Positions 1 to 64,000 of a DNA stretch of 64,000 bases are shown in pieces; position 1 is the stretch's first letter, and every line of letters starts with the position of its first letter. Both the position numbers and the translations under genes were made by a program. The notes under the pieces were generated by a model, which worked only from the letters and a program-made list of their open reading frames with translations, did no database searches and was not told the DNA's origin. The DNA lies in contig NZ_CAKAKB010000003.1 of NCBI RefSeq assembly GCF_916618755.1, forward strand, positions 1,054,001 through 1,118,000, read 5' to 3'. The stretch comes from Actinotalea sp. Marseille-Q4924. GTDB taxonomy: Bacteria; Actinomycetota; Actinomycetes; Actinomycetales; Cellulomonadaceae.

Positions 1-1290
1 CCGAACTACGGCGTCTTCGACGAGTACCGGATCTTCGCCGCGGGGTCGCAGCCGTGCGTCGTCGAGGTCGAGGGCCGTCGCGTGGGCGTCGTCATCTGCG
101 AGGACATCTGGCAGGACGGCGGACCGGTCGCGCAGCTCGCCGACGAGGGCATCGACCTGCTCGCCGTGCTCAACGGCTCGCCGTACGAGGAGGGCAAGGT
201 CCACCTGCGCGGCGAGCTCGCGCGCCGCCGGGCGCCCGAGGTCGACGCCCCGGTCGCCTACGTGAACATGGTCGGCGCCCAGGACGACCTCGTCTTCGAC
301 GGCGGCTCGTTCGTCGTCGCGTCCGACGGCACCCCCGTCGCCGGGTCCCCCCAGTTCGTCGAGCACCTGCTCCTGTGCGACCTGCCCGACGACGGCGACC
401 CTCGGCCCGGCGTGCTCGCGCCGCCGCTGCACCCCGACGAGGAGGTGTACTCCGCGCTCGTCACCGGCCTGCGCGGGTACGTGCGGAAGAACGGCTTCTC
501 CTCGGTCGTGCTGGGCCTGTCCGGGGGGATCGACTCCGCGCTCGTGGCCGCCATCGCCGCCGACGCGATCGGCGGCGCGAACGTGGTGGGCATCGGGATG
601 CCGTCGCGGCACTCGTCCGAGCACTCCAAGGACGACGCCGCGGACCTCGCCCGCCGCATCGGTGCCGACTACCGCGTCCAGCCCATCGCGCCGATGGTCG
701 ACGCCTTCGAGAGCCAGATGGACCTGCCGGGTGTCGCCGGGGAGAACCTCCAGGCACGTGTGCGTGGCGTGATCCTCATGGGCATCTCCAACGTCGAGGG
801 CCACCTCGTCCTCGCGACCGGCAACAAGTCCGAGCTCGCGGTCGGCTACTCGACGATCTACGGCGACGCCGTCGGGGGGTTCGCCCCCATCAAGGACGTC
901 GACAAGTCGCGGGTGTGGCAGCTGGCCCGCTGGCGCAACGACGCGGCCACCGACGCCGGCCAGGTCCCGCCGATACCGGAGAGCTCGATCACGAAGCCGC
1001 CGTCGGCGGAGCTGTCCCCCGGCCAGGTCGACTCCGACTCGCTGCCGCCGTACGACCTGCTCGACGAGGTGCTGGACGCGTACGTCGAGCACGCGGAGGG
1101 CCGGGAGGAGCTCCTGGCCCGCGGTTTCGACGAGGCGGTCGTCGACAAGGTCCTGGCGCTCGTGGACCGCGCCGAGTGGAAGCGGCGCCAGTACCCGCCG
1201 GGTACCAAGGTCACGGCCCTGGCGTTCGGACGGGACCGTAGGCTTCCCGTGACCAGCGCCTGGCGTGAGCCGAAGGGAACCGATCGATGA
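1..1290 (+). CDS. nadE: NAD+ synthase, glutamine-hydrolysing (5' end cut by window)
   Basis: This is the C-terminal 429 residues of glutamine-dependent NAD+ synthetase, which amidates deamido-NAD+ to NAD+ using ATP and glutamine-derived ammonia in the cytosol. The reading frame is open from base 1, so the start lies outside the window. The end of the nitrilase-type glutaminase domain is visible, with the catalytic cysteine in VVICEDIW (about residue 31). The synthetase domain follows with the pyrophosphatase P-loop LSGGIDSAL (about residue 170) and the [18 protein letters not shown] block. The stop overlaps the panB start (ATGA), so translational coupling is likely. Family assignment is secure. 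Confidence 0.95.
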
Positions 1291-2111
1291 GCGAGTCGTC
1301 CGGCACGCCGCTGCGGCGTGTGCGGGTCCATCACCTGCGCCAGGCGAAGGAGCGCGGGGAGCGGATCACCATGCTCACCGCGTACGACGCCCCGACCGCC
1401 CGGATCCTCGACGAGGCCGGCACGGACGTGCTGCTCGTCGGCGACTCCGTCGGGGACAACATGCTCGGCCACACGACCACCGTCCCTGTCACCGTGGAGG
1501 ACATGGTCCACCACACCCGCGCCGTGGCCGGTGCGGTGCGGCGCGCGCTCGTCGTCGCCGACCTCCCCTTCGGCTCCTACGAGGCCTCGCCGCAGCAGGC
1601 GCACGCGACGTCCGTCCGCCTCATGAAGGAGGCCGGCGCCCACGCCGTGAAGTTCGAGGGCGGCCGACGGGTGGCCGAGCACGTCCACCTGCTCACCTCC
1701 ACCGGCATCCCCGTGATGGGGCACGTCGGGTTCACGCCCCAGTCGGAGAACGTGCTCGGCGGCAAGCGGGTCCAGGGCCGCGGCGACGAGGCCGCCCAGC
1801 GGCTCACCGAGGACGCGGTCGCCCTGCAGGAGGCCGGCGCCTTCGCGGTCGTGCTCGAGATGGTGCCGGCGCCCGTCGCCGCCCGGGTCACCGAGGTGCT
1901 GGCCATCCCCACGATCGGCATCGGCGCGGGTCCGGAGTGCGACGGCCAGGTGCTCGTGTGGACCGACATGGCGGGCCTGTCGGACTGGTCGCCGCGGTTC
2001 GCCAAGCGGTACGCCGAGATCGGCGCGACCCTCGGCGCCGCCGCGCGCGCCTACAACGAGGAGGTCCGCGGTCGGGCGTTCCCGACCGAGGCCCACAGCT
2101 TCGCGGAGTGA
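1287..2111 (+). CDS. panB: 3-methyl-2-oxobutanoate hydroxymethyltransferase (PanB)
   Basis: PanB transfers a hydroxymethyl group from 5,10-methylene-THF to alpha-ketoisovalerate, the first committed step of pantothenate/CoA synthesis. The 274-residue length is typical of the family. Visible signatures are [10 protein letters not shown], the metal-binding [11 protein letters not shown], the substrate loop [14 protein letters not shown], and the catalytic-glutamate region [10 protein letters not shown] followed by [17 protein letters not shown]. The ATG overlaps the nadE stop by 4 bp. Pairing of NAD and CoA precursor genes suggests a cofactor operon. Confidence 0.96.
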
Positions 2112-2167
2112 GCTCGTCGTGAGCCCGTCGTGAGCCCCGTAGGCCGGACTCTGGGCATGCCCGGGCG

Positions 2168-2374
2168 TCAGTCGCGCCACTCCTTCCAGCGGCGGTCCGC
2201 CTCGTCCCACGACTCCGTGCGCCGCTGCGCCTCCTGCAGCGCGGCGACGGCCTCCTCGCGGGTCGCGTAGGGGCCCATCCGGTCGGTCCAGGGGCTCTGC
2301 ATCCCCTCCTCGACCTCACCCGTGGTCGGGTTGAACCAGAAGCGCCGGGCGGCGGTGTCCTCGTCCTGCTCCAT
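2168..2374 (-). CDS. small conserved hypothetical (SPOR-like, 68 aa)
   Basis: This is a 68-residue acidic/aromatic protein containing [14 protein letters not shown] and a region [16 protein letters not shown] that resembles the core of SPOR/peptide-tail motifs (a GPYxTxxEA pattern). The C-terminus is rich in Trp and charged residues. It is divergent from map, and the ATG at 2372-2374 was chosen because the upstream extension reads as low-complexity shadow. I do not know its function. Similar small proteins are commonly found near map in actinobacteria (recall, not checked). Confidence 0.6.
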
Positions 2375-2434
2375 GGCGTCCGTCTCCTCTGCGTCGACCG
2401 GGCGGCGAGCGCCGCCTTTCGTAGACTGCCAGCC

Positions 2435-3325
2435 ATGTCGATCGCGCACGCGCCGACGGGCACGCTGGTGCCCGGGACGGTCAGCCCCCTCCGAGAGGTC
2501 CCGCCGCACATCGAGCGGCCCGAGTACGTGGGCAAGGACCGCGAGCTGCGGTTCACCGGCTCGGAGGTCAAGGACGCCGAGACGCTGGAGCGCATCCGCC
2601 TCGCGTCGCGCATCGCGGCGCAGGCGCTCGTCGAGGTGGGCAAGCACGTCGAGCCCGGCGTGACGACGGACGAGCTGGACCGCATCGGTCACGAGTTCCT
2701 CTGCGACCACGACGCCTACCCGTCGACGCTGCGCTACCAACCGCACCCGCGGCAGGTGCCGTTCCTCAAGTCCCTGTGCACCTCGGTGAACGAGGTGATC
2801 TGCCACGGGGTGCCGGACTCGACCGTGCTCCAGGACGGCGACATCGTCAACGTGGACATCACCGCCTACAAGGACGGTGTCCACGGCGACACCGACGCCA
2901 CCTTCCTCGTGGGTGAGGTCGACGAGGAGTCGCGCCTGCTCGTCGAGCGGACCCACGAGGCGATGATGCGTGGCATCAAGGCGGTCGCACCCGGCCGCGA
3001 GCTCAACGTCATCGGACGGGTCATCGAGACCTATGCGCGCCGCTTCGGGTACGGGGTGGTCCGGGACTTCACCGGCCACGGCGTGGGCGAGGCGTTCCAC
3101 TCCGGCCTCGTGGTCCCGCACTACGACGCGGCCCCGCACTACGACACCGTCATGGAGACCGGCATGGTGTTCACGATCGAGCCGATGCTCAACCTGGGGA
3201 CGCCGGACTGGGAGATGTGGGACGACGGCTGGACGATCGTCACCAAGGACCGGCGGCGCAGCGCCCAGTTCGAGCACACGCTCGTCGTGACCGACACCGG
3301 CGCCGAGATCCTCACGCTGCCATGA
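2435..3325 (+). CDS. map: type I methionine aminopeptidase
   Basis: This metalloprotease removes initiator methionine from nascent proteins. The 296-residue form has the actinobacterial N-terminal extension ([13 protein letters not shown]) with a proline-rich segment before the pita-bread fold. Metal ligands are visible: Asp in [10 protein letters not shown] and HGDTDATF, His in [11 protein letters not shown], Glu in FTIEPML and Glu in [11 protein letters not shown]. The His pocket CHGVPD is also present. The stop overlaps the ATG of ppgK by 4 bp. Polypeptide deformylase, the preceding enzyme in the pathway, is encoded separately at about 40.4 kb. Confidence 0.96.
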
Positions 3326-4104
3326 CCGCCCGGACCCCCGCGCCGCTCACCGGCACCGCCTTCGGCATCGACATCGGCGGCAGCGGCATCAAGGGCGCAC
3401 CCGTCGACCTGGCGAAGGGCGACTTCAGCGCCCCGCGCGTCCGGATCCCGACGCCGCAGCCGGCGACGCCCGCCGCGGTGGCCGCCACGGTCGCGGAGGT
3501 CGTCGACTCCTTCCACCTGCCGGCGGACCTCCCCATCGGGGTGACCTTCCCCGCCGTCATCCAGCACGGCGTCGCGCGGTCCGCGGCGAACGTCGACGAC
3601 TCATGGATCGGCACCGACGTCACGGCGGTCGTCGCGGCCGCGACCGGTCGGCGCGCCCTCGCGGTCAACGACGCCGACGCCGCCGGGTACGCCGAGACGC
3701 TCTACGGCGCGGCCAAGGACCGACCCGGCGTCGTGCTCGTCGTCACGCTGGGGACCGGCATCGGCTCCTGCCTCGTCGTGGACGGGACGCTCGTGCCCAA
3801 CACCGAGCTGGGCCACCTCGAGATCGACGGCCACGACGCGGAGTCGCGCGCCGCGGACAGCGCCCGCGAGCGGGACGGTCTGGACTGGGCGCAGTGGGCG
3901 GCACGGCTGCAGCGGTACTTCCGCGTGGTGGAGGACCTGTTCTGGCCCGACCTCATCGTCGTCGGCGGCGGCGTGAGCAAGAAGCACCAGAGCTTCCTCC
4001 CGCTGCTGGACCTGCGGACCCCGATCGTGCCGGCCGAGCTGCGCAACGCCGCCGGGATCGTCGGGGCGGCGGCGCTGGCCGCACGCGGGGGCGAGATCGA
4101 CTGA
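3322..4104 (+). CDS. ppgK: polyphosphate glucokinase
   Basis: This ROK-family kinase phosphorylates glucose using inorganic polyphosphate (and usually ATP), feeding glycolysis. The 260-residue length matches the family. The N-terminal phosphate-binding motif [16 protein letters not shown], the catalytic-Asp stretch [11 protein letters not shown], the second glycine-rich loop LGTGIGSCL and the substrate motif [13 protein letters not shown] are visible. The ATG overlapping the map stop was chosen; a longer upstream frame lies inside map. Overlap with the next gene (ATGA) suggests one transcript. Confidence 0.95.
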
Positions 4105-4925
4105 TGACGCCCGGCACCGCCGCGGGCGCACCGACGGCGACGCCGCGCCGGCTCGTCGAGGTGGCGCCCGGGGTGCACGTCGCCACGGCGGTGCGGTACA
4201 CGACGACGTCGACGGTCCTCGTGGCGGCCGACGGCTCGTGCGTCGTCGTCGACCCCGCCGTGACGCCCGGGGAGGTCTCGGGCCTGGCCGCGGCGGTGCA
4301 GAGCGCCGGCCGGCGAGTCCACGGGGGCTTCGCCACCCACCCGCACTGGGACCACGTGCTGTGGGCCGACGCGCTCGGGGGCTCGCCGCGCTGGGCGACG
4401 CCCGCCTGCGCCGCGGTCGCAGCGCGCGAGCGGGACGCCCTGGTCCGCGCGGCGGTCGACGACGGCGAGCACGGCGAGCGGCCCGCTCTGCGGACCGTCG
4501 GACGGCTGACACCCCTGGCCGGTGGGGTGCTGCCCTGGTCGCGGGAGGTCGTCGTCGTCCCGTACCGCGCGCACGCGCCGGGCTCCGCCGCGCTCGTGGT
4601 CGCCGACGCGCGGACGCTCGTGGCCGGGGACGTCCTGTCGGACCTGGAGGTGCCGCTCCTGGACCTCGACGCCGCCGACCCGATCGGCGACCACCTGGTC
4701 GCGCTCGACGCCCTCGAGGGCGCGGCGGCCGTGCACGGGGTGCGCGTCGTCCTCCCCGGGCACGGGCACGTCACGGACGCGGCGGGTATGCGGCGGCGCC
4801 TCGCCGCCGACCGGGACTACCTGGAGGCCCTGGCGGCCGGCCGGGCGCCCGACGACGCGCGCCTCGCCGACCCCTGGGTGCGCGGCGAGCACGACCGGCA
4901 GACGGCGGCCCTGCGCGACCGCTGA
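4104..4925 (+). CDS. MBL-fold metallo-hydrolase
   Basis: This is a 273-residue metallo-beta-lactamase-fold hydrolase. The zinc motif is HPHWDH (about residues 79-84), with later ligands in LVAGDVLSDLEVPLLD and the C-terminal LPGHGHVTDA. The N-terminal beta-strands (VEVAPGVHVATAVRYTT, VVVDPAV) are typical of the fold. It starts within the ppgK stop (4-bp overlap), so it is likely co-transcribed with map-ppgK. Substrate is unknown; glyoxalase-II-like or lactonase-like esters are possible but unproven. Confidence 0.85.
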   Translation: MTPGTAAGAPTATPRRLVEVAPGVHVATAVRYTTTSTVLVAADGSCVVVDPAVTPGEVSGLAAAVQSAGRRVHGGFATHPHWDHVLWADALGGSPRWATPACAAVAARERDALVRAAVDDGEHGERPALRTVGRLTPLAGGVLPWSREVVVVPYRAHAPGSAALVVADARTLVAGDVLSDLEVPLLDLDAADPIGDHLVALDALEGAAAVHGVRVVLPGHGHVTDAAGMRRRLAADRDYLEALAAGRAPDDARLADPWVRGEHDRQTAALRDR

Positions 4926-4940
4926 GGGGCCGCCCGGACC

Positions 4941-5288
4941 TCAGATGCTCACGGCCGGCGCCGGACCGCCGAACATCTCCGTGAGACCGAGGATCTCGAT
5001 GACCTCGCTCACCACGGGGGGCGGGTCCTGCAGCGTCACGGTCAGACCCTCCTCGCGGCCGATCGTGCAGAGCTGGATGAGGAACGCGATGCCCGCGGAG
5101 TCGATGAACTCCACGCGGCCGGTGTCGAGCACGATCGGCAGGTTCCGGTCCAGCGCCCGCGCGAGCACGGTCCCGGCCTGCTGACGCAACGCGTCGTCGA
5201 TCTCCCCCCACAGATGGGCCACGGTCGCCTCAGGCGTCTCCGTGACCGTGATCCCTCCGACAGACCCGCTCCTGGTCCAGCCAGCCAT
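4941..5288 (-). CDS. STAS-domain anti-sigma factor antagonist
   Basis: This is a 115-residue single STAS domain of the SpoIIAA/RsbV type. These bind anti-sigma kinases in the partner-switching control of sigma factors. The phosphorylatable serine lies in FIDSAGIAFL (about residue 64) after VLDTGRVE. The N-terminal strand TVAHLWGEIDDALRQQ matches the usual beta1-alpha1 of STAS proteins. No anti-sigma kinase or sigma factor gene is adjacent, so the partner is elsewhere. The start ATG at 5286-5288 gives normal family length. It is convergent with the MBL gene. Confidence 0.85.
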   Translation of the reverse strand: MAGWTRSGSVGGITVTETPEATVAHLWGEIDDALRQQAGTVLARALDRNLPIVLDTGRVEFIDSAGIAFLIQLCTIGREEGLTVTLQDPPPVVSEVIEILGLTEMFGGPAPAVSI

Positions 5289-5477
5289 CGCACAGCCTCC
5301 CTGACGTGGGCGCAGGACGGTCGGTGGCGACCGTCGTCCTTGACGCCGCGTGGCCCTCACCGGCGTGGTCCGGGCGGGAGAGGGCCGGATCACGGTAACT
5401 CCCGCAGGTCGAAGATCGCATCCGGCCGCGCGCGTCGTCCGGATGCGGACCGCCAGGGCCGGTGGGACCGTGGGCGC

Positions 5478-5654
5478 ATGACCGACAAGCTGCCCGACTC
5501 CTTCGACAACGCGCAGCCGGACCTTCCGACGCTCGCCGTGGACCCCGATCCCGAGGTCACCGAGGACGGTCAGGTCGGCAGCAAGTACCCCGCCGACCTG
5601 ACCGAGGACGGCACGGACGAGGACGGCGCCGCGGCGCCGGGTGAGGACGCGTGA
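5478..5654 (+). CDS. small acidic hypothetical protein (58 aa)
   Basis: This 58-residue protein is very acidic and proline-rich (LPDSFDNAQPDLPTLAVDPD), with no hydrophobic core and no cysteine, so it is probably disordered. The ATG lies at 5478 and the stop overlaps the next ATG (TGATG), which supports real translation of the pair. Function is unknown. Confidence 0.5.
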   Translation: MTDKLPDSFDNAQPDLPTLAVDPDPEVTEDGQVGSKYPADLTEDGTDEDGAAAPGEDA

Positions 5655-5860
5655 TGCAGATCGACAAGGCTCAGATCCTGGAGTTCCTGAAGTCGCAGGG
5701 CCAGGGCGACAAGGCCGAGCAGGCCGACAAGGAGCTGCCCGGCACCGTCGACACGGACCGCGACCGCGGCCTCCTGGACAAGCTCGGCATCGACGTGCAG
5801 AGCCTGCTCGGCTCGCTCGGCGGCAACCTCGGCGGCCTGGGCGGCAAGCTAGGGCTGTGA
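5654..5860 (+). CDS. small hypothetical protein with Gly-Leu repeat tail (68 aa)
   Basis: This 68-residue protein has an amphipathic N-terminus (MQIDKAQILEFLKSQGQGDK) and a C-terminal glycine/leucine repeat, LLGSLGGNLGGLGGKLGL. It starts at the ATG overlapping the stop of the preceding small gene; a GTG three bases upstream is possible. The N-terminal half resembles small actinobacterial proteins built around an ILxxLRxQG motif. Function is unknown. Coupling to the acidic neighbour suggests the two act together. Confidence 0.6.
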   Translation: MQIDKAQILEFLKSQGQGDKAEQADKELPGTVDTDRDRGLLDKLGIDVQSLLGSLGGNLGGLGGKLGL

Positions 5861-5945
5861 CGGACGCCCCGATGCGTCGCCCTCGTGGCACCGCACCGGG
5901 AGGACGAGGCGACGCCGACCCGCTCACCCGACCGGGTCGGCGTCG

Positions 5946-6506
5946 TCATGCCGGGCGTGCCGCGCCGCTGCGCCGCGCCCGGTAGGCCGCGACGTTGGTC
6001 CGGTTCCCGCACGTGGGGCCGCAGAAGCGCCGCGAGCGGTTCCGGGACAGGTCGACGTGGACGTCCTCGCAGTCGTCCGCAGCGCACACCCGCAGCCGGC
6101 CGAGCTCGTCGCTGCGGACGACGTCGACGAGCGCCATCGCCGCCTCCACCGCCATGCGCGTCGCCAGCGGCCGGTCGGGGGTGGTCGCGTGCAGGTGCCA
6201 GCCCCAGCCGTCGTGCCTGACGAGCTGCGGCAGCGCGGCCGCCGACGCGAGCAGGTGGTTGGCCCCCTCGGCCACGACGTCCACGTCGGCGCACGTCCAC
6301 AGGCGCAGCAGCTCGTGCCGCAGCTCGCGCACCGCCTGCAGCTCCGCCTCGTCGTGCGTGCGGCTGCCGGTGAAGTCCCACGTGCGGACGAAGTCGTCGA
6401 CGTCGTCCACGCTCGTCAGCCGGTCCGTGCTGTCGTGCACGCCGAGCGTGTTCACCAGGGCGGCGGCGCTTGCCAGGGCCACCTCGGTGTCATGGGCGAA
6501 GACCAT
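5946..6506 (-). CDS. CGNR zinc-finger (ABATE-type) putative transcriptional regulator
   Basis: This 186-residue protein has an N-terminal ABATE-like helical domain (LVNTLG near residue 18) and a C-terminal CGNR zinc finger: CAADDC, then RRFCGPTCGNRTNVAAYRAR. The four cysteines are the presumed zinc ligands, and the CGNR Arg-rich helix is thought to bind DNA. The start at 6504-6506 gives the family start pattern; the upstream residues are poor. It is divergent from an EamA transporter with an 8-bp inverted repeat between them, so it may control that gene. Confidence 0.85.
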   Translation of the reverse strand: MVFAHDTEVALASAAALVNTLGVHDSTDRLTSVDDVDDFVRTWDFTGSRTHDEAELQAVRELRHELLRLWTCADVDVVAEGANHLLASAAALPQLVRHDGWGWHLHATTPDRPLATRMAVEAAMALVDVVRSDELGRLRVCAADDCEDVHVDLSRNRSRRFCGPTCGNRTNVAAYRARRSGAARPA

Positions 6507-6532
6507 CTTGACTCCTGACGCACGGGCTCCTA

Positions 6533-6566
6533 GTGTCACGACCGTTCCCTAGTTTACCCGTGACAC
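6533..6566. promoter_or_regulatory. inverted repeat in CGNR/EamA divergent promoter
   Basis: Perfect 8-bp arms GTGTCACG (6533-6540) and CGTGACAC (6559-6566) are separated by 18 bp, in the 100-bp gap between the divergent CGNR regulator and the EamA transporter. The placement and symmetry suit an operator. The binder is not known; the CGNR protein is the obvious candidate. Confidence 0.45.
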
Positions 6567-6606
6567 CGACGCCTCGGTGTCCGCCGCCCGCACCCGCAGG
6601 AGCCTC

Positions 6607-7662
6607 ATGACCGCAGCGACCGGGCGTCGACCGGGCAGCAGCCCGGCCGCACGGGCCGGCGGACGTCCGGGTGTCACGGCCCTCGGGCCCGGGCTCGTCC
6701 TCGCCCTCGTGTCGGCCGCCACGTTCGGCAGCTCCGGGCCCTTCGCGAAGGCGCTGCTGGACAGCGGCTGGTCCCCGGGGGCCGCGGTGACGGCGCGCAT
6801 CGGCGGCGCGGCGCTCCTCCTCCTCGTGCCGTCGGTGCTGCTCCTGCGCGGCCGGTGGCACGTGCTGCGCCGGCACGCGGCCCTCATGGTCGTGTACGGG
6901 GTGGTCGCCATGGCCGCCGTGCAGCTGGCGTTCTTCAACGCCGTGACGACGCTGTCCGTCGGGGTGGCGCTGCTGCTGGAGTACCTCGGCGTCGTGCTCG
7001 TCGTTGTGTGGCTGTGGGTGCGGCACGGCCAGCGGCCGCGACGATGGACGCTCGCCGGCGTCGTCCTGTCCGTCGCGGGGCTCGTCCTCGTGCTCGACCT
7101 CGGCGGGGCGGCGAGCGTCGACCTCGGTGGCGTCCTGTGGGGCCTGGGCGCCGCCGTCGGCCTCGCCGCGTACTTCGTCCTCTCGGCGCGCGAGGCCGCC
7201 GGGCTGCCGCCCCTCGTCATGGCCTGCGGCGGCATGGTCGCCGCAACCGTGGCGCTCGTGCTGGCCGGCGCGCTCGGCGTGATGCCCATGACGGCCGGGA
7301 CGCAGGACGTCGTCCTCGCCGGCGCCGTCCTGCCGTGGTGGCTCGCCGTCCTGGAGCTCGTCGTCGTCGCCGCCGTCCTCGCGTACGCCACCGGCATCGC
7401 GGCCACGAGGCGCCTGGGCTCGAAGGTGGCCGGCTTCGTCGGGCTCACGGAGGTCATGTTCAGCCTCGTCTTCGCCTGGGTGCTGCTGGGCGAGCTCCCG
7501 CTGCCGGTGCAGCTCGCGGGTGGGGCGCTCATCGTCGCGGGTGTCCTCGCGGTGCGGTACGACGAGCTCCGTGGCGCCGTCCAGCCCGTCGTCCCGCCCG
7601 CCCCGCCGTCCGCCGCGACGCCGGACGCCCCCGCCGCAGCGACGCCCTCCGTCACACCCTGA
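6607..7662 (+). CDS. EamA-family (DMT) transporter
   Basis: This 351-residue inner-membrane protein has about ten hydrophobic segments in two EamA repeats, the drug/metabolite transporter topology of RhtA/threonine-homoserine exporters. Signatures include ALVSAATFGSSGPFAKALL in repeat one and the closing repeat-two segment GLTEVMFSLVFAWVLLGE. The ATG at 6607 is preceded by AGGAG (6598-6602), which decides it over an upstream GTG. The C-terminal tail is Pro/Ala-rich. Substrate is unknown; amino acids or drugs are possible. Confidence 0.85.
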   Translation: MTAATGRRPGSSPAARAGGRPGVTALGPGLVLALVSAATFGSSGPFAKALLDSGWSPGAAVTARIGGAALLLLVPSVLLLRGRWHVLRRHAALMVVYGVVAMAAVQLAFFNAVTTLSVGVALLLEYLGVVLVVVWLWVRHGQRPRRWTLAGVVLSVAGLVLVLDLGGAASVDLGGVLWGLGAAVGLAAYFVLSAREAAGLPPLVMACGGMVAATVALVLAGALGVMPMTAGTQDVVLAGAVLPWWLAVLELVVVAAVLAYATGIAATRRLGSKVAGFVGLTEVMFSLVFAWVLLGELPLPVQLAGGALIVAGVLAVRYDELRGAVQPVVPPAPPSAATPDAPAAATPSVTP

Positions 7663-7735
7663 CGCGCCCGCTCAGCGCGCGCTCCCGGCGTGCGGCGCCT
7701 ACCGTCGGAGTCCACCACACGGAGGAGGCACCACC

Positions 7736-7822
7736 ATGGGGATGCTGTCCGGGCTGCTCAAGGGCGCCCTGCTGTCCAAGCTGATCGGCCGCTTCACCGG
7801 CTCACGCCGCCGCGGCTACTGA
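7736..7822 (+). CDS. micro-protein, 28 aa
   Basis: A 28-residue ORF, MGMLSGLLKGALLSKLIGRF plus a basic tail, is preceded by a strong GGAGGAGG Shine-Dalgarno sequence seven bases upstream. It is amphipathic/hydrophobic with a cationic end, so it may associate with the membrane. The strong ribosome site supports expression. Function is unknown. Confidence 0.45.
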   Translation: MGMLSGLLKGALLSKLIGRFTGSRRRGY

Positions 7823-7866
7823 GATCGTCGTGGGCCGAGCGCCCACCACCGACGCCGCCTCCGCCG

Positions 7867-8160
7867 TCAGGCCGGGGCGGCGTCGTCGTGCGCGGGCGGC
7901 TTGTGCTGCCCGAGGCGGGCGGCGACCTCGGGGAACCAGGGGTCCTCCCCCGCCTCGAGCTGACGGCGCGTCAGCCGCTCGGCCGCGACGTCCCGGACCA
8001 CGCGTGACGGCGTGCCGCGGATGCCGACGTACCGCTCGCTGACGACGTCCCCCTCACGGGTGTAGACGACCGCCATGCCCTCGCCCACCTCGACCGTCCG
8101 CGTGTCCTCCGCGGCACGGCGGTCGCGCCGACGGCCGCCCAGCGCGTCCGTGAGCCACAT
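7867..8160 (-). CDS. hypothetical protein (97 aa)
   Basis: This 97-residue soluble protein (VGEGMAVVYTREGDVVSERY, then RVVRDVAAERLTRRQLE, ending HKPPAHDDAAPA) has no recognisable domain. The start at 8158-8160 was chosen because the upstream sequence is the displaced rnpB terminator. Before integration of the neighbouring element this gene would have followed rnpB directly. Function is unknown. Confidence 0.5.
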   Translation of the reverse strand: MWLTDALGGRRRDRRAAEDTRTVEVGEGMAVVYTREGDVVSERYVGIRGTPSRVVRDVAAERLTRRQLEAGEDPWFPEVAARLGQHKPPAHDDAAPA

Positions 8161-8206
8161 GCGCGCCCTCCGTGGTCCTGCGCGCCGGCTGATCGGCCGG
8201 CCGGAC

Positions 8207-8228
8207 GTGCCCCACGGCCGTGGGGCAC
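8207..8228 (-). terminator. displaced original rnpB terminator
   Basis: A perfect hairpin GTGCCCCAC-GGCC-GTGGGGCAC lies six bases beyond the left copy of the rnpB 3' end, in the orientation expected downstream of rnpB. It fits the host terminator that was separated from rnpB when the element inserted. Confidence 0.55.
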
Positions 8229-8233
8229 CCTGC

Positions 8234-8262
8234 GGGTGGATGAGCCGGCCTGTACGCCGGGT
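8234..8262. repeat. left attachment-site repeat (partial rnpB 3' end)
   Basis: The copy reads gggtggatgag, then c, then cggcctgtacgccgggt. It differs from the right copy only at the central position (c here, t at right). In RNase P RNA this position falls in the P1 helix; the variant would change a U-A pair to a U-G wobble. Confidence 0.8.
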
Positions 8263-8318
8263 ACAGCGCGAACCCCTCCTGACCAGCAACGATACGCGCT
8301 GGGGGGCTGCACGGGGGC

Positions 8319-9371
8319 TCAGGAAGTCGGGGACTGTCCCTGGGTGTCGAGGAAACGCAGCCACACTGGGTCGACGTCCTGCGCCTTCGTCACGAAGAGG
8401 ATGACGTCTGCCTTCAGCTCGTTGCCGCGGACCAGCGCCCTCGCCACGCTCTGCAGGCCCCGCCCGGCGACGCGCTCGATGAGCGGCTGGAGGTTCGCCG
8501 TCTGGGTCGGCGACAGCAGCCCGACCCGCTGACCGTCGAGCCGAACCTCGACAACCGAGACCGTCGACCGTGGGCGCTGCTCCGTCACCGCATGCAGGGT
8601 GACCGCTACGGGAACGTCGCGGCCGCGGGCATAGGCCGTGAGCACGTCCATGTGGCGGTCCTCCTGCGTGACCTGGATCTGACCGCCCCGGGGCAACACC
8701 ACGTACGGCTCCGTCGGCAGCGAGTTCACGGGCCAGACGCCGTCCCGCGGCGGCATGTAGAGGGTGACACGTGCGTGCACCCTGTCCCCGGCATCCCGTG
8801 CCCAGGCGCGGGCGTCGACCACCATGCTCTGGTTCCGGCCCGCAAGGTCACTGACGACCGGATGCCAGGTGCGCGCCTTGTCGCGGTCCAGGTACCCGAC
8901 GTGCTGCTCCTTGACCCAGACCGCGACAGCGTTGCCGTCGTGCGGGTTCGCGGAGTCGTCCGACAGCACAGCGGGGACGTACTCCTCCGCGCCGCCGTCG
9001 CTGTTGAAAGCTGCGCCAGAGAAGATCCGCCGGAAGGCGTCCGGTCGGTACGCCTCACCGACGACCTCGACGCTCGTGTAGCCGGGCAACCAGGGCTCCA
9101 TGAACTGGCCCCGAGGCGGCGCGGGAGCGTACGACGACCGGTGGTCTCGGGAAGCAGCCGACCCTGCGGGCTGCCTAGCTCCTGGATTGGATCGCGCGGC
9201 CGCGGCCCTCGGCGCCTCGGTTCCGTTCGCCTGGGGTCGGACGGACTTCCACAGCCAGATCGCGCCGGCGACGGCGGCGACGGCGAGCAGGGGCCCCGCG
9301 TCACCGGCCGAGAGTAGAGCGATCGCAACCCCAGCGACGACAAGCCAGTAGATGGCCCCCAGACATCCCAT
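8319..9371 (-). CDS. membrane-anchored HIRAN-like domain protein
   Basis: This 350-residue protein has two hydrophobic N-terminal segments (about residues 5-22 and 25-42), a disordered linker, then a region around residues 95-200 containing DDSANPHDGNAVAVWV and HVGYLDRD. That is the sequence pattern of HIRAN domains, which bind DNA ends or stalled forks in other proteins. The C-terminal part (VRLDGQRVGLLSPTQT, VTKAQDVDPVWL) is unassigned. It is the gene closest to the left att site, so it is accessory cargo or phage defence/exclusion. Start ATG is at 9369-9371. Confidence 0.6.
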   Translation of the reverse strand: MGCLGAIYWLVVAGVAIALLSAGDAGPLLAVAAVAGAIWLWKSVRPQANGTEAPRAAAARSNPGARQPAGSAASRDHRSSYAPAPPRGQFMEPWLPGYTSVEVVGEAYRPDAFRRIFSGAAFNSDGGAEEYVPAVLSDDSANPHDGNAVAVWVKEQHVGYLDRDKARTWHPVVSDLAGRNQSMVVDARAWARDAGDRVHARVTLYMPPRDGVWPVNSLPTEPYVVLPRGGQIQVTQEDRHMDVLTAYARGRDVPVAVTLHAVTEQRPRSTVSVVEVRLDGQRVGLLSPTQTANLQPLIERVAGRGLQSVARALVRGNELKADVILFVTKAQDVDPVWLRFLDTQGQSPTS

Positions 9372-9447
9372 CGAGGCAACGTAGCGCGGTCGGTACCGGC
9401 AGCTCGGACCGCCGAGGCGATCGCACCCGATCGGCGCAGCGTGTGCG

Positions 9448-10569
9448 TCAGCCCAGTGGCAGCCGCACGACCCCGTCGGTGGCGTCCCGCATCCGCTCGT
9501 CGTCGTCCGGCCACAGGTGCCCGTACGTCCGCAGCGTCTCCGTGGCGTCCTTGTGACCGAGCCGGTGTGCAACCGCCACCGGGGACAGACCCTGGGAGAT
9601 GAGCAGGGACGCGTGGAAGTGGCGCAGCTCGTGCCAGCCGGAGCGCACGCTGAGGCCCATGGGGCGGGCGGCGTGCCGCCACGCCTCCGACGCCCGCTCA
9701 CGGTTCACCGCGCCACCGCGGGCGCCGCGGACCACGAGCCCCTCCCCCGGTTCTCCGAGGTCGTCGACGGTGGCCTTGCCGATGCTGATGACCCGCCGTG
9801 ACGACGTTGTCTTGAGCGGCCCCCACGCGGGCGCGGCGGCGGATCCGCCGACGAGCTGCCGGTCCACGCGAACCTGGGCGGAAGCCCCGTCCGGGGCGAT
9901 CGCGACCCGGTCCCAGGTGAGGCCGCGCAGCTCCCCCGATCGCATGCCGGTCGCGGCCGCGAGGACGGCCATCCGCCGGTACGGGGTCCAGAGGCGGTCG
10001 ACGAGCTCCTGCACCTGGGCGACGGTCAGCGGGATGACCGGCTCGCGGTCGACGGGCGGCAGGTTGATGCGCCGGCACGGGCTCGCGACGATGCGCCGCT
10101 CCTCCACGGCGAGGGAGAAGACACCGGCGAGGTAGACGTAGGCGACGCGGACAGTGGTCGGCGCCAAGTCGCGCGACCATGCGGTGACCGCGCGCTGCAC
10201 GACGCCGCGGTCGACGTCGGCGAGGGCGTACCCGCCGAGGGTCGGGAGGATCGTGTTCGTCAGGCGTCGGCGGGCGACGTCCAGGCTCGTGGCGCGCTGG
10301 TGGACCTGCTCGGCGAGCCACCGGTCGGCCATCTCGGCGACGGTGATGCGGCCGCGGTCCGGGGGCACGTAGGTCCCCGACCGCTGGGACACCCCGACGT
10401 GCTCCAGGTGCGCCTGGGCGGCGTCCTTCGTCGTGAACGACCGCCGCCGGCGCGTGCCGTCGGGTTCGTGCCAGACGGCCTGCCAGCGCATCCCGGTGCC
10501 GTACCGGTCGGTGCGGACCCGTCGCCCGGACGGGCCGGGGGTGGTCCAGCGGTCAGCGACGTGCGCCAT
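9448..10569 (-). CDS. int: tyrosine recombinase / phage integrase
   Basis: This 373-residue site-specific recombinase is presumed to insert and excise the element at the rnpB 3' end. An N-terminal arm-binding region (RYGTGMRWQAVWHEPDG) is followed by a SAM-like core-binding domain (about 75-160) and the catalytic domain. The active-site Arg is in ATGMRSGELRGLTWD; the His-x-x-Arg is in HELRHFHASLL; the late His is in RLGHKDATETLRTYGHLW, which carries the probable nucleophile Tyr. All catalytic positions are present, so it looks functional. Confidence 0.95.
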   Translation of the reverse strand: MAHVADRWTTPGPSGRRVRTDRYGTGMRWQAVWHEPDGTRRRRSFTTKDAAQAHLEHVGVSQRSGTYVPPDRGRITVAEMADRWLAEQVHQRATSLDVARRRLTNTILPTLGGYALADVDRGVVQRAVTAWSRDLAPTTVRVAYVYLAGVFSLAVEERRIVASPCRRINLPPVDREPVIPLTVAQVQELVDRLWTPYRRMAVLAAATGMRSGELRGLTWDRVAIAPDGASAQVRVDRQLVGGSAAAPAWGPLKTTSSRRVISIGKATVDDLGEPGEGLVVRGARGGAVNRERASEAWRHAARPMGLSVRSGWHELRHFHASLLISQGLSPVAVAHRLGHKDATETLRTYGHLWPDDDERMRDATDGVVRLPLG

Positions 10570-10572
10570 CGC

Positions 10573-11181
10573 TCATCCGATCTTGTTCCAGACGCCGCAC
10601 TTGTTCTCGAAGTCCTGGCCGGGCGACAGCGTCACTGTCGGGAAGCCGCCCTCGGGTCCGTCGTTGTCGACGATGTCGCTGCCGTTCGTGCCCGATCGGA
10701 GGATCGCCCAGTAGCAGTACCCCGTGAGTTCGTTCGCGACCCGGTACGTCCCCGGCTCGATGTGGTCGCCAACCGTCCAGTACCCGTTCCGGATCTGTGT
10801 GGCCGCGACCCTCTTCTCCTCCGCGCCGACAGCGGCTTCGCGCGCCTCCAGATCGGCCTGGATAGCGTCGAGCTCCGCATCGCGGTTGATCGCTGCGATC
10901 TCGCGCTCGGCGACCTCCGCCAGTGCCTGTCGGGCGGTCTCACGGGTGTCGCGCACTTCGTCCTCGGCGGCCGCGACCTTGCTGAGCGCCTCGTCGCGCT
11001 CGGCCTCGACCGCCGCATACTGAGAGGACTGCGTCGGGTCGGCGGAGAACGCTGCGGCGCCGATGCCGAGGCCGACTGCTACACCCACCACCCCAGCTAC
11101 CGCCGCTGGTACCAACCATCGGGGACGGCTGCGGCGCGAGGGTGCTGCGTCGGGTGCGCTCACCGTGGGCTCAGCGGACAT
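10573..11181 (-). CDS. membrane-anchored coiled-coil protein, possible superinfection exclusion factor
   Basis: This 202-residue protein has one TM segment (WLVPAAVAGVVGVAVGLGIG, about residues 21-40), a long charged coiled coil (about 55-130), and a C-terminal domain with NGYWTVGDHIEPGTYR, a CYW motif and the closing CGVWNKIG. Two cysteines could pair outside the cell. This C-terminal module recurs in secreted actinobacterial and prophage proteins (recall). The position beside int and the repressor suggests a lysogenic surface function, but this is inference. The ATG at 11179-11181 has GGGGAG upstream. Confidence 0.55.
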   Translation of the reverse strand: MSAEPTVSAPDAAPSRRSRPRWLVPAAVAGVVGVAVGLGIGAAAFSADPTQSSQYAAVEAERDEALSKVAAAEDEVRDTRETARQALAEVAEREIAAINRDAELDAIQADLEAREAAVGAEEKRVAATQIRNGYWTVGDHIEPGTYRVANELTGYCYWAILRSGTNGSDIVDNDGPEGGFPTVTLSPGQDFENKCGVWNKIG

Positions 11182-11398
11182 CGTTGGCTCCCCTGCTGTC
11201 ATGTAAGCCGCCAAGGCGGCGGACTGTCGCCGGGGCGTAGGCCGCCGCGGCGGGCTGATCCAACAACGCTGCCACGCGCTGGTAGTGCCGAACCGGGGTC
11301 ACGCCGAAGGTCACCCGGATGGCGGCCTCCTTCGTGCCGGCGTACCGCCAGTGCTGTCCTTCGAAGTCCAGGACGGCGCGGTCGGCGTCGGTCAGCAT
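11171..11398 (-). CDS. DUF3263 family protein (75 aa)
   Basis: The sequence MLTDADRAVLDFEGQHWRY followed by GTKEAAIRVTFGVTPVRHYQRV matches the DUF3263 signature, a small helical protein common in actinobacteria and their phages. It looks helix-turn-helix-like and is often considered DNA-binding. It overlaps the upstream metalloprotease gene by 7 bp and the downstream membrane protein gene by 11 bp, so the three are translated together. Confidence 0.8.
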   Translation of the reverse strand: MLTDADRAVLDFEGQHWRYAGTKEAAIRVTFGVTPVRHYQRVAALLDQPAAAAYAPATVRRLGGLHDSRGANDVR

Positions 11399-11805
11399 GT
11401 GTGCTCCAGCTCCTCGTTGAGGGCCACGATGCGGGCCCGCTCGACGTCGGTGAGCCCGTCCAGGCGGGCCAGGAGGGTCGGTTCGTCCACCCACAGGCAC
11501 TCGGCGACCTCCTGGAGCTCGTCCGCCCACCTCAGGGCGTCCAGGAGGTCCTCGATGTGCACCAGCCACCGAGCGGCCATGAGTGTCGCCTGGCGCTCCT
11601 CGCTGCTCGAGCACCCGTCGACGTGTCCCATCTCCACGTGCGCCAGCTCGTGAGCGAGGGTGCACCGCCGTTGCACCTGCGACAGGGACGGGCGGAGGAC
11701 GATGACCTCGGCGCCGTCCGTCGCGCCGGAGCGGGCCCCGCGGAGCTGCCGCCAGAAGACCTCGAGGTCGGGTCGCGCTCTCAGGCGCCCCCAGGGATGG
11801 AACAT
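11392..11805 (-). CDS. ImmA/IrrE-type metallopeptidase
   Basis: This 137-residue protein has the zinc motif HELAHVEMGH and a downstream acidic helix (SSEERQATLMAARWLV) that supplies the third ligand in ImmA/IrrE proteases. In phages and ICEs these proteases cleave the cognate XRE repressor to trigger induction. Here an XRE repressor gene lies 1.6 kb upstream in the same transcription direction. The start at 11803-11805 was chosen because the extension upstream is weak. Confidence 0.8.
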   Translation of the reverse strand: MFHPWGRLRARPDLEVFWRQLRGARSGATDGAEVIVLRPSLSQVQRRCTLAHELAHVEMGHVDGCSSSEERQATLMAARWLVHIEDLLDALRWADELQEVAECLWVDEPTLLARLDGLTDVERARIVALNEELEHTC

Positions 11806-11985
11806 GCCGGGACCGTACGAGCCAGCACCGACACGCCTCACCCGGTCACCGCCGGGCAGACCGCTACGCAGATGTGCAACTATGAACCAAGCGGCCCCGT
11901 GAGGAGCCTGCCAGGATGACCCGCGTTGCTGCCAGCGCTGCCCGCGAGGGATCGGTCCCTGGAGGCCCCTGACGGGGCCGCTCTC

Positions 11986-12843
11986 CTAGTACCGGCTAGT
12001 GCACGTTGCACATGGCCACCACGGCATCCCCTTCGCCCAAGCGCTGTCCGGACGCGCCTGGAGTCCAAGCGTGACGACGCACTCCTCCGAGCGCCTGATC
12101 TGATGCCAGGTGCTGACGAGGTGCGCACCGTCGACATCGCCCCACTTGCTTGGCCAGAAGGCCGCCTTGAGGAAGCCCGCATACACGTCCGCGACCTGGC
12201 TCATCTCGTACCGCTGTGCGTCGATCCAGCGAAGGTCTGTCATGAGATCAAAGGGCGTACCAGGAGCGTCTTGGCTCCTCTTGATCTGGAAGTACCGGTG
12301 CGTGTCAGTGTGATCATGATGCTGCACGTGTCCAAAGTTGACCTGCACCTGCCGCGCCCCTCCCCGCCAGTGACGAGCCGCCCACAGGATCCGCTGCAAG
12401 GTGGCGTACGCCACCACGTTGTAGAAGCGCGTGACGTCGTCGCGGTAGGACCCGTCGTACAGCTGGTTCTTGTTCGCCACCACGTGCACGACCTGTAGGC
12501 CCGGGACTGCCCGTAGCACAGAGGCGGCCCGGAGGCGCCGGTCCTGGTTGGTCTTGATGTCTTCCTTCCACGAGAGCGGCCGCGAAGGAGGCGTGCCGAA
12601 GTCTGCGCGTAGGAGCTCGAGCGCTGCACGCGCTTCCTTCTCAGCGTTGTCGTCAACCAGGACCGCTGACATGCCGAAGATCGGGCTCGCTGACTCGCCG
12701 TTTCCACGGTCCCCGGTCTCGTCCACATAGGCCCTCAGAAGTGGCAGCTTGAGGGCCCAATCCACCTTCGGGAACTCGACGAGGGGAATCTGCGACGACA
12801 GGCGCCGATCGATGAGGCCACCGAAGAGGGCCTCGGGAGACAC
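11986..12843 (-). CDS. DUF3800 domain protein (RNase H-fold)
   Basis: This 285-residue protein contains AYVDETGDRGNG near residue 35, the first acidic motif of DUF3800, an RNase H-like family often found in prophages and defence loci. Other blocks include NKNQLYDGSYRDDVTRFYNV and QVADVYAGFLKAAFW, with a conserved internal Asp consistent with a nuclease fold. The GTG at 12841-12843 is preceded by GGGGGAG. Activity is unproven; phage-defence cargo is a reasonable guess. Confidence 0.75.
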   Translation of the reverse strand: MSPEALFGGLIDRRLSSQIPLVEFPKVDWALKLPLLRAYVDETGDRGNGESASPIFGMSAVLVDDNAEKEARAALELLRADFGTPPSRPLSWKEDIKTNQDRRLRAASVLRAVPGLQVVHVVANKNQLYDGSYRDDVTRFYNVVAYATLQRILWAARHWRGGARQVQVNFGHVQHHDHTDTHRYFQIKRSQDAPGTPFDLMTDLRWIDAQRYEMSQVADVYAGFLKAAFWPSKWGDVDGAHLVSTWHQIRRSEECVVTLGLQARPDSAWAKGMPWWPCATCTSRY

Positions 12844-12848
12844 GGGAC

Positions 12849-13415
12849 TTACTCCCCCGGCTCGTCCGGCCGTGCTGCTGCGGGCCGGGTGCCGGCGGCG
12901 ATGTCGTCGGCGATGCCGGCGCGGCGCCGGTGCGCGAGTGCGCGCGCCTTGTCGAGGCGCTCGTGGATCCTCGTACGGCCCACAGAGGTCGCGCATACGG
13001 AGACGTAGCGCTCGAGCACGCTGATCTCCGCGTCGTGATCGCCGAGCTTGCGGTCGATGATCGCGGCCTGCTCGGTGTACCAGGGCGCCGGCTCCCGGCC
13101 GTCCCGGTCTCGCTCGGCTGGGCTGATGCACTCTTCAAGGAGCCGGAGCGCCTCTTCGTAGCGCTCTTCACGCTTGAGCTCGCGCACGGTGTCCGGCCAC
13201 TCGGTGTAGTGCTTCCCGCGCACGAGACCGCGTCTCTCACGGTCGGCCTCTTCCCCGCCAGCGGCCAACCTGTCCAGCCGCAGCCGCTCCTTCCGTGCAG
13301 CGTTCTCCGCTCTGCGCTGCTCGCTTTGGGTCGCGTAGCCGGCGTCGCCTGGTCGGACTACCTCCGCCTGCGGCGTCCCGTCACGAGCACGGAGCAACCG
13401 GCGGAGGAAGCTCAC
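12849..13415 (-). CDS. hypothetical TPR-like protein
   Basis: This 188-residue highly charged protein starts MSFLRRLLRARDG. It has a helical repeat-like centre (HYTEWPDTVRELKREERYEE, ALRLLEECISP, APWYTEQAAIIDRKLGDHD) that resembles tetratricopeptide packing, and an Ala/Pro tail. It overlaps the upstream XRE gene by 4 bp and lies 5 bp before the DUF3800 gene, so it belongs to the same minus-strand lysogeny operon. Function is unknown. Confidence 0.6.
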   Translation of the reverse strand: MSFLRRLLRARDGTPQAEVVRPGDAGYATQSEQRRAENAARKERLRLDRLAAGGEEADRERRGLVRGKHYTEWPDTVRELKREERYEEALRLLEECISPAERDRDGREPAPWYTEQAAIIDRKLGDHDAEISVLERYVSVCATSVGRTRIHERLDKARALAHRRRAGIADDIAAGTRPAAARPDEPGE

Positions 13416-13918
13416 GAGTCCTCCCCCTCCGTCGCATCCGACGTATCGCGCCGGGCGGCGCTTGGGACCTCATCGGCCGCGATCTGGTCGGCCTTGAGGC
13501 TTCGGCGCCGGTGCGCGAGCTCGTCCGCAACGTCAACACCTGGGCCTGCGGGTGCGGTGACCTCAGCGGCGTGACGCTCGGTCATGGGGGCGGACTGGTG
13601 TCCATCACGGCTCCTCTGGCCATGCAGGCGTGAGCGGAGCAGCTCTAGGAGCTCCTCGTCCGTCAGGTCCTGCGGGTCGTTGATGAGGACCTTGGCCTTG
13701 GCCTCCTCTGGGGTGAGGAAGCCGGCCGCGACGAACGCCTCGAGCACCGGTCGGCCGTAGGCGCGGGCGAACCGCGCTGCCGGGCCGGGGTCGACGCCCT
13801 GCTTGCCGCTGCGCCAGCGGGAGACCGTCGGTCCGGAGACACCGGCCGCCTGGGCGATGTCGCCCTGAGCCGCTCCGGAGCTGACGCGCTCCACGTACTG
13901 CCACCAGGTCATGGCCAT
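13412..13918 (-). CDS. XRE-family repressor (probable lysogeny regulator)
   Basis: This 168-residue protein has an N-terminal helix-turn-helix: QGDIAQAAGVSGPTVSRWRS (about residues 18-37). A helical linker and a disordered C-terminal tail follow. It is transcribed divergently from the early block across a region with four or five TTGCGTT-type sites, the layout of a CI/Cro switch. The nearby ImmA-like protease gives a plausible inactivation route. The ATG at 13916-13918 has GGTGGGAG upstream. Confidence 0.8.
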   Translation of the reverse strand: MAMTWWQYVERVSSGAAQGDIAQAAGVSGPTVSRWRSGKQGVDPGPAARFARAYGRPVLEAFVAAGFLTPEEAKAKVLINDPQDLTDEELLELLRSRLHGQRSRDGHQSAPMTERHAAEVTAPAGPGVDVADELAHRRRSLKADQIAADEVPSAARRDTSDATEGEDS

Positions 13919-13963
13919 GACGCTCCCACCTCTGACGGGCCCGTTCCCCCGTTCGATCCATCT

Positions 13964-14148
13964 TGCGTTGCCGCAACGCACAAGGCCGTCAAGTTACACG
14001 GCGTGTCTTTCCGCAGGTCAACAGTGCTTGCGTTCACCCAAGTGGTGGTCCGTTACCGAACTGTGACCCTCCTGCATTGCGTTGTCGTACTTACGTGTGG
14101 CAACCTAACTACGTCGCCGCAAGACAGCAGGTCAGCCGCTCCAACGCA
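13964..14148. promoter_or_regulatory. lysogeny switch region with repeated TTGCGTT operators
   Basis: The divergent 245-bp gap holds the perfect palindrome TGCGTTG-CCG-CAACGCA (13964-13980) and single half-sites TTGCGTT at 14028-14034, TTGCGTTG at 14077-14084 and CAACGCA at 14142-14148. Spacing between the plus-oriented copies is about 50-65 bp. The sequence is locally less GC-rich than its surroundings. This is the expected operator array for the flanking XRE repressor and Cro-like protein. Confidence 0.6.
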
Positions 14149-14163
14149 CAGGAAGGAGGACGG

Positions 14164-14403
14164 ATGGTCGCCACGCTCCGACTCCGAACCGAGCAGCTCG
14201 GGAAGTACCGCACACTCGCCGGGCTCACCACGGACGCGTCCCTGGCAGAGCGCATGCAGGTCGACCCCGCCACCGTCTCCCGCGTCCTGCGCGGCCACCA
14301 GGCCCCCGGGCCCCGCTTCATCGCCGCGCTCGTCGACGCGTTCCCCGGCATGGACCTCGACGACCTGTTCGAGGTCGTCCCCAGCGAGAAGGTCCCGGCC
14401 TGA
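14164..14403 (+). CDS. Cro/XRE-like HTH protein (79 aa)
   Basis: This small protein has the HTH segment SLAERMQVDPATVSRVLRGH (about residues 26-45). It is the first gene of the rightward block and has an excellent ribosome site, AGGAAGGAGGA. It likely acts as the Cro-type counterpart of the divergent repressor. The stop overlaps the next start (TGATG). Confidence 0.8.
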   Translation: MVATLRLRTEQLGKYRTLAGLTTDASLAERMQVDPATVSRVLRGHQAPGPRFIAALVDAFPGMDLDDLFEVVPSEKVPA

Positions 14404-14606
14404 TGGGCGACCTCACCGTCCACGAGGTCGCCGCCCAGCTCGGCGAGCACCCCGAGACCGTCCGCACCCTCATCCGCCGCGGGGACCTGGTCGCCCGCAA
14501 GGCCGGGCTCGGTGGGCGCACGTCGCCGTACCGGATCCGGCAGGCCGCCGTCGACGAGTTCGTCGCCCGACGCGAGGCCCTCACCCGGTCCGGCCGCACC
14601 GCCTGA
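14403..14606 (+). CDS. excisionase/MerR-type HTH protein (67 aa)
   Basis: The 67-residue sequence begins MGDLTVHEVAAQLGEHPETV and continues RTLIRRGDLVARKAG, then YRIRQAAVDEFVARR. This is the winged HTH_17 layout of excisionases and small DNA-binding phage proteins. It starts in the stop of the upstream HTH gene. It is a candidate directionality factor for the integrase, although excision activity is not shown. Confidence 0.7.
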   Translation: MGDLTVHEVAAQLGEHPETVRTLIRRGDLVARKAGLGGRTSPYRIRQAAVDEFVARREALTRSGRTA

Positions 14607-14685
14607 CCCACCCCCACGCACAGCGAAGGCCGGCCCCGCGCCAACGAGAACCGGCCTCCGCCAGAACTGACAGGAGCAGCATCCC

Positions 14686-15060
14686 ATGAACAACCCCACC
14701 ACCCGGCGACCCCGACCGTCCGTCGCAGCCCGGCCCGCCGCCTTCGGCCTCCTCGAGCTCGAAGCCGCGCTCCACCTGCACGACTGCCCCGACGCGGTCT
14801 ACTGCCAGCATGTCGGCGGCACCCGCCGCGCACACCTCGCCGACCCGTGGGCCACCCCCGCCGGCATGAACCCCGCACTCCTCGACTCCTACGCCTGGGC
14901 GCGCGCCATGCCCCCGGCGATCCTCGAGTACTGGTGCATGAGCACCGGTGAGCGCGAGGAGCTTGGCCGCGGCCACGAGGTCCTCGCGCAGCGGCACGTC
15001 GTGCTCGGCGACGACGCCCCCGTCGGTGAGGTCCCCGCTCTGGACGGGCGGGCCGCGTGA
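14686..15060 (+). CDS. phage-type hypothetical protein (124 aa)
   Basis: This 124-residue protein has two cysteines (DCPDAVYCQHVGG) and a Trp-rich centre (LDSYAWARAMPPAILEYWCM). No domain is recognised. It lies 79 bp after the HTH gene and has an adequate AGGAG site upstream. Its stop overlaps the next ATG, so it begins a chain of coupled early genes. Confidence 0.6.
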   Translation: MNNPTTRRPRPSVAARPAAFGLLELEAALHLHDCPDAVYCQHVGGTRRAHLADPWATPAGMNPALLDSYAWARAMPPAILEYWCMSTGEREELGRGHEVLAQRHVVLGDDAPVGEVPALDGRAA

Positions 15061-15308
15061 TGGGCGCCCTCGAGCAGGCGCGCGCCGCCGTCGCAGGCGC
15101 CAACACCTGCGCGGACGGCGGTACGGCCAACGGCGTCACCGTCGCGGACCTCGCGCACGCCGAGGCGATGCTCGCCGTCGCCGAGGAGCAGCGCACCGGG
15201 AACCTGTTGGCGTACCTCGCATCCGGCCAGACCCTCGCGAGCGAGCTCCGGCCCCTGGTACTGCAGATCCGGGAGCGGCTCGGGATCGGCGGTGAGTTCC
15301 GTGGCTGA
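15060..15308 (+). CDS. hypothetical helical protein (82 aa)
   Basis: This small helical protein (MGALEQARAAVAGANTCADG, then LAHAEAMLAVAEEQRTGN and PLVLQIRERLGIG) begins at the ATG within the preceding stop; a GTG three bases earlier is also possible. No family is recognised. Coupled translation supports that it is real. Confidence 0.55.
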   Translation: MGALEQARAAVAGANTCADGGTANGVTVADLAHAEAMLAVAEEQRTGNLLAYLASGQTLASELRPLVLQIRERLGIGGEFRG

Positions 15309-15567
15309 GCTCTCCCCCGCCGCCCGCCTGACCCTGACCCGCCGCCCGCCCGAGGGCGCGGACTGGTCGGACTACGAGCCGCCGTCGCAGCCGACGGGGC
15401 CGCGCACCGCCGAGCAGGACGCGGCCCTGGACCGGCTCCTCGCCGCTGACCCGTGGGCGGAGCCGCCGGCCGGGGACTGCAGCTGCACGCCCGACGAGCC
15501 GTGCCGCGCCATCGACTGCGAGCACTGCAACCGCCGCCACGACTGCCCGGGGAGGGACGCAGCATGA
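15301..15567 (+). CDS. Cys-rich small protein, possible zinc binder (88 aa)
   Basis: The C-terminal third is cysteine-rich (GDCSCTPDEPCRAIDCEHCN then RRHDCPG), a spacing that could bind zinc. The N-terminal half contains the WSDYEPPSQP linker. The GTG at 15301 with GGTGAG upstream overlaps the previous gene by 8 bp. Function is unknown. Confidence 0.55.
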   Translation: MAELSPAARLTLTRRPPEGADWSDYEPPSQPTGPRTAEQDAALDRLLAADPWAEPPAGDCSCTPDEPCRAIDCEHCNRRHDCPGRDAA

Positions 15568-15815
15568 CCGCCACGACCAAGACCTGGGTCGACGAGGTCG
15601 CCGCGATCGCCACCATGGCCGACGTCGACGTCACCGAGTCGGACGTCTGGTTCGTCTGCCTGTGCACCGACCACCGGCACGGCATCGAGGACCGGGCCAG
15701 CGACCCCACCCCTCACCGGTCGATCGCCGAGCACGCCCGGCTCTACGTCGGCGGCTCCCACATCGTCCACGCCCGCCGGGTCGTGCTCGACGAGGTCACG
15801 GCGGTGCCGTCGTGA
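15564..15815 (+). CDS. hypothetical protein (83 aa)
   Basis: This 83-residue protein contains DVWFVCLCTDHRHGIEDRAS and a His-rich C-terminal strand, HIVHARRVVLDEV. It overlaps both neighbours by 4 bp. No known family is recognised. The order and density are typical of actinophage early regions. Confidence 0.55.
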   Translation: MTATTKTWVDEVAAIATMADVDVTESDVWFVCLCTDHRHGIEDRASDPTPHRSIAEHARLYVGGSHIVHARRVVLDEVTAVPS

Positions 15816-16042
15816 ACGCCCGCCTGCAGCACCTGCGCGCCGGGGACCTCGACGCCCGCCACATCGGCCAGCGCCTCACCGTCACCACCGAACAGGGCAT
15901 CGTCACCGGCGGCCTGTCCGACGTCCAGCAGCACCCCCGCGACCACCGCACACGCCTGTGGATCGGCGGCCGCCACGGCGACGTCCCCAGCGCCGCCACC
16001 GTCACCACCGGCGACCTCGACCTCCCCGGCGGTGCGCCGTGA
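15812..16042 (+). CDS. hypothetical beta-rich protein (76 aa)
   Basis: This 76-residue ORF (GTG start in the preceding stop) has alternating hydrophobic strands: GQRLTVTTEQGIVTGGLSDV and TRLWIGGRHGDV. It suggests a small beta-barrel, for example a ligand- or nucleic-acid-binding fold, but no family is recognised. Confidence 0.5.
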   Translation: MNARLQHLRAGDLDARHIGQRLTVTTEQGIVTGGLSDVQQHPRDHRTRLWIGGRHGDVPSAATVTTGDLDLPGGAP

Positions 16043-16122
16043 CCGGCCTCCTCATCTGCCTCCTGCTCGCCGCCGGCATCGCCTGGGCGTGCGACACGTA
16101 CCGGAAGGGACACCGCCCGTGA
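16039..16122 (+). CDS. 27-aa single-TM micro-protein
   Basis: A GTG at 16039 opens a 27-residue ORF, with LLICLLLAAGIAWA as a single membrane helix and a basic tail (YRKGHRP). Both ends overlap neighbours in the GTGA pattern seen throughout this cassette, which is the main support for translation. Function is unknown. Confidence 0.45.
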   Translation: MTGLLICLLLAAGIAWACDTYRKGHRP

Positions 16123-16499
16123 CCACCACCGACCACACCGACGACGTCGTCGACGACGCTCGCACCGACGAGCAGATCGAGCTCGAGGCCCTCGCCCTGG
16201 AGGACGTCAAGCTCGCCGACGAGGCCGAGGCGATCGCCGAGCGCCGCGAGCAGATCCGCGCCCGCCTCCTCGCCCTGCACCCCGGCACCGGCTCCATCCC
16301 CGCCGGGCCCTACAAGGTGACCGTCCGCACCGGTGCCCGCCGCCTGGACCCGGCGAAGGTCGCCGAGGCGTACCCGGTCGTCGAGCACCCCGAGCTGTAC
16401 AAGCCCGCGATCGATACGGCAGCGGTCAAGCACCACCTGGCGCCGGCCGAGCTCGAGCGGTACCAGACCGTCGGTAAGCCCACGGTCGTGATCGCGTGA
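16119..16499 (+). CDS. phage early protein, coiled coil plus DNA-metabolism-like C-terminus (126 aa)
   Basis: The N-terminal half is an acidic coiled coil (LADEAEAIAERREQIRARLL). The C-terminal half reads IPAGPYKVTVRTGARRLDP, then AYPVVEHPELYKPAIDTAAV, then HHLAPAELERY. The overall plan loosely recalls siphovirus Gp157-type proteins that travel with recombination nucleases. It sits two genes before the RecB-like nuclease. Exact role is unknown. Confidence 0.6.
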   Translation: MTTTDHTDDVVDDARTDEQIELEALALEDVKLADEAEAIAERREQIRARLLALHPGTGSIPAGPYKVTVRTGARRLDPAKVAEAYPVVEHPELYKPAIDTAAVKHHLAPAELERYQTVGKPTVVIA

Positions 16500-16927
16500 A
16501 GACGTGCACCGTGGCCGACTGCGGCCGGGACACCACCAAGGGCACCGGCGGCCTGTGCGGGATGCACACCCAGCGCATGAAGCGCACCGGCACCCTCGGC
16601 CCCGCCGGGTACCTCCGCGACCCGGCGCGTTCGATGGAGCAGCGCGTCTTCGCCCAGCTCGTCGAGCAGGCCGACACCGGCTGCTGGCTCTGGCAGGGCG
16701 CCCTGCGCAACGGCTACGGCGCCATCGGCGAGGGCCAGGCGGTCGTCTACGTGCACCGGTGGGTCTACGAGCACCTCGTCGCGGATATCCCCGACGGCCT
16801 CGTCATCGACCACCTGTGCCTCAACCGGCCGTGTGCGAACCCCGAGCACCTCGAGCCGGTCACCCGCGACGTGAACAACGCCCGCGGCGGGCACGAGCAC
16901 GGCGCCCGGAAGGCAGCGACGGCATGA
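16496..16927 (+). CDS. HNH homing-type endonuclease
   Basis: This 143-residue protein has an N-terminal Cys/His cluster (CTVADCGRDTTKGTGGLCGM) and the HNH core HRWVYEHLVADIPDG, then VIDHLCLNRPCANPEHLEPV and the closing Asn-rich motif TRDVNNARGG. GCWLWQGALRNGYG precedes the core, as in phage HNH proteins. It overlaps the preceding stop (GTGA) and the next start (ATGA). It may be a free-standing homing enzyme or a phage DNA-processing nuclease. Confidence 0.85.
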   Translation: MKTCTVADCGRDTTKGTGGLCGMHTQRMKRTGTLGPAGYLRDPARSMEQRVFAQLVEQADTGCWLWQGALRNGYGAIGEGQAVVYVHRWVYEHLVADIPDGLVIDHLCLNRPCANPEHLEPVTRDVNNARGGHEHGARKAATA

Positions 16928-17787
16928 CGCTCATGACCGACCTCGGCCCGTCGGCCAGCTACGTCGGCGGCCACGCGACCGACGCGCTGCGGGACATCCG
17001 CGCGCTGATCGAGCACGCCATCACCAACCACCCCCGGTCGCTGCAGAGGCGCATCGGCCCGTCGGAGATCGGCAACCCGTGCGATCACTGCCTGGCGGCG
17101 AAGTTGGCGGGCTGGCAGCAGGTCGACGAACGGTCGGTGCCGTGGCTGCCGACGGTCGGCACCGCGGTGCACGCGTGGCTCGAGGAGCAGGTGATCCGCC
17201 ACGAGGTCGACCGGATCGGCAACCTCTCCGACCCGGGCCGGCGGTACCTGTGCGAGCAGGCCGTCATGGTCGGCACGATCGCCGGACAGGACATCTGGGG
17301 CTCCACCGACCTCGTCGACGTCCACACCGGAACGATCATCGACTACAAGATCGTCGGTCTCACCACCCTCAAGAAGGCCAAGGCCGGGCCCTCCCCGGAG
17401 TACCGCGCCCAGGCACACCTGTACGCGAAGGGGTGGAACGACGCCGGCGTCCGCGTCGACCACGTCGCCATCGCTTACCTGCCCCGCAACGCCATGTCCC
17501 TCGACGACGGGCTCTGGTGGCACGAACCCCACGACCGCTCGATCGCCGAGGCCGCGCTCGAGCGCGCGAACCGGCTCGCCACCAACCTCACCGCCCTCAC
17601 CGCGCTCGGCCCCGACGCCGTCGCCGCATGGATCCGGCAGCTCGCCCGCCACGACGGCTGCTGGGACTGCTCCCGCTACCCCGACGGCGCCGGCATCACC
17701 CGGCCCGGTCACAGACCCCCGGCGGACACCCTCGCCGGGCTCATCCCCCCGACCGCTCCCGCGGCCGGGACCACCACCGCCGCGTGA
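16924..17787 (+). CDS. PD-(D/E)XK nuclease, RecB/Cas4-like
   Basis: This 287-residue protein has the nuclease core GSTDLVDVHTGTIIDYKIV (PD-D/ExK-type Asp and DYK), then a QAHLYAKGW motif typical of RecB-family exonucleases. Two Cys pairs, NPCDHCLAA (about residue 55) and GCWDCSRYP (about residue 250), flank the core as in iron-sulfur nucleases of the AddB/Cas4 type. No CRISPR genes are nearby, so it is probably a phage recombination exonuclease acting with the next gene. Confidence 0.8.
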   Translation: MTLMTDLGPSASYVGGHATDALRDIRALIEHAITNHPRSLQRRIGPSEIGNPCDHCLAAKLAGWQQVDERSVPWLPTVGTAVHAWLEEQVIRHEVDRIGNLSDPGRRYLCEQAVMVGTIAGQDIWGSTDLVDVHTGTIIDYKIVGLTTLKKAKAGPSPEYRAQAHLYAKGWNDAGVRVDHVAIAYLPRNAMSLDDGLWWHEPHDRSIAEAALERANRLATNLTALTALGPDAVAAWIRQLARHDGCWDCSRYPDGAGITRPGHRPPADTLAGLIPPTAPAAGTTTAA

Positions 17788-17812
17788 GCGGCACGACGCA
17801 GGAGACGACGAG

Positions 17813-18478
17813 ATGACCACGCAGACCCCCAACGCCAACGACGTCCTCATGGGCGGCGGCGGCGCCCCGTCCTGGAAGTTCACCGAGCCCGGCACCACCC
17901 GCACCGGCGTCATCAAGGCCCCGCCGCAGGCCCACCAGGAGAAGGACTACGACCCGAACAACCCCGGCGGCGGGAAGCCCAAGTTCTACCCCTCCGGCGA
18001 CCCGATCATGGGCATCACCGTCGAGGTCCAGACCGACGACCGCGACCCCGGCATCGAGGACGACGACGGCGCCCGCACCTTCTGGATCGAGGGCCGCTAC
18101 CTCAAGGACGCCGTCCGCGCCGCCGTCCGCGCCGCCGGCGCCAACGGCCTGCAGGTCGGCGGGCGCATCACCGTGACGTTCACGCACCGCGAGGACCCCA
18201 TGGACAAGCGGTCCCGCAAGTACTGGGACGTCCAGTACGTCCCCGCGGGGAACGCCGCCCTCATGACCGGCGACGCCACCCCCGCGCCCGCACCGGCCCC
18301 GGCCGCACCGGCAGCGCAGGCGCCCGCGGCGGCGGCACCGGTCCCGGCTCCGCCCGGGGACACCCCCGCGGACAAGGCCCGCGCGCTCATCGCCGTCGGC
18401 CTCGACGACACCACCATCGGCGCCGCCGTCGGCTTGGACGCCTCGGTCGTCGCGATCATCCGCAGCTCCGCCGCCTGA
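17813..18478 (+). CDS. phage DNA-binding/recombination partner protein (221 aa)
   Basis: The first ~150 residues form a beta-rich domain (GAPSWKFTEPGTTRTGVIKA, QVGGRITVTFTHREDP, KYWDVQYVPAG). An Ala/Pro linker follows, then a C-terminal helical segment resembling a small HTH (VGLDDTTIGAAVGLDASVV). Proteins of this type follow RecB-like nucleases in many actinophages and are presumed ssDNA-binding (recall). It is 25 bp after the nuclease gene and certainly in the same operon. Confidence 0.65.
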   Translation: MTTQTPNANDVLMGGGGAPSWKFTEPGTTRTGVIKAPPQAHQEKDYDPNNPGGGKPKFYPSGDPIMGITVEVQTDDRDPGIEDDDGARTFWIEGRYLKDAVRAAVRAAGANGLQVGGRITVTFTHREDPMDKRSRKYWDVQYVPAGNAALMTGDATPAPAPAPAAPAAQAPAAAAPVPAPPGDTPADKARALIAVGLDDTTIGAAVGLDASVVAIIRSSAA

Positions 18479-18554
18479 CCGCGGCAGCCCTGCCCCGGGT
18501 GCGAGCCCGGGGCAGGGCACCACCACTGGACCCCAGCCGACCCCAGGAGGACCC

Positions 18555-18698
18555 GTGCCGCGACCAACAAGAAAGAGCCACGCCGAGGAACCGGCGGCGT
18601 GGGACCCGAGGCGCTCTAGCCGACCTTGGAGCTCGCCACGCTCCGCGGCAACGGGGCGGTCGCCTTCTCCCGCGCGCCCGCTACGGAGGTCCATGTGA
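18555..18698 (+). CDS. truncated small ORF (47 aa)
   Basis: The GTG at 18555 has a strong CAGGAGG ribosome site. The first ~22 codons (PRPTRKSHAEEPAAWDPRR) look like a protein start, but the remainder is Arg/Ser/Pro-rich shadow-like sequence. It may be the 5' end of a late gene whose body was deleted. Confidence 0.35.
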   Translation: MPRPTRKSHAEEPAAWDPRRSSRPWSSPRSAATGRSPSPARPLRRSM

Positions 18699-18786
18699 AC
18701 TCGACCACCCGACGCTCTTCCACCCAGGTGACGCCCGACCATTCCTGCGGTGTGCGGTCCACCACCACGTACACGACTTGGCCCAC
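18616..18786 (-). pseudogene. coding-like fragment on the minus strand (about 56 aa)
   Basis: On the minus strand, a frame from a GTG at 18784-18786 to a TAG at 18616-18618 reads convincingly as protein: VVYVVVDRTPQEWSGVTWVE and RRVVEFTWTSVAG. The frame continues upstream without a clear start or ribosome site, and it opposes the flanking plus-strand genes. It looks like a 3' fragment left by rearrangement. Confidence is low because it overlaps a plus-strand ORF. Confidence 0.25.
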
Positions 18787-18846
18787 GGGCAACTGCAGCC
18801 AGTGCTGCGGCTGCCCGCCGTCACCCAGGCGGCGACCGGGACCGTG

Positions 18847-19137
18847 ACACCGCCCGCCTACACCGGGGCCGCGACCTCCACGCTGCCCCCGCTGGTGCAG
18901 GGGGCAACCGGCGACACGACGCGCCCCACCGTCGCCGGGGACGCCACGACGGTCCTGCCGCTCCCCACCCAGATAGCCGCCGGGTCCGCGATCGACGCCT
19001 CCGCGTACCGCGACATCACCGTCACCTTCGGCGAGCTCACCGGGCACCCGCTTCAGGTGACCGACCTGCGCGGGCACCCGCTGCGAGTCACGAACCTGGA
19101 AGCACACCCGCTGACCGTCACGAACCTCAGGAGCTGA
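18847..19137 (+). CDS. repeat-containing phage protein, probably 5'-truncated
   Basis: The frame encodes degenerate ~12-residue Thr/Ala/Pro repeats (PAYTGAATSTLP, PLVQGATGDTTRP, TVAGDATTVLP), then three copies of a HPLxVTxLR motif at the C-terminus (HPLQVTDLRG, HPLRVTNLEA, HPLTVTNLRS). The same repeats run upstream of the GTG chosen here (PAVTQAATGTVTP), so the true N-terminus is probably missing. It fits a minor structural/tail protein of actinophages and ends just before another late-type gene. Confidence 0.5.
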   Translation, partial: TPPAYTGAATSTLPPLVQGATGDTTRPTVAGDATTVLPLPTQIAAGSAIDASAYRDITVTFGELTGHPLQVTDLRGHPLRVTNLEAHPLTVTNLRS

Positions 19138-19140
19138 CCC

Positions 19141-19425
19141 ATGGCCGGATCAGTCACCATCCCCCGCGGCGGCCGCGAGTACGTCACCGCCGACGTCGCC
19201 GGAGTCCCCGACGACGCGCCCCTTGAGGTGACCGTCGACCGGGCCACCTGGCTGGCCGCCGAGCGGCTCCCCGGCAAGCTCCGGTTCCTGGCCGCCGCGC
19301 CCGACGTCACCGGCAACCCCGCGAACACCGTCGTCGTCCCCCTCGGCCGCTCCGCCGTCCACGCCCGCCTGGCCGACAACCCCGAGATCGTCATCCGCGA
19401 CGTCGGCTACATCGACCTGAAGTGA
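19141..19425 (+). CDS. phage structural-type hypothetical protein (94 aa)
   Basis: This 94-residue beta-rich protein (TIPRGGREYVTADVAGVP, RFLAAAPDVTG, then RLADNPEIVIRDVGYIDLK) has the composition and length of small actinophage head/tail accessory proteins. It begins 3 bp after the preceding stop and is followed by an intrinsic terminator, so it is the last gene of the rightward block. Confidence 0.6.
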   Translation: MAGSVTIPRGGREYVTADVAGVPDDAPLEVTVDRATWLAAERLPGKLRFLAAAPDVTGNPANTVVVPLGRSAVHARLADNPEIVIRDVGYIDLK

Positions 19426-19534
19426 CCGAACACCTGGACGTGGCGCACGGGCGGGCCGCAAGACGTCGACGCGCCGGGCCGAGGTCGCACGGAGCCCGGT
19501 AGCACTCCGAGCGGAGTCCCGCCGCACGCCACCA

Positions 19535-19577
19535 GCCCCCGCCCGGCCCTCTTCGGCGGGTCGGGCGGGGCCTTCTT
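19535..19577 (+). terminator. intrinsic terminator of the rightward block
   Basis: The CCCCGCCCG arm (19537-19545) pairs with CGGGCGGGG (19562-19570), with an inner GCC/GGC extension, followed by CCTTCTTC. It lies 110 bp after the last phage-type gene. Confidence 0.7.
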
Positions 19578-19698
19578 CGTGTCGGAGTCCCGGGATCCCT
19601 CGTCCGCGATCGCGGCCCACGTTGACGGTGGGTGAACGTTGTGCGGCGAGATGCCTTTCACCCTTGCCGCTGACTCAGTCCCGCCCTAGCGTCGGCGG

Positions 19699-19806
19699 TG
19701 CTCGCACGGCAGCTGATCTCGCTGACCGGCTGCCGGTGGGAAGTCGCTCGGCCCACCGGGCGCTTATCGCCCCCGTCCGATCCCAGGATCGGACGGGGGC
19801 CTTTCT
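19699..19806 (+). ncRNA. structured RNA-like unit A
   Basis: A promoter-like TTGCCG-N17-TAGCGT (19664-19692) precedes the unit. It holds CGGCAG/CTGCCG pairing, an alternative CCGGTGGG/CCCACCGG stem (19733-19740 with 19752-19759), and a perfect 15-bp terminator stem (19769-19783 with 19786-19800) followed by CTTTCTT. No ORF fits. The block GCTCGC-CGGCAG is shared with unit C. Confidence 0.5.
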
Positions 19807-19836
19807 TCGTCCGCGCCGACGCACTACGTTGGAAGG

Positions 19837-19925
19837 CCCTCGTGGTGGAGGCCCTAGGCCTCTGTGCTGCCACGGGATAGGACCCCCGCCGGGCGTGTTT
19901 ACCTCGCGTTCGGCGGGGGTCGCTC
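19837..19925 (+). ncRNA. structured RNA-like unit B
   Basis: A TACGTT box (19825-19830) precedes the unit. It folds as CGTGG, then GAGGCC-CTA-GGCCTC, then GTGCTGCCACGGG, followed by a terminator stem GACCCCCGCCG (19881-19891) with CGGCGGGGGTC (19911-19921). The architecture is the same as unit C. Confidence 0.5.
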
Positions 19926-20013
19926 AGAGGGTCTTCGTGGCTGGAAGCTGGTCCCTGCATGGAGCGGGCGTCCGGACCGCTCCTGGCCGCGGAGAACCTG
20001 ATCACGCTAGGCT

Positions 20014-20108
20014 CGCGGCAGCCCGTGGAGAGGCAACTCATCGGCCTCACCTGCTGCCACGGGTCAGGCCCCCGTCGGACCCCTTGCCTACGCCGGCGGG
20101 GGCCACCT
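20014..20108 (+). ncRNA. structured RNA-like unit C
   Basis: A TAGGCT box (20008-20013) precedes the unit. It contains CGGCAG, then CCCGTGG-A-GAGGC, a 9-nt loop, GCCTC, CCTGCTG and CCACGGG, then a terminator-like stem GGCCCCCG (20067-20074) with CGGGGGCC (20097-20104). The segment CTGCTGCCACGGG closely matches unit B. Confidence 0.5.
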
Positions 20109-20188
20109 CACGTCGCCCCTGTTCCGCTTGAGGCGTCGCCCTGAACCCCTGACAGACCGGCGTTCCTCTGGTGCGGCCAAGGAAGCCC

Positions 20189-20419
20189 TCAGGCGTTCAC
20201 CGGTTCGTCGTCGAAGAGATTGACGCGGACAGCCACCGGCACGAGTCGTGCCGCCAGTGCGTTGAGAGACGCCGGGTCGAGGTCTGCTGGAAGGTTCAAC
20301 TCCACCCGAAGCCAGCCGAGCGGGCCTGGGCTTGCCGCTCTCACCAGCCCGCCCAGTGCAGCGAGCACAGCCGTGTCATCGCCGTTCAACGGAAGGATCT
20401 GCAGGGACAGCGGGGGCAT
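20189..20419 (-). CDS. hypothetical protein (76 aa)
   Basis: This 76-residue protein (MPPLSLQILPLNGDDTAVLA, then GWLRVELNLPADLDP and RLVPVAVRVNLFDDEP) has alternating strands and helices and no recognised family. A GAAAGG ribosome site precedes the ATG. It stands between the RNA-like units and the EAL gene inside the element. Confidence 0.5.
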   Translation of the reverse strand: MPPLSLQILPLNGDDTAVLAALGGLVRAASPGPLGWLRVELNLPADLDPASLNALAARLVPVAVRVNLFDDEPVNA

Positions 20420-20817
20420 CGTTGGCCTTTCGGTCTGGGTGCAACTCCTCTTCGGCCCTGTCGGCTCGGGGATGAGTGCTCACGGCCTCGGTTCACCCGA
20501 CCGTGCCGTGCGTTAGCCAGTACCGGTCGCCCTGTCTGGCCCCGAGAACCCCAACCAGACGAGCGTCCTATTCGGTTGATTCAACGCACTAACCACATCT
20601 CGGGCAGTTGAACCGTCTAGTTTAGCCCTCGGCGGCGTCCACCGGCTGGGCGGCGGTGTCCCAATTTGCGCCATTGCTGCCCCGTCGTCACAGGCGCAAT
20701 TCCGGACAGTTCGTCACCTGTACGCATTTTCACCCGTTAGAGACTCGCGGAATGCGCTATTGGCGGCAACGATCGGCTTGTCAAAGGTCACTTGACTGGC
20801 TGGCGAGGGAGTTCACC
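20420..20817. other. 398-bp AT-richer gap with no confident gene
   Basis: I see no supported gene here. The sequence is clearly less GC-rich than the chromosome (for example around 20560-20640 and 20700-20770). It contains GTTGATTCAAC- and GTTGAACC-like half-sites at about 20575-20610 that could be promoter or operator elements for the EAL gene. It is probably foreign DNA. Confidence 0.4.
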
Positions 20818-22053
20818 GTGACAACCGATAGGCCCGACGGTGTTGCCGCGCTTGGACAGCCCACGCCAACGCTGCCACCTGGCGTAGCGCGGCTGAGCCA
20901 CTCGGTCCGAGCCATGCGTCGGGTGCCGACCTGGCGCTGGACAGTGATGATCGCGTCACTTCTCGCACTGATCTGGCTCCTCGTCGCAGCGACAGGAGGA
21001 ACGCGTACAGCGCTTCCGCACCTCTTCTACCTACCGATCCTCCTAGCCGTCGGCGCCTGCGGGGCGCGCGGCGGCCTGGCGGCCGCCGCTGTGTCCGCCC
21101 TGCTCGCCGGTCCATTCATGCCAGGTGACCCTCAGGTGCTCGTGTTTTGGATGATCCGAGGCGGCATGTTCGCGCTGGTCGCCCTCGCGATGGCGGCAGC
21201 CCTGACAGCGCAGGAAGCGCATCTTCGTGACCAGGTGCGAAAGGACCTCACACGCGCCCTGGACCTCGAGCCCCGTCCAGCTGACCCCGAGGATGCCGAG
21301 CTGACCGAGCAGGTGCCCAAGGCGCTGCAGCGTCGCGAGTACGACATCGTGTTCCAGCCGATCTACTCACTGCAGGACGGACAGATCGACGCCATCGAGG
21401 CGCTCACCCGGTTCCGGCTGCAGCCGTACCGGTCGCCGGACAGGTGGTTCTCCGCTGCAGACGCCGTCGGCCTGGGTACCGAGCTCCAGCTTGCGGTACT
21501 GGAGTCTGCCCTCACGGCCGCACGGGCCGCCCCGAGCAACGTCGCGGTGGCTCTGAACGTCTCAGCAGCCACGCTTGCGGACCCCGGCTTGCCGGCCGTC
21601 CTCGCGGGACACGCGCGTCAGGTGATCCTCGAGCTCACCGAGCACGACGTGATCGGCAACTACGCCTTCCTGCAGGAACGCCTCAAGCCGCTACGCGAGA
21701 GCGGGGTGCAGATCGCCGTGGACGATGCCGGCGCCGGCGCGGCGAGCTTCCGGCACATCGTCCAGCTCCGACCCGACATGATCAAACTCGACGCCTCCCT
21801 CACGCAAGGGGTCCGCGACAGCCAGGTTCTGCAGACACTCGGCCGGTCGTTCGTCTCCTTCGCGCACGACACCGGCTCGCTGCTAGTCGTGGAAGGCATT
21901 GAGAACCACGACGACCTCACCCAGTGGGCGACACTTGGCGCGGACTGCGCCCAGGGTTACCTCCTCGCGCGCCCAGCGTCGATCGGGTCCCTGCGGTTGG
22001 CCGGCACAACCGGCACCACGGCGACGGGGATCCCCACCCAGCGTCGACGCTGA
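20818..22053 (+). CDS. membrane EAL-domain protein, putative c-di-GMP phosphodiesterase
   Basis: This 411-residue protein has about four TM segments (residues 40-130), a short linker and a C-terminal EAL domain (about 155-395). EAL residues are seen in AIEALTRFR, ALNVSA (Asn), VILELTEHD (Glu), IAVDDAGAG (loop-6 Asp-Asp), MIKLDASL (Lys), VVEGIEN (Glu) and CAQGYLLARP (Gln). The catalytic set is therefore complete, although DDFGTG is replaced by DDAGAG. The GTG at 20818 with GAGGGAG upstream was chosen. It is cargo of the element, paired with a GGDEF gene. Confidence 0.85.
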   Translation: MTTDRPDGVAALGQPTPTLPPGVARLSHSVRAMRRVPTWRWTVMIASLLALIWLLVAATGGTRTALPHLFYLPILLAVGACGARGGLAAAAVSALLAGPFMPGDPQVLVFWMIRGGMFALVALAMAAALTAQEAHLRDQVRKDLTRALDLEPRPADPEDAELTEQVPKALQRREYDIVFQPIYSLQDGQIDAIEALTRFRLQPYRSPDRWFSAADAVGLGTELQLAVLESALTAARAAPSNVAVALNVSAATLADPGLPAVLAGHARQVILELTEHDVIGNYAFLQERLKPLRESGVQIAVDDAGAGAASFRHIVQLRPDMIKLDASLTQGVRDSQVLQTLGRSFVSFAHDTGSLLVVEGIENHDDLTQWATLGADCAQGYLLARPASIGSLRLAGTTGTTATGIPTQRRR

Positions 22054-22112
22054 TCGCCGGCGGCCAACCCCCGGGTGTCAGCGATGTCCGCGCCCGGGTG
22101 CACCATGGCCCC

Positions 22113-22361
22113 ATGCAGCTCGCGCCCGCCCCCGCCTACGCCGGCTGGGTCGTCAACCACGGCGACCCCGACGGCAAGGTCCGCATGCTCGAGCAGCCCC
22201 GGCGGGCCGTCGTCGACGCCCACACCTACGGCGGGCACCAGGTGCGCCTGCAGCTGTTCGTCATCGCCACCGCGCCAGGGTGGGTGTGCGTCGAGCAGGA
22301 CCTCGCCGAGCGGGCGCCGTGGCGGGCGTGGGTGCCGTCCAGGACGGCGACGCCGGTGTGA
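22113..22361 (+). CDS. hypothetical protein (82 aa)
   Basis: This 82-residue Trp-containing soluble protein (YAGWVVNHGDPDGKVRMLE, RLQLFVIATAPGWVCVEQDL) follows the EAL gene by 59 bp. An in-frame ATG at 22104 is equally possible. No family is recognised, and the composition is typical of actinophage small proteins. Confidence 0.45.
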   Translation: MQLAPAPAYAGWVVNHGDPDGKVRMLEQPRRAVVDAHTYGGHQVRLQLFVIATAPGWVCVEQDLAERAPWRAWVPSRTATPV

Positions 22362-22399
22362 GCCCCCGGGCGCAGAACCGTCGCCGGCTCGCGATTCTC

Positions 22400-23371
22400 T
22401 CAGTGACGTCGAGGGATGAGTGATCGTCGTGGCGCGATGGATCGACGCTTCTTGGCGGCGTAGAGCTTCGCGTCAGCGCGCGCGATGACGTCTTGCAGGG
22501 CCTCGCCGTGCCACTGCGCCACCCCGTAGGTCCACGGCGCGTCGCTCAGCGTGCGGAGACGGTCGAACACGGTGTGTGCCCGGCGTTCGTCGAGACCGGG
22601 AAGGAGGAGCGCGAACTCGTCGCCGCCGAGGCGCCCGACCGCGTCCTCAGCCCTCAGAGCACCGCGAACGGCGGTCACCAGGTCGACCAGCACCTCGTCG
22701 CCGGCCGCGTGGCCGCCTTCATCGTTGACGCGCTTGAAGTCGTCGAGGTCCATCAGCCCGATCACCAGTGGCGACCCGGACCTCCGCGACCGCGCAATCT
22801 CGGTAGCGGCGACTTCCAGGAACCGGCGTCTTGACAGAGCGCCCGTGAGGGGGTCCTCGGCGGCGTCAGCGCGCAGGGTGTCTACGTTCTCGTTCAGGAC
22901 CCAGGCGACGCCGAAGACGGTGGCCATGACGAAGACCATCGACTGGACCGGGGACATCGCTGCGGCCTCCCACAGTCCCAGTGCCAGTGCACCGCCGATG
23001 GCCGTCAGGTGCGCCAGCATCACTCGTCTGCTGTGGAAGACGGCGCTGTAGGCGGCGACCCATGCGAACGCAACGGTCGTCACACCGGTGCCGGTCGGTG
23101 TGGTGGAGGCGCCCACGGCGGTACCGATCAGCGTGGTCGCAAGGAGCAGCACCAGGTGCGGCACGACCACGGGGCAACGTCGACGAACCCTCCACAACGA
23201 CACCCCGAGCACGGCCCCCGCCACCCCCATGGCGCCAGTCAGTACCCGTGGAGCGGTGCTGCTGAACGGCACGGCCACCAAGAAGGCACAGACGAGCGCG
23301 GTCGCGAGACAGGCCTTCGCCAGCGTCGCGACCTCGCTCGCGTGCGCGTGGTGTCTCAGGGCCGTGGTCAT
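22400..23371 (-). CDS. membrane GGDEF-domain diguanylate cyclase
   Basis: This 323-residue protein has six hydrophobic segments over about the first 145 residues and then a GGDEF domain. The signature RLGGDEFALLL is intact, and an I-site Arg-x-x-Asp (RAED) lies exactly five residues before it. MDLDDFKRVND supplies the metal-binding Asp. It should therefore make c-di-GMP with product inhibition. It is the rightmost gene of the element, 190 bp from the right att site. A TTG three codons upstream is an alternative start. Confidence 0.9.
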   Translation of the reverse strand: MTTALRHHAHASEVATLAKACLATALVCAFLVAVPFSSTAPRVLTGAMGVAGAVLGVSLWRVRRRCPVVVPHLVLLLATTLIGTAVGASTTPTGTGVTTVAFAWVAAYSAVFHSRRVMLAHLTAIGGALALGLWEAAAMSPVQSMVFVMATVFGVAWVLNENVDTLRADAAEDPLTGALSRRRFLEVAATEIARSRRSGSPLVIGLMDLDDFKRVNDEGGHAAGDEVLVDLVTAVRGALRAEDAVGRLGGDEFALLLPGLDERRAHTVFDRLRTLSDAPWTYGVAQWHGEALQDVIARADAKLYAAKKRRSIAPRRSLIPRRH

Positions 23372-23560
23372 GGTGATCAAATCATCGGCCCTGGGACCGC
23401 CCCGTTGAGCGATCGACGCGCCTACCCCTCGGGGGCTCCTCGGGGGCTCCGCGCAACCGCCAGTGACTGTAAGTGCTGGTCAGCGGTTCGACCCCGGCGG
23501 CCCCCGAAAGACCCTCTGGGGGCCTCTCCGGAGGTAAGTCTGCAGGTCAGAGTCCCCGAA

Positions 23561-23589
23561 GGGTGGATGAGTCGGCCTGTACGCCGGGT
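23561..23589. repeat. right attachment-site repeat (rnpB 3' end)
   Basis: The 29 bp match the left repeat except for t instead of c at position 12. They include the 3' strand of the RNase P P1 helix, so the element itself supplies the rnpB 3' end after integration. Confidence 0.8.
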
Positions 23590-23953
23590 TCTGTCCCCGC
23601 GCGCGGTCTCCCCCGCGCGGGTGGCGGCCATCCCTCTAGGACGTACGTTGCCGCACGCCTCCAGCGGTCTACCCGGGAGCTCGGGCGAGCAGCCCTCGGA
23701 CGCTCCCTGTCTGACCTTGCTCCAGGTGGGGTTTACCGAGCCGTGCCGGTCACCCGGCACGCTGGTGGTCTCTTACACCACCGTTTCACCCTTACCCCGT
23801 CGCCCGGCCGAGGCCGGACGTCGAGGCGGTCTGCTTTCTGTGGCACTGTCCCGCGGGTCACCCCGGGTGGGCGTTACCCACCACCTCGCTCTGCGGAGCC
23901 CGGACGTTCCTCGGCGAGGTCTCCCTCGACGCGACCGCCCGGCCGACTCATCC
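23565..23953 (-). ncRNA. rnpB: RNase P RNA (class A)
   Basis: Reading the minus strand, the 5' strand GGATGAGTCGGCC (from 23953) pairs perfectly with the 3' strand GGCCGACTCATCC (ending 23565) to form P1. Conserved segments are present in order: GAGGAACGTCCGGGCTCC, CAGTGCCACAGAAAGC, AGGGTGAAACGGTGG, GTAAGAGACCACCAGCG and GACAGAACCCGGCGTACAGG. This RNA is the catalytic subunit that matures tRNA 5' ends. The last ~25 nt are the integration target of the flanking element. Confidence 0.95.
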
Positions 23954-24037
23954 GTGCCCAGCCTACCGCGGCCCACCGCACCGACCGCGGCCCGGACCGC
24001 GTCCGACGACGGCGCCGCGGCGGCTTACCCTTCCCCG

Positions 24038-24835
24038 GTGCTCGTGCTCCTGCCGCCCTCCGAGGGAAAGACCGCGCCTGCCGAGGGCGAGCCGGTCGAG
24101 CTCGCCGCCCTGACGGACGCCGCCGCGCTCACGACCACCCGTCGCGCCGTCCTGCGCGCGCTCGTCCGTGCCTCGAGGCGTCGGGACGCTGTCGAGGCGC
24201 TGGGTGTGGGGGCGTCACTGGCCGACGAGGTCGTCCGCAACACCACCCTCGCCGCAGCGCCGGCCGCGCCGGCGCGGACGGTCTACACCGGGGTCCTGTA
24301 CGGCGCCGCGCGTCTGGACGACCTCGACGACGGCGCCCTGGCCCGTGCCCAGCGCTCCGTGCGGACCGTCTCCGCACTCTGGGGAGCGGTGTCGCCGGAG
24401 GACCGCATCCCCGCCTACCGCCTCTCGATGGGCACGGACCTCGTCGGCGTCGGTCCGCTCGCCGCGGCGTGGCGTCGGCCCCTCAGCCGGGCGCTGGACC
24501 GGGCGGCGCGCGAGCGGCTCGTCGTGGACTGCCGTTCCGCGGCCTACGCCGCGGCGTGGACGGCACCGTCGGACGGGCCGGGCGTGGTCGAGGTGCGCGT
24601 CCTGCGCGAGGCCGACGGCCGGCGCACCGTGGTGTCGCACTGGGCCAAGCACACCCGTGGCGTCCTCACCCGGCACCTCGTGCGCCGCGAGGCTCCGGAG
24701 CCGACCACGCCCGCGGAGCTGCTGGACGCGGCCGGCGAGATGGTCGGCCGGGAGCTGCTCGACGCCGAGCTGGCCCCCGGCCCGCGCGGCCGGCACGTGC
24801 TGTCCCTCGTCGTCGCCGGGCTGCCGCCGACCTGA
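24038..24835 (+). CDS. yaaA: YaaA/DUF328 peroxide-stress protein
   Basis: This 265-residue YaaA-family protein begins LVLLPPSEGKT, the family's hallmark, with later motifs VYTGVLYGAARL, RIPAYRLSMGT, VVDCRSAAYAAAW and the C-terminal HWAKHTRGVLTRHLV. E. coli YaaA lowers free iron and protects DNA during hydrogen peroxide stress. The GTG at 24038 matches the family N-terminus. It is the first host gene right of rnpB. Confidence 0.93.
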   Translation: MLVLLPPSEGKTAPAEGEPVELAALTDAAALTTTRRAVLRALVRASRRRDAVEALGVGASLADEVVRNTTLAAAPAAPARTVYTGVLYGAARLDDLDDGALARAQRSVRTVSALWGAVSPEDRIPAYRLSMGTDLVGVGPLAAAWRRPLSRALDRAARERLVVDCRSAAYAAAWTAPSDGPGVVEVRVLREADGRRTVVSHWAKHTRGVLTRHLVRREAPEPTTPAELLDAAGEMVGRELLDAELAPGPRGRHVLSLVVAGLPPT

Positions 24836-24841
24836 GAAGCC

Positions 24842-26062
24842 TCAGAGGTCGGTGGGCAGGCCGATCACGACGGCCTCGCGCATGCCGTCGGGCCACCACC
24901 GGACCACGCTGACGGAGGCGGCCACGACGCGCAGCCACGGCCAGGCCCGGGCCGGCAGCCCGAGCGACACCCCGACGGCGGCCCGGATCGCCATCGCGTG
25001 GCTGACCACCACGACCGTCCGGCCCGTGCCCTCGCGCAGGAGCACCTCCAGGCCCGCCTCGACCCGGACCCCGACGGCGGTCAGCGACTCGCCTCCGGGC
25101 GCCGCGACGCTCGGGTTTTCGTACCAGCGGCGCAGCTCGCCCGGCCACCGCTCGTCGACCTCGTCAGTGCTGAGGCCCTCCCAGTCACCGAAGTCCACCT
25201 CGGCGAACGCCGGATCGGTGTGGACGTGCTGCCCGATCCGCCGGCCGATGGCCCCAGCGGTCTCCTCGGTGCGGACCATGGGCGACGCCAGGACGCGGCT
25301 CGGGTAGCGCAGGTCCGGCCAGACGGCCCGGCCCACGCGGTGGACGAGGTCCGCGGCCCTGGCGGCCTGGATGCGGCCCGAGCGCGCCAGCGCCGGACCC
25401 GGCACCGACGAGCCCGACAGGGCGCGGGTCAGGGTGAGCTCCGTCTCGCCGTGCCGGACGAGGACGACGGTCAACGGCTCGACGTCGTCGAACCGCATCG
25501 CCGCGCCGGACGGCCGGGGCGCCGGGCCGCGGCCCGTGACGTGCGCGGCCGCCCCGGTGCCGAGGTCCTCGGTGCCGGGTCGGCCGTCCTCGGGGACGTC
25601 CGCCTGGCGGGCGCCTGCGGCGCCCTCGTCCGGGTGGTCGCGGCGCACCTCCTCACGCAGGTCCATCGCCTCGTTCGCGAGGGCGTCTGCCGCGCCGTTC
25701 TGCGCACGGGGCACCCAGGTGTACGTGACCTGCGCCGCGGGGAGCACCTCGCGCGCCCGCGCCGCGAGCCGCTGCATGTCCGCGTGCTTGATCTGCCACC
25801 GTCCGGACATCTGCTCGACGACGAGCCGCGAGTCCATGCGCACCTCGACGCGGGCGTCGGGGTCGACCTCGCGCGCCGCCTCCAGCCCGGCCACGAGCGC
25901 CGTGTACTCGGCGACGTTGTTGGTCGTCACGCCGAGGGGTCCTGCTCGCTCGGCCAGGAGCGCCCCGGTGACCGGGTCTCGCACGAGGGCGCCGTACCCG
26001 GCGGGGCCGGGGTTCCCGCGCGACCCGCCGTCGGCCTCGACGAGGAGCCGGCGGACCGTCAT
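24842..26062 (-). CDS. bifunctional RNase HI / histidine acid phosphatase
   Basis: This 406-residue protein is of the Rv2228c type. The N-terminal RNase HI domain shows ADGGSRGNPGPAGYGALV, NNVAEYTALVAGLEAA, VRMDSRLVVEQMSG and RAQNGAADALAN, carrying the four catalytic acidic residues. The C-terminal phosphoglycerate-mutase/CobC domain has VLVRHGETEL and a later His in VVVSHAMAIR. Homologues remove RNA from hybrids and dephosphorylate alpha-ribazole phosphate. It overlaps the upstream zinc-ribbon gene by 4 bp. Confidence 0.93.
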   Translation of the reverse strand: MTVRRLLVEADGGSRGNPGPAGYGALVRDPVTGALLAERAGPLGVTTNNVAEYTALVAGLEAAREVDPDARVEVRMDSRLVVEQMSGRWQIKHADMQRLAARAREVLPAAQVTYTWVPRAQNGAADALANEAMDLREEVRRDHPDEGAAGARQADVPEDGRPGTEDLGTGAAAHVTGRGPAPRPSGAAMRFDDVEPLTVVLVRHGETELTLTRALSGSSVPGPALARSGRIQAARAADLVHRVGRAVWPDLRYPSRVLASPMVRTEETAGAIGRRIGQHVHTDPAFAEVDFGDWEGLSTDEVDERWPGELRRWYENPSVAAPGGESLTAVGVRVEAGLEVLLREGTGRTVVVVSHAMAIRAAVGVSLGLPARAWPWLRVVAASVSVVRWWPDGMREAVVIGLPTDL

Positions 26063-26802
26063 CGGTCGGCGTCCGCCTTCCGCACGAGGATCCGCCCGCA
26101 CTCCTCGCAGCGGACGACCTGGTCCGCCGGGGCGGCGGTGATCCGTGCGACGTCCGAGGGGTTGAGCTCCAGGCGACAGCCCTCGCAGGTCCGTCCCCGC
26201 AGCAGGGCGACCGCGAGGCCTCCGAGCTGGCCGCGAAGGCGGTCGTAGAGGGTCACCAGGGCGGCGTCGATGCCGTCCGCCCGCTGCGCCCGCTCCTCCT
26301 GGACCGCGCGGGCCTGGGCGTCGATCGCGGCGAGCTCGCGCTCGAGGTCGGCCGCCAGACGGTCCCGCTGGGCGGCGAGCTCGTCGCGCGCCCGGGTCAG
26401 CTCGGCCAGCGCCGTCTCGTGCGCCTCGAGCCGCTCCATCACCTCCAGCTCGACCTCCTCCAGCGCCTCCTGGCGACGGGCGAGGTTCTCCAGCTCGCTG
26501 CTGAGCGCCTGCACGTCCTTGACGCTCGCGCTGCCGGACTCCATGCGGGTGCGGTCGCGCGTCGCCCGGGTGCGCACCTGCTCGACGTCCTGCTCGGCCT
26601 TGGCCAGCTCCCGCTTGAGGTCCCCCAGCGCGGTGCGCGACGTGACGTGCGCGTTCTCGACGTCGTCCAGGCGCGCCTGCAGCTCCGTGGCCTGGGCGTG
26701 GAGCGGGTGGTGGGTGCGCTGGTGGGCGAGCTGGGCCAGGCGCGTGTCGAGCGCCTGCACCTCCAGCAGCCGCTGCTGGTCGGCGACAGGGGCAGTGGTC
26801 AC
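26059..26802 (-). CDS. coiled-coil zinc-ribbon protein (Rv2229c family)
   Basis: This 247-residue protein has a long antiparallel coiled coil (about residues 5-185) and a C-terminal C4 zinc ribbon: CEGCRLELNP and VRCEECGRILV. The architecture matches the actinobacterial C4-type zinc-ribbon family that sits between Nif3 and RNase H genes. Its precise role is unknown; scaffold or nucleic-acid binding is usually proposed. Confidence 0.9.
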   Translation of the reverse strand: MTTAPVADQQRLLEVQALDTRLAQLAHQRTHHPLHAQATELQARLDDVENAHVTSRTALGDLKRELAKAEQDVEQVRTRATRDRTRMESGSASVKDVQALSSELENLARRQEALEEVELEVMERLEAHETALAELTRARDELAAQRDRLAADLERELAAIDAQARAVQEERAQRADGIDAALVTLYDRLRGQLGGLAVALLRGRTCEGCRLELNPSDVARITAAPADQVVRCEECGRILVRKADADR

Positions 26803-26821
26803 GGGCGAGCTCCTCGGCAGG

Positions 26822-28024
26822 TCAGCGATGGTCGGGCGACGCGATCCGAGCGGTCCACGGGTCCGTCCGCAGGGTGCTCACCCGGGTCTCCACCGTAGTG
26901 CCCGCCGCAGCGGCGTCCGCCTCGAGCCGGGCGGCCGCCCGCCGCAGCCACGGCCACTCGCTGGCGAAGTGGGCGACGTCGACGAGGAACGGCCGGCTCG
27001 GCGCGCCGTCGCCCCGCCGTCCCGCCTCGAACACGGCCCGCTCGCGCAGCTCGGAGGCGGGGTGGTGCCGCAGGTCCGCGGTGAGGTAGGCGTCGGCGCC
27101 GCTGCCGCGCACGGCGTCGAAGAGCGAGTCACCCGAGCCGCCGACGACGGCGACCCGGCGCACCACGGCGTCGAGGTCGCCGGCGAGGCGCACACCCTGC
27201 TCCGTCGCAGGCAGCGCGGCGGCGACGCGCTCGCCGAAGGCCCGCAGGGTGAGGTCGCCCGGCAGCGTGCCGACGCGCCCGATGCCCGTGCTGCCGGGCA
27301 GCCCCGCGAGCTCGAGCACGTCGAACGCCGGCTCCTCGTAGGGGTGCGCCGAGCGCAGGGCGGCGAGCACGCCGGCGCGCAGCCGACGCGGCGCCACCAT
27401 CTCGACGCGGGTCTCGTCCACCCGCTCGACCTGCCCCGCCGCGCCGATGGCAGGCCGGGCTGCCTCGCCCGGCACGAACGTGCCGGTCCCGGTCGTGGTC
27501 CACGCGCAGCGGGAGTACTCCCCCAGCGCGCCCGCTCCCGCGCCGGCGAGGGCGTCGACCAGGAGGTCCGCGTCGGTCGTGGGGACGAAGACGACGACCT
27601 TGTCCAGGTCCTCGGCGGGAACCGGGGTGAGCGGCTCCAGGTCGACCAGGCCCACCGCCTCCGCCAGCGCGTCGGCGACCCCCCCGCGGGCCGCGTCGGC
27701 GTTGGTGTGGGCGACGTGCAGCGCGCACCCCGCCCGCACGAGCCGGTGCACGACGGCGCCCTTGATGGTCGTGGCGGCGACCGAGTGCACCGCGCGGAGC
27801 AGGAGCGGGTGGTGGGTCACGAGCAGGTCGGCACCCCAGGCGACCGCCTCGTCGACGACGTCGAGGGTCGGGTCCACCGCGAGGAGCACCCGGCGGACCG
27901 CCTGGTCCGGGTCTCCGCACACCGTGCCGACGGCGTCCCACGGCTCGGCGGTGCCCGGCGGGTACCGCCGGTCCAGCAGCCCGATCACGGTGGAGAGGTC
28001 CGGGGCGGAGGGCGGAGCGGTCAC
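26822..28024 (-). CDS. Nif3-like dinuclear metal centre protein
   Basis: This 400-residue NIF3/YbgI-family protein has metal-binding DLLVTHHPLLLRAV and LHVAHTNADAARGG, and the C-terminal DVAHFASEWPWLRRA. A YqfO-like insert occupies about residues 120-290, which explains the length. Family members form hexamers with two metals; some resemble GTP cyclohydrolase, but the physiological reaction is not settled. GTG start at 28022-28024. It leads the three-gene minus-strand cluster. Confidence 0.92.
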   Translation of the reverse strand: MTAPPSAPDLSTVIGLLDRRYPPGTAEPWDAVGTVCGDPDQAVRRVLLAVDPTLDVVDEAVAWGADLLVTHHPLLLRAVHSVAATTIKGAVVHRLVRAGCALHVAHTNADAARGGVADALAEAVGLVDLEPLTPVPAEDLDKVVVFVPTTDADLLVDALAGAGAGALGEYSRCAWTTTGTGTFVPGEAARPAIGAAGQVERVDETRVEMVAPRRLRAGVLAALRSAHPYEEPAFDVLELAGLPGSTGIGRVGTLPGDLTLRAFGERVAAALPATEQGVRLAGDLDAVVRRVAVVGGSGDSLFDAVRGSGADAYLTADLRHHPASELRERAVFEAGRRGDGAPSRPFLVDVAHFASEWPWLRRAAARLEADAAAAGTTVETRVSTLRTDPWTARIASPDHR

Positions 28025-28109
28025 GTCGGGAACGTTACGCGGCCGGTGGGCGGGCCGGCTGCGCCGGGGCCGGGACGCGCACTGCTGCCGAGGACCGCCG
28101 CGGGCCACC

Positions 28110-28280
28110 TCACATGTAGCGGAGCATGAACTCGGTCTCGGTGTCGCGGCCCGCCTCCGGATCGCGGGCGGGGGTGACCTCCTGGCCGGCGACCGTGTCC
28201 TCGAGCCGCACGGGCTCGGGCAGGACGGTGAACGGACCCGGCGGGTCATCGCGAGAGGTGTCCGCGTCGTCGTCGTTCAT
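28110..28280 (-). CDS. small acidic hypothetical protein (56 aa)
   Basis: This 56-residue acidic protein (DDPPGPFTVLPEPVRLEDTV, ending FMLRYM) has a very strong AGGAGG ribosome site 7 bp before the ATG, which supports expression. No domain is recognised. Confidence 0.55.
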   Translation of the reverse strand: MNDDDADTSRDDPPGPFTVLPEPVRLEDTVAGQEVTPARDPEAGRDTETEFMLRYM

Positions 28281-28715
28281 CCCGCACCTCCTGGGGCAGG
28301 GCCTCATCCTCACAGGCGGGCGAGCCCCGGCGCTACCGTCCGAGGCATCCGCAGGCCAGGTGATCCCCCGTCGCCCGGATGTGTGAGACGGGGCTATTGA
28401 CACGGTTTGCGCCGTGAGAGTTGGCTGCGTTCACCAGTGGTGCCCGGCGGCGGGCCACAGCGGCGTGCGCCCGCAGCGGCGTCCCTTCCCTGGGTGGACG
28501 CACAGAACCTCTACTTCAACCCCGTGACCGGCATCTACGCCGGCACCGAGGTCCTGCTCGCGACGACACGTGACATGTCCACCACACCGTGCCCGGGTCA
28601 CGACGACGGCGTCTGGCACAACCTCGGCTTCGCCTGGGCCTGTCACCAACCGGCCGGCGGCCGATGAGCGGCAGCGTCCGTCACACGACGACGCCCTGCT
28701 GCTGATCGCATGACG
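28281..28715. other. intergenic stretch with one doubtful ORF
   Basis: A TTG-initiated plus frame at 28407-28667 (86 codons, with DAQNLYFNPVTGIYAGTEVL and HDDGVWHNLGFAWACHQP) looks somewhat protein-like, and TTGACA lies just upstream at 28397. It has no good ribosome site, so I do not call it a gene. Nothing else is evident. Confidence 0.3.
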
Positions 28716-28761
28716 ACGGAAGGCCCCCACGCGGTCTCCGGACCGGGTGGGGGCCTTCCGT
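28716..28761 (-). terminator. terminator downstream of tRNA-Val
   Basis: A perfect 15-bp stem ACGGAAGGCCCCCAC (28716-28730) with GTGGGGGCCTTCCGT (28747-28761) lies 13 bp past the tRNA 3' end. The stem is symmetrical and could also stop plus-strand transcripts. Confidence 0.75.
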
Positions 28762-28774
28762 GGCTCCCCTCGGG

Positions 28775-28848
28775 TGGGCCCGGCCGGTCTCGAACCGACG
28801 ACCTCCGCGGTGTAAGCGCGGCGCTCTGACCAACTGAGCTACAGGCCC
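28775..28848 (-). tRNA. tRNA-Val (TAC anticodon)
   Basis: This is a 74-nt cloverleaf with acceptor GGGCCTG/CGGGCCC, D-arm TAGCTCAGTTGGTCAGAGC, anticodon stem CCGCG/CGCGG with loop CTTACAC, and T-arm with GGTTCGAGACC. Anticodon TAC reads valine GUA. CCA is not encoded. Confidence 0.93.
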
Positions 28849-28878
28849 GACGGCCGCACAGCCTACCGTTGCGCCGGC

Positions 28879-29358
28879 TCAGAGGGCGGCGAGGGCCGCG
28901 CGGTACTCCCCCAGGTCGCGGGCCACACCGCGGGGGTTCACGAGGGTCCACCGGACGATGCCGTCCCCGTCCAGCAGGAAGCTGCCCCGGACGGCCATGC
29001 CGGCGTCGTCGTCGAAGACGCCGAACGCCCTGGCGGCCGCGCCGTGCGGCCAGAAGTCGGAGAGGAGGTCGTAGCCGAAGCCCTCCTGCTCGCTCCAGGC
29101 GCGCAACGCCGGCACCGGGTCGCAGGAGACGGCCAGGAGGCGCACCCCCGCGGCGTCGAAGTCCTCCAGGTTGTCCCGCAGCTCGCACAGCTCCGCGGAG
29201 CACGTGCGGGAGAACGCGAACGGGTAGAAGACGACGGCGACCGGACCGCCACGCAGGTCCCCAAGGGTGACGGGCGTGCCATGGGTGTCCAGAAGGGTGA
29301 CGTCGGGAGCCGGGTCACCGGGGACAGGGGGCGGTGTGCCGGAGCCGGACTCCGTCAC
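28879..29358 (-). CDS. ahpE: AhpE-like peroxiredoxin
   Basis: This 159-residue thioredoxin-fold peroxidase has the active-site segment [18 protein letters not shown]. The first Cys is the peroxidatic residue, and a second Cys follows five positions later (CxxxxC). Mycobacterial AhpE lacks this second cysteine; the spacing is that of PrxQ/BCP enzymes. The GTG at 29356-29358 overlaps the stop of DUF3052 (GTGA). The order ahpE-DUF3052-aceE is conserved in mycobacteria. Confidence 0.9.
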
Positions 29359-29795
29359 TTGCCGCGCCCGCGGGTGCCCAGGCGCGTGGCCGACCACTCC
29401 GGGGCGATGGTGAGCGTGCTCGTGGCGTGGAGACCGGCGGTGGTCGCCGCCTCCTCGATCTCGGAGTGCGGGACGTGGCCAGGCCGACCCGCCTTGGGCG
29501 TGAAGAGCCAGATGAGGCCGCCCTCGTCGAGGGCGGCACGGACGTCCACGAGGGCGTCGGTGAGGTCGGTGGCGTCACCGTCCTCCTCGCGCCACCAGAG
29601 GACCACGGCGTCCGTGACGTCGTCGTAGTCCTCGTCGACGAGCTCGCCGCCGACCATCTCCTCGATCGCGGCGCGGAGCTCCTGGTCGACGTCGTCGCCG
29701 TAGCCCCACTCCTGGACCACCTGACCTGCCGAGAAGCCCAGCTTCGCGGCGCCGGTGCCGCCGTGGCCCACCGAGGGCTGTGCGGTCGTACCCAC
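29355..29795 (-). CDS. DUF3052 family protein
   Basis: This 146-residue protein has the family core [20 protein letters not shown], then [20 protein letters not shown] and [17 protein letters not shown]. It has a glycine-rich methyltransferase-like strand but no catalytic motif. A mycobacterial homologue (Rv2239c) occupies the same place between ahpE and aceE. Function is unknown. GTG start at 29793-29795 with AGGGAA upstream. Confidence 0.88.
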
Positions 29796-29864
29796 CTCGA
29801 GTCGTTCCCTTCGTCCTGTCCGACGTCCCCTGCTGCGCGGGCCCGCTGCGGGGCCGCCCGCAGG

Positions 29865-29913
29865 TGCCACACGCTAGCCCACAGGATGCTCCTGGCGTGT
29901 GGCAAGCGCCACA
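29865..29913. promoter_or_regulatory. palindromes in DUF3052/aceE divergent region
   Basis: TGCCACACGC (29865-29874) and GCGTGTGGCA (29895-29904) form a 10-bp inverted repeat. A tighter palindrome, TGTGGC-AAGC-GCCACA, spans 29898-29913. They sit in the divergent promoter of aceE and are candidate operator sites; the binder is not known. Confidence 0.4.
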
Positions 29914-30098
29914 ACGGGCCTCCCGCCGCACGTCGGCACGCCGTCGGACCGCCTCTCGGTGTGACTTTGCCCGGGCATGAGGAACACAATGGTCGGACGA
30001 CCTCGACCCGGCCGCTGCGCCGACCGCGCACCGGCAGCCGTGGGTCGACCCGAGCGCTGCCGCGACCACGGCGGTGCGGACGAGAGGTGAGGTTGCTG

Positions 30099-32837
30099 GT
30101 GGCTGCACGCGACACGACGGGTCCGCTGATCAACGGACTCCTCAGCACGGTCCCCGACATCGACCCGGAGGAGACCGGCGAGTGGGTCGAGTCCTTCGAC
30201 GGGCTCGTCGACGAACGAGGCGGCCCCCGCGCCCGCTACGTCCTGCTGAACCTGCTGAAGCGGGCCAGGGAGCGCAACATCGCGGTCCCCACCTCGCTCA
30301 ACACGCCCTACGTCAACACCATCGGCGTCCACGAGGAGCCGTACTTCCCCGGCGACGAGGCCGTGGAGCGCCGCTTCCGCAGCTGGATGCGCTGGAACGC
30401 GGCCGTCATGGTGACGCGCGCCCAGCGGCCGGAGGTGAGCGTCGGCGGGCACATCTCCTCCTACGCGTCCGTCGCGACCCTCTACGAGGTCGGCTTCAAC
30501 CACTTCTTCCGCGGCAAGGACCATCCCGGCGGCGGCGACCAGATCCTGTTCCAGGGGCACGCCTCCCCCGGCATCTACGCACGCGCGTTCCTCGAGGGCC
30601 GGCTGACCCCCGAGCAGCTCGACGCGTTCCGGCAGGAGGTCTCCAGCCCGGGCGGCGGCCTGTCCTCCTACCCGCACCCGCGTCTCATGCCGGACTTCTG
30701 GGAGTTCCCGACGGTCTCCATGGGCCTCGGCCCGGCCTCGGCGATCTACCAGGCGTGGGTCAACCGCTACATGCACAACCGCGGCATCAAGGACACCGCC
30801 GAGCAGCGCGTGTGGGCCTTCCTCGGCGACGGCGAGATGGACGAGCCCGAGAGCCGCGGCATGCTCCAGCTCGCGGCGCAGCAGGGTCTGGACAACCTCA
30901 CCTTCGTCGTCAACGCGAACCTCCAGCGCCTCGACGGCCCGGTGCGCGGCAACGGGAAGATCATCCAGGAGCTGGAGGCGTTCTTCCGCGGAGCCGGCTG
31001 GAACGTCATCAAGGTCGTGTGGGGCCGGGAGTGGGACGCGCTGCTCAACGCGGACAAGGACCGGGCGCTCGTCAACCTCATGAACACCACGCCCGACGGC
31101 GACTTCCAGACGTACCGCGCGGAGAGCGGCGCCTTCATCCGCGAGCACTTCTTCGGACGGGACCCCCGCACCAAGGCGCTCGTGGAGCGGATGACCGATG
31201 ACGAGATCTGGGCGCTCAAGCGCGGCGGTCACGACTACCGCAAGATCTACGCCGCGTACGCGGCGGCGGCGGCCCACACCGGGCAGCCGACCGTCATCCT
31301 GGCGCACACGATCAAGGGCTACGGTCTCGGGTCGAGCTTCGCGGGCCGCAACGCCACCCACCAGATGAAGAAGCTCAAGTCCGACGACCTCAAGACGCTG
31401 CGTGACTCGCTGCGCATCCCGATCGGCGACGACCAGCTCAAGGACCCGTACACGGCGCCGTACTTCCACCCCGGCGAGGACGCCCCCGAGATTCAGTACA
31501 TGCTCGAGCGCCGCCGCGCCCTCGGCGGCTTCATCCCGGAGCGGCGCACGCGCCACAGCGAGGTCACGCTGCCGGCGGAGCAGACGTACGAGGTGCTCGC
31601 CAAGGGCTCCGGACAGCAGATGGTCGCCACGACCATGGCGTTCGTCCGCCTGCTCAAGGACCTCATCAAGGACAAGGGCTTCGGCAACCGGATCGTGCCG
31701 ATCATCCCGGACGAGGCCCGCACCTTCGGGCTGGACGCCATCTTCCCCAGCGCGAAGATCTTCAACACGCAGGGTCAGAACTACCTCGCCGTCGACCGCG
31801 AGCTGATGCTGTCGTACAAGGAGTCCGAGTCCGGGCAGATCCTGCACACCGGCATCAACGAGGCCGGCTCCGCCGCGGCGTTCCAGGCGGTCGGCACCTC
31901 CTACGCCACGCAGGGCGAGGTCATGGTGCCGGTCTACATCTTCTACTCGATGTTCGGGTTCCAGCGGACCGGCGACCAGTTCTGGGCCGCCGGCGACCAG
32001 ATGACCCGGGGCTTCATCATCGGCGCGACCGCCGGCCGCACCACGCTGACCGGTGAGGGCCTGCAGCACGCCGACGGGCACTCGCCGCTCCTGGCCGGCA
32101 CGAACCCGGCCGTCGTCCACTACGACCCGGCGTACGGGTACGAGATCCGGCACATCGTCCGCGACGGCCTGCAGCGGATGTACGGCGACGACGGGCGCGA
32201 CCCGAACGTCATGTACTACCTGACGGTCTACAACGAGCCGATGCTCCAGCCGGCCGAGCCGGAGGACGTAGACGTCGAGGGCATCCTGCGCGGCATCCAC
32301 CGCGTCTCGGTCGCCGAGGGCGAGGGCCCGCGGGCCCAGGTCCTCGCGTCCGGCGTCGGCGTGCCGTGGGCCCTGGAGGCCCAGGAGCTGCTCGCGAACG
32401 ACTGGGGGGTCCGGGCCGACGTCTGGTCCGTGACGAGCTGGAACGAGCTGCGCCGCGACGGCCTCGCCGCCGACGAGCACAACTTCCTCCACCCGGACGA
32501 CGAGCAGCGAACCGCGTACCTGACGCAGAAGCTGGCCGACGCCCCGGGTCCGTTCGTCGCCACGAGCGACTACAACCACCTCGTGCCCGACCAGGTGCGT
32601 CCGTGGATCCCGGGTGACTACGCGACCCTCGGCGCCGACGGCTTCGGGTTCTCCGACACGCGCGCGGCGGCCCGTCGGTTCTTCAAGATCGACGGACCGT
32701 CCGTCGTCGTCAAGGTCCTGCAGCAGCTCGCCCGGCGCGGCGAGGTCGACCGGAGCCTGCCGGGGCAGGCCATCGAGAAGTACCAGCTCCACGACGTCCG
32801 CGCCGGGACCTCCGGGGCCGCGGGTGGCGACGCCTGA
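30099..32837 (+). CDS. aceE: pyruvate dehydrogenase E1 component, homodimeric
   Basis: This 912-residue thiamine-diphosphate enzyme decarboxylates pyruvate and loads the acetyl group onto lipoyl-E2, making acetyl-CoA. Visible features are [20 protein letters not shown], the ThDP motif [10 protein letters not shown]...[15 protein letters not shown], the second-domain Glu region [16 protein letters not shown], and [21 protein letters not shown]. The length fits actinobacterial AceE. GTG 30099 is favoured by the GAGGTGAGG ribosome site. A strong terminator follows. Confidence 0.97.
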
Positions 32838-32854
32838 GCTCGGTCCCCACGCCT

Positions 32855-32899
32855 GACGACGAAGGGTCCCCACCGCGACGGTGGGGACCCTTCGTCGTC
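32855..32899 (+). terminator. strong intrinsic terminator after aceE
   Basis: A perfect 20-bp stem (32855-32874 with 32880-32899) with a 5-nt loop GCGAC, beginning GACGACGAAGGG. The symmetry could terminate both strands. Confidence 0.85.
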
Positions 32900-33135
32900 G
32901 ACGACGACCCGTCCGACCACACCCCAACGTCCAGCCCGCCACTGTGCGTCCGATCCGGCACGTCCTCCGTGCGGACAGGACGGACAGTGGCGGATCGGAC
33001 GGCCGGCTGAGGGGGCGGTGGCGTGCCACTGGGAGGGCGCCCGTGGGGGCCCTGGCTCGTTGACCGCCCTGGGGGGCGGTCCTACAGTCGAGAGGCCGAC
33101 CAGTCGACGGTCGCCTGGTCCGCGCTGGAGGCATG

Positions 33136-33528
33136 ATGCTCTCCGACTTCCCCGCGATGCCCGTCCTCGCCGTGACGGACCTCCCCCGGGCGCGACGGTT
33201 CTACGAGGACACCCTCGGCCTGTCGCCCGGGGAGGACGCGCCCGACGGGGTGGTGTACCGCGCCGGCGGGGTGGACCTCCTCGTCTACCCGTCGTCCTAC
33301 GCGGGCACGAACAAGGCCACCGCCGTGGGGTTCCAGCTCCCGCAGGACGCGTTCGACACCGAGGTCGCCCGGCTGCGGGACCTCGGTGTCGCCTTCCAGG
33401 AGTTCGAGATGGAAGGGCTCACCTGGCACGACGGTGTCGCCGAGATGGAGGGCATGCGGTCGGTGTGGTTCGCCGACCCGGACGGCAACATCATCAACGT
33501 CGGGACCGCGACCGCCTCCGGCGGGTGA
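33136..33528 (+). CDS. VOC/glyoxalase-fold protein
   Basis: This 130-residue vicinal-oxygen-chelate protein has VLAVTDLPRARRFYEDTLGL (beta-alpha start), a central strand pair, and the C-terminal SVWFADPDGNIINVG. Metal ligands are incomplete by eye, so a binding or resistance role is as likely as catalysis. Start is the second ATG at 33136 (GGAG 5 bp upstream); 33133 is the alternative. Confidence 0.85.
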   Translation: MLSDFPAMPVLAVTDLPRARRFYEDTLGLSPGEDAPDGVVYRAGGVDLLVYPSSYAGTNKATAVGFQLPQDAFDTEVARLRDLGVAFQEFEMEGLTWHDGVAEMEGMRSVWFADPDGNIINVGTATASGG

Positions 33529-33582
33529 CGGGCCTGCCGGACCGGGCACGCGTCAGGCGCGACCGGTCCGGCCGCCCGCGCG

Positions 33583-34266
33583 TCAGGCGCCGGGGATGTG
33601 CTGCTCGGCCTCGGCCACGCGCTGCTCGAGCTCGGGCTTGAGGGCCGCGACCGCCGAGCGGTCGGGGTGCAGGTCGAGCGCCGCCAGGTGGTGCTTGGCC
33701 TCCAGCGGACGGTCGGCCTCGAGCGCGGCCAGCACGAGGTGCCGGCCGACCTCGGGGGTGTGCTCCTTGGCGCGCCAGTGCCCGACGCCCAGGCCGAGGG
33801 CCTCGACGGGCATGCCGGCCTCGCGCAGCACGATCAGACCCTCGGCGAGCGCATGGCCCGACGGGTCGCGCTCCGCCGCCGTCTGGAGGCGACGCATCAT
33901 GCCCTCGTGGTCGTCGTGCACGGAGAGCCGGGCCAGCTCCACCAGCGGGTACCAGGCTCGCGGGTTGCCCGCCAGCTCCTCCGCCAGCGCCCAGACCGCC
34001 AGGTCGGCGGCCCTCTGCTTCTCGACCTCGTCCTGGGGAGCGGTCAGCGGGTCGCCGTCGGGACCCATCTCCGCCGCCCGGCGTCGGACGATCTCCGCCA
34101 GCGCCTGGAACGCCCGCACGTCGTTCGGGTCCTCGTGGAGCAGCGCGCGGACCGAGTCCTCGTGGATCGTGTCGCGCCGGCGGGCGGACGTCGGCCGCCG
34201 GACGCCGACCTTCGACGCGGAGACCGGACGTCGCAGGAGCCGACGGAGCCGTGGGAGCAAAACCAT
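33583..34266 (-). CDS. TPR-like hypothetical protein (227 aa)
   Basis: This basic N-terminus is followed by alpha-helical repeats: LLHEDPNDVRAFQALAEIVR, WALAEELAGNPRAWYPLVEL, LQTAAERDPSGHALAEGL and HHLAALDLHPD. The helical-pair spacing matches tetratricopeptide repeats. It is soluble and its function is unknown. It is convergent with the VOC gene and divergent from the FasR-like gene. Confidence 0.75.
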   Translation of the reverse strand: MVLLPRLRRLLRRPVSASKVGVRRPTSARRRDTIHEDSVRALLHEDPNDVRAFQALAEIVRRRAAEMGPDGDPLTAPQDEVEKQRAADLAVWALAEELAGNPRAWYPLVELARLSVHDDHEGMMRRLQTAAERDPSGHALAEGLIVLREAGMPVEALGLGVGHWRAKEHTPEVGRHLVLAALEADRPLEAKHHLAALDLHPDRSAVAALKPELEQRVAEAEQHIPGA

Positions 34267-34417
34267 AGGGCGACCATAGCCGCATCACGCGTTGACCATC
34301 CTGCCGAACCATGACCGCAGTCGGGCGCGGGCTGACAGGCGCTCCGCCGTCCGGCCCCGGGACGACGCCGACCCGCGCACCCTCCGGAGCCCGCCCGCCG
34401 GGTCGCCGGCCACCCGC

Positions 34418-34436
34418 GTTGTAGGGAGCCGACAAG
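34418..34436. promoter_or_regulatory. candidate FasR operator upstream of fasR
   Basis: GTTGT-AGGGAGCCG-ACAAG lies 44 bp before the regulator start. It is the same GTTGT-N9-ACAA palindrome found before fabD (35717-35735), suggesting autoregulation by the FasR-like protein. Confidence 0.55.
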
Positions 34437-34479
34437 CGGCAACGCCCGGCGCGGACCGGGAGAGCCCTATGCTGCGCGC

Positions 34480-35646
34480 ATGGCCCGCCAGGCGACCCGC
34501 GACCAGGCGCACACGCTGCGCCGTCTGCACGACGGCAGCGGCCTGCTCGCGGCCGCCGCGCTGCGCAAGCTCGACGAGAACCTGCCGTGGTACCGCGCCC
34601 TGCCGGCCGAGGACCGGTCGTGGCTCGGGCTCGTGGTCCAGGCCGGCATCAGCAACTTCATCACGTGGTTCTCCGACCCCAGCACGCCGCCGAACGGCGC
34701 CGGCGACATCTTCGCGGCCGCACCACCGGAGCTGACGCGCTCCATCTCGCTGCAGCACACGCTTCAGCTCGTCCGCCTCATCGTGGAGGTCGTGGAGGAC
34801 CACAGCGAGCGGCTGGCCGCGCCCGGGGGCGAGCGCGACCTGCGCGAGGCCGTCCTCCGGTACTCCCGCGAGGTGGCGTTCTCCGCCGCGGAGGTCTACG
34901 CCCGCGCCGCCGAGGTGCGCGGCGCGTGGGACGCGCGGCTCGAGGCGCTCGTCGTGGACGCCCTGGTGCGCGGGGACGCCGACGACGCCCTGCGGTCGCG
35001 GGTCGCGGCGCTGGGCTGGAGCGGTCACGGCAAGGCCCTGGTCATGGTGGGCACGACGTCGCACCCGCTCGACGACGTCCGCGCCGCCGAGCTGCGGCGG
35101 GCGACGCGCCGGGCCGCGGACGACGCCCTCGTCGGCATCCAGGGCGACCGGCTCATCGTCGTCCTCGGCGGCGAGGGCGACCTGCGCGCGGCCGCCGCGT
35201 CCCTGCTCGCGCGGTTCGGCCCGGGACCGGTGGTCATCGGCCCGTCCGTCCCCAGCCTGGCGGAGGCGGCGCGCTCCGCCTCGGCCGCGCTCGCCGGGCT
35301 CTCCGCCGCACGCGCCTGGCCGACGGCGCCGCGCCCCGTCCTCGCCGACGAGCTGCTGCCCGAGCGGGTCCTCGTCGGGGACACCGTGGCCCGGCGCACC
35401 CTGGTGGAGCAGGCGTACGCACCCCTCGTCGCGGCGGGCGGCTCGCTGCTGGAGACGCTCGCGGCCCACGTCGAGCACGGCAGGTCGCTCGAGGCCGCGG
35501 CGCGGGTCCTGTACGTCCACCCGAACACGGTGCGGTACCGCCTCCGCAAGGTCGCCGAGGTGACCGGGTGGGACCCGCTGGACGCCCGCGAGGCGTACGT
35601 GCTCCAGACGGCCCTCGCCCTCGGGCGCCTCGACGGCGGCACCTGA
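34480..35646 (+). CDS. fasR: PucR-family regulator, FasR-like activator of fatty-acid genes
   Basis: This 388-residue protein has a GGDEF-like central PucR region and the C-terminal HTH_30 segment: LEAAARVLYVHPNTVRYRLR (about residues 342-361). It lies between aceE and fabD, as the PucR proteins Rv2242 and Streptomyces FasR do. FasR in Streptomyces activates the fabD operon. A shared palindrome before this gene and fabD supports the same role here. Confidence 0.88.
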   Translation: MARQATRDQAHTLRRLHDGSGLLAAAALRKLDENLPWYRALPAEDRSWLGLVVQAGISNFITWFSDPSTPPNGAGDIFAAAPPELTRSISLQHTLQLVRLIVEVVEDHSERLAAPGGERDLREAVLRYSREVAFSAAEVYARAAEVRGAWDARLEALVVDALVRGDADDALRSRVAALGWSGHGKALVMVGTTSHPLDDVRAAELRRATRRAADDALVGIQGDRLIVVLGGEGDLRAAAASLLARFGPGPVVIGPSVPSLAEAARSASAALAGLSAARAWPTAPRPVLADELLPERVLVGDTVARRTLVEQAYAPLVAAGGSLLETLAAHVEHGRSLEAAARVLYVHPNTVRYRLRKVAEVTGWDPLDAREAYVLQTALALGRLDGGT

Positions 35647-35716
35647 GCCCGCCCCACCCCACCGCGACCCTGGGTGGTGGGACCGCCGCCCGCGCGGGTC
35701 GCGGGCCGCGGGTGTC

Positions 35717-35735
35717 GTTGTAGGAACTCGACAAC
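35717..35735. promoter_or_regulatory. candidate FasR operator upstream of fabD
   Basis: GTTGT-AGGAACTCG-ACAAC forms a perfect palindrome with flanking C/G (CGTTGT...ACAACG), 67 bp before the fabD start and in the fasR-fabD gap. Confidence 0.6.
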
Positions 35736-35801
35736 GGGCCCGCGCGAGCTTGGTGCTCGTCGTGGCCCGGGCCGCCCCGACCCGCCCGGCACAGTGAGCG
35801 G

Positions 35802-36818
35802 GTGCTTGCGATCGTCTGCCCGGGTCAGGGCTCCCAGACGCCCGGATTCCTCGCCCCGTGGCTCGACCTCCCCGGCGTCCCGGAGCAGCTCCGGCGACTC
35901 TCCGACGCCGCCGAGGTCGACCTCGTGCGCTACGGCACCGAGTCGGACGCGGAGACGATCCGGGACACCGCCGTCGCGCAGCCGCTCATCGTGGCGGCGT
36001 CCCTCGTCGCCCTGCGCGCCGTGCTGGGCGAGCGCGCGCCGGAGGACGTTGCCCACGTGACGGCCGGCCACTCCGTCGGCGAGCTGGCGGCCGCCGCCGT
36101 CGCCGGCGTCCTGACGGACGACGGCGCCGTCGGGCTCGTCGCGCACCGGGCCCGCGCCATGGCCGAGGCCGCCGCGGCCGAGCCGACCGGGATGAGCGCC
36201 GTCGTCGGCGGCGACCCGGACGCCGTGCTGGAGGCGATCGAGGCAGCCGGGCTGCACCCGGCGAACGTCAACGGCGGCGGGCAGGTCGTCGCCGCGGGTT
36301 CGCTCGACGCCCTGGCCGCCCTCGCGGCCGCCCCGCCGGCGAAGGCCCGCGTCATCCCCCTGCAGGTCGCCGGCGCCTTCCACACCCCGTTCATGGGCAC
36401 CGCGCACGAGCGCTTCGCGGTCGTCGCCTCCGGCTGGCCCGCGGCAGACCCGCGGCTGCCGCTGCTGTCCGACGCCGACGGCGCCCCGTACCCGGCGGCC
36501 CCCGGCGCCCCTCACGGCCGCGCCGCGGACGTCCTCGCGCGGCTCGCGGCGCAGGTCGTCGCGCCGGTCCGGTGGGACCTGTGCCAGCGCACCCTGCTCG
36601 AGATGGGCGCCACCGGCCTGCTGGAGCTGGCCCCGGCAGGCGTGCTGACGGGCCTGGCGCGGCGTACGCTGCCCGGCGTGGAGACGGTGGCGGTGAAGTC
36701 GCCCGCCGACGTCGACGCGGCTCTCGACCTCCTGGCCCGTCACGGGGCGCCGCAGGCCGGGGCGCCGACCGCACCGGACGTGCCCGCGTCCCCGACCGCC
36801 GAGGAGCCCTCCGCGTGA
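35802..36818 (+). CDS. fabD: malonyl-CoA:ACP transacylase
   Basis: This 338-residue enzyme moves malonyl from CoA to acyl carrier protein. It begins LAIVCPGQGSQTPGFLAPWL. The catalytic Ser is in TAGHSVGELAAAAVAG, the His is in QVAGAFHTPFM, and the substrate Arg is in VAHRARAM. GTG start. It opens the fab operon, and the stop overlaps the fabH GTG (GTGA). Confidence 0.96.
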   Translation: MLAIVCPGQGSQTPGFLAPWLDLPGVPEQLRRLSDAAEVDLVRYGTESDAETIRDTAVAQPLIVAASLVALRAVLGERAPEDVAHVTAGHSVGELAAAAVAGVLTDDGAVGLVAHRARAMAEAAAAEPTGMSAVVGGDPDAVLEAIEAAGLHPANVNGGGQVVAAGSLDALAALAAAPPAKARVIPLQVAGAFHTPFMGTAHERFAVVASGWPAADPRLPLLSDADGAPYPAAPGAPHGRAADVLARLAAQVVAPVRWDLCQRTLLEMGATGLLELAPAGVLTGLARRTLPGVETVAVKSPADVDAALDLLARHGAPQAGAPTAPDVPASPTAEEPSA

Positions 36819-37819
36819 CCCGCCCCGTCCTGACCCAGGCCACCGGTCCTGCCCACTCCCGCATCCTCGGCCTGGGTGCCGCACGCGGCGAGCACGTCGT
36901 CACCAACGACGACGTCGCCGGCCCGATCGACTCCTCGGACGAGTGGATCCGCCAGCGCACGGGCATCGTGACGCGGCGCCGCTCCGGCCCGGACACGGAC
37001 GTGCTCGACCTGGCCGAGGCCGCGGCCCGCGACGCGATCGCGGACGCCGGCCTCACCGGTGCGGACATCGACGCCGTCATCCTGTCGACGGTCACGTACT
37101 TCCACCAGACGCCGGCCGGCTCGGCGGTCCTGGCGGACCGGCTGGGCGCCACGCCCGCGGCCGCGTACGACATCTCCGCCGCGTGCGCCGGGTACACCTA
37201 CGGCATCGGGCAGGCCGACGCGCTGGTCCGGTCGGGCAACGCACGCAACGTCCTGGTCATCGGCGCGGAGAAGATGAGCGACTTCATCGACCCCACCGAC
37301 CGGTCCATCTCCTTCCTGCTCGGCGACGGGGCGGGCGCCGTCGTCATCGGCCCCTCCGACACGCCGGGCATCGGCCCGACGGTGTGGGGCTCGGACGGCT
37401 CGATGGCGCAGAGCATCCGCCAGACCGCGTCGTGGAAGGACGCCTTCGAGGAGGGCGGGGCCTGGCCGACGCTGCGGCAGGAGGGCCCCACGGTCTTCAA
37501 GTGGGCCGCCTGGCAGATGGCGCCGGTGGCCGAGAAGGCGATCGCGGCCGCGGGCCTGACGGCGGACGACATCGACGTCTTCGTCCCGCACCAGGCGAAC
37601 ATGCGGATCATCGACCAGATGATCAAGCAGCTGAAGCTGCCGGAGAAGGTCGTCGTCGGCCGGGACATCGCCGACACGGGCAACACGTCCGCCGCGTCGA
37701 TCCCGCTGGCGATCGAGCGGCTCAAGCGGGAGGGTCAGGCCTCCACGGGAGACCTGGCGCTCCAGATCGGCTTCGGGGCCGGGCTCGTCTACGCGGCCCA
37801 GGTCGTCGTCCTGCCCTGA
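36815..37819 (+). CDS. fabH: beta-ketoacyl-ACP synthase III
   Basis: This 334-residue thiolase-fold enzyme condenses acyl-CoA with malonyl-ACP to start fatty-acid synthesis. Catalytic triad: Cys in ISAACAGYTYG, His in FVPHQANMRI and Asn in DTGNTSAASIP. Starter specificity cannot be read here, although in actinobacteria branched acyl-CoA starters are usual. It overlaps fabD by 4 bp. Confidence 0.96.
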   Translation: MTRPVLTQATGPAHSRILGLGAARGEHVVTNDDVAGPIDSSDEWIRQRTGIVTRRRSGPDTDVLDLAEAAARDAIADAGLTGADIDAVILSTVTYFHQTPAGSAVLADRLGATPAAAYDISAACAGYTYGIGQADALVRSGNARNVLVIGAEKMSDFIDPTDRSISFLLGDGAGAVVIGPSDTPGIGPTVWGSDGSMAQSIRQTASWKDAFEEGGAWPTLRQEGPTVFKWAAWQMAPVAEKAIAAAGLTADDIDVFVPHQANMRIIDQMIKQLKLPEKVVVGRDIADTGNTSAASIPLAIERLKREGQASTGDLALQIGFGAGLVYAAQVVVLP

Positions 37820-37906
37820 GCCCGACCCCAGACCCCGGTGCCGTGGGCACCGACCGCACGAGGTCCTACCCGCCGGGCCGGACCGCGACCACACGAGGAG
37901 ATGCAC

Positions 37907-38155
37907 ATGGCGTACAGCGAGCAGGAGATCCTGGAGGGCCTGGCGGAGATCGTCAGCGAGGAGACCGGTCTGCCGACCGACTCTGTCACGTCCGAGAAGT
38001 CGTTCACGGACGACCTCGACATCGACTCCCTGTCGATGATGACGATCGTGACGCTCGCCGAGGAGAAGTTCTCCGTGCGCATCCCGGACGACGAGGTGAA
38101 GAACCTCACGACGGTCGGCGACGCGGTCACGTACATCGCGGGCGCCCAGGAGTGA
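37907..38155 (+). CDS. acpP: acyl carrier protein
   Basis: This 82-residue acidic helical protein has the phosphopantetheine attachment serine in DLDIDSLSMMTIV. It carries growing acyl chains as thioesters. The AGGAG site 7 bp upstream of ATG 37907 decides the start over upstream frames. It lies between fabH and fabF in the standard order. Confidence 0.97.
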   Translation: MAYSEQEILEGLAEIVSEETGLPTDSVTSEKSFTDDLDIDSLSMMTIVTLAEEKFSVRIPDDEVKNLTTVGDAVTYIAGAQE

Positions 38156-38321
38156 TCCGCCCGCGGGGGGCGTGACCCCCGCAGCCGCGTCGGGTGGTGC
38201 CGGTCCGTGACGCGACCGGGCCGGCCCACCCGACCGCACAGCCCGACGGCCCAGCCCCACACCCGTTCCCGCGGCCCGCCGCGACACCCGTCCCGCGGCC
38301 CGCCGCGACCCTGGAGGAACC

Positions 38322-39563
38322 GTGACCCCCGCACCCGACGTCGTCGTCACCGGCCTCGGCGCGACCACGCCGCTCGGCGGGGACGTGCCGTCCACCTGGC
38401 AGGCCGCCCTCGCCGGCACCTCCGGCGCCCGGACCCTCGAGAACGACTGGGCCGACACCTACGAGATCCCGGTCCGCTTCGCGGCGCAGCTGGCCGTGCC
38501 GGCCGCCGACGTCCTGCCGCGGCCGGAGACCAAGCGCATGGACCCGTCCGCGCAGTACGCCGTCGTGGCGACGCGCGAGGCCTGGGCCGACGCGGGTGCG
38601 CCCGAGGTCGACGGCGAGCGCCTCGGTGTCGTCGTGTCGTCCGGCATCGGCGGCATCTGGACGACGCTGGACGCCTGGGACACCCTGCGCGCCAAGGGCG
38701 CCCGCCGTGTGCTGCCCATGACCGTGCCGATGCTCATGCCCAACTCCCCCGCCGCGTACGTCGAGCTGGAGCTCGGTGCCCGTGCCGGTGCGCACGCGCT
38801 CGTCTCGGCCTGCGCGTCCGGCGCGGAGGCGATCGGGTACGCGATCGAGATGATCCGCAGCGGCCGGGCGGACGTCGTCGTCGCCGGCGGCACCGAGGCG
38901 GCGATCCACCCCATGCCGATCGCCGCGTTCGCGGCCTCCCGGACCCTTTCCCTGCGCAACGACGACCCCGCCGGGGCGTCACGGCCCTACGACGTCGAGC
39001 GTGACGGCTTCGTCCTCGGCGAGGGCGCCGGCATCGTGGTCCTGGAGAGCGCCGAGCACGCCGCGGCGCGGGGCGCCCGCGTCTACGCACGGCTCTCCGG
39101 GGTGGGGCTGTCCGCCGACGGCTACCACATGACCTCCCCGGAGCCGAGCGGCCGCGGTCAGATCGCGGCGATGCGCGCGGCGCTGCAGGACGCCGAGGTG
39201 TCCGCCGCGGACGTCGTGCACGTCAACGCCCACGCGACGTCCACGGTCGTGGGCGACCTCATCGAGGCGCGCAGCGTCCGGGACGTGCTGGGCGGGGCCG
39301 CCGACGGCGTCGCGCTGTCCGCCACGAAGTCGATGACCGGTCACCTGCTCGGCGGCGCCGGCGCCCTGGAGACGATCTTCACGGTCCTCGCGGTGCAGGA
39401 CCGGACCGCTCCCCCGACCATCAACGTCGACCAGCCGGACCCCGAGCTCGTCCTGGACCTCGTGCGGGAGCCGCGCAGCCTGCGCGCCGGGAGCATCGCG
39501 GCGATCAACAACTCCTTCGGCTTCGGCGGGCACAACGTGGCCCTCGTGGTCACCTCCGCCTGA
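38322..39563 (+). CDS. fabF: beta-ketoacyl-ACP synthase II
   Basis: This 413-residue elongating synthase has catalytic Cys in SACASGAEAIGYA, His in NAHATSTVVGD and His in MTGHLLGGAGALE. The C-terminal NNSFGFGGHNVALV is present. It extends acyl-ACP by two carbons using malonyl-ACP. GTG start preceded by GGAGG. It ends the fab operon before a terminator. Mycobacterial KasA holds the same place. Confidence 0.96.
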   Translation: MTPAPDVVVTGLGATTPLGGDVPSTWQAALAGTSGARTLENDWADTYEIPVRFAAQLAVPAADVLPRPETKRMDPSAQYAVVATREAWADAGAPEVDGERLGVVVSSGIGGIWTTLDAWDTLRAKGARRVLPMTVPMLMPNSPAAYVELELGARAGAHALVSACASGAEAIGYAIEMIRSGRADVVVAGGTEAAIHPMPIAAFAASRTLSLRNDDPAGASRPYDVERDGFVLGEGAGIVVLESAEHAAARGARVYARLSGVGLSADGYHMTSPEPSGRGQIAAMRAALQDAEVSAADVVHVNAHATSTVVGDLIEARSVRDVLGGAADGVALSATKSMTGHLLGGAGALETIFTVLAVQDRTAPPTINVDQPDPELVLDLVREPRSLRAGSIAAINNSFGFGGHNVALVVTSA

Positions 39564-39637
39564 CACGCCGAGCCTGGCGCGGGCTCCGGCACATGGGCGG
39601 AGCAGCGCGGACCAGAGACGGGGCAACCAGAGACGCG

Positions 39638-39670
39638 GCAGCGCCCGGCACCTGAGGTGCCGGGCGCTGC
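39638..39670 (+). terminator. fab operon terminator
   Basis: A 15-bp stem GCAGCGCCCGGCACC (39638-39652) with GGTGCCGGGCGCTGC (39656-39670) and a 3-nt loop lies 75 bp after fabF. It may also stop the convergent DUF3145 transcript. Confidence 0.75.
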
Positions 39671-39757
39671 GTCGTCCGGGTGCCGCCCCCACGGCCCGGA
39701 CGAGGCGCCGGGGCGGACGGCGTGCGTCGGCCGCGGCGGTCTGGGAGGCGTGGCTGG

Positions 39758-40258
39758 TCAGCCCACGCGGTGGAGCCACCGTACCGGCGCGCCGGCACCG
39801 GCGTAGCGGAACGGCTCGAGCTCGTCGTCCCACGCCTGCCCGAGGGCGACGTCGAGCTCGCGGCGCAGCCGCTCAGGGTCGGCGGCGTGCTCGAGCGCGG
39901 ACCGGATCCGGTCCTCGGGGACGAGGGTGTTGCCGTGCACGTCCGTCACGGCGTGGAAGATGCCGAGCTCCGGCGTGTGGCTCCACCGGCCACCGTCGGA
40001 GCCGTGGCTGGCCTCCTCGGTGACCTCGTAGCGCAGGTGCGCCCACCCCCGCAGCGCGGACGTGATCCGTGCGCCGGTCCCCTGCGCGCCCTGCCAGGAG
40101 TGCTCGGCCCGGAACATGCCGGGCGCGGCCGGCTGCTCGGTCCAGTCCAGGGAGAGGCGCGCGCCGAGGACCCCGCCGGCCGCCCACTCGATGTGGGGGC
40201 ACAGGGCACGGGGTGCGGAGTGCACGAACAGGACACCGCGGGTGATGGCACCAGCCAT
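39758..40258 (-). CDS. DUF3145 family protein
   Basis: This 166-residue protein starts MAGAITRGVLFVHSAPRALC and continues PHIEWAAGGVLGARLSLDWT. These are signatures of DUF3145, found only in actinobacteria near the fab operon. Later blocks are HSWQGAQGTGARI and HAVTDVHGNTLVPEDRIR. Function is unknown. A good AGGAGG site precedes the ATG. Confidence 0.9.
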   Translation of the reverse strand: MAGAITRGVLFVHSAPRALCPHIEWAAGGVLGARLSLDWTEQPAAPGMFRAEHSWQGAQGTGARITSALRGWAHLRYEVTEEASHGSDGGRWSHTPELGIFHAVTDVHGNTLVPEDRIRSALEHAADPERLRRELDVALGQAWDDELEPFRYAGAGAPVRWLHRVG

Positions 40259-40422
40259 GTCGATCCTCCTGATGGTCGAGGTTCGTCTTCCCCAACGACC
40301 TCGGGACTGTCAGGCGATCGACTGCTGAGCTGGACCCACCGTGGCGGCGTACCAGCGCCCAGCATGCCGCACGACCGGCGGGGACGCCAGCACCAGGGCG
40401 GGCGCGTCCGGCGGGGCCGACG

Positions 40423-40914
40423 TCAGGCGAGCTGCTCCCGGAGGGCGCGCATCGCCTTCTTGCGCACGGAGCGCTCCAGACGGTCCAGGTACAGGGTGCC
40501 GTCCAGGTGGTCGACCTCGTGCTGGAGGCACCGGGCCATGAGCTCTACGCCCTCGACGACGACCTCCTTGCGGTCCAGGTCCTCCCCGACCACCCGCGCG
40601 TACCAGGCCCGCTTGGTCGGGAACCACAGTCCCGGGACCGACAGGCAGCCCTCGTCGCCGTCCTGGTACTCCTCCTCGGACAGCTCGACGATGCGGGGGT
40701 TGAGCACGTACCCGATCTCGTCGTCGATGTTCCACGAGAACGCGCGCAGGCCGACGCCGATCTGGTTGGCGGCCAGGCCCGCACGCCCCTCGTGGTCGAC
40801 CGTCTCGAGCAGGTCCTCCACGAGCGACCGCACACGGTCGTCGACCTCGATGATGGGGTCGCACGGAGTCCGCAGCACCGGGTCGCCCACGGTGCGGATC
40901 TCTCTCATCGCCAT
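40423..40914 (-). CDS. def: polypeptide deformylase
   Basis: This 163-residue metalloenzyme removes the formyl group from initiator fMet. All three motifs are present: [18 protein letters not shown] (metal Cys) and HEVDH (metal His/Glu). The start at 40914 is favoured by AAAGGA seven bases upstream; M at 40923 and 40908 are alternatives. It acts before methionine aminopeptidase. Confidence 0.95.
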
Positions 40915-41090
40915 GGCCGTCATCCTTTCACGGCGCCGGGACGACGACGCCCGGGCACCCCCTGACGGGACGTCCGGGCGCCGCCCCGCCGGCGTCGTCC
41001 CAGCGCGCGATCCGTGTCGCGCCGACCTACGTTGGGGTCCTGGGGACGGCGCCCTCGCGGCGCCCCCACGCGAACGAGAGGGGATCAGCG

Positions 41091-41435
41091 ATGAAGAACA
41101 AGGCAGTGTTCCTGGCCGGCGGTGCGGTGGGCTACGTGCTCGGCACCCGTGCCGGTCGTCAGCAGTTCGAGAAGATCAAGCTCCAGGCGCAGAAGGTCTG
41201 GGAGAACCCGAAGCTGCAGGAGAAGGTGTCCGGCGTGCAGGAGCAGGCAGCCGGGTTCGTCAAGGAGAAGGCGCCGGAGCTGAAGGAGAAGCTCCCCTTC
41301 GGCGGCGGCTCAGGCGGTCAGCACGCAGCGGACGCGTCGACCGGTGCGCCCACGGCCCCGGACGAGCTCGGGACGTTCACGACCACCGGGACGGACGAGA
41401 CCGAGACACCGGTCAACGGGACCAACCGCTTCTGA
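41091..41435 (+). CDS. YtxH-like membrane-associated protein (114 aa)
   Basis: It begins [20 protein letters not shown] (short hydrophobic segment), followed by a Lys/Gln-rich amphipathic helix ([20 protein letters not shown]) and a disordered Thr-rich tail. This is the YtxH/stress-protein layout. GAGAGGGGA precedes the ATG. Function is unknown; a membrane stress role is possible. Confidence 0.7.
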
Positions 41436-41549
41436 GCCTGAGCAGGGGCCGGGTCCGGCCGCGAGGCCGGATGCCCGTCGGGTGACGGACGAGGGTCGGG
41501 GTGCGAGCAGCGCCCCGGCCCTCGTCGCGTCTGCGGGCACACTGGTCCG

Positions 41550-41747
41550 GTGCAACCGCTGACCCTCGCCCTGGGCGCCGTGCTCACCCTCGCCGGCGCC
41601 GCCCTGCTCGTCATCGCCTACCGGCAGGGTCAGGCGGGCCGGGCCGAGGACGAGCGCCGGACGTTCCGCCTCGCGGTCGCCGGCCTCGCCGGTGGTTCGC
41701 TCCTCTTCCTCGTCACGACGGTGATGAGCACGCCCGTCGCCGGCTGA
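41550..41747 (+). CDS. small membrane protein (65 aa)
   Basis: A GTG-started 65-residue protein with two TM helices (LTLALGAVLTLAGAALLVIA and VAGLAGGSLLFLVTTVM) separated by an Arg/Glu loop. Function is unknown. It is convergent with the next gene. Confidence 0.6.
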   Translation: MQPLTLALGAVLTLAGAALLVIAYRQGQAGRAEDERRTFRLAVAGLAGGSLLFLVTTVMSTPVAG

Positions 41748-41750
41748 GGG

Positions 41751-42134
41751 CTACCGCCCCTCTCTCGCCACCCGTGCCGCCCACAGCACGAGGGGCACCT
41801 GCAGGGGCAGCCGCGCCCAGGCGACCACCCGGTACGCCCGGCTCCCGCGACCCGACCGCACCGCCATGGTGACGTTGCCGGGGAAGACGGCGACGAGGAG
41901 CGCGGCCGCCGCCCACCCGCCCTGCCGCCGGGTCGCCGGGTGCGCGAGGGCCCCCGCGCACGCGAGCTCGGCCACGCCGCTGCCCAGGACCCACGCGCGC
42001 GGCGACCCCAGCCGCCGCGGGATGAGGTGCTCGAAGGGTCGTGGCCTGACCAGGTGCAGCGCGCCGGCGGCGCCGAGCAGGGCCGCCAGGCCGACGGCCC
42101 TGCTCGAGGTGGCTCCGGACGGGAGGGTCGTCAT
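41751..42134 (-). CDS. DoxX-like small membrane protein
   Basis: About 127 residues with four hydrophobic segments, including AVGLAALLGAAGALHLVRP, LGSGVAELACAGALAHP, AAAALLVAVFPGNVTMAVR and PLQVPLVLWAARVA. The order and the FPGN loop fit the DoxX/DUF4267-like family. Start may be ATG 42134 or GTG 42140. Function is unknown. Confidence 0.65.
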   Translation of the reverse strand: MTTLPSGATSSRAVGLAALLGAAGALHLVRPRPFEHLIPRRLGSPRAWVLGSGVAELACAGALAHPATRRQGGWAAAALLVAVFPGNVTMAVRSGRGSRAYRVVAWARLPLQVPLVLWAARVAREGR

Positions 42135-42168
42135 CGGCACACGGTATCCGCGCCGTGCGCGGCGCGGC

Positions 42169-43899
42169 TCACCCCTGCCGGTCCTGCACGGGTGAGTCCT
42201 GCGCGAGCCCGACGAGGTGCTGCGAGTACGCGCACAACGTCAGGAACGTCGGGAACTCCTCCTCGAGCGCGACCTGGCGCAGGACGTCGGCGGCGTCGTC
42301 GTAGCGGTCGCCGTCGTGCCGAGGCAGCCGCCCCAGGACGTCGGCCAGGACCCACTCGACGTAGCGGCGCGTGATGCGCGTGCCGTCCGTCGTGACGACC
42401 TCGTGGTGGATCCACTGCCACAGCTGGGACCGGGAGATCTCGGCGGTGGCGGCGTCCTCCATGAGGTGGTCGATCGCGGCCGCACCCGTCCCGCGGAGCC
42501 ACGACTCGACATACCGCAGCGCGACGGAGACGTTGCTGCGCACGCCCGAGCTGGTGACCTGCCCGGCCGCAGAACCGACGTCGAGAAGGTCCCGAGCGGT
42601 CACGGCGACGTCGTCGCGCAGCAGGTGCAGCTGGTGCGGCCGCGCGCCGAGCACCTCGTCGAAGACCTCTCGGGCGACCGGCACCAGGTCGGGGTGCGCC
42701 ACCCACGTGCCGTCGTAGCCGGCCGCCGCCTCCCGCTCCTTGTCCGCCCGCACCTGCTCCAGCGCCCGTGCGGTGACCTGCGGGTCGCGGCGGTCGGGGA
42801 TGAAGGCCGACATGCCCCCGATCGCGTGCGCGCCCCGGCGGTGGCAGGTGGCGACGAGCAGCTCGGTGTACGCACGCATGAACGGCACGGTCATGGTCAG
42901 GGTCGACCGGTCCGGCAGGACGTACCGGCGCCCGCGGGACCGGAAGGTCTTGATGACGCTGAACAGGTAGTCCCAGCGTCCCGCGTTGAGGCCGGCGCAG
43001 TGGTCCCGCAGCTCCCAGAGGATCTCCTCCATCTCGAACGCCGCGGGCAGCGTCTCGATGAGGACCGTCGCGCGGATCGTGCCGTGCGGCAGGCCGAGCA
43101 GGTCCTGCGCCGCGACGAAGACGTCGTTCCACAGGCGCGCCTCGAGGTGGCTCTCGAGCTTCGGCAGGTAGAGGTACGGGCCGCGACCGGCGTCCACGAG
43201 GAGCCGGGCGTTGTGGAAGAGGTACAGACCCGCGTCCACGAGGCTCGCCGACGCCGCCACCTCCTGCCCGGACCGGTCCGCGAACGCGAGGTGCTTCTCC
43301 GCGAGGTGCCAGCCGCGGGGTCGCATGACGACGGTGGGCGTCCGCGGCCCGACGCGGTACTCCTTGCCCTCCGGCGTGGTGAAGTCCAGCTGTCCGCGGA
43401 AGGCGTCGTACAGGCTGAGCTGACCGCCGACGACGTTCTGCCACGTCGGCGACGTCGCGTCCTCCAGGTCGGCGAGCCAGACCTGCGCGCCGGAGTTGAG
43501 CGCGTTGACGGTCATCTTCCGATCCGTCGGGCCGGTGATCTCCACGCGCCGGTCCTCCAGGCCGGGGCCGGGGCCGGCGACCCGCCACGTGCGGTCGGCG
43601 CGCAGGTGCGCGGTGTGCGGCAGGAAGCCGGGGTCCACGCCGTCGGCGAAACGCTGCCGCCGCTCCTGGCGCAGCGCGAGGAGCTCGTTGCGGCGGGCGA
43701 GGAACCGGGTGTGGAGCTCGGCGACGAACGCCAGCGCGTCCGCGGTGAGGACCTCCGGTGACCCCGGCACCTGCGGACCCAGGACGCGCAGCGTGGCGGT
43801 CCTGCCGGTGGTGGTCGAGGAGGTGGTCGACGGGCTCGTCGACCGGGTCGGCGCCGGGACGCCGCCGGTCGTCGTGCGCGGGAACGTCGTCGTCGTCAT
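42169..43899 (-). CDS. aceB: malate synthase A
   Basis: This 576-residue TIM-barrel enzyme condenses glyoxylate and acetyl-CoA to malate. Signatures: [17 protein letters not shown] (catalytic-region Asp/Glu), [47 protein letters not shown] and the C-terminal [19 protein letters not shown]. The N-terminus is Thr/Ser-rich. The ATG overlaps the aceA stop, so the two glyoxylate-shunt genes are coupled. Confidence 0.96.
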
Positions 43900-45308
43900 C
43901 GCTGCTGCCCTCCGTGGTGCGGACCTGCGTGCGGGGAGGACGGCCCGGTGAACTGGGCCGTCTCGGTCGAGCCGGCCATGGCCGTCGTCGTGCTGGTGGG
44001 GTCGATCGTGGTGGCGACCCGGTCGAAGTAGCCGGTGCCGACCTCCCGCTGGTGCCGGGTGGCGGTGTAGCCGACCGCCTCGTCGGCGAGCTCCGCCTCC
44101 TGGAGCTCGACGTACGCGGACATGCCCCTCACCGCGTAGTCGCGGGCGAGCGTGAACATCGAGTGGTTGAGCGCGTGGAAGCCGGCCAGGGTGATGAACT
44201 GGAAGCGGTAGCCGTACGCGGCCAGCTCGCGCTGGAAGCGCGCGATCGTGGCGTCGTCGAGGTGGGCCCGCCAGTTGAACGACGGCGAGCAGTTGTACGC
44301 CAGGAGCTTGCCCGGGAAGCGGGCGTGGATGCGCTCGGCGAACTCGCGGGCCAGCGCGAGGTCCGGCTCGCCGGTCTCGACCCAGAGCATGTCCGCGTAC
44401 TCGGCGTACACGAGGCTGCGCGCGACGACCGCGTCCAGGCCGGGCCGGACCCGGTGGTAGCCCTCGGCGGTGCGCTCCCCGGTGAGGAACGGGTGGTCGC
44501 GCTCGTCGACGTCGGAGGTGAGCAGGTCGGCGCCGAGGGCGTCGGTCCGCGCGACGACGACGGTGGGGACGTCCGCCACGTCCGCCGCGAGCCGGGCGGC
44601 ACTGAGGGTGCGGACGTGCTGCGACGTCGGCACGAGGACCTTGCCGCCGAGGTGCCCGCACTTCTTCTCCGCGGCGAGCTGGTCCTCCCAGTGCACGCCG
44701 GCCGCACCCGCGGCGATCATGCCGCGCATGAGCTCGTAGGCGTTGAGCGGGCCGCCGAACCCCGCCTCGGCGTCCGCGACCACCGGGGCGAGCCACTGGC
44801 GGCTGGGCACGCCGCGCTCGGCGGTCTCGATCTGGTCGGCCCGCAGCAGCGCGTTGTTGATGCGGCGCACGACCGCGGGCACGGAGTCCGCCGGGTAGAG
44901 GCTCTGGTCGGGGTACGTCTGGCCGGAGAGGTTCGCGTCCGCCGCGACCTGCCAGCCGGAGAGGTAGATCGCCTCCAGGCCGGCGCGCACCTGCTGGACG
45001 GCCTGGTTGCCCGTGAGGGCACCGAGGGCCGCCACGAGGTCCCGCGAGTGCAGCAGCTCCCACAGACGCTCCGCGCCGCGGCGCGCGAGCGTGTGCTCCT
45101 CCCCCACCGACCCGCGCAGCGCGACGACGTCGTCCGGCGTCCAGTCTCGCCGGACCCCGGCCCAGCGCGGGTCCTCCGCCCAGGCCCGGGCGAGCGCGTC
45201 GGCGTCGCGACGGTGGTCCGCGCGGCCCCCCGGTGCCGCCCCCTGCGCGGCGCCGACGACGCCCGTGCCTCCGGCCCGGGTGGTGGTGGTCTCGTACGTG
45301 GTCGTCAT
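43896..45308 (-). CDS. aceA: isocitrate lyase
   Basis: This 470-residue enzyme splits isocitrate into glyoxylate and succinate. The active-site loop is [15 protein letters not shown] with the catalytic Cys; [20 protein letters not shown] and [17 protein letters not shown] are also clear. It is the first gene of aceA-aceB and diverges from ramB. Two perfect palindromes in the gap are likely regulator sites. Used for growth on acetate or fatty acids. Confidence 0.97.
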
Positions 45309-45367
45309 GGCCTTCTCCTCGATGTCGAGCGGTCGCCTCGTCGGCTGTGTGCACCACGGTGGGGCAA

Positions 45368-45417
45368 GGTCAACCGCTCTTGACCGACGCGAGGAGCAGA
45401 AGAACCCGCGTTCTTCT
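45368..45417. promoter_or_regulatory. two palindromes in aceA/ramB promoter gap
   Basis: GGTCAA-CCGCTC-TTGACC (45368-45385) and AGAAGAAC-CCGC-GTTCTTCT (45398-45417) are both perfect inverted repeats in the 157-bp gap between divergent aceA and ramB. RamB and GlxR-type regulators are known to control these genes in other actinobacteria. Which protein binds which site cannot be told here. Confidence 0.6.
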
Positions 45418-45465
45418 ACGCAGGAGAACCTCCCGGCGACGACGGCCGCCGTGCCACCGTGAGTC

Positions 45466-46932
45466 ATGGCACCGGCACCCCTGACCCCGGCCGCGCCCCG
45501 CACGGCGGTCGACCCGCTCGTCATCGGACGGCGGGTGCGCCACCTGCGCACGCACCGCGGCATGACCCTCGAGCACCTGGGCGCCGCCGTCGGGCGCGCA
45601 CCGTCGCAGCTCTCGGTCCTGGAGAACGGGCGTCGTGAGGCCCGGCTCTCGCTGCTGGAGCAGGTCGCCACCGCGCTCGGGGTGACCCTGGCCGACCTGC
45701 TGTCGCCCGAGCCGCCCAGCCGCCGTGCCGCCCTCGAGATCGAGCTGGAGCGCGCGCAGCGCGGGCCGCTGCACGCCGCGCTGGGCCTGCCGCAGGTGAA
45801 GGCGGGCAGGTCGCTGCCGACGGACGCGCTGGAGGCGATCGTCGGGCTGCAGCGGGAGATCGGCCGCCTGCTCACCGAGCGCGCCGCCACCCCGGAGGAG
45901 GCACGCCGCGCGAACACCGAGCTGCGCGCCACCATGCGTGACCAGGACAACTGGTTCGGCGACCTCGAGGTCCACGCGCGCGAGCTGCTGGCCGCCGTCG
46001 GGCACCGGGGCGGTCCCCTCTCGCAGCGCGCGACCGCCGAGATCGCCGCCCACCTCGGCTTCACGCTGCACCACGTGCACGACCTGCCGCACTCGACGCG
46101 GTCCGTGACCGACACGGCACACGGGCGCATCTACCTGCCTCAGGCGCCCAGCGCGTCCACCGACCCGCGGTCCGTCGTCCTGCAGGCCCTCGCGGCCCAC
46201 GTCCTGGGGCACGGCGAGCCCGCCGACTACGGCGACTTCCTGCGGCAGCGGGTCCAGACGAACTACCTGGCCGCGGCGCTGCTCGTGCCCGAGGAGGCCG
46301 CCGTCGCGATGCTGAGCACCGCCAAGGACGAGCGGCGCCTGTCGGTGGAGGACCTGCGGGACGCGTTCGGCGTGCCGTACGAGACGGCGGCGCACCGGTT
46401 CACGAACCTCGCCACCAAGCACCTGGGCATCCCGGTGCACTTCATGAAGGTCCACGAGGACGGCACCCTGCACAAGGCGTACGAGAACGACGGCGTCCGC
46501 TTCCCCAGCGACGCGCTGGGCGCGATCGAGGGCCAGCCGGTGTGCCGGCGGTGGACGGCCCGCGTGGTGTTCGCGGTGCCCGACCGGTTCAGCCCCTACT
46601 ACCAGTACACCGACACCTCGACGGGCACGTACTGGTGCACCTCACGCGTCCAGGCCGGCGGGGACGGGACCTTCTCGGTGAGCGTGGGCGTGCCGTTCGC
46701 CCAGGTGCGGTGGTTCCGCGGGAGGGAGACCACGGAGCGTGCCGTGTCGCGGTGCCCGGAGCCCGAGTGCTGCCGCCGCCCGCCCGGCGAGCTCGCCGCG
46801 CGGTGGGAGGGCCGCGCCTGGCCGGCGGCCCGCCCGCACGCGAGCATGCTCGCGGCCCTGCCGGTCGGCGCGTTCCCGGGCGTCGACCAGACGGAGGTCT
46901 TCACGTTCCTGGAACGGCATGCGCCGTCGTGA
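45466..46932 (+). CDS. ramB: RamB-like XRE regulator of acetate metabolism
   Basis: This 488-residue regulator has an N-terminal HTH ([20 protein letters not shown], about residues 34-53), an IrrE-like centre ([19 protein letters not shown], whose HExxH motif is degenerate) and a C-terminal DUF2083-type region with cysteines ([15 protein letters not shown]). The architecture is that of RamB/Rv0465c, which controls isocitrate lyase and malate synthase. Its location opposite aceA supports this. Confidence 0.92.
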
Positions 46933-46945
46933 GCAGCGGACCGGC

Positions 46946-47131
46946 TCAGCGCGGCTCGCGCTGGCGGAACTCCTCGATCATCTGGCGTGCCTGGAGCCGG
47001 TACAGCTGTTCCAGGTCGCGCCGCAGGAGCGCCTGCCGCTCAGGCTCCGCGCGGTCCAGCTGCGCTCGCCGGATGGCGTCGCGCGCGGCGCGCACGTCCG
47101 CATCCGTCACCATCACCACGAGGTCGTCCAT
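46946..47131 (-). CDS. small helical hypothetical protein (61 aa)
   Basis: The 61-residue protein (VMVTDADVRAARDAIRRAQL, then RRDLEQLYRLQARQMIEEFR) is highly charged and helical. No family is recognised. It is convergent with ramB. Confidence 0.55.
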   Translation of the reverse strand: MDDLVVMVTDADVRAARDAIRRAQLDRAEPERQALLRRDLEQLYRLQARQMIEEFRQREPR

Positions 47132-47318
47132 GGTCGCAGTCTGTGCGGATCCGGTTGCCGCGACCAGCAGCGGGACGGATTTTCACCCGCATGACCGCGA
47201 CAAACGTGTCGAACCGGGCGCACGACTGTCAGGCGTCGGCGCGGGCGCCCACTCCTGGCTCGCGGGCCGCGGGCGCCGCTCGGGTGTGAGCGCCCGCTGC
47301 TAGCCTGACGCACCGCGA

Positions 47319-47392
47319 GGGCCAGTAGCTCAGCCGGTCAGAGCAGCGGACTCATAATCCGTCGGTCGTGGGTTCAAGCCCCACCTGGCCCA
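47319..47392 (+). tRNA. tRNA with CAT anticodon (Ile2 or elongator Met)
   Basis: This 74-nt cloverleaf has acceptor GGGCCAG/CTGGCCC, D-arm TAGCTCAGCCGGTCAGAGC, anticodon loop CTCATAA and T-arm GTGGGTTCAAGCCCCAC. CAT may be methionine or a lysidine-modified Ile2 that reads AUA. The AGCAG...GACTCATAATC...GGTCG pattern resembles Ile2 tRNAs such as E. coli ileX. CCA is not encoded. Confidence 0.9.
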
Positions 47393-47521
47393 CCCTCGGG
47401 CGTAGTAGCTCGGCTGATGCTCAACGGTGTCGCGTCGGCGGACGACGGTGCCCGCCGCGCGCCCGACGCCCACCCTCCTTAGGGTCGATCGGGTCCGCAC
47501 CCGTCCCACGAGGAGGTCCTC

Positions 47522-47866
47522 ATGAGTGACGTCCCAGCACGCGACGCCCTGCCGATCCCTGACTACGACCACCTGCCGGTCACCGGCCTCGCCCACCGCA
47601 TCCGATCGCTCGAGGCAGAGGACGTGGACAGCCTCATCTCGTACGAGCGCGCTCACGGCGGCCGACTGCCGGTCCTGCAGGTCCTCGAGATCCGCCTCCG
47701 GGAGCTGGCCGACGGCGCCGTGCCGTCCGGCGGCGACGCGGCGGGCCTCTCCCCCGCCGCGGCACCCGCGCCAGACGGCGGCAGCAAGGTCGGCCCCGAC
47801 ACGCAGGGCCCCGCGCAGAACCCGCCGTCGCATGGCGTGCCGACGAACCCCGCCCAGCCGCGCTGA
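47522..47866 (+). CDS. hypothetical protein with conserved N-terminal helical motif (114 aa)
   Basis: The first ~70 residues contain LPIPDYDHLPVTGLAHRIRS, then LEAEDVDSLISYERAHGG and RLPVLQVLEIRLRELADG. This is a small conserved helical domain seen in actinobacterial proteins (recall). The rest is a disordered Pro/Ala tail. AGGAGG precedes the ATG. Function is unknown. Confidence 0.7.
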   Translation: MSDVPARDALPIPDYDHLPVTGLAHRIRSLEAEDVDSLISYERAHGGRLPVLQVLEIRLRELADGAVPSGGDAAGLSPAAAPAPDGGSKVGPDTQGPAQNPPSHGVPTNPAQPR

Positions 47867-47961
47867 ACGCCCGGCGCCTGGCCTTGCCGCCGGGCGACCG
47901 CGCCGGCCGGGAACGCCGAGGGCATGGCACGCGGAGGCATGGCACCACCTACCGTGGTGCC

Positions 47962-48474
47962 ATGCCTCTCCTGCGTCGCCGACGCCCCCCACTGCCCGAC
48001 GACGTCCGTGACCGGTTGGGGCTCGCCGAGAGGGACAGGCCGCTGGCCGTGGGTCGGACGACGAACGACGGCTGGGTCGTGGCGACGCGCGCCGTCCTCG
48101 TCGTGCTGGACGGGGCGGAGGTGCTGCGCCGGGCGTGGGTCGACGTCGACGGCGCGCGCCTGGACCCGGCGACCGGGGACCTCACCGTCACCTGGGTGGA
48201 CGGCACGCCGACGACGCGGATCCCGCTGGTCGCCGAGGCGGCGCGGGACCTCGCCCGTGCCGTCCACGACCGCGTGCAGTCCTCGGTGGTCCACGGCGAG
48301 AAGGTGGAGCTCGGCGGCGGGCGCACCGTGCGGGTCGTCCTGCGCCGGACCGACGACGGCTCGCTGATCACCCAGGTGATCGGGGCCGGTGACGTCGACC
48401 TCGGTGACCCGCGGACGGCCGCGGCCGTGGACGCCGCCGAGGCCCGGGTCCGCGAGGCCGCAGGCCTGCGCTGA
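47962..48474 (+). CDS. hypothetical protein (170 aa)
   Basis: This 170-residue beta-rich protein (LAVGRTTNDGWVVATRAVLV, LDPATGDLTVTWVDG, VEARVREAAGLR-type end) resembles small actinobacterial proteins that precede tRNA genes. No enzymatic motif is seen. ATG 47962 chosen; the upstream extension is poor. Confidence 0.6.
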   Translation: MPLLRRRRPPLPDDVRDRLGLAERDRPLAVGRTTNDGWVVATRAVLVVLDGAEVLRRAWVDVDGARLDPATGDLTVTWVDGTPTTRIPLVAEAARDLARAVHDRVQSSVVHGEKVELGGGRTVRVVLRRTDDGSLITQVIGAGDVDLGDPRTAAAVDAAEARVREAAGLR

Positions 48475-48566
48475 GGTGCTGCGCGGCCCTCCCGGACGTG
48501 GTGGCCGGCGCGACACGCCGGTGTCCTGCCACCCGTGGAGTTCAGGTAGCATTGCCAACCGCGCGA

Positions 48567-48639
<73 letters not shown>

Positions 48640-48651
48640 CAACACGAGAAC

Positions 48652-48693
48652 GGCCCCTCACCAGCGGAAGCGCTGACCGAGGGGCCTTCGTCT
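48652..48693 (+). terminator. terminator after tRNA-Asn
   Basis: GGCCCCTC (48652-48659) pairs with GAGGGGCC (48679-48686), with an inner AGCG/CGCT stem, followed by TTCGTCTTT. Confidence 0.8.
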
Positions 48694-48853
48694 TTCCCGA
48701 ACCTGCGATACAGGTGCGACAGGCGAGAGAACCCCCGGGCTTCGCGTGCCATCCGGGAGCTTCCCCGCCGACGGTGCCGCTGATGGACCGCCGGGGCGGG
48801 ACGACGAGCACCGCCCTCACCCCGGGGACCACTGTCAGGGTGGTGCTACCGCG

Positions 48854-49192
48854 TCAGGGCTCCATCAGGGGCAGCGCGTCTATCCCGGTGATCCGCAGAA
48901 GTCGATCCAGCATGGGTGGCGCGTCCAGGACCCGCGGGCGCTCGGGAACGGACTGTGCCAGGAGCGACAGGCAGCCGACCGCGGACGAGTCGATGAACGT
49001 GAGCTCGGCACACTCCACGTCGACGGGCAGGCCGGCGCTGACGACATGATCGATGGCCGTGTGCAGGTCCGGGACGAGGACGACGTCGACCTCACCGACC
49101 AGGATCAGCGAGGCGCGCTCGTGCCCGAGGGCGACGTCGACACGTCCCTGCGGGAGCGGAGACGGAGGCTCGGTCCTGCTCACGGGCTGCAT
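48854..49192 (-). CDS. STAS-domain protein (112 aa)
   Basis: A second anti-sigma-antagonist-type STAS domain. The Ser pair is in AELTFIDSSAVGCLSLLA (about residue 67). Strands SLILVGEVDVVLVPD and the C-terminal helix DRLLRITGI complete the fold. No kinase or sigma gene is adjacent. It differs from the 4.9-kb paralogue in having DSS instead of DSA. Confidence 0.8.
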   Translation of the reverse strand: MQPVSRTEPPSPLPQGRVDVALGHERASLILVGEVDVVLVPDLHTAIDHVVSAGLPVDVECAELTFIDSSAVGCLSLLAQSVPERPRVLDAPPMLDRLLRITGIDALPLMEP

Positions 49193-49319
49193 CGTCGCTC
49201 CACAGGCTCGGTCCCAGCTGGTCCTCTGGTGATCGAGAGGCTACGCCGCGCGCATGCCGGTGCATACCGCCGACCGAGGTCGAGCATGCGCTCGGTCGGA
49301 GGGATGGGACGATCGCTGC

Positions 49320-49739
49320 ATGAGGACCGGGATCACGGTGACGCCCTCCCTGGTCATCCCGCGCGCCGAGCTCGCGGTCCGGTTCTCCCGGTCCTCCGGT
49401 CCGGGCGGTCAGGGGGTCAACACCACCGACTCGCGCGTCGAGCTCCTGTGGGACGTCAGGTCCTCCTCGGTCCTCACCGACGCCCAGCGGGAGCGGCTCG
49501 TCGACCGCCTCGGTGCACGCCTGGTGGACGGCGTGCTCACCGTCACGGCATCCGAGCACCGCGAGCAGCGCCGCAACCGGGCTGCCGCCGAGAGCCGGCT
49601 GGCTGCGCTCGTCGCCGCGGCGATCAGCCCGCCCGCGGCCGAGCGCCGAGCGACCCGCCGGACCCGAGGGTCCAACGAGCGTCGACTCGCGGCCAAGAAG
49701 CACCGGTCGGAGGTCAAGCGCCTGAGGTCACCCGACTAG
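49320..49739 (+). CDS. arfB: ArfB/YaeJ-like peptidyl-tRNA hydrolase
   Basis: This 139-residue release-factor-like protein has the GGQ motif in RSSGPGGQGVNTTDSRVEL and a basic C-terminal tail (RRATRRTRGSNERRLAAKKH) that in ArfB enters the mRNA channel. It would rescue ribosomes stalled without a stop codon. ATG 49320 is favoured over an upstream frame. Confidence 0.9.
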   Translation: MRTGITVTPSLVIPRAELAVRFSRSSGPGGQGVNTTDSRVELLWDVRSSSVLTDAQRERLVDRLGARLVDGVLTVTASEHREQRRNRAAAESRLAALVAAAISPPAAERRATRRTRGSNERRLAAKKHRSEVKRLRSPD

Positions 49740-49841
49740 ACGGTCTGCCACGCCGTGCACATGCAGGACCCAACGATCCGGGCCGCCCGCACGTAAGGAT
49801 AGGTAGCGGTCGGCACGCGGCCGTCCGAGCTGGGGGTAGCC

Positions 49842-50866
49842 ATGTCGATCCACGCCACGTCGTCGTCTGCCGGGACGAGGCGACAGAGGGCACTGGCCGG
49901 TGCGCTCGGGGTCCTCGTCGGCGCGGTGGCCTCGTTGTCCGGCTGCACCACGGCGCCGGGCGCGCCGGGAGCGGCGGCGACGTCCGCTCCGTCGGCTCGC
50001 CCGTCCCCCGGCGACGCCTCCTCCCCCGCACCGGTGGACCCACCCCACCCGTCACGAGCAGCCCACCAGCGGAGCCGACGCCCCCATCCGAGCCCACCCC
50101 ATCAGCCGAGCCCACCCCACCGGTCGAGCCCACCCCACCGGTCGAGGCGACCCCACCCGTCGAACCCCCGGTCGAGCCGAGCGAGACCGTCCCACCCGCA
50201 CCGCCGGCGCCGGAGCCGACCGAGGAGGCGTCCCCAGCTGCCCCGGCGAACCCCGAGCCCGCCGCACTGCGTCGCGGGGACGCCGGCGAGGCCGTCCTGG
50301 CCCTGCAGCAGCGCCTCGACGAGCTGGGCTACTTCATCGCCCGTGTCGACGGCGAGTTCGGTGCCGGCACGCAGCAGGCCGTGTGGGCGCTCCAGAAGGT
50401 CGCCGGGCTGACCCGGGACGGGATCGTCGGCCCGGCGACGAGCGCCGCCCTCGATGCCGGGGTGCGCCCGACACCGCGCACCACAGCTGGTCGGGTGATC
50501 GAGATCGACCTGGACCGCCAGATCCTGCTCGCCGTCGACGACGGGGTCGTCACGCGCATCGTCAACGCGTCGTCAGGGAACGGTGAGACGTACACCGCTC
50601 AGGGCCGTCAGCTGCAGGCCATCACACCGACGGGCAGCTACGAGCTGGTCCGGCAGATCGACGGGATGCACGAGTCGACGCTCGAGCTGGGATCGATGTA
50701 CCGACCGAAGTACTTCCACAAGGGATGGGCCGTCCACGGCTCGACCTCCGTGCCGCCCTGGCCCGCCTCCCACGGGTGCGTCCGTGTGTCGAATGCCGCG
50801 ATGAACTGGATCTGGGACGCCTGGGGGGCGCCCCTGGGCACCCCGGTGGTCGTCCACAGGAGCTGA
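49842..50866 (+). pseudogene. L,D-transpeptidase lipoprotein with apparent frameshift
   Basis: The 5' part (from 49842) encodes a lipoprotein signal with ALAGALGVLVGAVASLSGC; the lipobox is LSGC. The remainder, one frame lower (-1 relative), encodes a PTPP-rich linker (about 50035-50210), a peptidoglycan-binding domain (LRRGDAGEAVLALQQRLDEL) and a YkuD catalytic domain with WPASHGCVRVSN, whose Cys forms 3-3 cross-links. A single extra base would join the two into about 341 residues. C-runs at 50005-50046 are the likely site. It may be a real mutation, programmed shifting or a sequencing error. Confidence 0.75.
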
Positions 50867-50916
50867 CACCGCCCTGGACGGGCCCTGGGCCGGACGCGTC
50901 GGCGGGCGGGTCGCCC

Positions 50917-51810
50917 TTACGCCCGCACGGCCGCCGACGCCCACAGGTGGTGCAGCGCGTACGACCGCCAGGGTGCCCACCCCTGCGCCAGGTCGCCCGC
51001 GCCCACCGGGTCCGACGCGCACCCGAGGCGGCGCAGCGCGTTCCGCACGCCGACGTCCGTCGGCAGGAAGACGTCCCCGTCCCCCAGGGCGCGCATCCTG
51101 ATGTAGCCCGCCGTCCAGGGACCGACCCCCGGGAGGGCGAGGAGCCGACGCTCCACCTCGTCAGGATCCTCGTCCGGGACCAGCCGCAGCGCGCCCGCGG
51201 CGGCGCCCGCCGCGAGCGCCTGGAGGGTGCGGCGACGGCTGGTCGGCATGGCGGGCAGCTGCTCCTCCCCCGCACGAGCCAGGGTCGCCATGTCCGGGAA
51301 CACGTGCGTCAGGCCGTCGCGCGGGGCGGAGAGCGGCTCCCCCAGGGTCGCGACCAGACGCCCCGCGAGCGTCCGCGCCGCCGCCACCGACACCTGCTGA
51401 CCGAGCACCGCCCGCACGGCGAGCTCGTCACCGTCCGCAGCGCCCGGCGAGCGCCGCCCCGGGGCGTCGGACACCAGCGGTGCGAGCAGCGGGTCCGCGC
51501 CCAGGTGGGCGTCGACGAGGACCGGGTCGGCGTCGAGGTCGAGCAGCCGCCGCAGCCGCCGCACCGCCTCGGGCACGTCGCCGCGGTCGCTCGGCCACAG
51601 AGTGCACTCGAGGTGCGGCGGCCCCGCCCGCGTCCCGGGGCGGACCTCCGCCACGGCAGGACCGCCGGACAGCCGCAGCACCCGGCGGTACGTGTCGCCG
51701 TCGACCACCTCGATGCCGGCGATCGCCCGCGCGCCGAGGAAGGCCATGAGGCCGTCGTGGTGCAGCGGTGGCCGGTACGGCAGGCGGACAGTGACGGCAC
51801 CGGCATCCAT
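50917..51810 (-). CDS. alkA: AlkA-type 3-methyladenine DNA glycosylase
   Basis: This 297-residue protein has an N-terminal AlkA_N-like region (LPYRPPLHHDGLMAFLGARA) and the HhH-GPD domain: ALPGVGPWTAGYIRMRALGD followed by the catalytic Asp in FLPTDVGVRNAL. LGQQVSVAAARTLAGRLV is the first helix pair. It excises alkylated bases. It lacks the Ada methyltransferase domain often fused in actinobacteria. Confidence 0.92.
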   Translation of the reverse strand: MDAGAVTVRLPYRPPLHHDGLMAFLGARAIAGIEVVDGDTYRRVLRLSGGPAVAEVRPGTRAGPPHLECTLWPSDRGDVPEAVRRLRRLLDLDADPVLVDAHLGADPLLAPLVSDAPGRRSPGAADGDELAVRAVLGQQVSVAAARTLAGRLVATLGEPLSAPRDGLTHVFPDMATLARAGEEQLPAMPTSRRRTLQALAAGAAAGALRLVPDEDPDEVERRLLALPGVGPWTAGYIRMRALGDGDVFLPTDVGVRNALRRLGCASDPVGAGDLAQGWAPWRSYALHHLWASAAVRA

Positions 51811-51842
51811 GGCCCGAGTCTGGCCGACCCGGACCGGGAGTC

Positions 51843-52151
51843 TCAGCCGACCGGGACGGCCGAGCGCCAGCCCTCGCCGGCCGGCTCGACACCCTCCGGC
51901 AGGTCGACCGTCGCCACCACGACGTTCGTGCCGGTGCCGGAGACCTTCTCCCACCGGCTGCCGTAGCAGAGGTCCACGCGCACGTCGGGCGGCGACGCCG
52001 CAAGGTCCGCCTGGTCGAGCAGCTCCGTGGTGCCGTCCTCGGAGTCGGCGGCCCAGTACACCGTGGCGTGAGGGTGGTAGCTGGCCCACTCCCACTTCCA
52101 GCGGCGCTGGACCTGCTCCCAGTGGCAGAGGGTCTCCGTCGTGTCGGACAT
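51843..52151 (-). CDS. hypothetical protein (102 aa)
   Basis: This protein is rich in Trp and begins MSDTTETLCHWEQVQRRWKW, then EWASYHPHATVYWAADSEDG. No family is recognised. AGGAGG lies 12 bp before the ATG at 52149-52151. It is soluble, and its function is unknown. Confidence 0.6.
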   Translation of the reverse strand: MSDTTETLCHWEQVQRRWKWEWASYHPHATVYWAADSEDGTTELLDQADLAASPPDVRVDLCYGSRWEKVSGTGTNVVVATVDLPEGVEPAGEGWRSAVPVG

Positions 52152-52294
52152 GTGCGTCGTCACCTCCTGGAGCGCGAGCGCCCCGTCGCGCCCGCGTCGC
52201 TCCGATCGTCGCACTCCCCGGCGCGCGCGTCACGGACCAATGACCCTGGTCCACCTCGTCCTGCGCCCCGCCTGCCACCGCCTAGAGTTCCCGC

Positions 52295-53062
52295 GTGGAC
52301 GGCGCGTTCCCGGGCCTCGGGACCCTCATCAACATGACGACGATCGTCGTCGGCTCCCTTGTCGGGATCGCGGTCGGGAACCGGCTGCACGCGCGCACGC
52401 GCGGCGTCGTCACCGACAGCCTGGGCCTCGTCACGCTGCTCATCGCCGCACTGTCCGCGGTCGCCGTCACCGACGCCGCCTACGTCGACGCCCTGCCCAC
52501 GGGCGCGCCGGTCCTCGTCGTCCTGGGCTCCCTGCTCGTGGGCGGCATCACCGGGTCGCTCCTGCGGCTGGAGGAGCGGCTCGCAGGCCTGGGCGGCAAG
52601 GTCCACACCTGGACCGCGCGCCGGTGGAGCGGCGCGGACCTCGCCGGCCGTGAACGGTTCATCGAGGGCTGGCTCTCCGCATCCCTGCTCTTCTGCATCG
52701 GCCCGCTCGCGGTGCTGGGCAGCCTCTCCGACGGCCTGGGCCGCGGGATCGAGCAGCTGCTGCTCAAGTCCGTGCTGGACGGGTTCGCCGCCCTCGCCTT
52801 CGCCTCGACGTTCGGCGTCGGCGTCCTCATGTCCGCCCTCTCCGTCGGCGTCGTGCAGGGCGCGCTCACCGTGCTGGGCATGCTGCTCGGCCAGTTCCTC
52901 CCCGAGCCGCACATCGCCGCGCTCACGGCGACCGGCGGGCTGCTCCTCGTCGGGATCGCCCTGCGCCTGCTGCGCGTCCGTGAGGACCTCCCCGTCGCCG
53001 CGATGCTGCCCGCCCTGGTCGTCGCGCCCCTGCTGACGGAGCTCGTGCTCCGGCTCTCCTGA
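52295..53062 (+). CDS. DUF554 membrane protein
   Basis: This 255-residue protein with six to seven TM helices starts GLGTLINMTTIVVGSLVGIA. The DUF554 core FCIGPLAVLGSLSDGL and FASTFGVGVLMSALSV is clear. It is a possible transporter; function is not established. GTG start. It ends 10 bp before the LLM gene. Confidence 0.88.
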   Translation: MDGAFPGLGTLINMTTIVVGSLVGIAVGNRLHARTRGVVTDSLGLVTLLIAALSAVAVTDAAYVDALPTGAPVLVVLGSLLVGGITGSLLRLEERLAGLGGKVHTWTARRWSGADLAGRERFIEGWLSASLLFCIGPLAVLGSLSDGLGRGIEQLLLKSVLDGFAALAFASTFGVGVLMSALSVGVVQGALTVLGMLLGQFLPEPHIAALTATGGLLLVGIALRLLRVREDLPVAAMLPALVVAPLLTELVLRLS

Positions 53063-53072
53063 GGAGGAAGTC

Positions 53073-54035
53073 ATGACGTCCCACCCGATGAGCGTGGGAG
53101 CCCTGCTCCCCCGCGACCTGCCCGCCCGCGACCTGCCGGCCTTCGTGCGCGACACCGAGGCGCTCGGATTCGACGAGCTCTGGGTGGTCGAGGACTGCTT
53201 CTTCCGCGGCGGCATCGCACAGGCGGCCGTGGCGCTCGCGACGACGTCGACCCTGCGCGTCGGCGTCGGCATCCTGCCCGCAGCGGCCCGCAACGTCGCG
53301 TTCGAGGCGCTGGAGCTCGGCACGCTCGCGGAGCTCTACCCCGGGCGGCTCGTCGCCGGCGTGGGACACGGCATGCCCGGGTGGATGCGCCAGGTGGGCG
53401 CGTGGCCCGCCAGCGCCCTGACGCTCCTCGAGGAGCACCTCACCGCCCTGCGTTCCCTCCTGCACGGCGAGGAGGTGACGACGCACGGACGCTACGTCCG
53501 GCTCGACGCCGTCCGGCTCGAGTCCCCGCCCGCGGTGCCGCCGCCCGTCCTGGCCGGTGTGCGCGGGCCCCGCTCGCTGGCGGTGGCCGGGCAGCGCGCC
53601 GACGGCGTCGTGCTCGCCGAGCCCGGCACGCCGGCGTACGTCCGCGCCGCGCGGGAGCAGGCGGGTGGCGGCGCCGGGCTGCGCGTCGTCGCCTACGAGG
53701 TCGCGGCCGTCGACGACGACGCCGCGGTCGCCCGGGACCGCGCGCGGGTGGCGCTGCGCTGGGTGGGAGAGGCGGACGCGGCGGCGCACCTCGTGGGTCT
53801 GCCGTTCGCCGAGGAGCTGACGGAGCTGTGCGCCCGGCACGCGGACGTCGCCGCCTTCGCCGCCGCGCTGCCCGACGCCTGGGTCGACGAGCTCGCCGTC
53901 GTCGGCACGCCCGAGGACGCGCGGCGCCGCCTGGGTGATCTCAGCAGCGCGGGGGCCGACGCCGTGGTCCTGCTCCCGGCCGGGCCGGACCCGCTCGCCG
54001 CCCTGCACTCCCTCGCCCGGGTCCTGCCCGCCTGA
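53073..54035 (+). CDS. LLM-class F420/FMN-dependent oxidoreductase
   Basis: This 320-residue luciferase-like TIM barrel shows ALGFDELWVVEDCFFRGG, LRVGVGILPAAARN and the flavin loop GRLVAGVGHGMPGWMRQVGA. Actinobacterial members commonly use F420; the cofactor cannot be read here. Substrate is unknown. GAGGAGG precedes the ATG. It is probably co-transcribed with DUF554. Confidence 0.85.
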   Translation: MTSHPMSVGALLPRDLPARDLPAFVRDTEALGFDELWVVEDCFFRGGIAQAAVALATTSTLRVGVGILPAAARNVAFEALELGTLAELYPGRLVAGVGHGMPGWMRQVGAWPASALTLLEEHLTALRSLLHGEEVTTHGRYVRLDAVRLESPPAVPPPVLAGVRGPRSLAVAGQRADGVVLAEPGTPAYVRAAREQAGGGAGLRVVAYEVAAVDDDAAVARDRARVALRWVGEADAAAHLVGLPFAEELTELCARHADVAAFAAALPDAWVDELAVVGTPEDARRRLGDLSSAGADAVVLLPAGPDPLAALHSLARVLPA

Positions 54036-54056
54036 CGCGGCTCCGGGCGGCCGCGA

Positions 54057-54953
54057 TCAGCGGTCCGGCAGCGGAGCGACCCCGGGGAGGTCGATCCCGA
54101 GCAGCCCCGCGACGGTCCGCACCACCCCGTCGTCCGTGTGCGGCGGAGCGACGAAGCGCGCCCGACTCAGCACCTCCGGATGGGCGTTCGCCATGGCGAA
54201 GGACAGCCCGGCCGCCTCGAGCATCTCCACGTCGTTGAGGTAGTCGCCGAATGCCATGGTCTGCGCCGGCGTGATGCCGTACGCCTCCTGCAGCCGGCGG
54301 ACGGCGGCACCCTTGTGGGTGGTCGCACCCAGCACGTCCACCCAGTGCGCGCCGGAGACCACCACCTGGTGAGTGCTTCGGAAGGCCTGCAGCGCCGGCA
54401 CCACGGTGTCCTCGGCCGACGCGAAGTCGAAGACGGCGACCTTGAGCACGTCGTCGTCGACCGCGAGCACGTCGTCCACCACCGTCAGCAGCGTGTAGTA
54501 GCGGTCCGCCTCGGTACGGAAGGCGGCGTCGCGCCGCTCGACGTAGGCCGACCGCTTCCCGCACACGACGACGCCGACGTCCGCACCTGAGCCCGCCAGC
54601 CCCCGGACCGCGCTGACGACCTGCAGGACGACGTCACGCTCCAGCACGTCGGAGCTGATCTCGCGGCCGCCGCGCGCGACGTACGCGCCGTTCTCGGCGA
54701 TGAAGGGCAGGTCCGCGCCGGCGTCGCCGAAGCGCGCCGCGAGGTTCGCGTACTGCCGACCGCTCGCCGGGCAGAACAGCACGTCCCGGCGGGCGAGCTC
54801 CTCCAGGAGCGGCCCCAGCGCCTGCGGGAGCTCGTGGTCGGCGTCCAGGAGCGTCCCGTCCATGTCGACGGCGACCAGCCGGACGTCGGCGACCTCGTCG
54901 GGCGCGGGCAGGGACAGGGCCGGTGCGACAGTCATCCCACCATTGTCCGTCAT
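54057..54953 (-). CDS. HAD-superfamily Cof-type phosphatase
   Basis: This 298-residue HAD-IIB phosphatase has motif I VAVDMDGTLLDADHEL, motif II FCPASGRQY, and motif IV MAFGDYLNDVEMLEAAG. The cap region is between about residues 100 and 220. Such enzymes act on sugar or cofactor phosphates; substrate is unknown. M at 54935 is an alternative start. Confidence 0.9.
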   Translation of the reverse strand: MTDNGGMTVAPALSLPAPDEVADVRLVAVDMDGTLLDADHELPQALGPLLEELARRDVLFCPASGRQYANLAARFGDAGADLPFIAENGAYVARGGREISSDVLERDVVLQVVSAVRGLAGSGADVGVVVCGKRSAYVERRDAAFRTEADRYYTLLTVVDDVLAVDDDVLKVAVFDFASAEDTVVPALQAFRSTHQVVVSGAHWVDVLGATTHKGAAVRRLQEAYGITPAQTMAFGDYLNDVEMLEAAGLSFAMANAHPEVLSRARFVAPPHTDDGVVRTVAGLLGIDLPGVAPLPDR

Positions 54954-54971
54954 GTCCGGCGCTGCGGTGCC

Positions 54972-56936
54972 CTACGCGTCCTGGCGCAGGGCGCGCCGCC
55001 GGCTCTCCAGCGCGATGAGGTCGGCGAACGCCGCCTGGTACGCCTCGACCTCCCGCTGCGGGTCCATCCGCTGCAGGCGGCCCCGCAGGTCGGCGATGCG
55101 CCGGGTGATGCCGAGGTCCACCAGGGCGGTGACCACCCCGCGCGCGTAGCCGTCGACGGCGTCCGGCCGGTCCTCCGGGAGCGGTGTGACGGCCAGCTCG
55201 AGGACGAGCGGCTGCACGGGCAGCGCCGCCTCCTCCCGGACCCGGTCCACCCACGCGGCGGGTGAGCCGCCGGCGGCGGACGTCAGACCGCCGGCCGCGC
55301 GGATCGCCTCGTGCACCGCCCGGAACGCCGGGACGGTGAACGCGTCGGGGGCGAGGTCGTCCACCGCGGCGGCGTCGACGGCGCCGGGGTGCTGCAGCAG
55401 CACCTCCAGGGCGTTGCGCTCGAGCTTCGCCACGGGGTCGGTCCGGTCCGGTCCGACCAGGCGCGGCCGGGCGGGGGCGCCGTCGGGGCCCGCACCGCCG
55501 GGCCGCTCCCCCGGGCCGGGCATGGTCGGGTGACGGCGGCCGGGCTCGGACCCGCGCTCCCCGCCGTCACGGGACCGGCGCGCGGCCGCGCTCACCTCAC
55601 GCAGCACCGTCTCCGCCTCCATCCCGAGCCAGCCGGCGAGCATCCGGCCGTACTCCGGGCGCAGGGCCGCGTCCCGGATGCCGGCGACCACCGGCGCCGA
55701 GGCGCGCAGCGCGGCGACCCGGCCCTCGACGGTGTCCAGGTCGTGCCGGCGCAGCGTCGAGCGGATGACGAACTCGAAGAGCGGCTGCCGACCAGCGACG
55801 AGCGCCTGCACCGCGTCGGGGCCCTTCTCCTGACGCAGCTCGCACGGGTCCATGCCGCTCGGCTCCACCGCGACGAACGTCTGCGCGTAGAACTTCTGGT
55901 CCTCGCCGAACGCGCGCAGGGCGGCCTTCTGGCCGGCCTCGTCCCCGTCGAACGTGAAGACGACCTCGCCGCCCGTCGACGCCCCGGACGCGAGCTGCAC
56001 CCCGCCGCCGGCCGACGTGTCCCCCAGCAGCCGGCGCACGATGCGCGCGTGGTCCGGCCCGAACGCGGTCCCGCAGGTCGCGACGGCGGTCGGCACGCCG
56101 GACAGGTGCGCCGCCATGACGTCGGTGTACCCCTCGACGACGACGACCTGGCGCCGCTTGGCGATCTCCCGCTTGGCCAGGTCGATGCCGTACAGGACCT
56201 GCGCCTTCTTGTAGAGCGCGGTGTCCGGGCTGTTGAGGTACTTCGGGCCCTGGTCCTCCTCGAGCAGGCGACGCGCCCCGAACCCGACGACGTCACCGGT
56301 GACGTCGCGGATCGGCCACATCAGGCGGCCCCGGAACCGGTCGTACACCCCCCGGTTGCCCTGGCTGAGCAGGCCGGACACGGTCAGCTCCGCCTCGGTG
56401 AAGCCCTTGGACCGCAGGTGCCGCAGCAGGTGGTCCCAGCCCTGCGGCGCGAAGCCGACCCCGAACTGCTCCGCGGCGGAGCGGTCGAACCCGCGCTCGG
56501 CGAGGAACTGCCGGCCGACGGCGGCCCCGGGCGTGAGCAGCTGCTCGGCGTAGAACGCCGCCGCGTGCCGATGCGCCTCGAGCAGCCGCTGACGGCGACC
56601 CGGCTCCTCGCCCGGGCGGACGGCGCCGCCCTCCTCGTACTGGAGCTGCACCCCGACGCGGCCGGCGAGGTGCTCGACGGCCTCGGTGAAACCCAGGCCG
56701 TCGATCTTCTGCAGGAACGAGATGACGTCCCCGCCCTCGCCGCAGCCGAAGCAGTGCCAGAAGCCGACCTGGGGCCGGACGTGGAAGGAGGGGCTCCGAT
56801 CGTCGTGGAAGGGGCACAGCCCCTTGAGCGACCCGACGCCCGCGGGCTTGAGCGTGACGTGCTCGCCGACGACCTCCTCGATCCGGGCGCGCTCACGGAC
56901 CGTCGTCACGTCCTCGCGTCGGATCCGTCCAGCCAC
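54972..56936 (-). CDS. dnaG: DNA primase
   Basis: This 654-residue primase has the CHC2 zinc-binding domain [13 protein letters not shown] and [10 protein letters not shown] (about residues 42-70), the catalytic core (about 120-370) with Toprim motifs [14 protein letters not shown] and [17 protein letters not shown], and a C-terminal helicase-binding domain. It makes RNA primers for replication. The dnaG-dgt pairing is conserved in actinobacteria. Confidence 0.97.
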
Positions 56937-57006
56937 GGCGCGAGTCTAGGCCGCGGGACGCGCCGCCCGGGCCGGGGCGCGGGCCCCCTGTGCGCCGTGG
57001 GCACTG

Positions 57007-58305
57007 CTACCGGTCGACGCGCCGCACCATCCGGGCGTGCCACTCCGCGGCGCTCACGTCGGTGAGCGACGCCACCTGGTCGACGACGACCCTGAGCCGG
57101 GCGGCGTCGTCGGCGGCCTGCGCCCAGTCGGCGGCGAAGGCCGGCTCGAGCGCGACGGGGGCGCGCTCCGCCACCACCTGCACCAGGTCCTCGATGACCT
57201 CGCGCTGGCGCCGGTAGAGGGGCTCCGCCTCGCGGGGCGCCATGACGTACGCGACGGCCAGGCCCTTAAGGACGAGGATCTCCGCCAGGGTCTGGCGGGG
57301 GACGACGAGCCGGGCGCCGTACCGGGTCAGCGGCCCGGTCCCGTAGCGCTCCCGCGTCGCGTCGATCGCGGCCCCGCAGAACCGCCCGATGAGCTGACTG
57401 GTCATGTCCTTGAGCGCCGCCAGGTCGCGCCGGCTCCCGCCGTGGCCGCGCACCCACAGCTCCCCGCCGCGCAGCCGCTCCATCGCCTCGAGCAGCTCCG
57501 CGTCCTCGAGCTGCCCCCCGAACCACGTGCGGGTCTCGGCGAGGACCCGGTCCCGGGCACCGCCGTCGTCGAGCACCTCCAGCTCGAGGCGACCGCCGAC
57601 GACGGCGTCCTCCACGTCGTGCACGCTGTAGGAGACGTCGTCGGCGAGGTCCATGACCTCGGCCTCGAGGCAGCGCACGCCGGCGGGGGCACCCTCACGC
57701 AGCCAGGCGAAGACCTCCGCGTCGTCGGCGTAGACCCCGAACTTCCCCGACGGCGTCCCGTCCGGCCGCAGCGGCGCCTCGGTCCCGCCCCACGGGTACT
57801 TGACCGAGGCGTCGAGGCTCGCCCGCGTGAGGTTGAGGCCGGCGGCGCGTCCGGTCGCCGGGTCGACGACCTTCGGCTCCAGCCGCGTCAGCAGCCGCAG
57901 TGTCTGGGCGTTCCCCTCGAAGCCGCCGATCTCCGCCGCCACCCCGGCCAGCGCCCGCTCGCCGTTGTGCCCGAACGGCGGGTGGCCGAGGTCGTGCGCG
58001 AGGCACGCGGCGTCGACGACGTCGGGGTCGCAGCCGAGGGCCTTGCCGAGCTCGCGGCCCACCTGCGCGACCTCGAGCGTGTGGGTGAGGCGCGTGCGGA
58101 CGAAGTCGTCCGTCGCCGGACCGAGGACCTGGGTCTTGGCCCCGAGCCGGCGCAGCGCGGAGGAGTGCAGGATGCGCGCGCGGTCGCGCTCGAACGGCGT
58201 GCGCTGCTTGCTCTTGGGCGCCTCGACGCACCACCGGTCCCGGTCCGCGTCCGTGTAGGAGCCCACCGGCGGACCGGGCAGGCCCTCGGCGGGGTGTGCG
58301 CTCAC
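57007..58305 (-). CDS. dgt: dGTP triphosphohydrolase-like HD protein
   Basis: This 432-residue HD-domain enzyme shows RLTHTLEVAQVGRELGKALG, then CLAHDLGHPPFGHNGE (metal His-Asp) and DLADDVSYSVHDVEDAVV. It hydrolyses dNTPs to nucleosides and triphosphate and tunes dNTP pools. GTG start at 58305. It lies 70 bp upstream of dnaG in the same direction. Confidence 0.95.
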   Translation of the reverse strand: MSAHPAEGLPGPPVGSYTDADRDRWCVEAPKSKQRTPFERDRARILHSSALRRLGAKTQVLGPATDDFVRTRLTHTLEVAQVGRELGKALGCDPDVVDAACLAHDLGHPPFGHNGERALAGVAAEIGGFEGNAQTLRLLTRLEPKVVDPATGRAAGLNLTRASLDASVKYPWGGTEAPLRPDGTPSGKFGVYADDAEVFAWLREGAPAGVRCLEAEVMDLADDVSYSVHDVEDAVVGGRLELEVLDDGGARDRVLAETRTWFGGQLEDAELLEAMERLRGGELWVRGHGGSRRDLAALKDMTSQLIGRFCGAAIDATRERYGTGPLTRYGARLVVPRQTLAEILVLKGLAVAYVMAPREAEPLYRRQREVIEDLVQVVAERAPVALEPAFAADWAQAADDAARLRVVVDQVASLTDVSAAEWHARMVRRVDR

Positions 58306-58390
58306 GCGTGCACCCTAGCCAGCGGGACGGTGCGCCGCGTCGGGCGCCCTCACGGCCGGGCCGCGGGGTGGTCGCCGGATGGTCCGGACG

Positions 58391-60202
58391 TCACGGGAGT
58401 CGCCAGACGGCGAGCGCCGGCCCGTCGCCCGGGACGTGCACGCCGCCGTCGGGCGCGCGCACGGGGTCCGGCCCGTGGAGGACCTCCGGGGTGCCTCCGT
58501 CCAGCAGAGCGGCCGGCACGGACGCGCCGGACCACGGTGCCCGGGCCGCGACCACGAGGACCCGCTCCTCGGGCGTCTCCCGCAGGTAGGCCAGGACGTC
58601 GTCCTCGGCGAGCCACCAGCGCAGGCCACCCCGGCGCAGGGCGGGGGACTCCCGGCGCAGCGCGATGAGGCTGCGGTACAGCCCGAAGGTCTCGGCGTCC
58701 CAGTCGTCCGGCCGGTCCCACGGCATCGTCACGCGCGCGTGCTCGCCGGTGGTCCCCGTGGCGCCGACCTCGTCGCCGGCGAACACCATGGGTGTGCCCG
58801 GGTACGTCATGAGCAGGCCGACCGCGACCTCGAGCACGCCCCGGTCGCCGACGAGCGTGCTGATCCGGGCGGTGTCGTGGGAGCCGAGCATGTTCCACTG
58901 CGCGGCCGTCACTCGCCACGGCAGGACGGCCGCGAACTCCCGCATCGTGGCGACCGCCGCGGCACCGCTGCGCCGCGCGCGCCGGACGGGCAGGCCGAGC
59001 GCGGGCTGCTCGGAGCCCACGGGGGTCGTCCAGCCCCACACCGGGCGCGTGAAGCCGGTGTAGTTCATGGTCGCGTGCCAGCCGTCGCCCGGCAGGTCCA
59101 GGCTCGCGTCGTGGAAGTGCTCGCCGACGAGCAGCGCGTCCGGACGGACGTCCGTCATCGTGCGGCGGACGCGGCGGGCGACCTCGTGCGTGAGGTCCTG
59201 GTCACGGTACCGCCCGGTCATGTTGGCCACGTCGATGCGCCAGCCGTCGAGGGCGTACGGGTCGCGCAGCCAGCGGCCGATCACCGAGTCCGGTCCGTCG
59301 ACGAGCCGTCGGCCGAGCGCGGAGGACGCGTGGTCGAGCTTCGGCAGGGTGTCGTGGCCCAGCCAGCTGACGTAGCCGTCGTCGGTCCACAGGTAGAAGG
59401 ACGCCTCCTCGGCGTCCCGGTCCGCCTGGGCGCGCCGGAACCACTCGTGCCCGGCGCCGGTGTGGTTGGTCGTCAGGTCGCCCACGAGCCGCATGCCCCG
59501 CGCGTGGACCGCCCGGGACAGCGACGCCAGTGCCTCGTCCCCCCCGAGCACCGGGTCGACGTGGTCGAAGGTGCTCGCGTCGTAGCGGTGGTTGGACCGC
59601 CCGGGGAAGAACGGCGTGAGGTAGAGGACGTCGACCCCGAGCCGCTCGAGGTGGTCCAGACGCCGCTCGATGCCGCGGAGGTCGCCGCCGAACAGCTGCT
59701 GCCCGACGCCGGGCCCGGCCGCCAGCGGCTCGTCGTCCCACCCCGCCGGCAGCGCCCAGTCCGGCGCCGGCCGCCGCACGCCCGAGCGCGCGAAGCGGTC
59801 GGGGAACACCTGGTAGACGACGGCGTCGTGGGCCCACCCGGGCGCGCCCGGGTGCACGGTGAGCCGGAAGTCCGCAGCGTCCGGCACGTCACGCGCGTGC
59901 AGGCCCGTGCCGTTCAGCCAGCGGTGGCCGTCCGGCTCGTCGAGGAGGAAGCGGTAGTGCGTGACCGGGTTGTGCACCTCGACCTCGGCGACGTACCAGC
60001 GCTCGTGCTCGTCCTCCCGGTCCAGCGTGGTCGCGGTGACCTCCGGCTCCCCGTCGCGGACGGTCCGCAGGTGGACCGCCCGCGCGGCGGAGCCGGAGGG
60101 CACCCGGACCCGGACGGGCACGCGGTCCCCCAGCGCCGGCGTGCCTGCCGGGACGTACAGCTCGCTCCCGTCGTGGTGTGCGTCGAGGGAGCGACGGCTC
60201 AT
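58391..60202 (-). CDS. GH13 alpha-glucosidase/maltogenic amylase
   Basis: This 603-residue intracellular enzyme has an N-terminal CBM34-like domain (about residues 1-120) and a GH13 barrel. Catalytic residues: Asp in ALDGWRIDVANM, Glu in LLVGEHFHD and Asp in MLGSHDTARIS. The region VVYQVFPDRFARSG is typical of the neopullulanase/cyclomaltodextrinase group. No signal peptide. It overlaps the malG stop (ATGA), so it should digest imported maltodextrins. Confidence 0.92.
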   Translation of the reverse strand: MSRRSLDAHHDGSELYVPAGTPALGDRVPVRVRVPSGSAARAVHLRTVRDGEPEVTATTLDREDEHERWYVAEVEVHNPVTHYRFLLDEPDGHRWLNGTGLHARDVPDAADFRLTVHPGAPGWAHDAVVYQVFPDRFARSGVRRPAPDWALPAGWDDEPLAAGPGVGQQLFGGDLRGIERRLDHLERLGVDVLYLTPFFPGRSNHRYDASTFDHVDPVLGGDEALASLSRAVHARGMRLVGDLTTNHTGAGHEWFRRAQADRDAEEASFYLWTDDGYVSWLGHDTLPKLDHASSALGRRLVDGPDSVIGRWLRDPYALDGWRIDVANMTGRYRDQDLTHEVARRVRRTMTDVRPDALLVGEHFHDASLDLPGDGWHATMNYTGFTRPVWGWTTPVGSEQPALGLPVRRARRSGAAAVATMREFAAVLPWRVTAAQWNMLGSHDTARISTLVGDRGVLEVAVGLLMTYPGTPMVFAGDEVGATGTTGEHARVTMPWDRPDDWDAETFGLYRSLIALRRESPALRRGGLRWWLAEDDVLAYLRETPEERVLVVAARAPWSGASVPAALLDGGTPEVLHGPDPVRAPDGGVHVPGDGPALAVWRLP

Positions 60203-61122
60203 CCCTTGACCGAGCCCGCGGTGAGCCCGCCGACGATGTAGCGCTGCAGGAAGAGGAACAGCAGCAGCACGGGCACCGCGGAGATCACCGCTCCGGCCGC
60301 GAAGAGGCCCCACTGCGCCTCGAGCAGGTCGGACACCCAGCCGTACAGGCCGACGGCGAGCGTCCAGTTGCTCTCGGACTGGAGCAGGACGCGGGCGATG
60401 ATGAACTCGCCGAACGTCGAGATGAACGACAGGAGGGCGACGACGGCCAGGATCGGCGCGACCAGCCGCAGGATGATCGTCCAGTAGATCTGGGCGTGGG
60501 AGGCGCCGTCGATCTTCGCGGCCTCGTCCAGCTCGCGCGGCACGGTGTTGAAGAAGCCGTACATGAGGAACGTGTTCACGCCGAGCGCGCCGCCAAGGTA
60601 GACGCAGATGACCGCCAGCTTGCTGTTCAGGCCGAGCGCCGGGACGACGTTGCCGAGCGAGATGAGCAGCAGGAAGATCGCGACGAACGCGAGCATCTGC
60701 GGGAACATCTGGATGATCAGCAGGGACGTGAGCCCCACGCGACGGCCGGTGAACCGGAAGCGCGAGAAGGCGTAGGCCGCCGCGGCGCCCATGAGGACCG
60801 TGCCGATCGCGGTGACGCCCGCGATGAGGAGGGTGTTCCCGACCCACGTCCAGAACCGGGTCGCGTTGAGGTCCTCGAAGTTTGCCGTGCTGATCGTTCC
60901 GAAGAGCTCGTTGGACCCCGTGAGCGTCCCCTGGTCCGACAGGGCGGCCGAGAACACGTACACGAGCGGGAACGCGGCGTAGACGACGCCGATGACGCCG
61001 ACGACGTGACGCCACCCGAGCTCGCTGAGGTACCGGCCGGGCTTCATCCGTCGCGCGTCGTCCGCCGGGGCTCCCGTGCGCGTCCTGCTGCCCGCCGTGA
61101 CGGTGCTGGTCTGCGTGGCCAT
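60199..61122 (-). CDS. malG: maltose/maltodextrin ABC permease MalG
   Basis: This 307-residue permease has six TM helices and the ATPase-contact loop DEAAKIDGASHAQIYWTIIL. It pairs with MalF to form the membrane channel. It ends in a C-terminal GLTAGSVKG, typical of MalG. It is 1 bp from the malF stop. Confidence 0.94.
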   Translation of the reverse strand: MATQTSTVTAGSRTRTGAPADDARRMKPGRYLSELGWRHVVGVIGVVYAAFPLVYVFSAALSDQGTLTGSNELFGTISTANFEDLNATRFWTWVGNTLLIAGVTAIGTVLMGAAAAYAFSRFRFTGRRVGLTSLLIIQMFPQMLAFVAIFLLLISLGNVVPALGLNSKLAVICVYLGGALGVNTFLMYGFFNTVPRELDEAAKIDGASHAQIYWTIILRLVAPILAVVALLSFISTFGEFIIARVLLQSESNWTLAVGLYGWVSDLLEAQWGLFAAGAVISAVPVLLLFLFLQRYIVGGLTAGSVKG

Positions 61123-61123
61123 G

Positions 61124-62767
61124 TCAGTTGATCTCCTCGAGCTGACGGGTCCGGCGGAAGGCCAGGGCCGAGATGGTCGCGACGATGATGAAGACGACGA
61201 TCGACAGCGCGCTGGCGAGCCCGTAGTTGCGCGGCGCGGAGCCGTCCAGGCCGGACACGGAGTAGATCATCGTGATGAGGATGTCCGTGTGGCCCAGCGG
61301 CACGGAGGTGTCGGTGAACCGTGGTCCGCCCTGCGTAAGCATGTACACGAGCGTGAAGTTGTTGAAGTTGAAGGCGAAGGACGAGATGAGCAGCGGGCCC
61401 GTCGAGACCAGGAGGAGCGGCAGGGTGATCGACCGCCACATCCGGAACCGGCCGGCACCGTCGATCTTCGCGGCCTCCGTGAGGTCCGCAGGGATGGCCT
61501 GCAGGGCGCCGGTGCAGATGAGGAACATGTAGGGGAAGCCGAGCCACAGGTTGACGCCGATGATCGACAGCTTCGCGAGCGTCGGGTCCGTCAGCCAGGG
61601 GATCTCCGCGCCGCCGAGGATCACGGCGTTGACGAAGCCGAACCGGCGGTTGAGCAGACCGGCCCACAGCAGCGCGGCGAGGAAGCCCGGCATCGCGTAC
61701 GGGAGGATCAGCAGGGTCCGGTAGATCTTCCGGCCGCGCAGGCGCGGGTCGTTGAACGTGATCGCGAAGAACAGCCCGAGCATGAACGTCGTCAGCACGG
61801 ACAGGAACGCGAAGGCGAACGTCCACAGCAGGATCTTGACGAACGGACCGGCGTACCGGGCGTCGCTGAACGCCGTGACGAAGTTCTCGGCACCGACGAC
61901 GACGCGCCACCCGACGGAGAGCTGCTCGCCGTCCGGCGAGACGAAGAAGCCCTCGTCGGACGGCGAGTACACCGTGCCGTCGACGAGGCTCCGCATGACG
62001 TCCTCGTCCGGGTCGTACTCCAGGGCGGAGCGGAACACGTAGGCGTTGCGGGCGTCCTGGGTGCGCAGGGACCCCTCCTCCGGGTCCTCCGACAGGGCCA
62101 CCCGCAGGGTCGTCACCTCGTCGGCGCGCTGGAGGATCTCCTGCCGGTCCAGCAGGGTGTAGCCCGGCACCTCGGTGACCCGGCCGTCGCTCGCCTCGCC
62201 GTCCTCGACGGTCCGCAGCGGCTCCTGCGCGGTGCCCACCCGGACGTCGCCGGACCCGGTGACGACCGCGAGACCGAGGTCGCCGCCGTCGCTCTCGACG
62301 ACCGCGACCTGGTACGCGTCCGAGCCCTCGACGCGGCGCTCGTTGTCGATGAGCAGGAACTCGATCGCGTCCTGCTTGGTCGAGTTGTGCCCGTCGCCGT
62401 AGTTGGTGAAGGCCACGAAGACGGTGTAGACGACGACGAAGATCTGGAACGCGAAGAGGAAGATCAGCCCCGGGAGGATGTACTTCATCGGCAGCGTCCT
62501 GCGGGAGAAGTACACGACGTCGACCGCGACGACGATCGCGACCATGCCGGCGAGGATCCCGTAGGAGCCGATCGTCCACGCCGACCACGCGATCCACACG
62601 CCGAGGGCGTTGACGAGGGCCATGAGCATGAGCTTCGTGAGGAAGCCGGGCCCGTAGTCGCGGGCGGGCGCCGTCCCGGTGCGACGGGGCCTGGCCGGTC
62701 CCGGGGTGCGGTCGCCCGGCGCCATGGCGTCGGCGGCCTCGACCTGCGGTGGGTGGGGGCTGCTCAT
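61124..62767 (-). CDS. malF: maltose/maltodextrin ABC permease MalF
   Basis: This 547-residue permease has an unusually long periplasmic-type domain between TM2/3 and the later helices (about residues 115-300), like enterobacterial MalF. The EAA loop is TEAAKIDGAGRFRMWRSITL. Start ATG 62767 has GGAGG five bases upstream; a GTG lies one codon earlier. Together with MalE and MalG it forms the importer. No ATPase is visible in the window, so a shared MsiK-type ATPase is likely. Confidence 0.94.
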   Translation of the reverse strand: MSSPHPPQVEAADAMAPGDRTPGPARPRRTGTAPARDYGPGFLTKLMLMALVNALGVWIAWSAWTIGSYGILAGMVAIVVAVDVVYFSRRTLPMKYILPGLIFLFAFQIFVVVYTVFVAFTNYGDGHNSTKQDAIEFLLIDNERRVEGSDAYQVAVVESDGGDLGLAVVTGSGDVRVGTAQEPLRTVEDGEASDGRVTEVPGYTLLDRQEILQRADEVTTLRVALSEDPEEGSLRTQDARNAYVFRSALEYDPDEDVMRSLVDGTVYSPSDEGFFVSPDGEQLSVGWRVVVGAENFVTAFSDARYAGPFVKILLWTFAFAFLSVLTTFMLGLFFAITFNDPRLRGRKIYRTLLILPYAMPGFLAALLWAGLLNRRFGFVNAVILGGAEIPWLTDPTLAKLSIIGVNLWLGFPYMFLICTGALQAIPADLTEAAKIDGAGRFRMWRSITLPLLLVSTGPLLISSFAFNFNNFTLVYMLTQGGPRFTDTSVPLGHTDILITMIYSVSGLDGSAPRNYGLASALSIVVFIIVATISALAFRRTRQLEEIN

Positions 62768-62916
62768 CACTACCTCCGTGCGGGCTCGTCAGCGCATCGG
62801 CTGAGCACCCGCGCTCCGGTGCGGGGGCCGCAGCGGCGCACCGGAGGCGAGGGGCACGTCGTCGTGCGCCTTGCTCGCATCATGGCACCGCCCCGGCGGG
62901 AACTGGGGGTCATGCG

Positions 62917-62957
62917 CGCGTGGCGCGCAACCGGGGGTGCCGGTTGCGCGCCACGCG
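62917..62957 (-). promoter_or_regulatory. long hairpin between malE and malF
   Basis: A 17-bp perfect stem (62917-62933 with 62941-62957, arms starting CGCGTGGCGCGCAACC) with a 7-nt loop, no T-run. It fits an intercistronic element that slows transcription or protects malE mRNA, giving more binding protein than permease. Confidence 0.6.
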
Positions 62958-62980
62958 GTCGTGCTGTGCTCGCTCGAGCG

Positions 62981-64000
62981 TCAGGCAGCGGCGTCGAGGG
63001 CGGCCTGGATGTCGGCGACCATCTGCTCCCAGGCGGCGGCCGGGTCGGCTGCCGCGCCGGAGACGATCTGCGCCTCGGTCACGCCCCAGAACTCCCACAC
63101 CGAACCCATCTCGGGGATGGACGGCATCGGGACGGCGTCCGAGCCCACGGCGCGGAAGCCGGCCGTGATGGGGTCGGACGACGCGGCGTCGGCGGCGGCG
63201 ATGAGCGCCGGCGGACGGCCGCCGGCCTCGTAGAGCGCCGTCTGGGCCTCCTCCGTCGCCATGAAGTTGACGAGGAAGTCGTTGGCGAGGAGCTCGTTCT
63301 CCGTCTGCGCGGAGATGTAGAAGCCCTGAACACCCACGAACGGCTGGGCCGGCTGGTCACCGGCGGCGGGGATCGGGTCGATCGACAGGTTCAGGCCCTC
63401 GAACGACTCGATCATCCAGGGGCCACCGATGATGAACGGCGACTCACCGTTGGCGAACGCCTCCACGGCGACGTCGTAGGTGACGGCCGTGTCGAGCACG
63501 CCCGCCTGGCCCTGCTCCTGCAGCCACGTGGCGAACGCGGTGCCGGCCTCGCCGCCGAGCGCGAGCTCGGGGGTGTAGGAGCCGTCCTCGTTCTGGACGA
63601 AGACCGGGGCGCCGAACGACGTCTGGAAGGGGTACATCGTGTAGGGGTCACCCGTCTCACCCATCTGGATGAGGATCGGGTAGGGGGTGCCGGCAGCCTG
63701 GCCGGCCGCGACGGCGTCGTCCCACGTCGCCGGCGCCTCGGGGGCCAGGTCGGTGTTGCGGATGAGCGCGATGTTCTCGACCGCGTACGGGAGGCCGTAG
63801 ACCTGGCCGTCCTGCGTGAACGCCTGGAGCGCGACCTCCTCGAAGCCCTCCGCCGCGTCGCCGAGCTCGATCGGGGCGACGACGCCGTTGGCCGTCAGGC
63901 CACCCAGCCAGTCGTGCGCGCCGACCGTGATGTCCGGGCCCTCGCCGGTCGGGACCTGGGCGAGGAAGTCCGGACGGATGTCGTCGAAGTTCTTCTGGAC
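62981..64000 (-). CDS. malE: maltose/maltodextrin-binding protein, C-terminal part
   Basis: The last 339 residues of an extracellular solute-binding protein are visible; the start and signal peptide lie beyond the window. Features: ITVGAHDWLGGLTANGVVAP, GQVYGLPYAVENIALIRNTD, MYPFQTSFGAPVFVQ and FANGESPFIIGGPWMIESFE, the ligand-cleft blocks of the maltodextrin-binding family. It is first in the mal operon and delivers sugars to MalFG. Confidence 0.93.
   Translation of the reverse strand, partial: VQKNFDDIRPDFLAQVPTGEGPDITVGAHDWLGGLTANGVVAPIELGDAAEGFEEVALQAFTQDGQVYGLPYAVENIALIRNTDLAPEAPATWDDAVAAGQAAGTPYPILIQMGETGDPYTMYPFQTSFGAPVFVQNEDGSYTPELALGGEAGTAFATWLQEQGQAGVLDTAVTYDVAVEAFANGESPFIIGGPWMIESFEGLNLSIDPIPAAGDQPAQPFVGVQGFYISAQTENELLANDFLVNFMATEEAQTALYEAGGRPPALIAAADAASSDPITAGFRAVGSDAVPMPSIPEMGSVWEFWGVTEAQIVSGAAADPAAAWEQMVADIQAALDAAA

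Follow-up and report, generated by a model that had tools for sequence, protein, structure and literature searches.

Evidence for a phage-derived element at the rnpB (RNase P RNA) 3' end, a recurrent attachment site of actinobacterial phage integrases

Introduction

Prophages and genomic islands found at tRNA and tmRNA gene 3' ends are inserted by tyrosine integrases in a manner that restores the gene; they share a short block of identity with their target, their attP carries arm-type sites, and tandem insertions occur. Capsid-forming phage satellites constitute the cf-PICI class. Here, a stretch of 64,000 nucleotides from Actinotalea sp. Marseille-Q4924 was analyzed, which is called the window and to which all positions refer. 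It harbors an element that resembles the prophages at tRNA and tmRNA ends in its tyrosine integrase, the restored 3' end of an RNA gene, the identity block and the putative arm sites, but differs from them in its target, which is rnpB.

Results

The element is bracketed by the 3' end of rnpB

A segment of 15.3 kb is enclosed by a 29-bp direct repeat with 28 of 29 positions identical (Table 1). With the variable base left free, the 3.64-Mb genome contains exactly two copies of this repeat, as compared to about 4 × 10^-7 expected by chance from base composition. The right copy comprises the last 26 nt of the modelled rnpB plus three bases. The rnpB gene (Rfam RF00010) matched positions 1-367 of 367 of the model, and a profile search returned no second match in the genome. 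The rnpB gene is of full length despite the insertion, with a score close to the 287.3 and 284.8 bits obtained for the uninterrupted loci of two relatives, G004 and G013. A sequence-only reading of this DNA had proposed the repeat and its identity with the rnpB end, an intact rnpB on the right and a complete tyrosine integrase about 1.2 kb inside; all of this was borne out, the integrase lying 1.19 kb in from the left repeat.

Table 1. Features of the element and its borders, ordered by position in the window
Feature	Position	Strand	Evidence
Perfect 22-nt palindrome, displaced host flank	8207..8228	-	direct reading of sequence
Distal attachment core, 28/29 copy of rnpB 3' end	8234..8262	-	repeat match
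Inner motif GCWGGTCA, start 25 bp before core	8280..8287	-	motif comparison
Putative near arm-type site 1, AGCCCCC (rnpB sense)	8302..8308	-	motif comparison
Putative near arm-type site 2, 11 bp from site 1	8313..8319	-	motif comparison
HIRAN-domain gene, between integrase and attachment site	8319..9101	-	PF08797 8.3e-8
Tyrosine integrase, 373 aa	9448..10569	-	PF00589 5.6e-14; PHROG integrase 2.2e-58
Small phage protein, no assigned function	11171..11398	-	phrog_5316 7.4e-24
ImmA/IrrE-like metalloprotease	11392..11805	-	PF06114; phrog_87 1.9e-20; 41-47% to G466, G582
DUF3800 gene	11986..12843	-	PF12686 1.4e-6 on longer frame 11986-13131
Phage-type repressor	13412..13918	-	PHROG transcriptional regulator/repressor families, to 7.1e-24
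Cro-like HTH protein, divergent from repressor	14164..14403	+	phrog_3642 1.8e-27; 77% to G094
HTH_17 protein, excisionase candidate	14403..14606	+	PF12728 3.5e-11; PHROG excisionase 6.4e-7; 64% to G582
RecE-like, weak	16119..16499	+	phrog_434 4.6e-4; 36% over 86 aa to G466
HNH endonuclease	16496..16927	+	PF13392 6.1e-12; phrog_826 7.2e-33
Phage exonuclease (PD-(D/E)XK)	16924..17787	+	phrog_1674 1e-63; 56% to G466
Phage early protein, no assigned function	17813..18478	+	phrog_1911 2.5e-41; 38% to G466
EAL-domain gene (c-di-GMP phosphodiesterase-like), start uncertain	20656..22053	+	PF00563 1.8e-49
GGDEF-domain gene, start uncertain	22400..23380	-	PF00990 1.6e-28
Putative far arm-type site 2	23431..23437	-	motif comparison
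Putative far arm-type site 1, AGCCCCC (rnpB sense)	23442..23448	-	motif comparison
Inner motif TGACCWGC, inverted partner of 8280-8287	23542..23549	-	motif comparison; 15 bases past 25-nt core
rnpB-side attachment core, 3' end of rnpB	23561..23589	-	repeat match
rnpB, class A RNase P RNA, integration target	23564..23950	-	cmscan 286.9 bits

Relatives carry empty sites

G004 and G013, both of the same genus, have an empty site with one copy each of the rnpB-end pattern. Here, the genes next to the rnpB end are homologues of those at 7867-8163, 6577-7662 and 5946-6539, all located left of 8234 in the window; the homologue of the gene at 24039, which encodes a YaaA-like protein, is found on the other side of rnpB. 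When the two flanks of the element were joined in silico, they aligned with G013 through the junction over 3684 columns with 80% identity and with G004 in two pieces with 77-80% identity. Two further genomes of the genus, G005 and G009, carry independent insertions with repeats of 31/31 and 29/30 and integrases about 40% identical.

The empty site had been predicted to run from rnpB through one repeat copy up to a terminator hairpin just outside the left repeat. The junction of rnpB with the left flank and the single copy were confirmed, and a perfect palindrome is indeed present in the window; its place in G004 and G013 is taken by a different hairpin-forming sequence. Direct reading revealed no T-run after the palindrome in rnpB sense, and a terminator role is therefore unproven. 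A hairpin near 23500 was considered as an element-borne terminator and rejected, as it also has no T-run in rnpB sense and resembles the arm-site repeats. In another genome with rnpB insertions, G408, a hairpin with a T-run lies just past rnpB. The single base that distinguishes the two cores has the rnpB-side identity in both empty relatives; hence, the difference was either brought in by the element or arose by later mutation of the distal copy.

Two repeats would also result if the 3' end of rnpB had undergone a segmental duplication, and the duplicated end is a direct observation. The clean empty sites, the phage integrase inside the segment, the occurrence of the same core at the integrase gene in phage genomes and the arm sites at fixed distances render this origin extremely improbable. 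We consider it very likely that the segment 8234-23589 is a phage-derived element inserted at the rnpB 3' end by its own tyrosine integrase.

Gene content

Residues R210, K253, H313, R316, H339 and Y349 of the integrase, which we take to be the catalytic set R, K, H, R, H, Y, are invariant across eight aligned sequences. The HTH_17 protein also matched further HTH families more weakly, among them a terminase small subunit (0.0054). Among the 25 called open reading frames of the element, 23 were searched against PHROGs, and the GGDEF and EAL genes against Pfam. Apart from the weak secondary terminase match, none was assigned as terminase, portal, capsid or tail, the genes that mark a complete prophage; relaxase and transfer genes, which mark an integrative-conjugative element, were absent among the Pfam matches of the scanned frames. 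Several frames had no family match in Pfam or PHROGs.

The EAL gene was considered as cargo specific for rnpB elements. Matches at E ≤ 1e-60 were obtained in 18 of 19 genomes of the genus, its own genome counted, and by coordinates only the gene of the element and one in G015 (50% identical, 3.3 kb off rnpB) are located near rnpB. A search of phage records yielded 39 matches, none covering more than 80% of the query length, with 25.7-30.4% identity among the ten matches listed. The cargo assignment was therefore rejected, and our claim is limited to the presence of the gene inside the element.

Putative attP architecture

The two AGCCCCC pairs are putative phage arm sites, as judged from motif comparison. 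GCWGGTCA occurs at the same distance from the core in G094, G466, L050, L051 and L052 as well, corresponding to 6 of the 12 sequences with that side, and TGACCWGC was found 13-15 bases past the core in 10 of 18 sequences. Near arm pairs are present in the members of integrase class A that were compared and inner motifs in most of them; the latter were not found at the expected places beside the core in TripleJ, Kukla and G259, and are absent from both empty sites. The near pair and one inner motif are retained at the distal end of the element, and their counterparts, the far pair and the second inner motif, at the rnpB end. The attP would have read, in this order, arm pair (11 bp apart), GCWGGTCA, rnpB core, TGACCWGC, second arm pair.

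As its core, this attP would have carried the terminal ~25 nt of rnpB in duplicate form. Recombination would then have split attB, and because attP supplied the rnpB end, a full rnpB would have been rebuilt on one side and a duplicate left on the other. Since all att parts survive at both ends, excision by the integrase together with the HTH_17 protein is plausible.

Tandem insertions at rnpB are known from L047 and G408, and the EAL homologue of G015 lies close to rnpB; the part of the element with the EAL and GGDEF genes might accordingly be an older, separate insertion. This is improbable, as the genome contains no third exact core. Furthermore, the far pair, located beyond the GGDEF gene, shares AGCCCCC with the near pair, so that both ends fit one attP.

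Phages, prophages and islands with the same target

Homologous attP regions are present in phages and lend independent support to rnpB as the target. The Arthrobacter phages TripleJ (NC_049470) and Kukla (PQ362669) encode integrases with 47% identity to that of the element over 99%, and the rnpB core follows on the same strand, 19 bp beyond the integrase frame in TripleJ and shortly after it in Kukla. On either side of its core, TripleJ also has tandem arm sites with a spacing of 11 bp, which read TGCCCAT as compared to AGCCCCC in the element. Unlike the element, both are records of complete phage genomes (45.5 and 46.7 kb).

The rnpB prophages of G094 (54.8 kb) and G466 (42.0 kb) are closer, with integrases 63-68% identical and the same orientation and inner motifs. 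The element keeps their lysogeny and early-recombination cassette. They differ from it by portal, major head and tape measure genes in both, and by a terminase large subunit in G094, the one of the two covered by that scan. Because no structural genes were recognized in the element, its autonomous movement from cell to cell is doubtful.

Its size of 15.3 kb, a seemingly intact integration and repressor cassette and the absence of recognized structural genes would also suit a helper-dependent, PICI-like satellite that takes its particles from a helper phage, and short rnpB elements exist elsewhere. One, of 16.3 kb, has terminase, portal and head genes. The G408 island (9,752 bp, in two identical tandem copies) resembles cf-PICIs: its 12 called frames include genes for an integrase, an excisionase-like protein, terminase, portal, head and head closure, and none had a tail match. 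The element differs from this island in having no recognized capsid or terminase gene and an integrase of another class, that of G408 belonging to class B. Moreover, its early genes match those of prophages bearing structural genes in the same order, as a deleted prophage predicts; no packaging-interference gene was recognized, and the only terminase small-subunit match is the weak, secondary one of the HTH_17 protein. We therefore regard a satellite as rather unlikely and infer that the element is probably the remnant of a deleted prophage.

Recurrent use of rnpB

Integrase loci of the order were searched for the core, allowing up to two substitutions, in 1.5-kb flanks where the contig permitted; 30 loci were fetched for 36 matches. 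The core was found at 11/11 of the best and at 0/19 of the weaker loci; G328:C5, G294, G381 and G458 are outside this count, and G579 was placed by coordinates only. In six genomes with class B integrases, the distance between rnpB and the integrase match is 67-88 bp. In three class A genomes, 20-55 kb separate the cores and the integrase is found at the far one; a fourth is split over contigs. The polarity in which rnpB is used is reversed between the two classes, and a quick tree rejected their union in a single clade (AU p = 0.0009). Independently of integrases, the rnpB-end pattern was present more than once in 10 of the 145 genomes having it, and each of the 32 genomes searched had one rnpB match. 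Phage integrases of actinobacteria, from at least two lineages, recurrently use the rnpB 3' end as their attachment site. The target had been called uncommon, which holds insofar as it is unusual, yet it is used repeatedly within the order.

Ten viral contigs carried an integrase: the core was present in seven (L050-L056), two end at the integrase stop, and L057 has no core although its integrase is 42% identical. Class B relatives in G829 and G744 were not located near rnpB. Integrase similarity alone is thus no guarantee of an rnpB target. Two named contigs, both from Cellulomonas, carry a related integrase, and each of them contains two or three cores. The faecal 'phage' records MT836823 and MT835553 were dropped as attP evidence because they hold complete rnpB genes, as do the plasmid records NZ_CP108665.1 and OY726028.1; a short rnpB-like piece on the Streptomyces noursei plasmid pNKL, without annotated integrase, was set aside.

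Discussion

A report of rnpB as an attachment site was not found among the literature matches listed, and an earlier one may exist; the available portions of PMC2705793, PMC12884075, PMC10654092, PMC12424338, PMC10111431 and PMC4383910 contain no rnpB attachment site. If not already in print, the finding makes the gene of RNase P RNA a further member of the structural RNA genes at which phages dock. Insertion sites are sorted into tRNA/tmRNA, protein-coding and intergenic in the available part of PMC12424338; judging from these categories, rnpB islands are likely classed as intergenic by such tools. Additionally, the integrases constitute a set with predictable attB sites for actinobacterial vectors, and the two classes, with a similar arm layout and reversed core polarity, offer a natural comparison.

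Taken together, we lean slightly towards the view that the rnpB 3' end is a general hub for actinobacterial mobile DNA, on which at least two and possibly three to four integrase lineages have converged with opposite polarities and a similar attP layout, and which serves complete phages, prophages, capsid-coding satellites and tandem stacking. Each insertion would swap the last bases of rnpB for phage sequence, and an essential ribozyme would thus have its P1 helix written in part by phages. If this holds true, phages would be selected to match the host-specific P1 pairing.

An element integrated at the rnpB 3' end

The sequence-only reading had placed one copy of a 29-bp repeat at each end of the element. 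Both copies were found there and differ at 1 base. A pattern search with the variable base left free returned 2 occurrences only in the 3.64-Mb genome, spaced 15,327 bp start to start; base composition gives a chance expectation of about 4e-7 for such copies. The right copy proved to be the 3' end of rnpB, as proposed, and the gene is full length there and is the single rnpB match in the window genome.

Coordinates of rnpB, of the element and of sequences compared with it
Feature	Record	Position	Strand	Remark
Element	window	8234-23589
Distal core copy	window	8234-8262
rnpB-side core copy	window	23561-23589
rnpB, full-length class A RNase P RNA	window	23950-23564	minus	286.9 bits
EAL and GGDEF genes	window	20656-23380		c-di-GMP turnover
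Two tandem element copies	L118/L119 (G408)	G408:C1:76838-96367
Three cores	L047, named Cellulomonas contig	9155, 10682, 11943
Class B element	L120 (G499)	908-10580
Segment between two rnpB ends	L113 (G165)	G165:C1:1514765-1528103
rnpB 3'-end-like piece	L124, Streptomyces noursei plasmid pNKL	4731-4759		intergenic
Complete rnpB	L126, Phocaeicola, 21 kb	2995-3362
Complete rnpB	L125, Streptomyces globisporus, 1 Mb	2999-3408

The empty site expected in relatives was sought in 18 other genomes of the genus and is present in G004 and G013. There the three genes left of 8234 have homologues immediately after rnpB, and a homologue of the gene at 24039 stands before it. With the window's two flanks, joined by script, as the query, 3684 columns aligned with G013 (80%) and two pieces of 2854 and 953 columns with G004 (77% and 80%). 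The rnpB ends of both genomes carry the variable base of the window's rnpB-side copy. Homologues of the three left-flank genes were absent from the stretch fetched downstream of rnpB in the other 16 genomes. The site is occupied by other elements in G005 and G009, with repeats matching at 31/31 and 29/30 positions and lying 16.3 kb and 3.6 kb apart; their integrases are 39.6% and 40.9% identical to that of the window. A scan of the family with the genus-type pattern gave matches in 20 of 221 genomes, with two copies only in G005, G009 and the window's own genome.

By eye, TGACCTGC-like motifs were seen 14-31 bp past the rnpB core in G017, G015 and G010 (loci L027, L024 and L033), with no second core; they are possibly traces left by elements since lost. 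The rnpB ends of G017 and G009 have an unusual base in common, perhaps of phage origin.

Related integrases and the rnpB core

The integrases of the cultured Arthrobacter phages TripleJ and Kukla are 47% identical to that of the window (over 99%). An rnpB-like segment adjoins the integrase end in both, and the 25-nt core of TripleJ is identical to the rnpB 3' end of G378, a genome of the same order. Among 10 viral contigs with the integrase, a core is present in L050-L056 (58, 55 and 29 bp past the integrase frame in L050, L051 and L052) and was not found in L057; L048 and L049 stop at the integrase stop codon. Two named Cellulomonas contigs with a related integrase contain two (L046) and three (L047) cores.

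Searching 396 genomes of the order with an integrase profile (E <= 1e-60) yielded 36 matches in 34 genomes, and 30 loci were fetched. With 2 substitutions allowed, the core was present in the fetched stretch of the 11 best loci and absent from the other 19. The distance from core to integrase frame is about 100 bp or less, apart from the window (1.2 kb) and L062 (0.8 kb). A second match in G408 likewise has a core, and a match in G579 lies, by coordinates only, 123 bp from one; this check covered 32 of the 36 matches. Four of 396 genomes sampled across the phylum, the window's own among them, have the integrase at E <= 1e-85: rnpB is 70 bp from it in G692 and not near it in G829 and G744. The viral contigs L040 and L041 have integrases 29% and 27% identical, on long, unsure branches of the integrase tree, with a core within 100 bp of the frame.

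Two polarities and a putative attP

In window-type elements (class A) core and integrase share a strand, and the integrase is found at the end far from rnpB; such elements measure 54.8 kb (G094), 42.0 kb (G466) and 20.3 kb (G259). Class B integrases lie on the rnpB side and point at rnpB (G005, G009, G499, G233, G253, G371, G408 and G438), with 67-88 bp between the end of the integrase match and the rnpB match in six genomes. A quick maximum likelihood (ML) tree of 42 integrases placed class A on one starred branch, with L057 also inside, and class B on one unstarred branch (support 89). Joining 12 class A rows (including L048 and L049, counted by similarity, whose contigs stop short of a core) and 8 class B rows in one clade was rejected (AU p = 0.0009) in a post hoc test that shares the long-branch risk of the tree; class A alone as a clade was not rejected (p = 0.54).

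In class A, read in rnpB sense, putative tandem arm sites lie at -57/-46 in the window element, G094 and L051 (AGCCCCC), G466 (AGCGAAC) and L050 (AGCACCC), and at -59/-48 in TripleJ (TGCCCAT) and G259 (AGCGCCC). The window element, G094, L050 and TripleJ have another pair, also in direct orientation, some 117-135 bp beyond the core; G466 has an imperfect far pair nearer the core, G259 has four copies, and no exact far pair was found in L051 and L052. The inner motif GCWGGTCA has its first base at -25 in 6 of 12 sequences (window element, G094, G466, L050, L051, L052) and at -26 in G009, and is missing at the expected place in G005, G259, L041, L042 and L043. In 10 of 18 sequences its counterpart TGACCWGC follows the core at 13-15 bases (window element, G094, G466, G005, G009, L050, L041, L064, L065, L066); the sequences lacking it there are G259, L042, L043, L051, L052 (one mismatch), L063, L067 and L068. 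Neither empty site has it in the 220 nt beyond rnpB. With W left free, the inner motif has a frequency of 0.48 per kb in the window.

The window carries putative arm and inner sites at both element ends; these would bind the integrase. Both sides were fetched for the class B genomes G005 and G009, in which far arm copies lie upstream of the distal core; the near pair of G009 is clearly on the rnpB side, i.e. the integrase side. Six other class B genomes, fetched on one side only, have mostly similar arm pairs by eye. Given far copies at the distal core and a near pair on the integrase side, the attP layout seems to be fixed with respect to the integrase, and it is the polarity of the rnpB core that flips.

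Other insertions at rnpB

Insertions at rnpB in general carry varied gene loads. G408 has two tandem 9,752-bp copies with 0 differences, a duplication that may be an assembly effect. The 12 called ORFs of this element include a class B integrase, excisionase-like, terminase, portal, head morphogenesis, major head and head closure proteins, and none matched a tail gene; a hairpin with a T-run directly follows the restored rnpB end. Four proteins of the 16.3-kb element of G005 were scanned; they matched terminase, portal and head families and, weakly, tape measure. L047, with integrase fragments near its cores, is apparently a decayed tandem array. The class B element of G499 (9.65 kb) encodes an AAA/RecA-like protein; two other proteins scanned gave no match.

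When 396 genomes of the order were scanned with a pattern independent of the integrase, the rnpB end was detected in 145, two or three times in 10 of these (G021, G094, G140, G165, G179, G355, G408, G455, G499, G501); since the pattern fits only some rnpB variants, 10/145 is not a rate for the order. A reversed control pattern gave 0. The window's genome went uncounted, its distal copy differing at one flanking base. A second rnpB-end copy alone is no proof of integration. The copies of G179 and G501 are on different contigs. Remnants of a class B integrase lie in the short segment between the copies of G140 and G021, and G355, G455 and G165 gave no match to any of ten integrase queries. The 13.3 kb between the two ends in G165 encode a 2185-aa RHS-repeat and a 1083-aa lectin-like protein. 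Plasmid pNKL (12-kb circular) has a short rnpB-like piece and no annotated integrase. Complete rnpB genes in two plasmid-filed records (L126, L125) are either second copies or misfiled contigs.

Nature of the window element

Lysogeny and early proteins of the window element resemble those of related prophages: the integrase (49-78% identity), a protease (41-47%), a Cro-like protein (77%), a repressor (38%), an HTH_17 protein (46-64%), an exonuclease (56%) and two early proteins (36-38%). Among eight proteins scanned in the prophages, portal, major head and tape-measure matches occurred in both G094 and G466, and terminase in G094; genes of all compared elements were called by a simple codon-score script. 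The window element has 25 called ORFs, of which 23 were searched in PHROGs and the EAL and GGDEF ones in Pfam; a structural role was assigned to none, and the HTH_17 protein had a weak secondary match to a terminase small subunit (0.0054). A phage satellite is the rival reading of this gene content; we read the element as a prophage that would have lost its late genes. Its excision, integrase activity and arm-site function are predicted.

The GGDEF gene is on the inner side of the far arm pair, 50 bp away; hence the EAL and GGDEF genes belong to the element's unit. The EAL gene is the only match to its family in the window genome at E <= 1e-60.

rnpB as an attachment site

The 3' ends of tRNA and tmRNA genes are standard places of insertion: 33.8% of islands lie in tRNA or tmRNA genes (PMC12424338), and in M. 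abscessus 16 of the 23 sites of tyrosine integrases are at such genes (PMC10654092). Among the literature matches listed, no report of rnpB as an attachment site was found.
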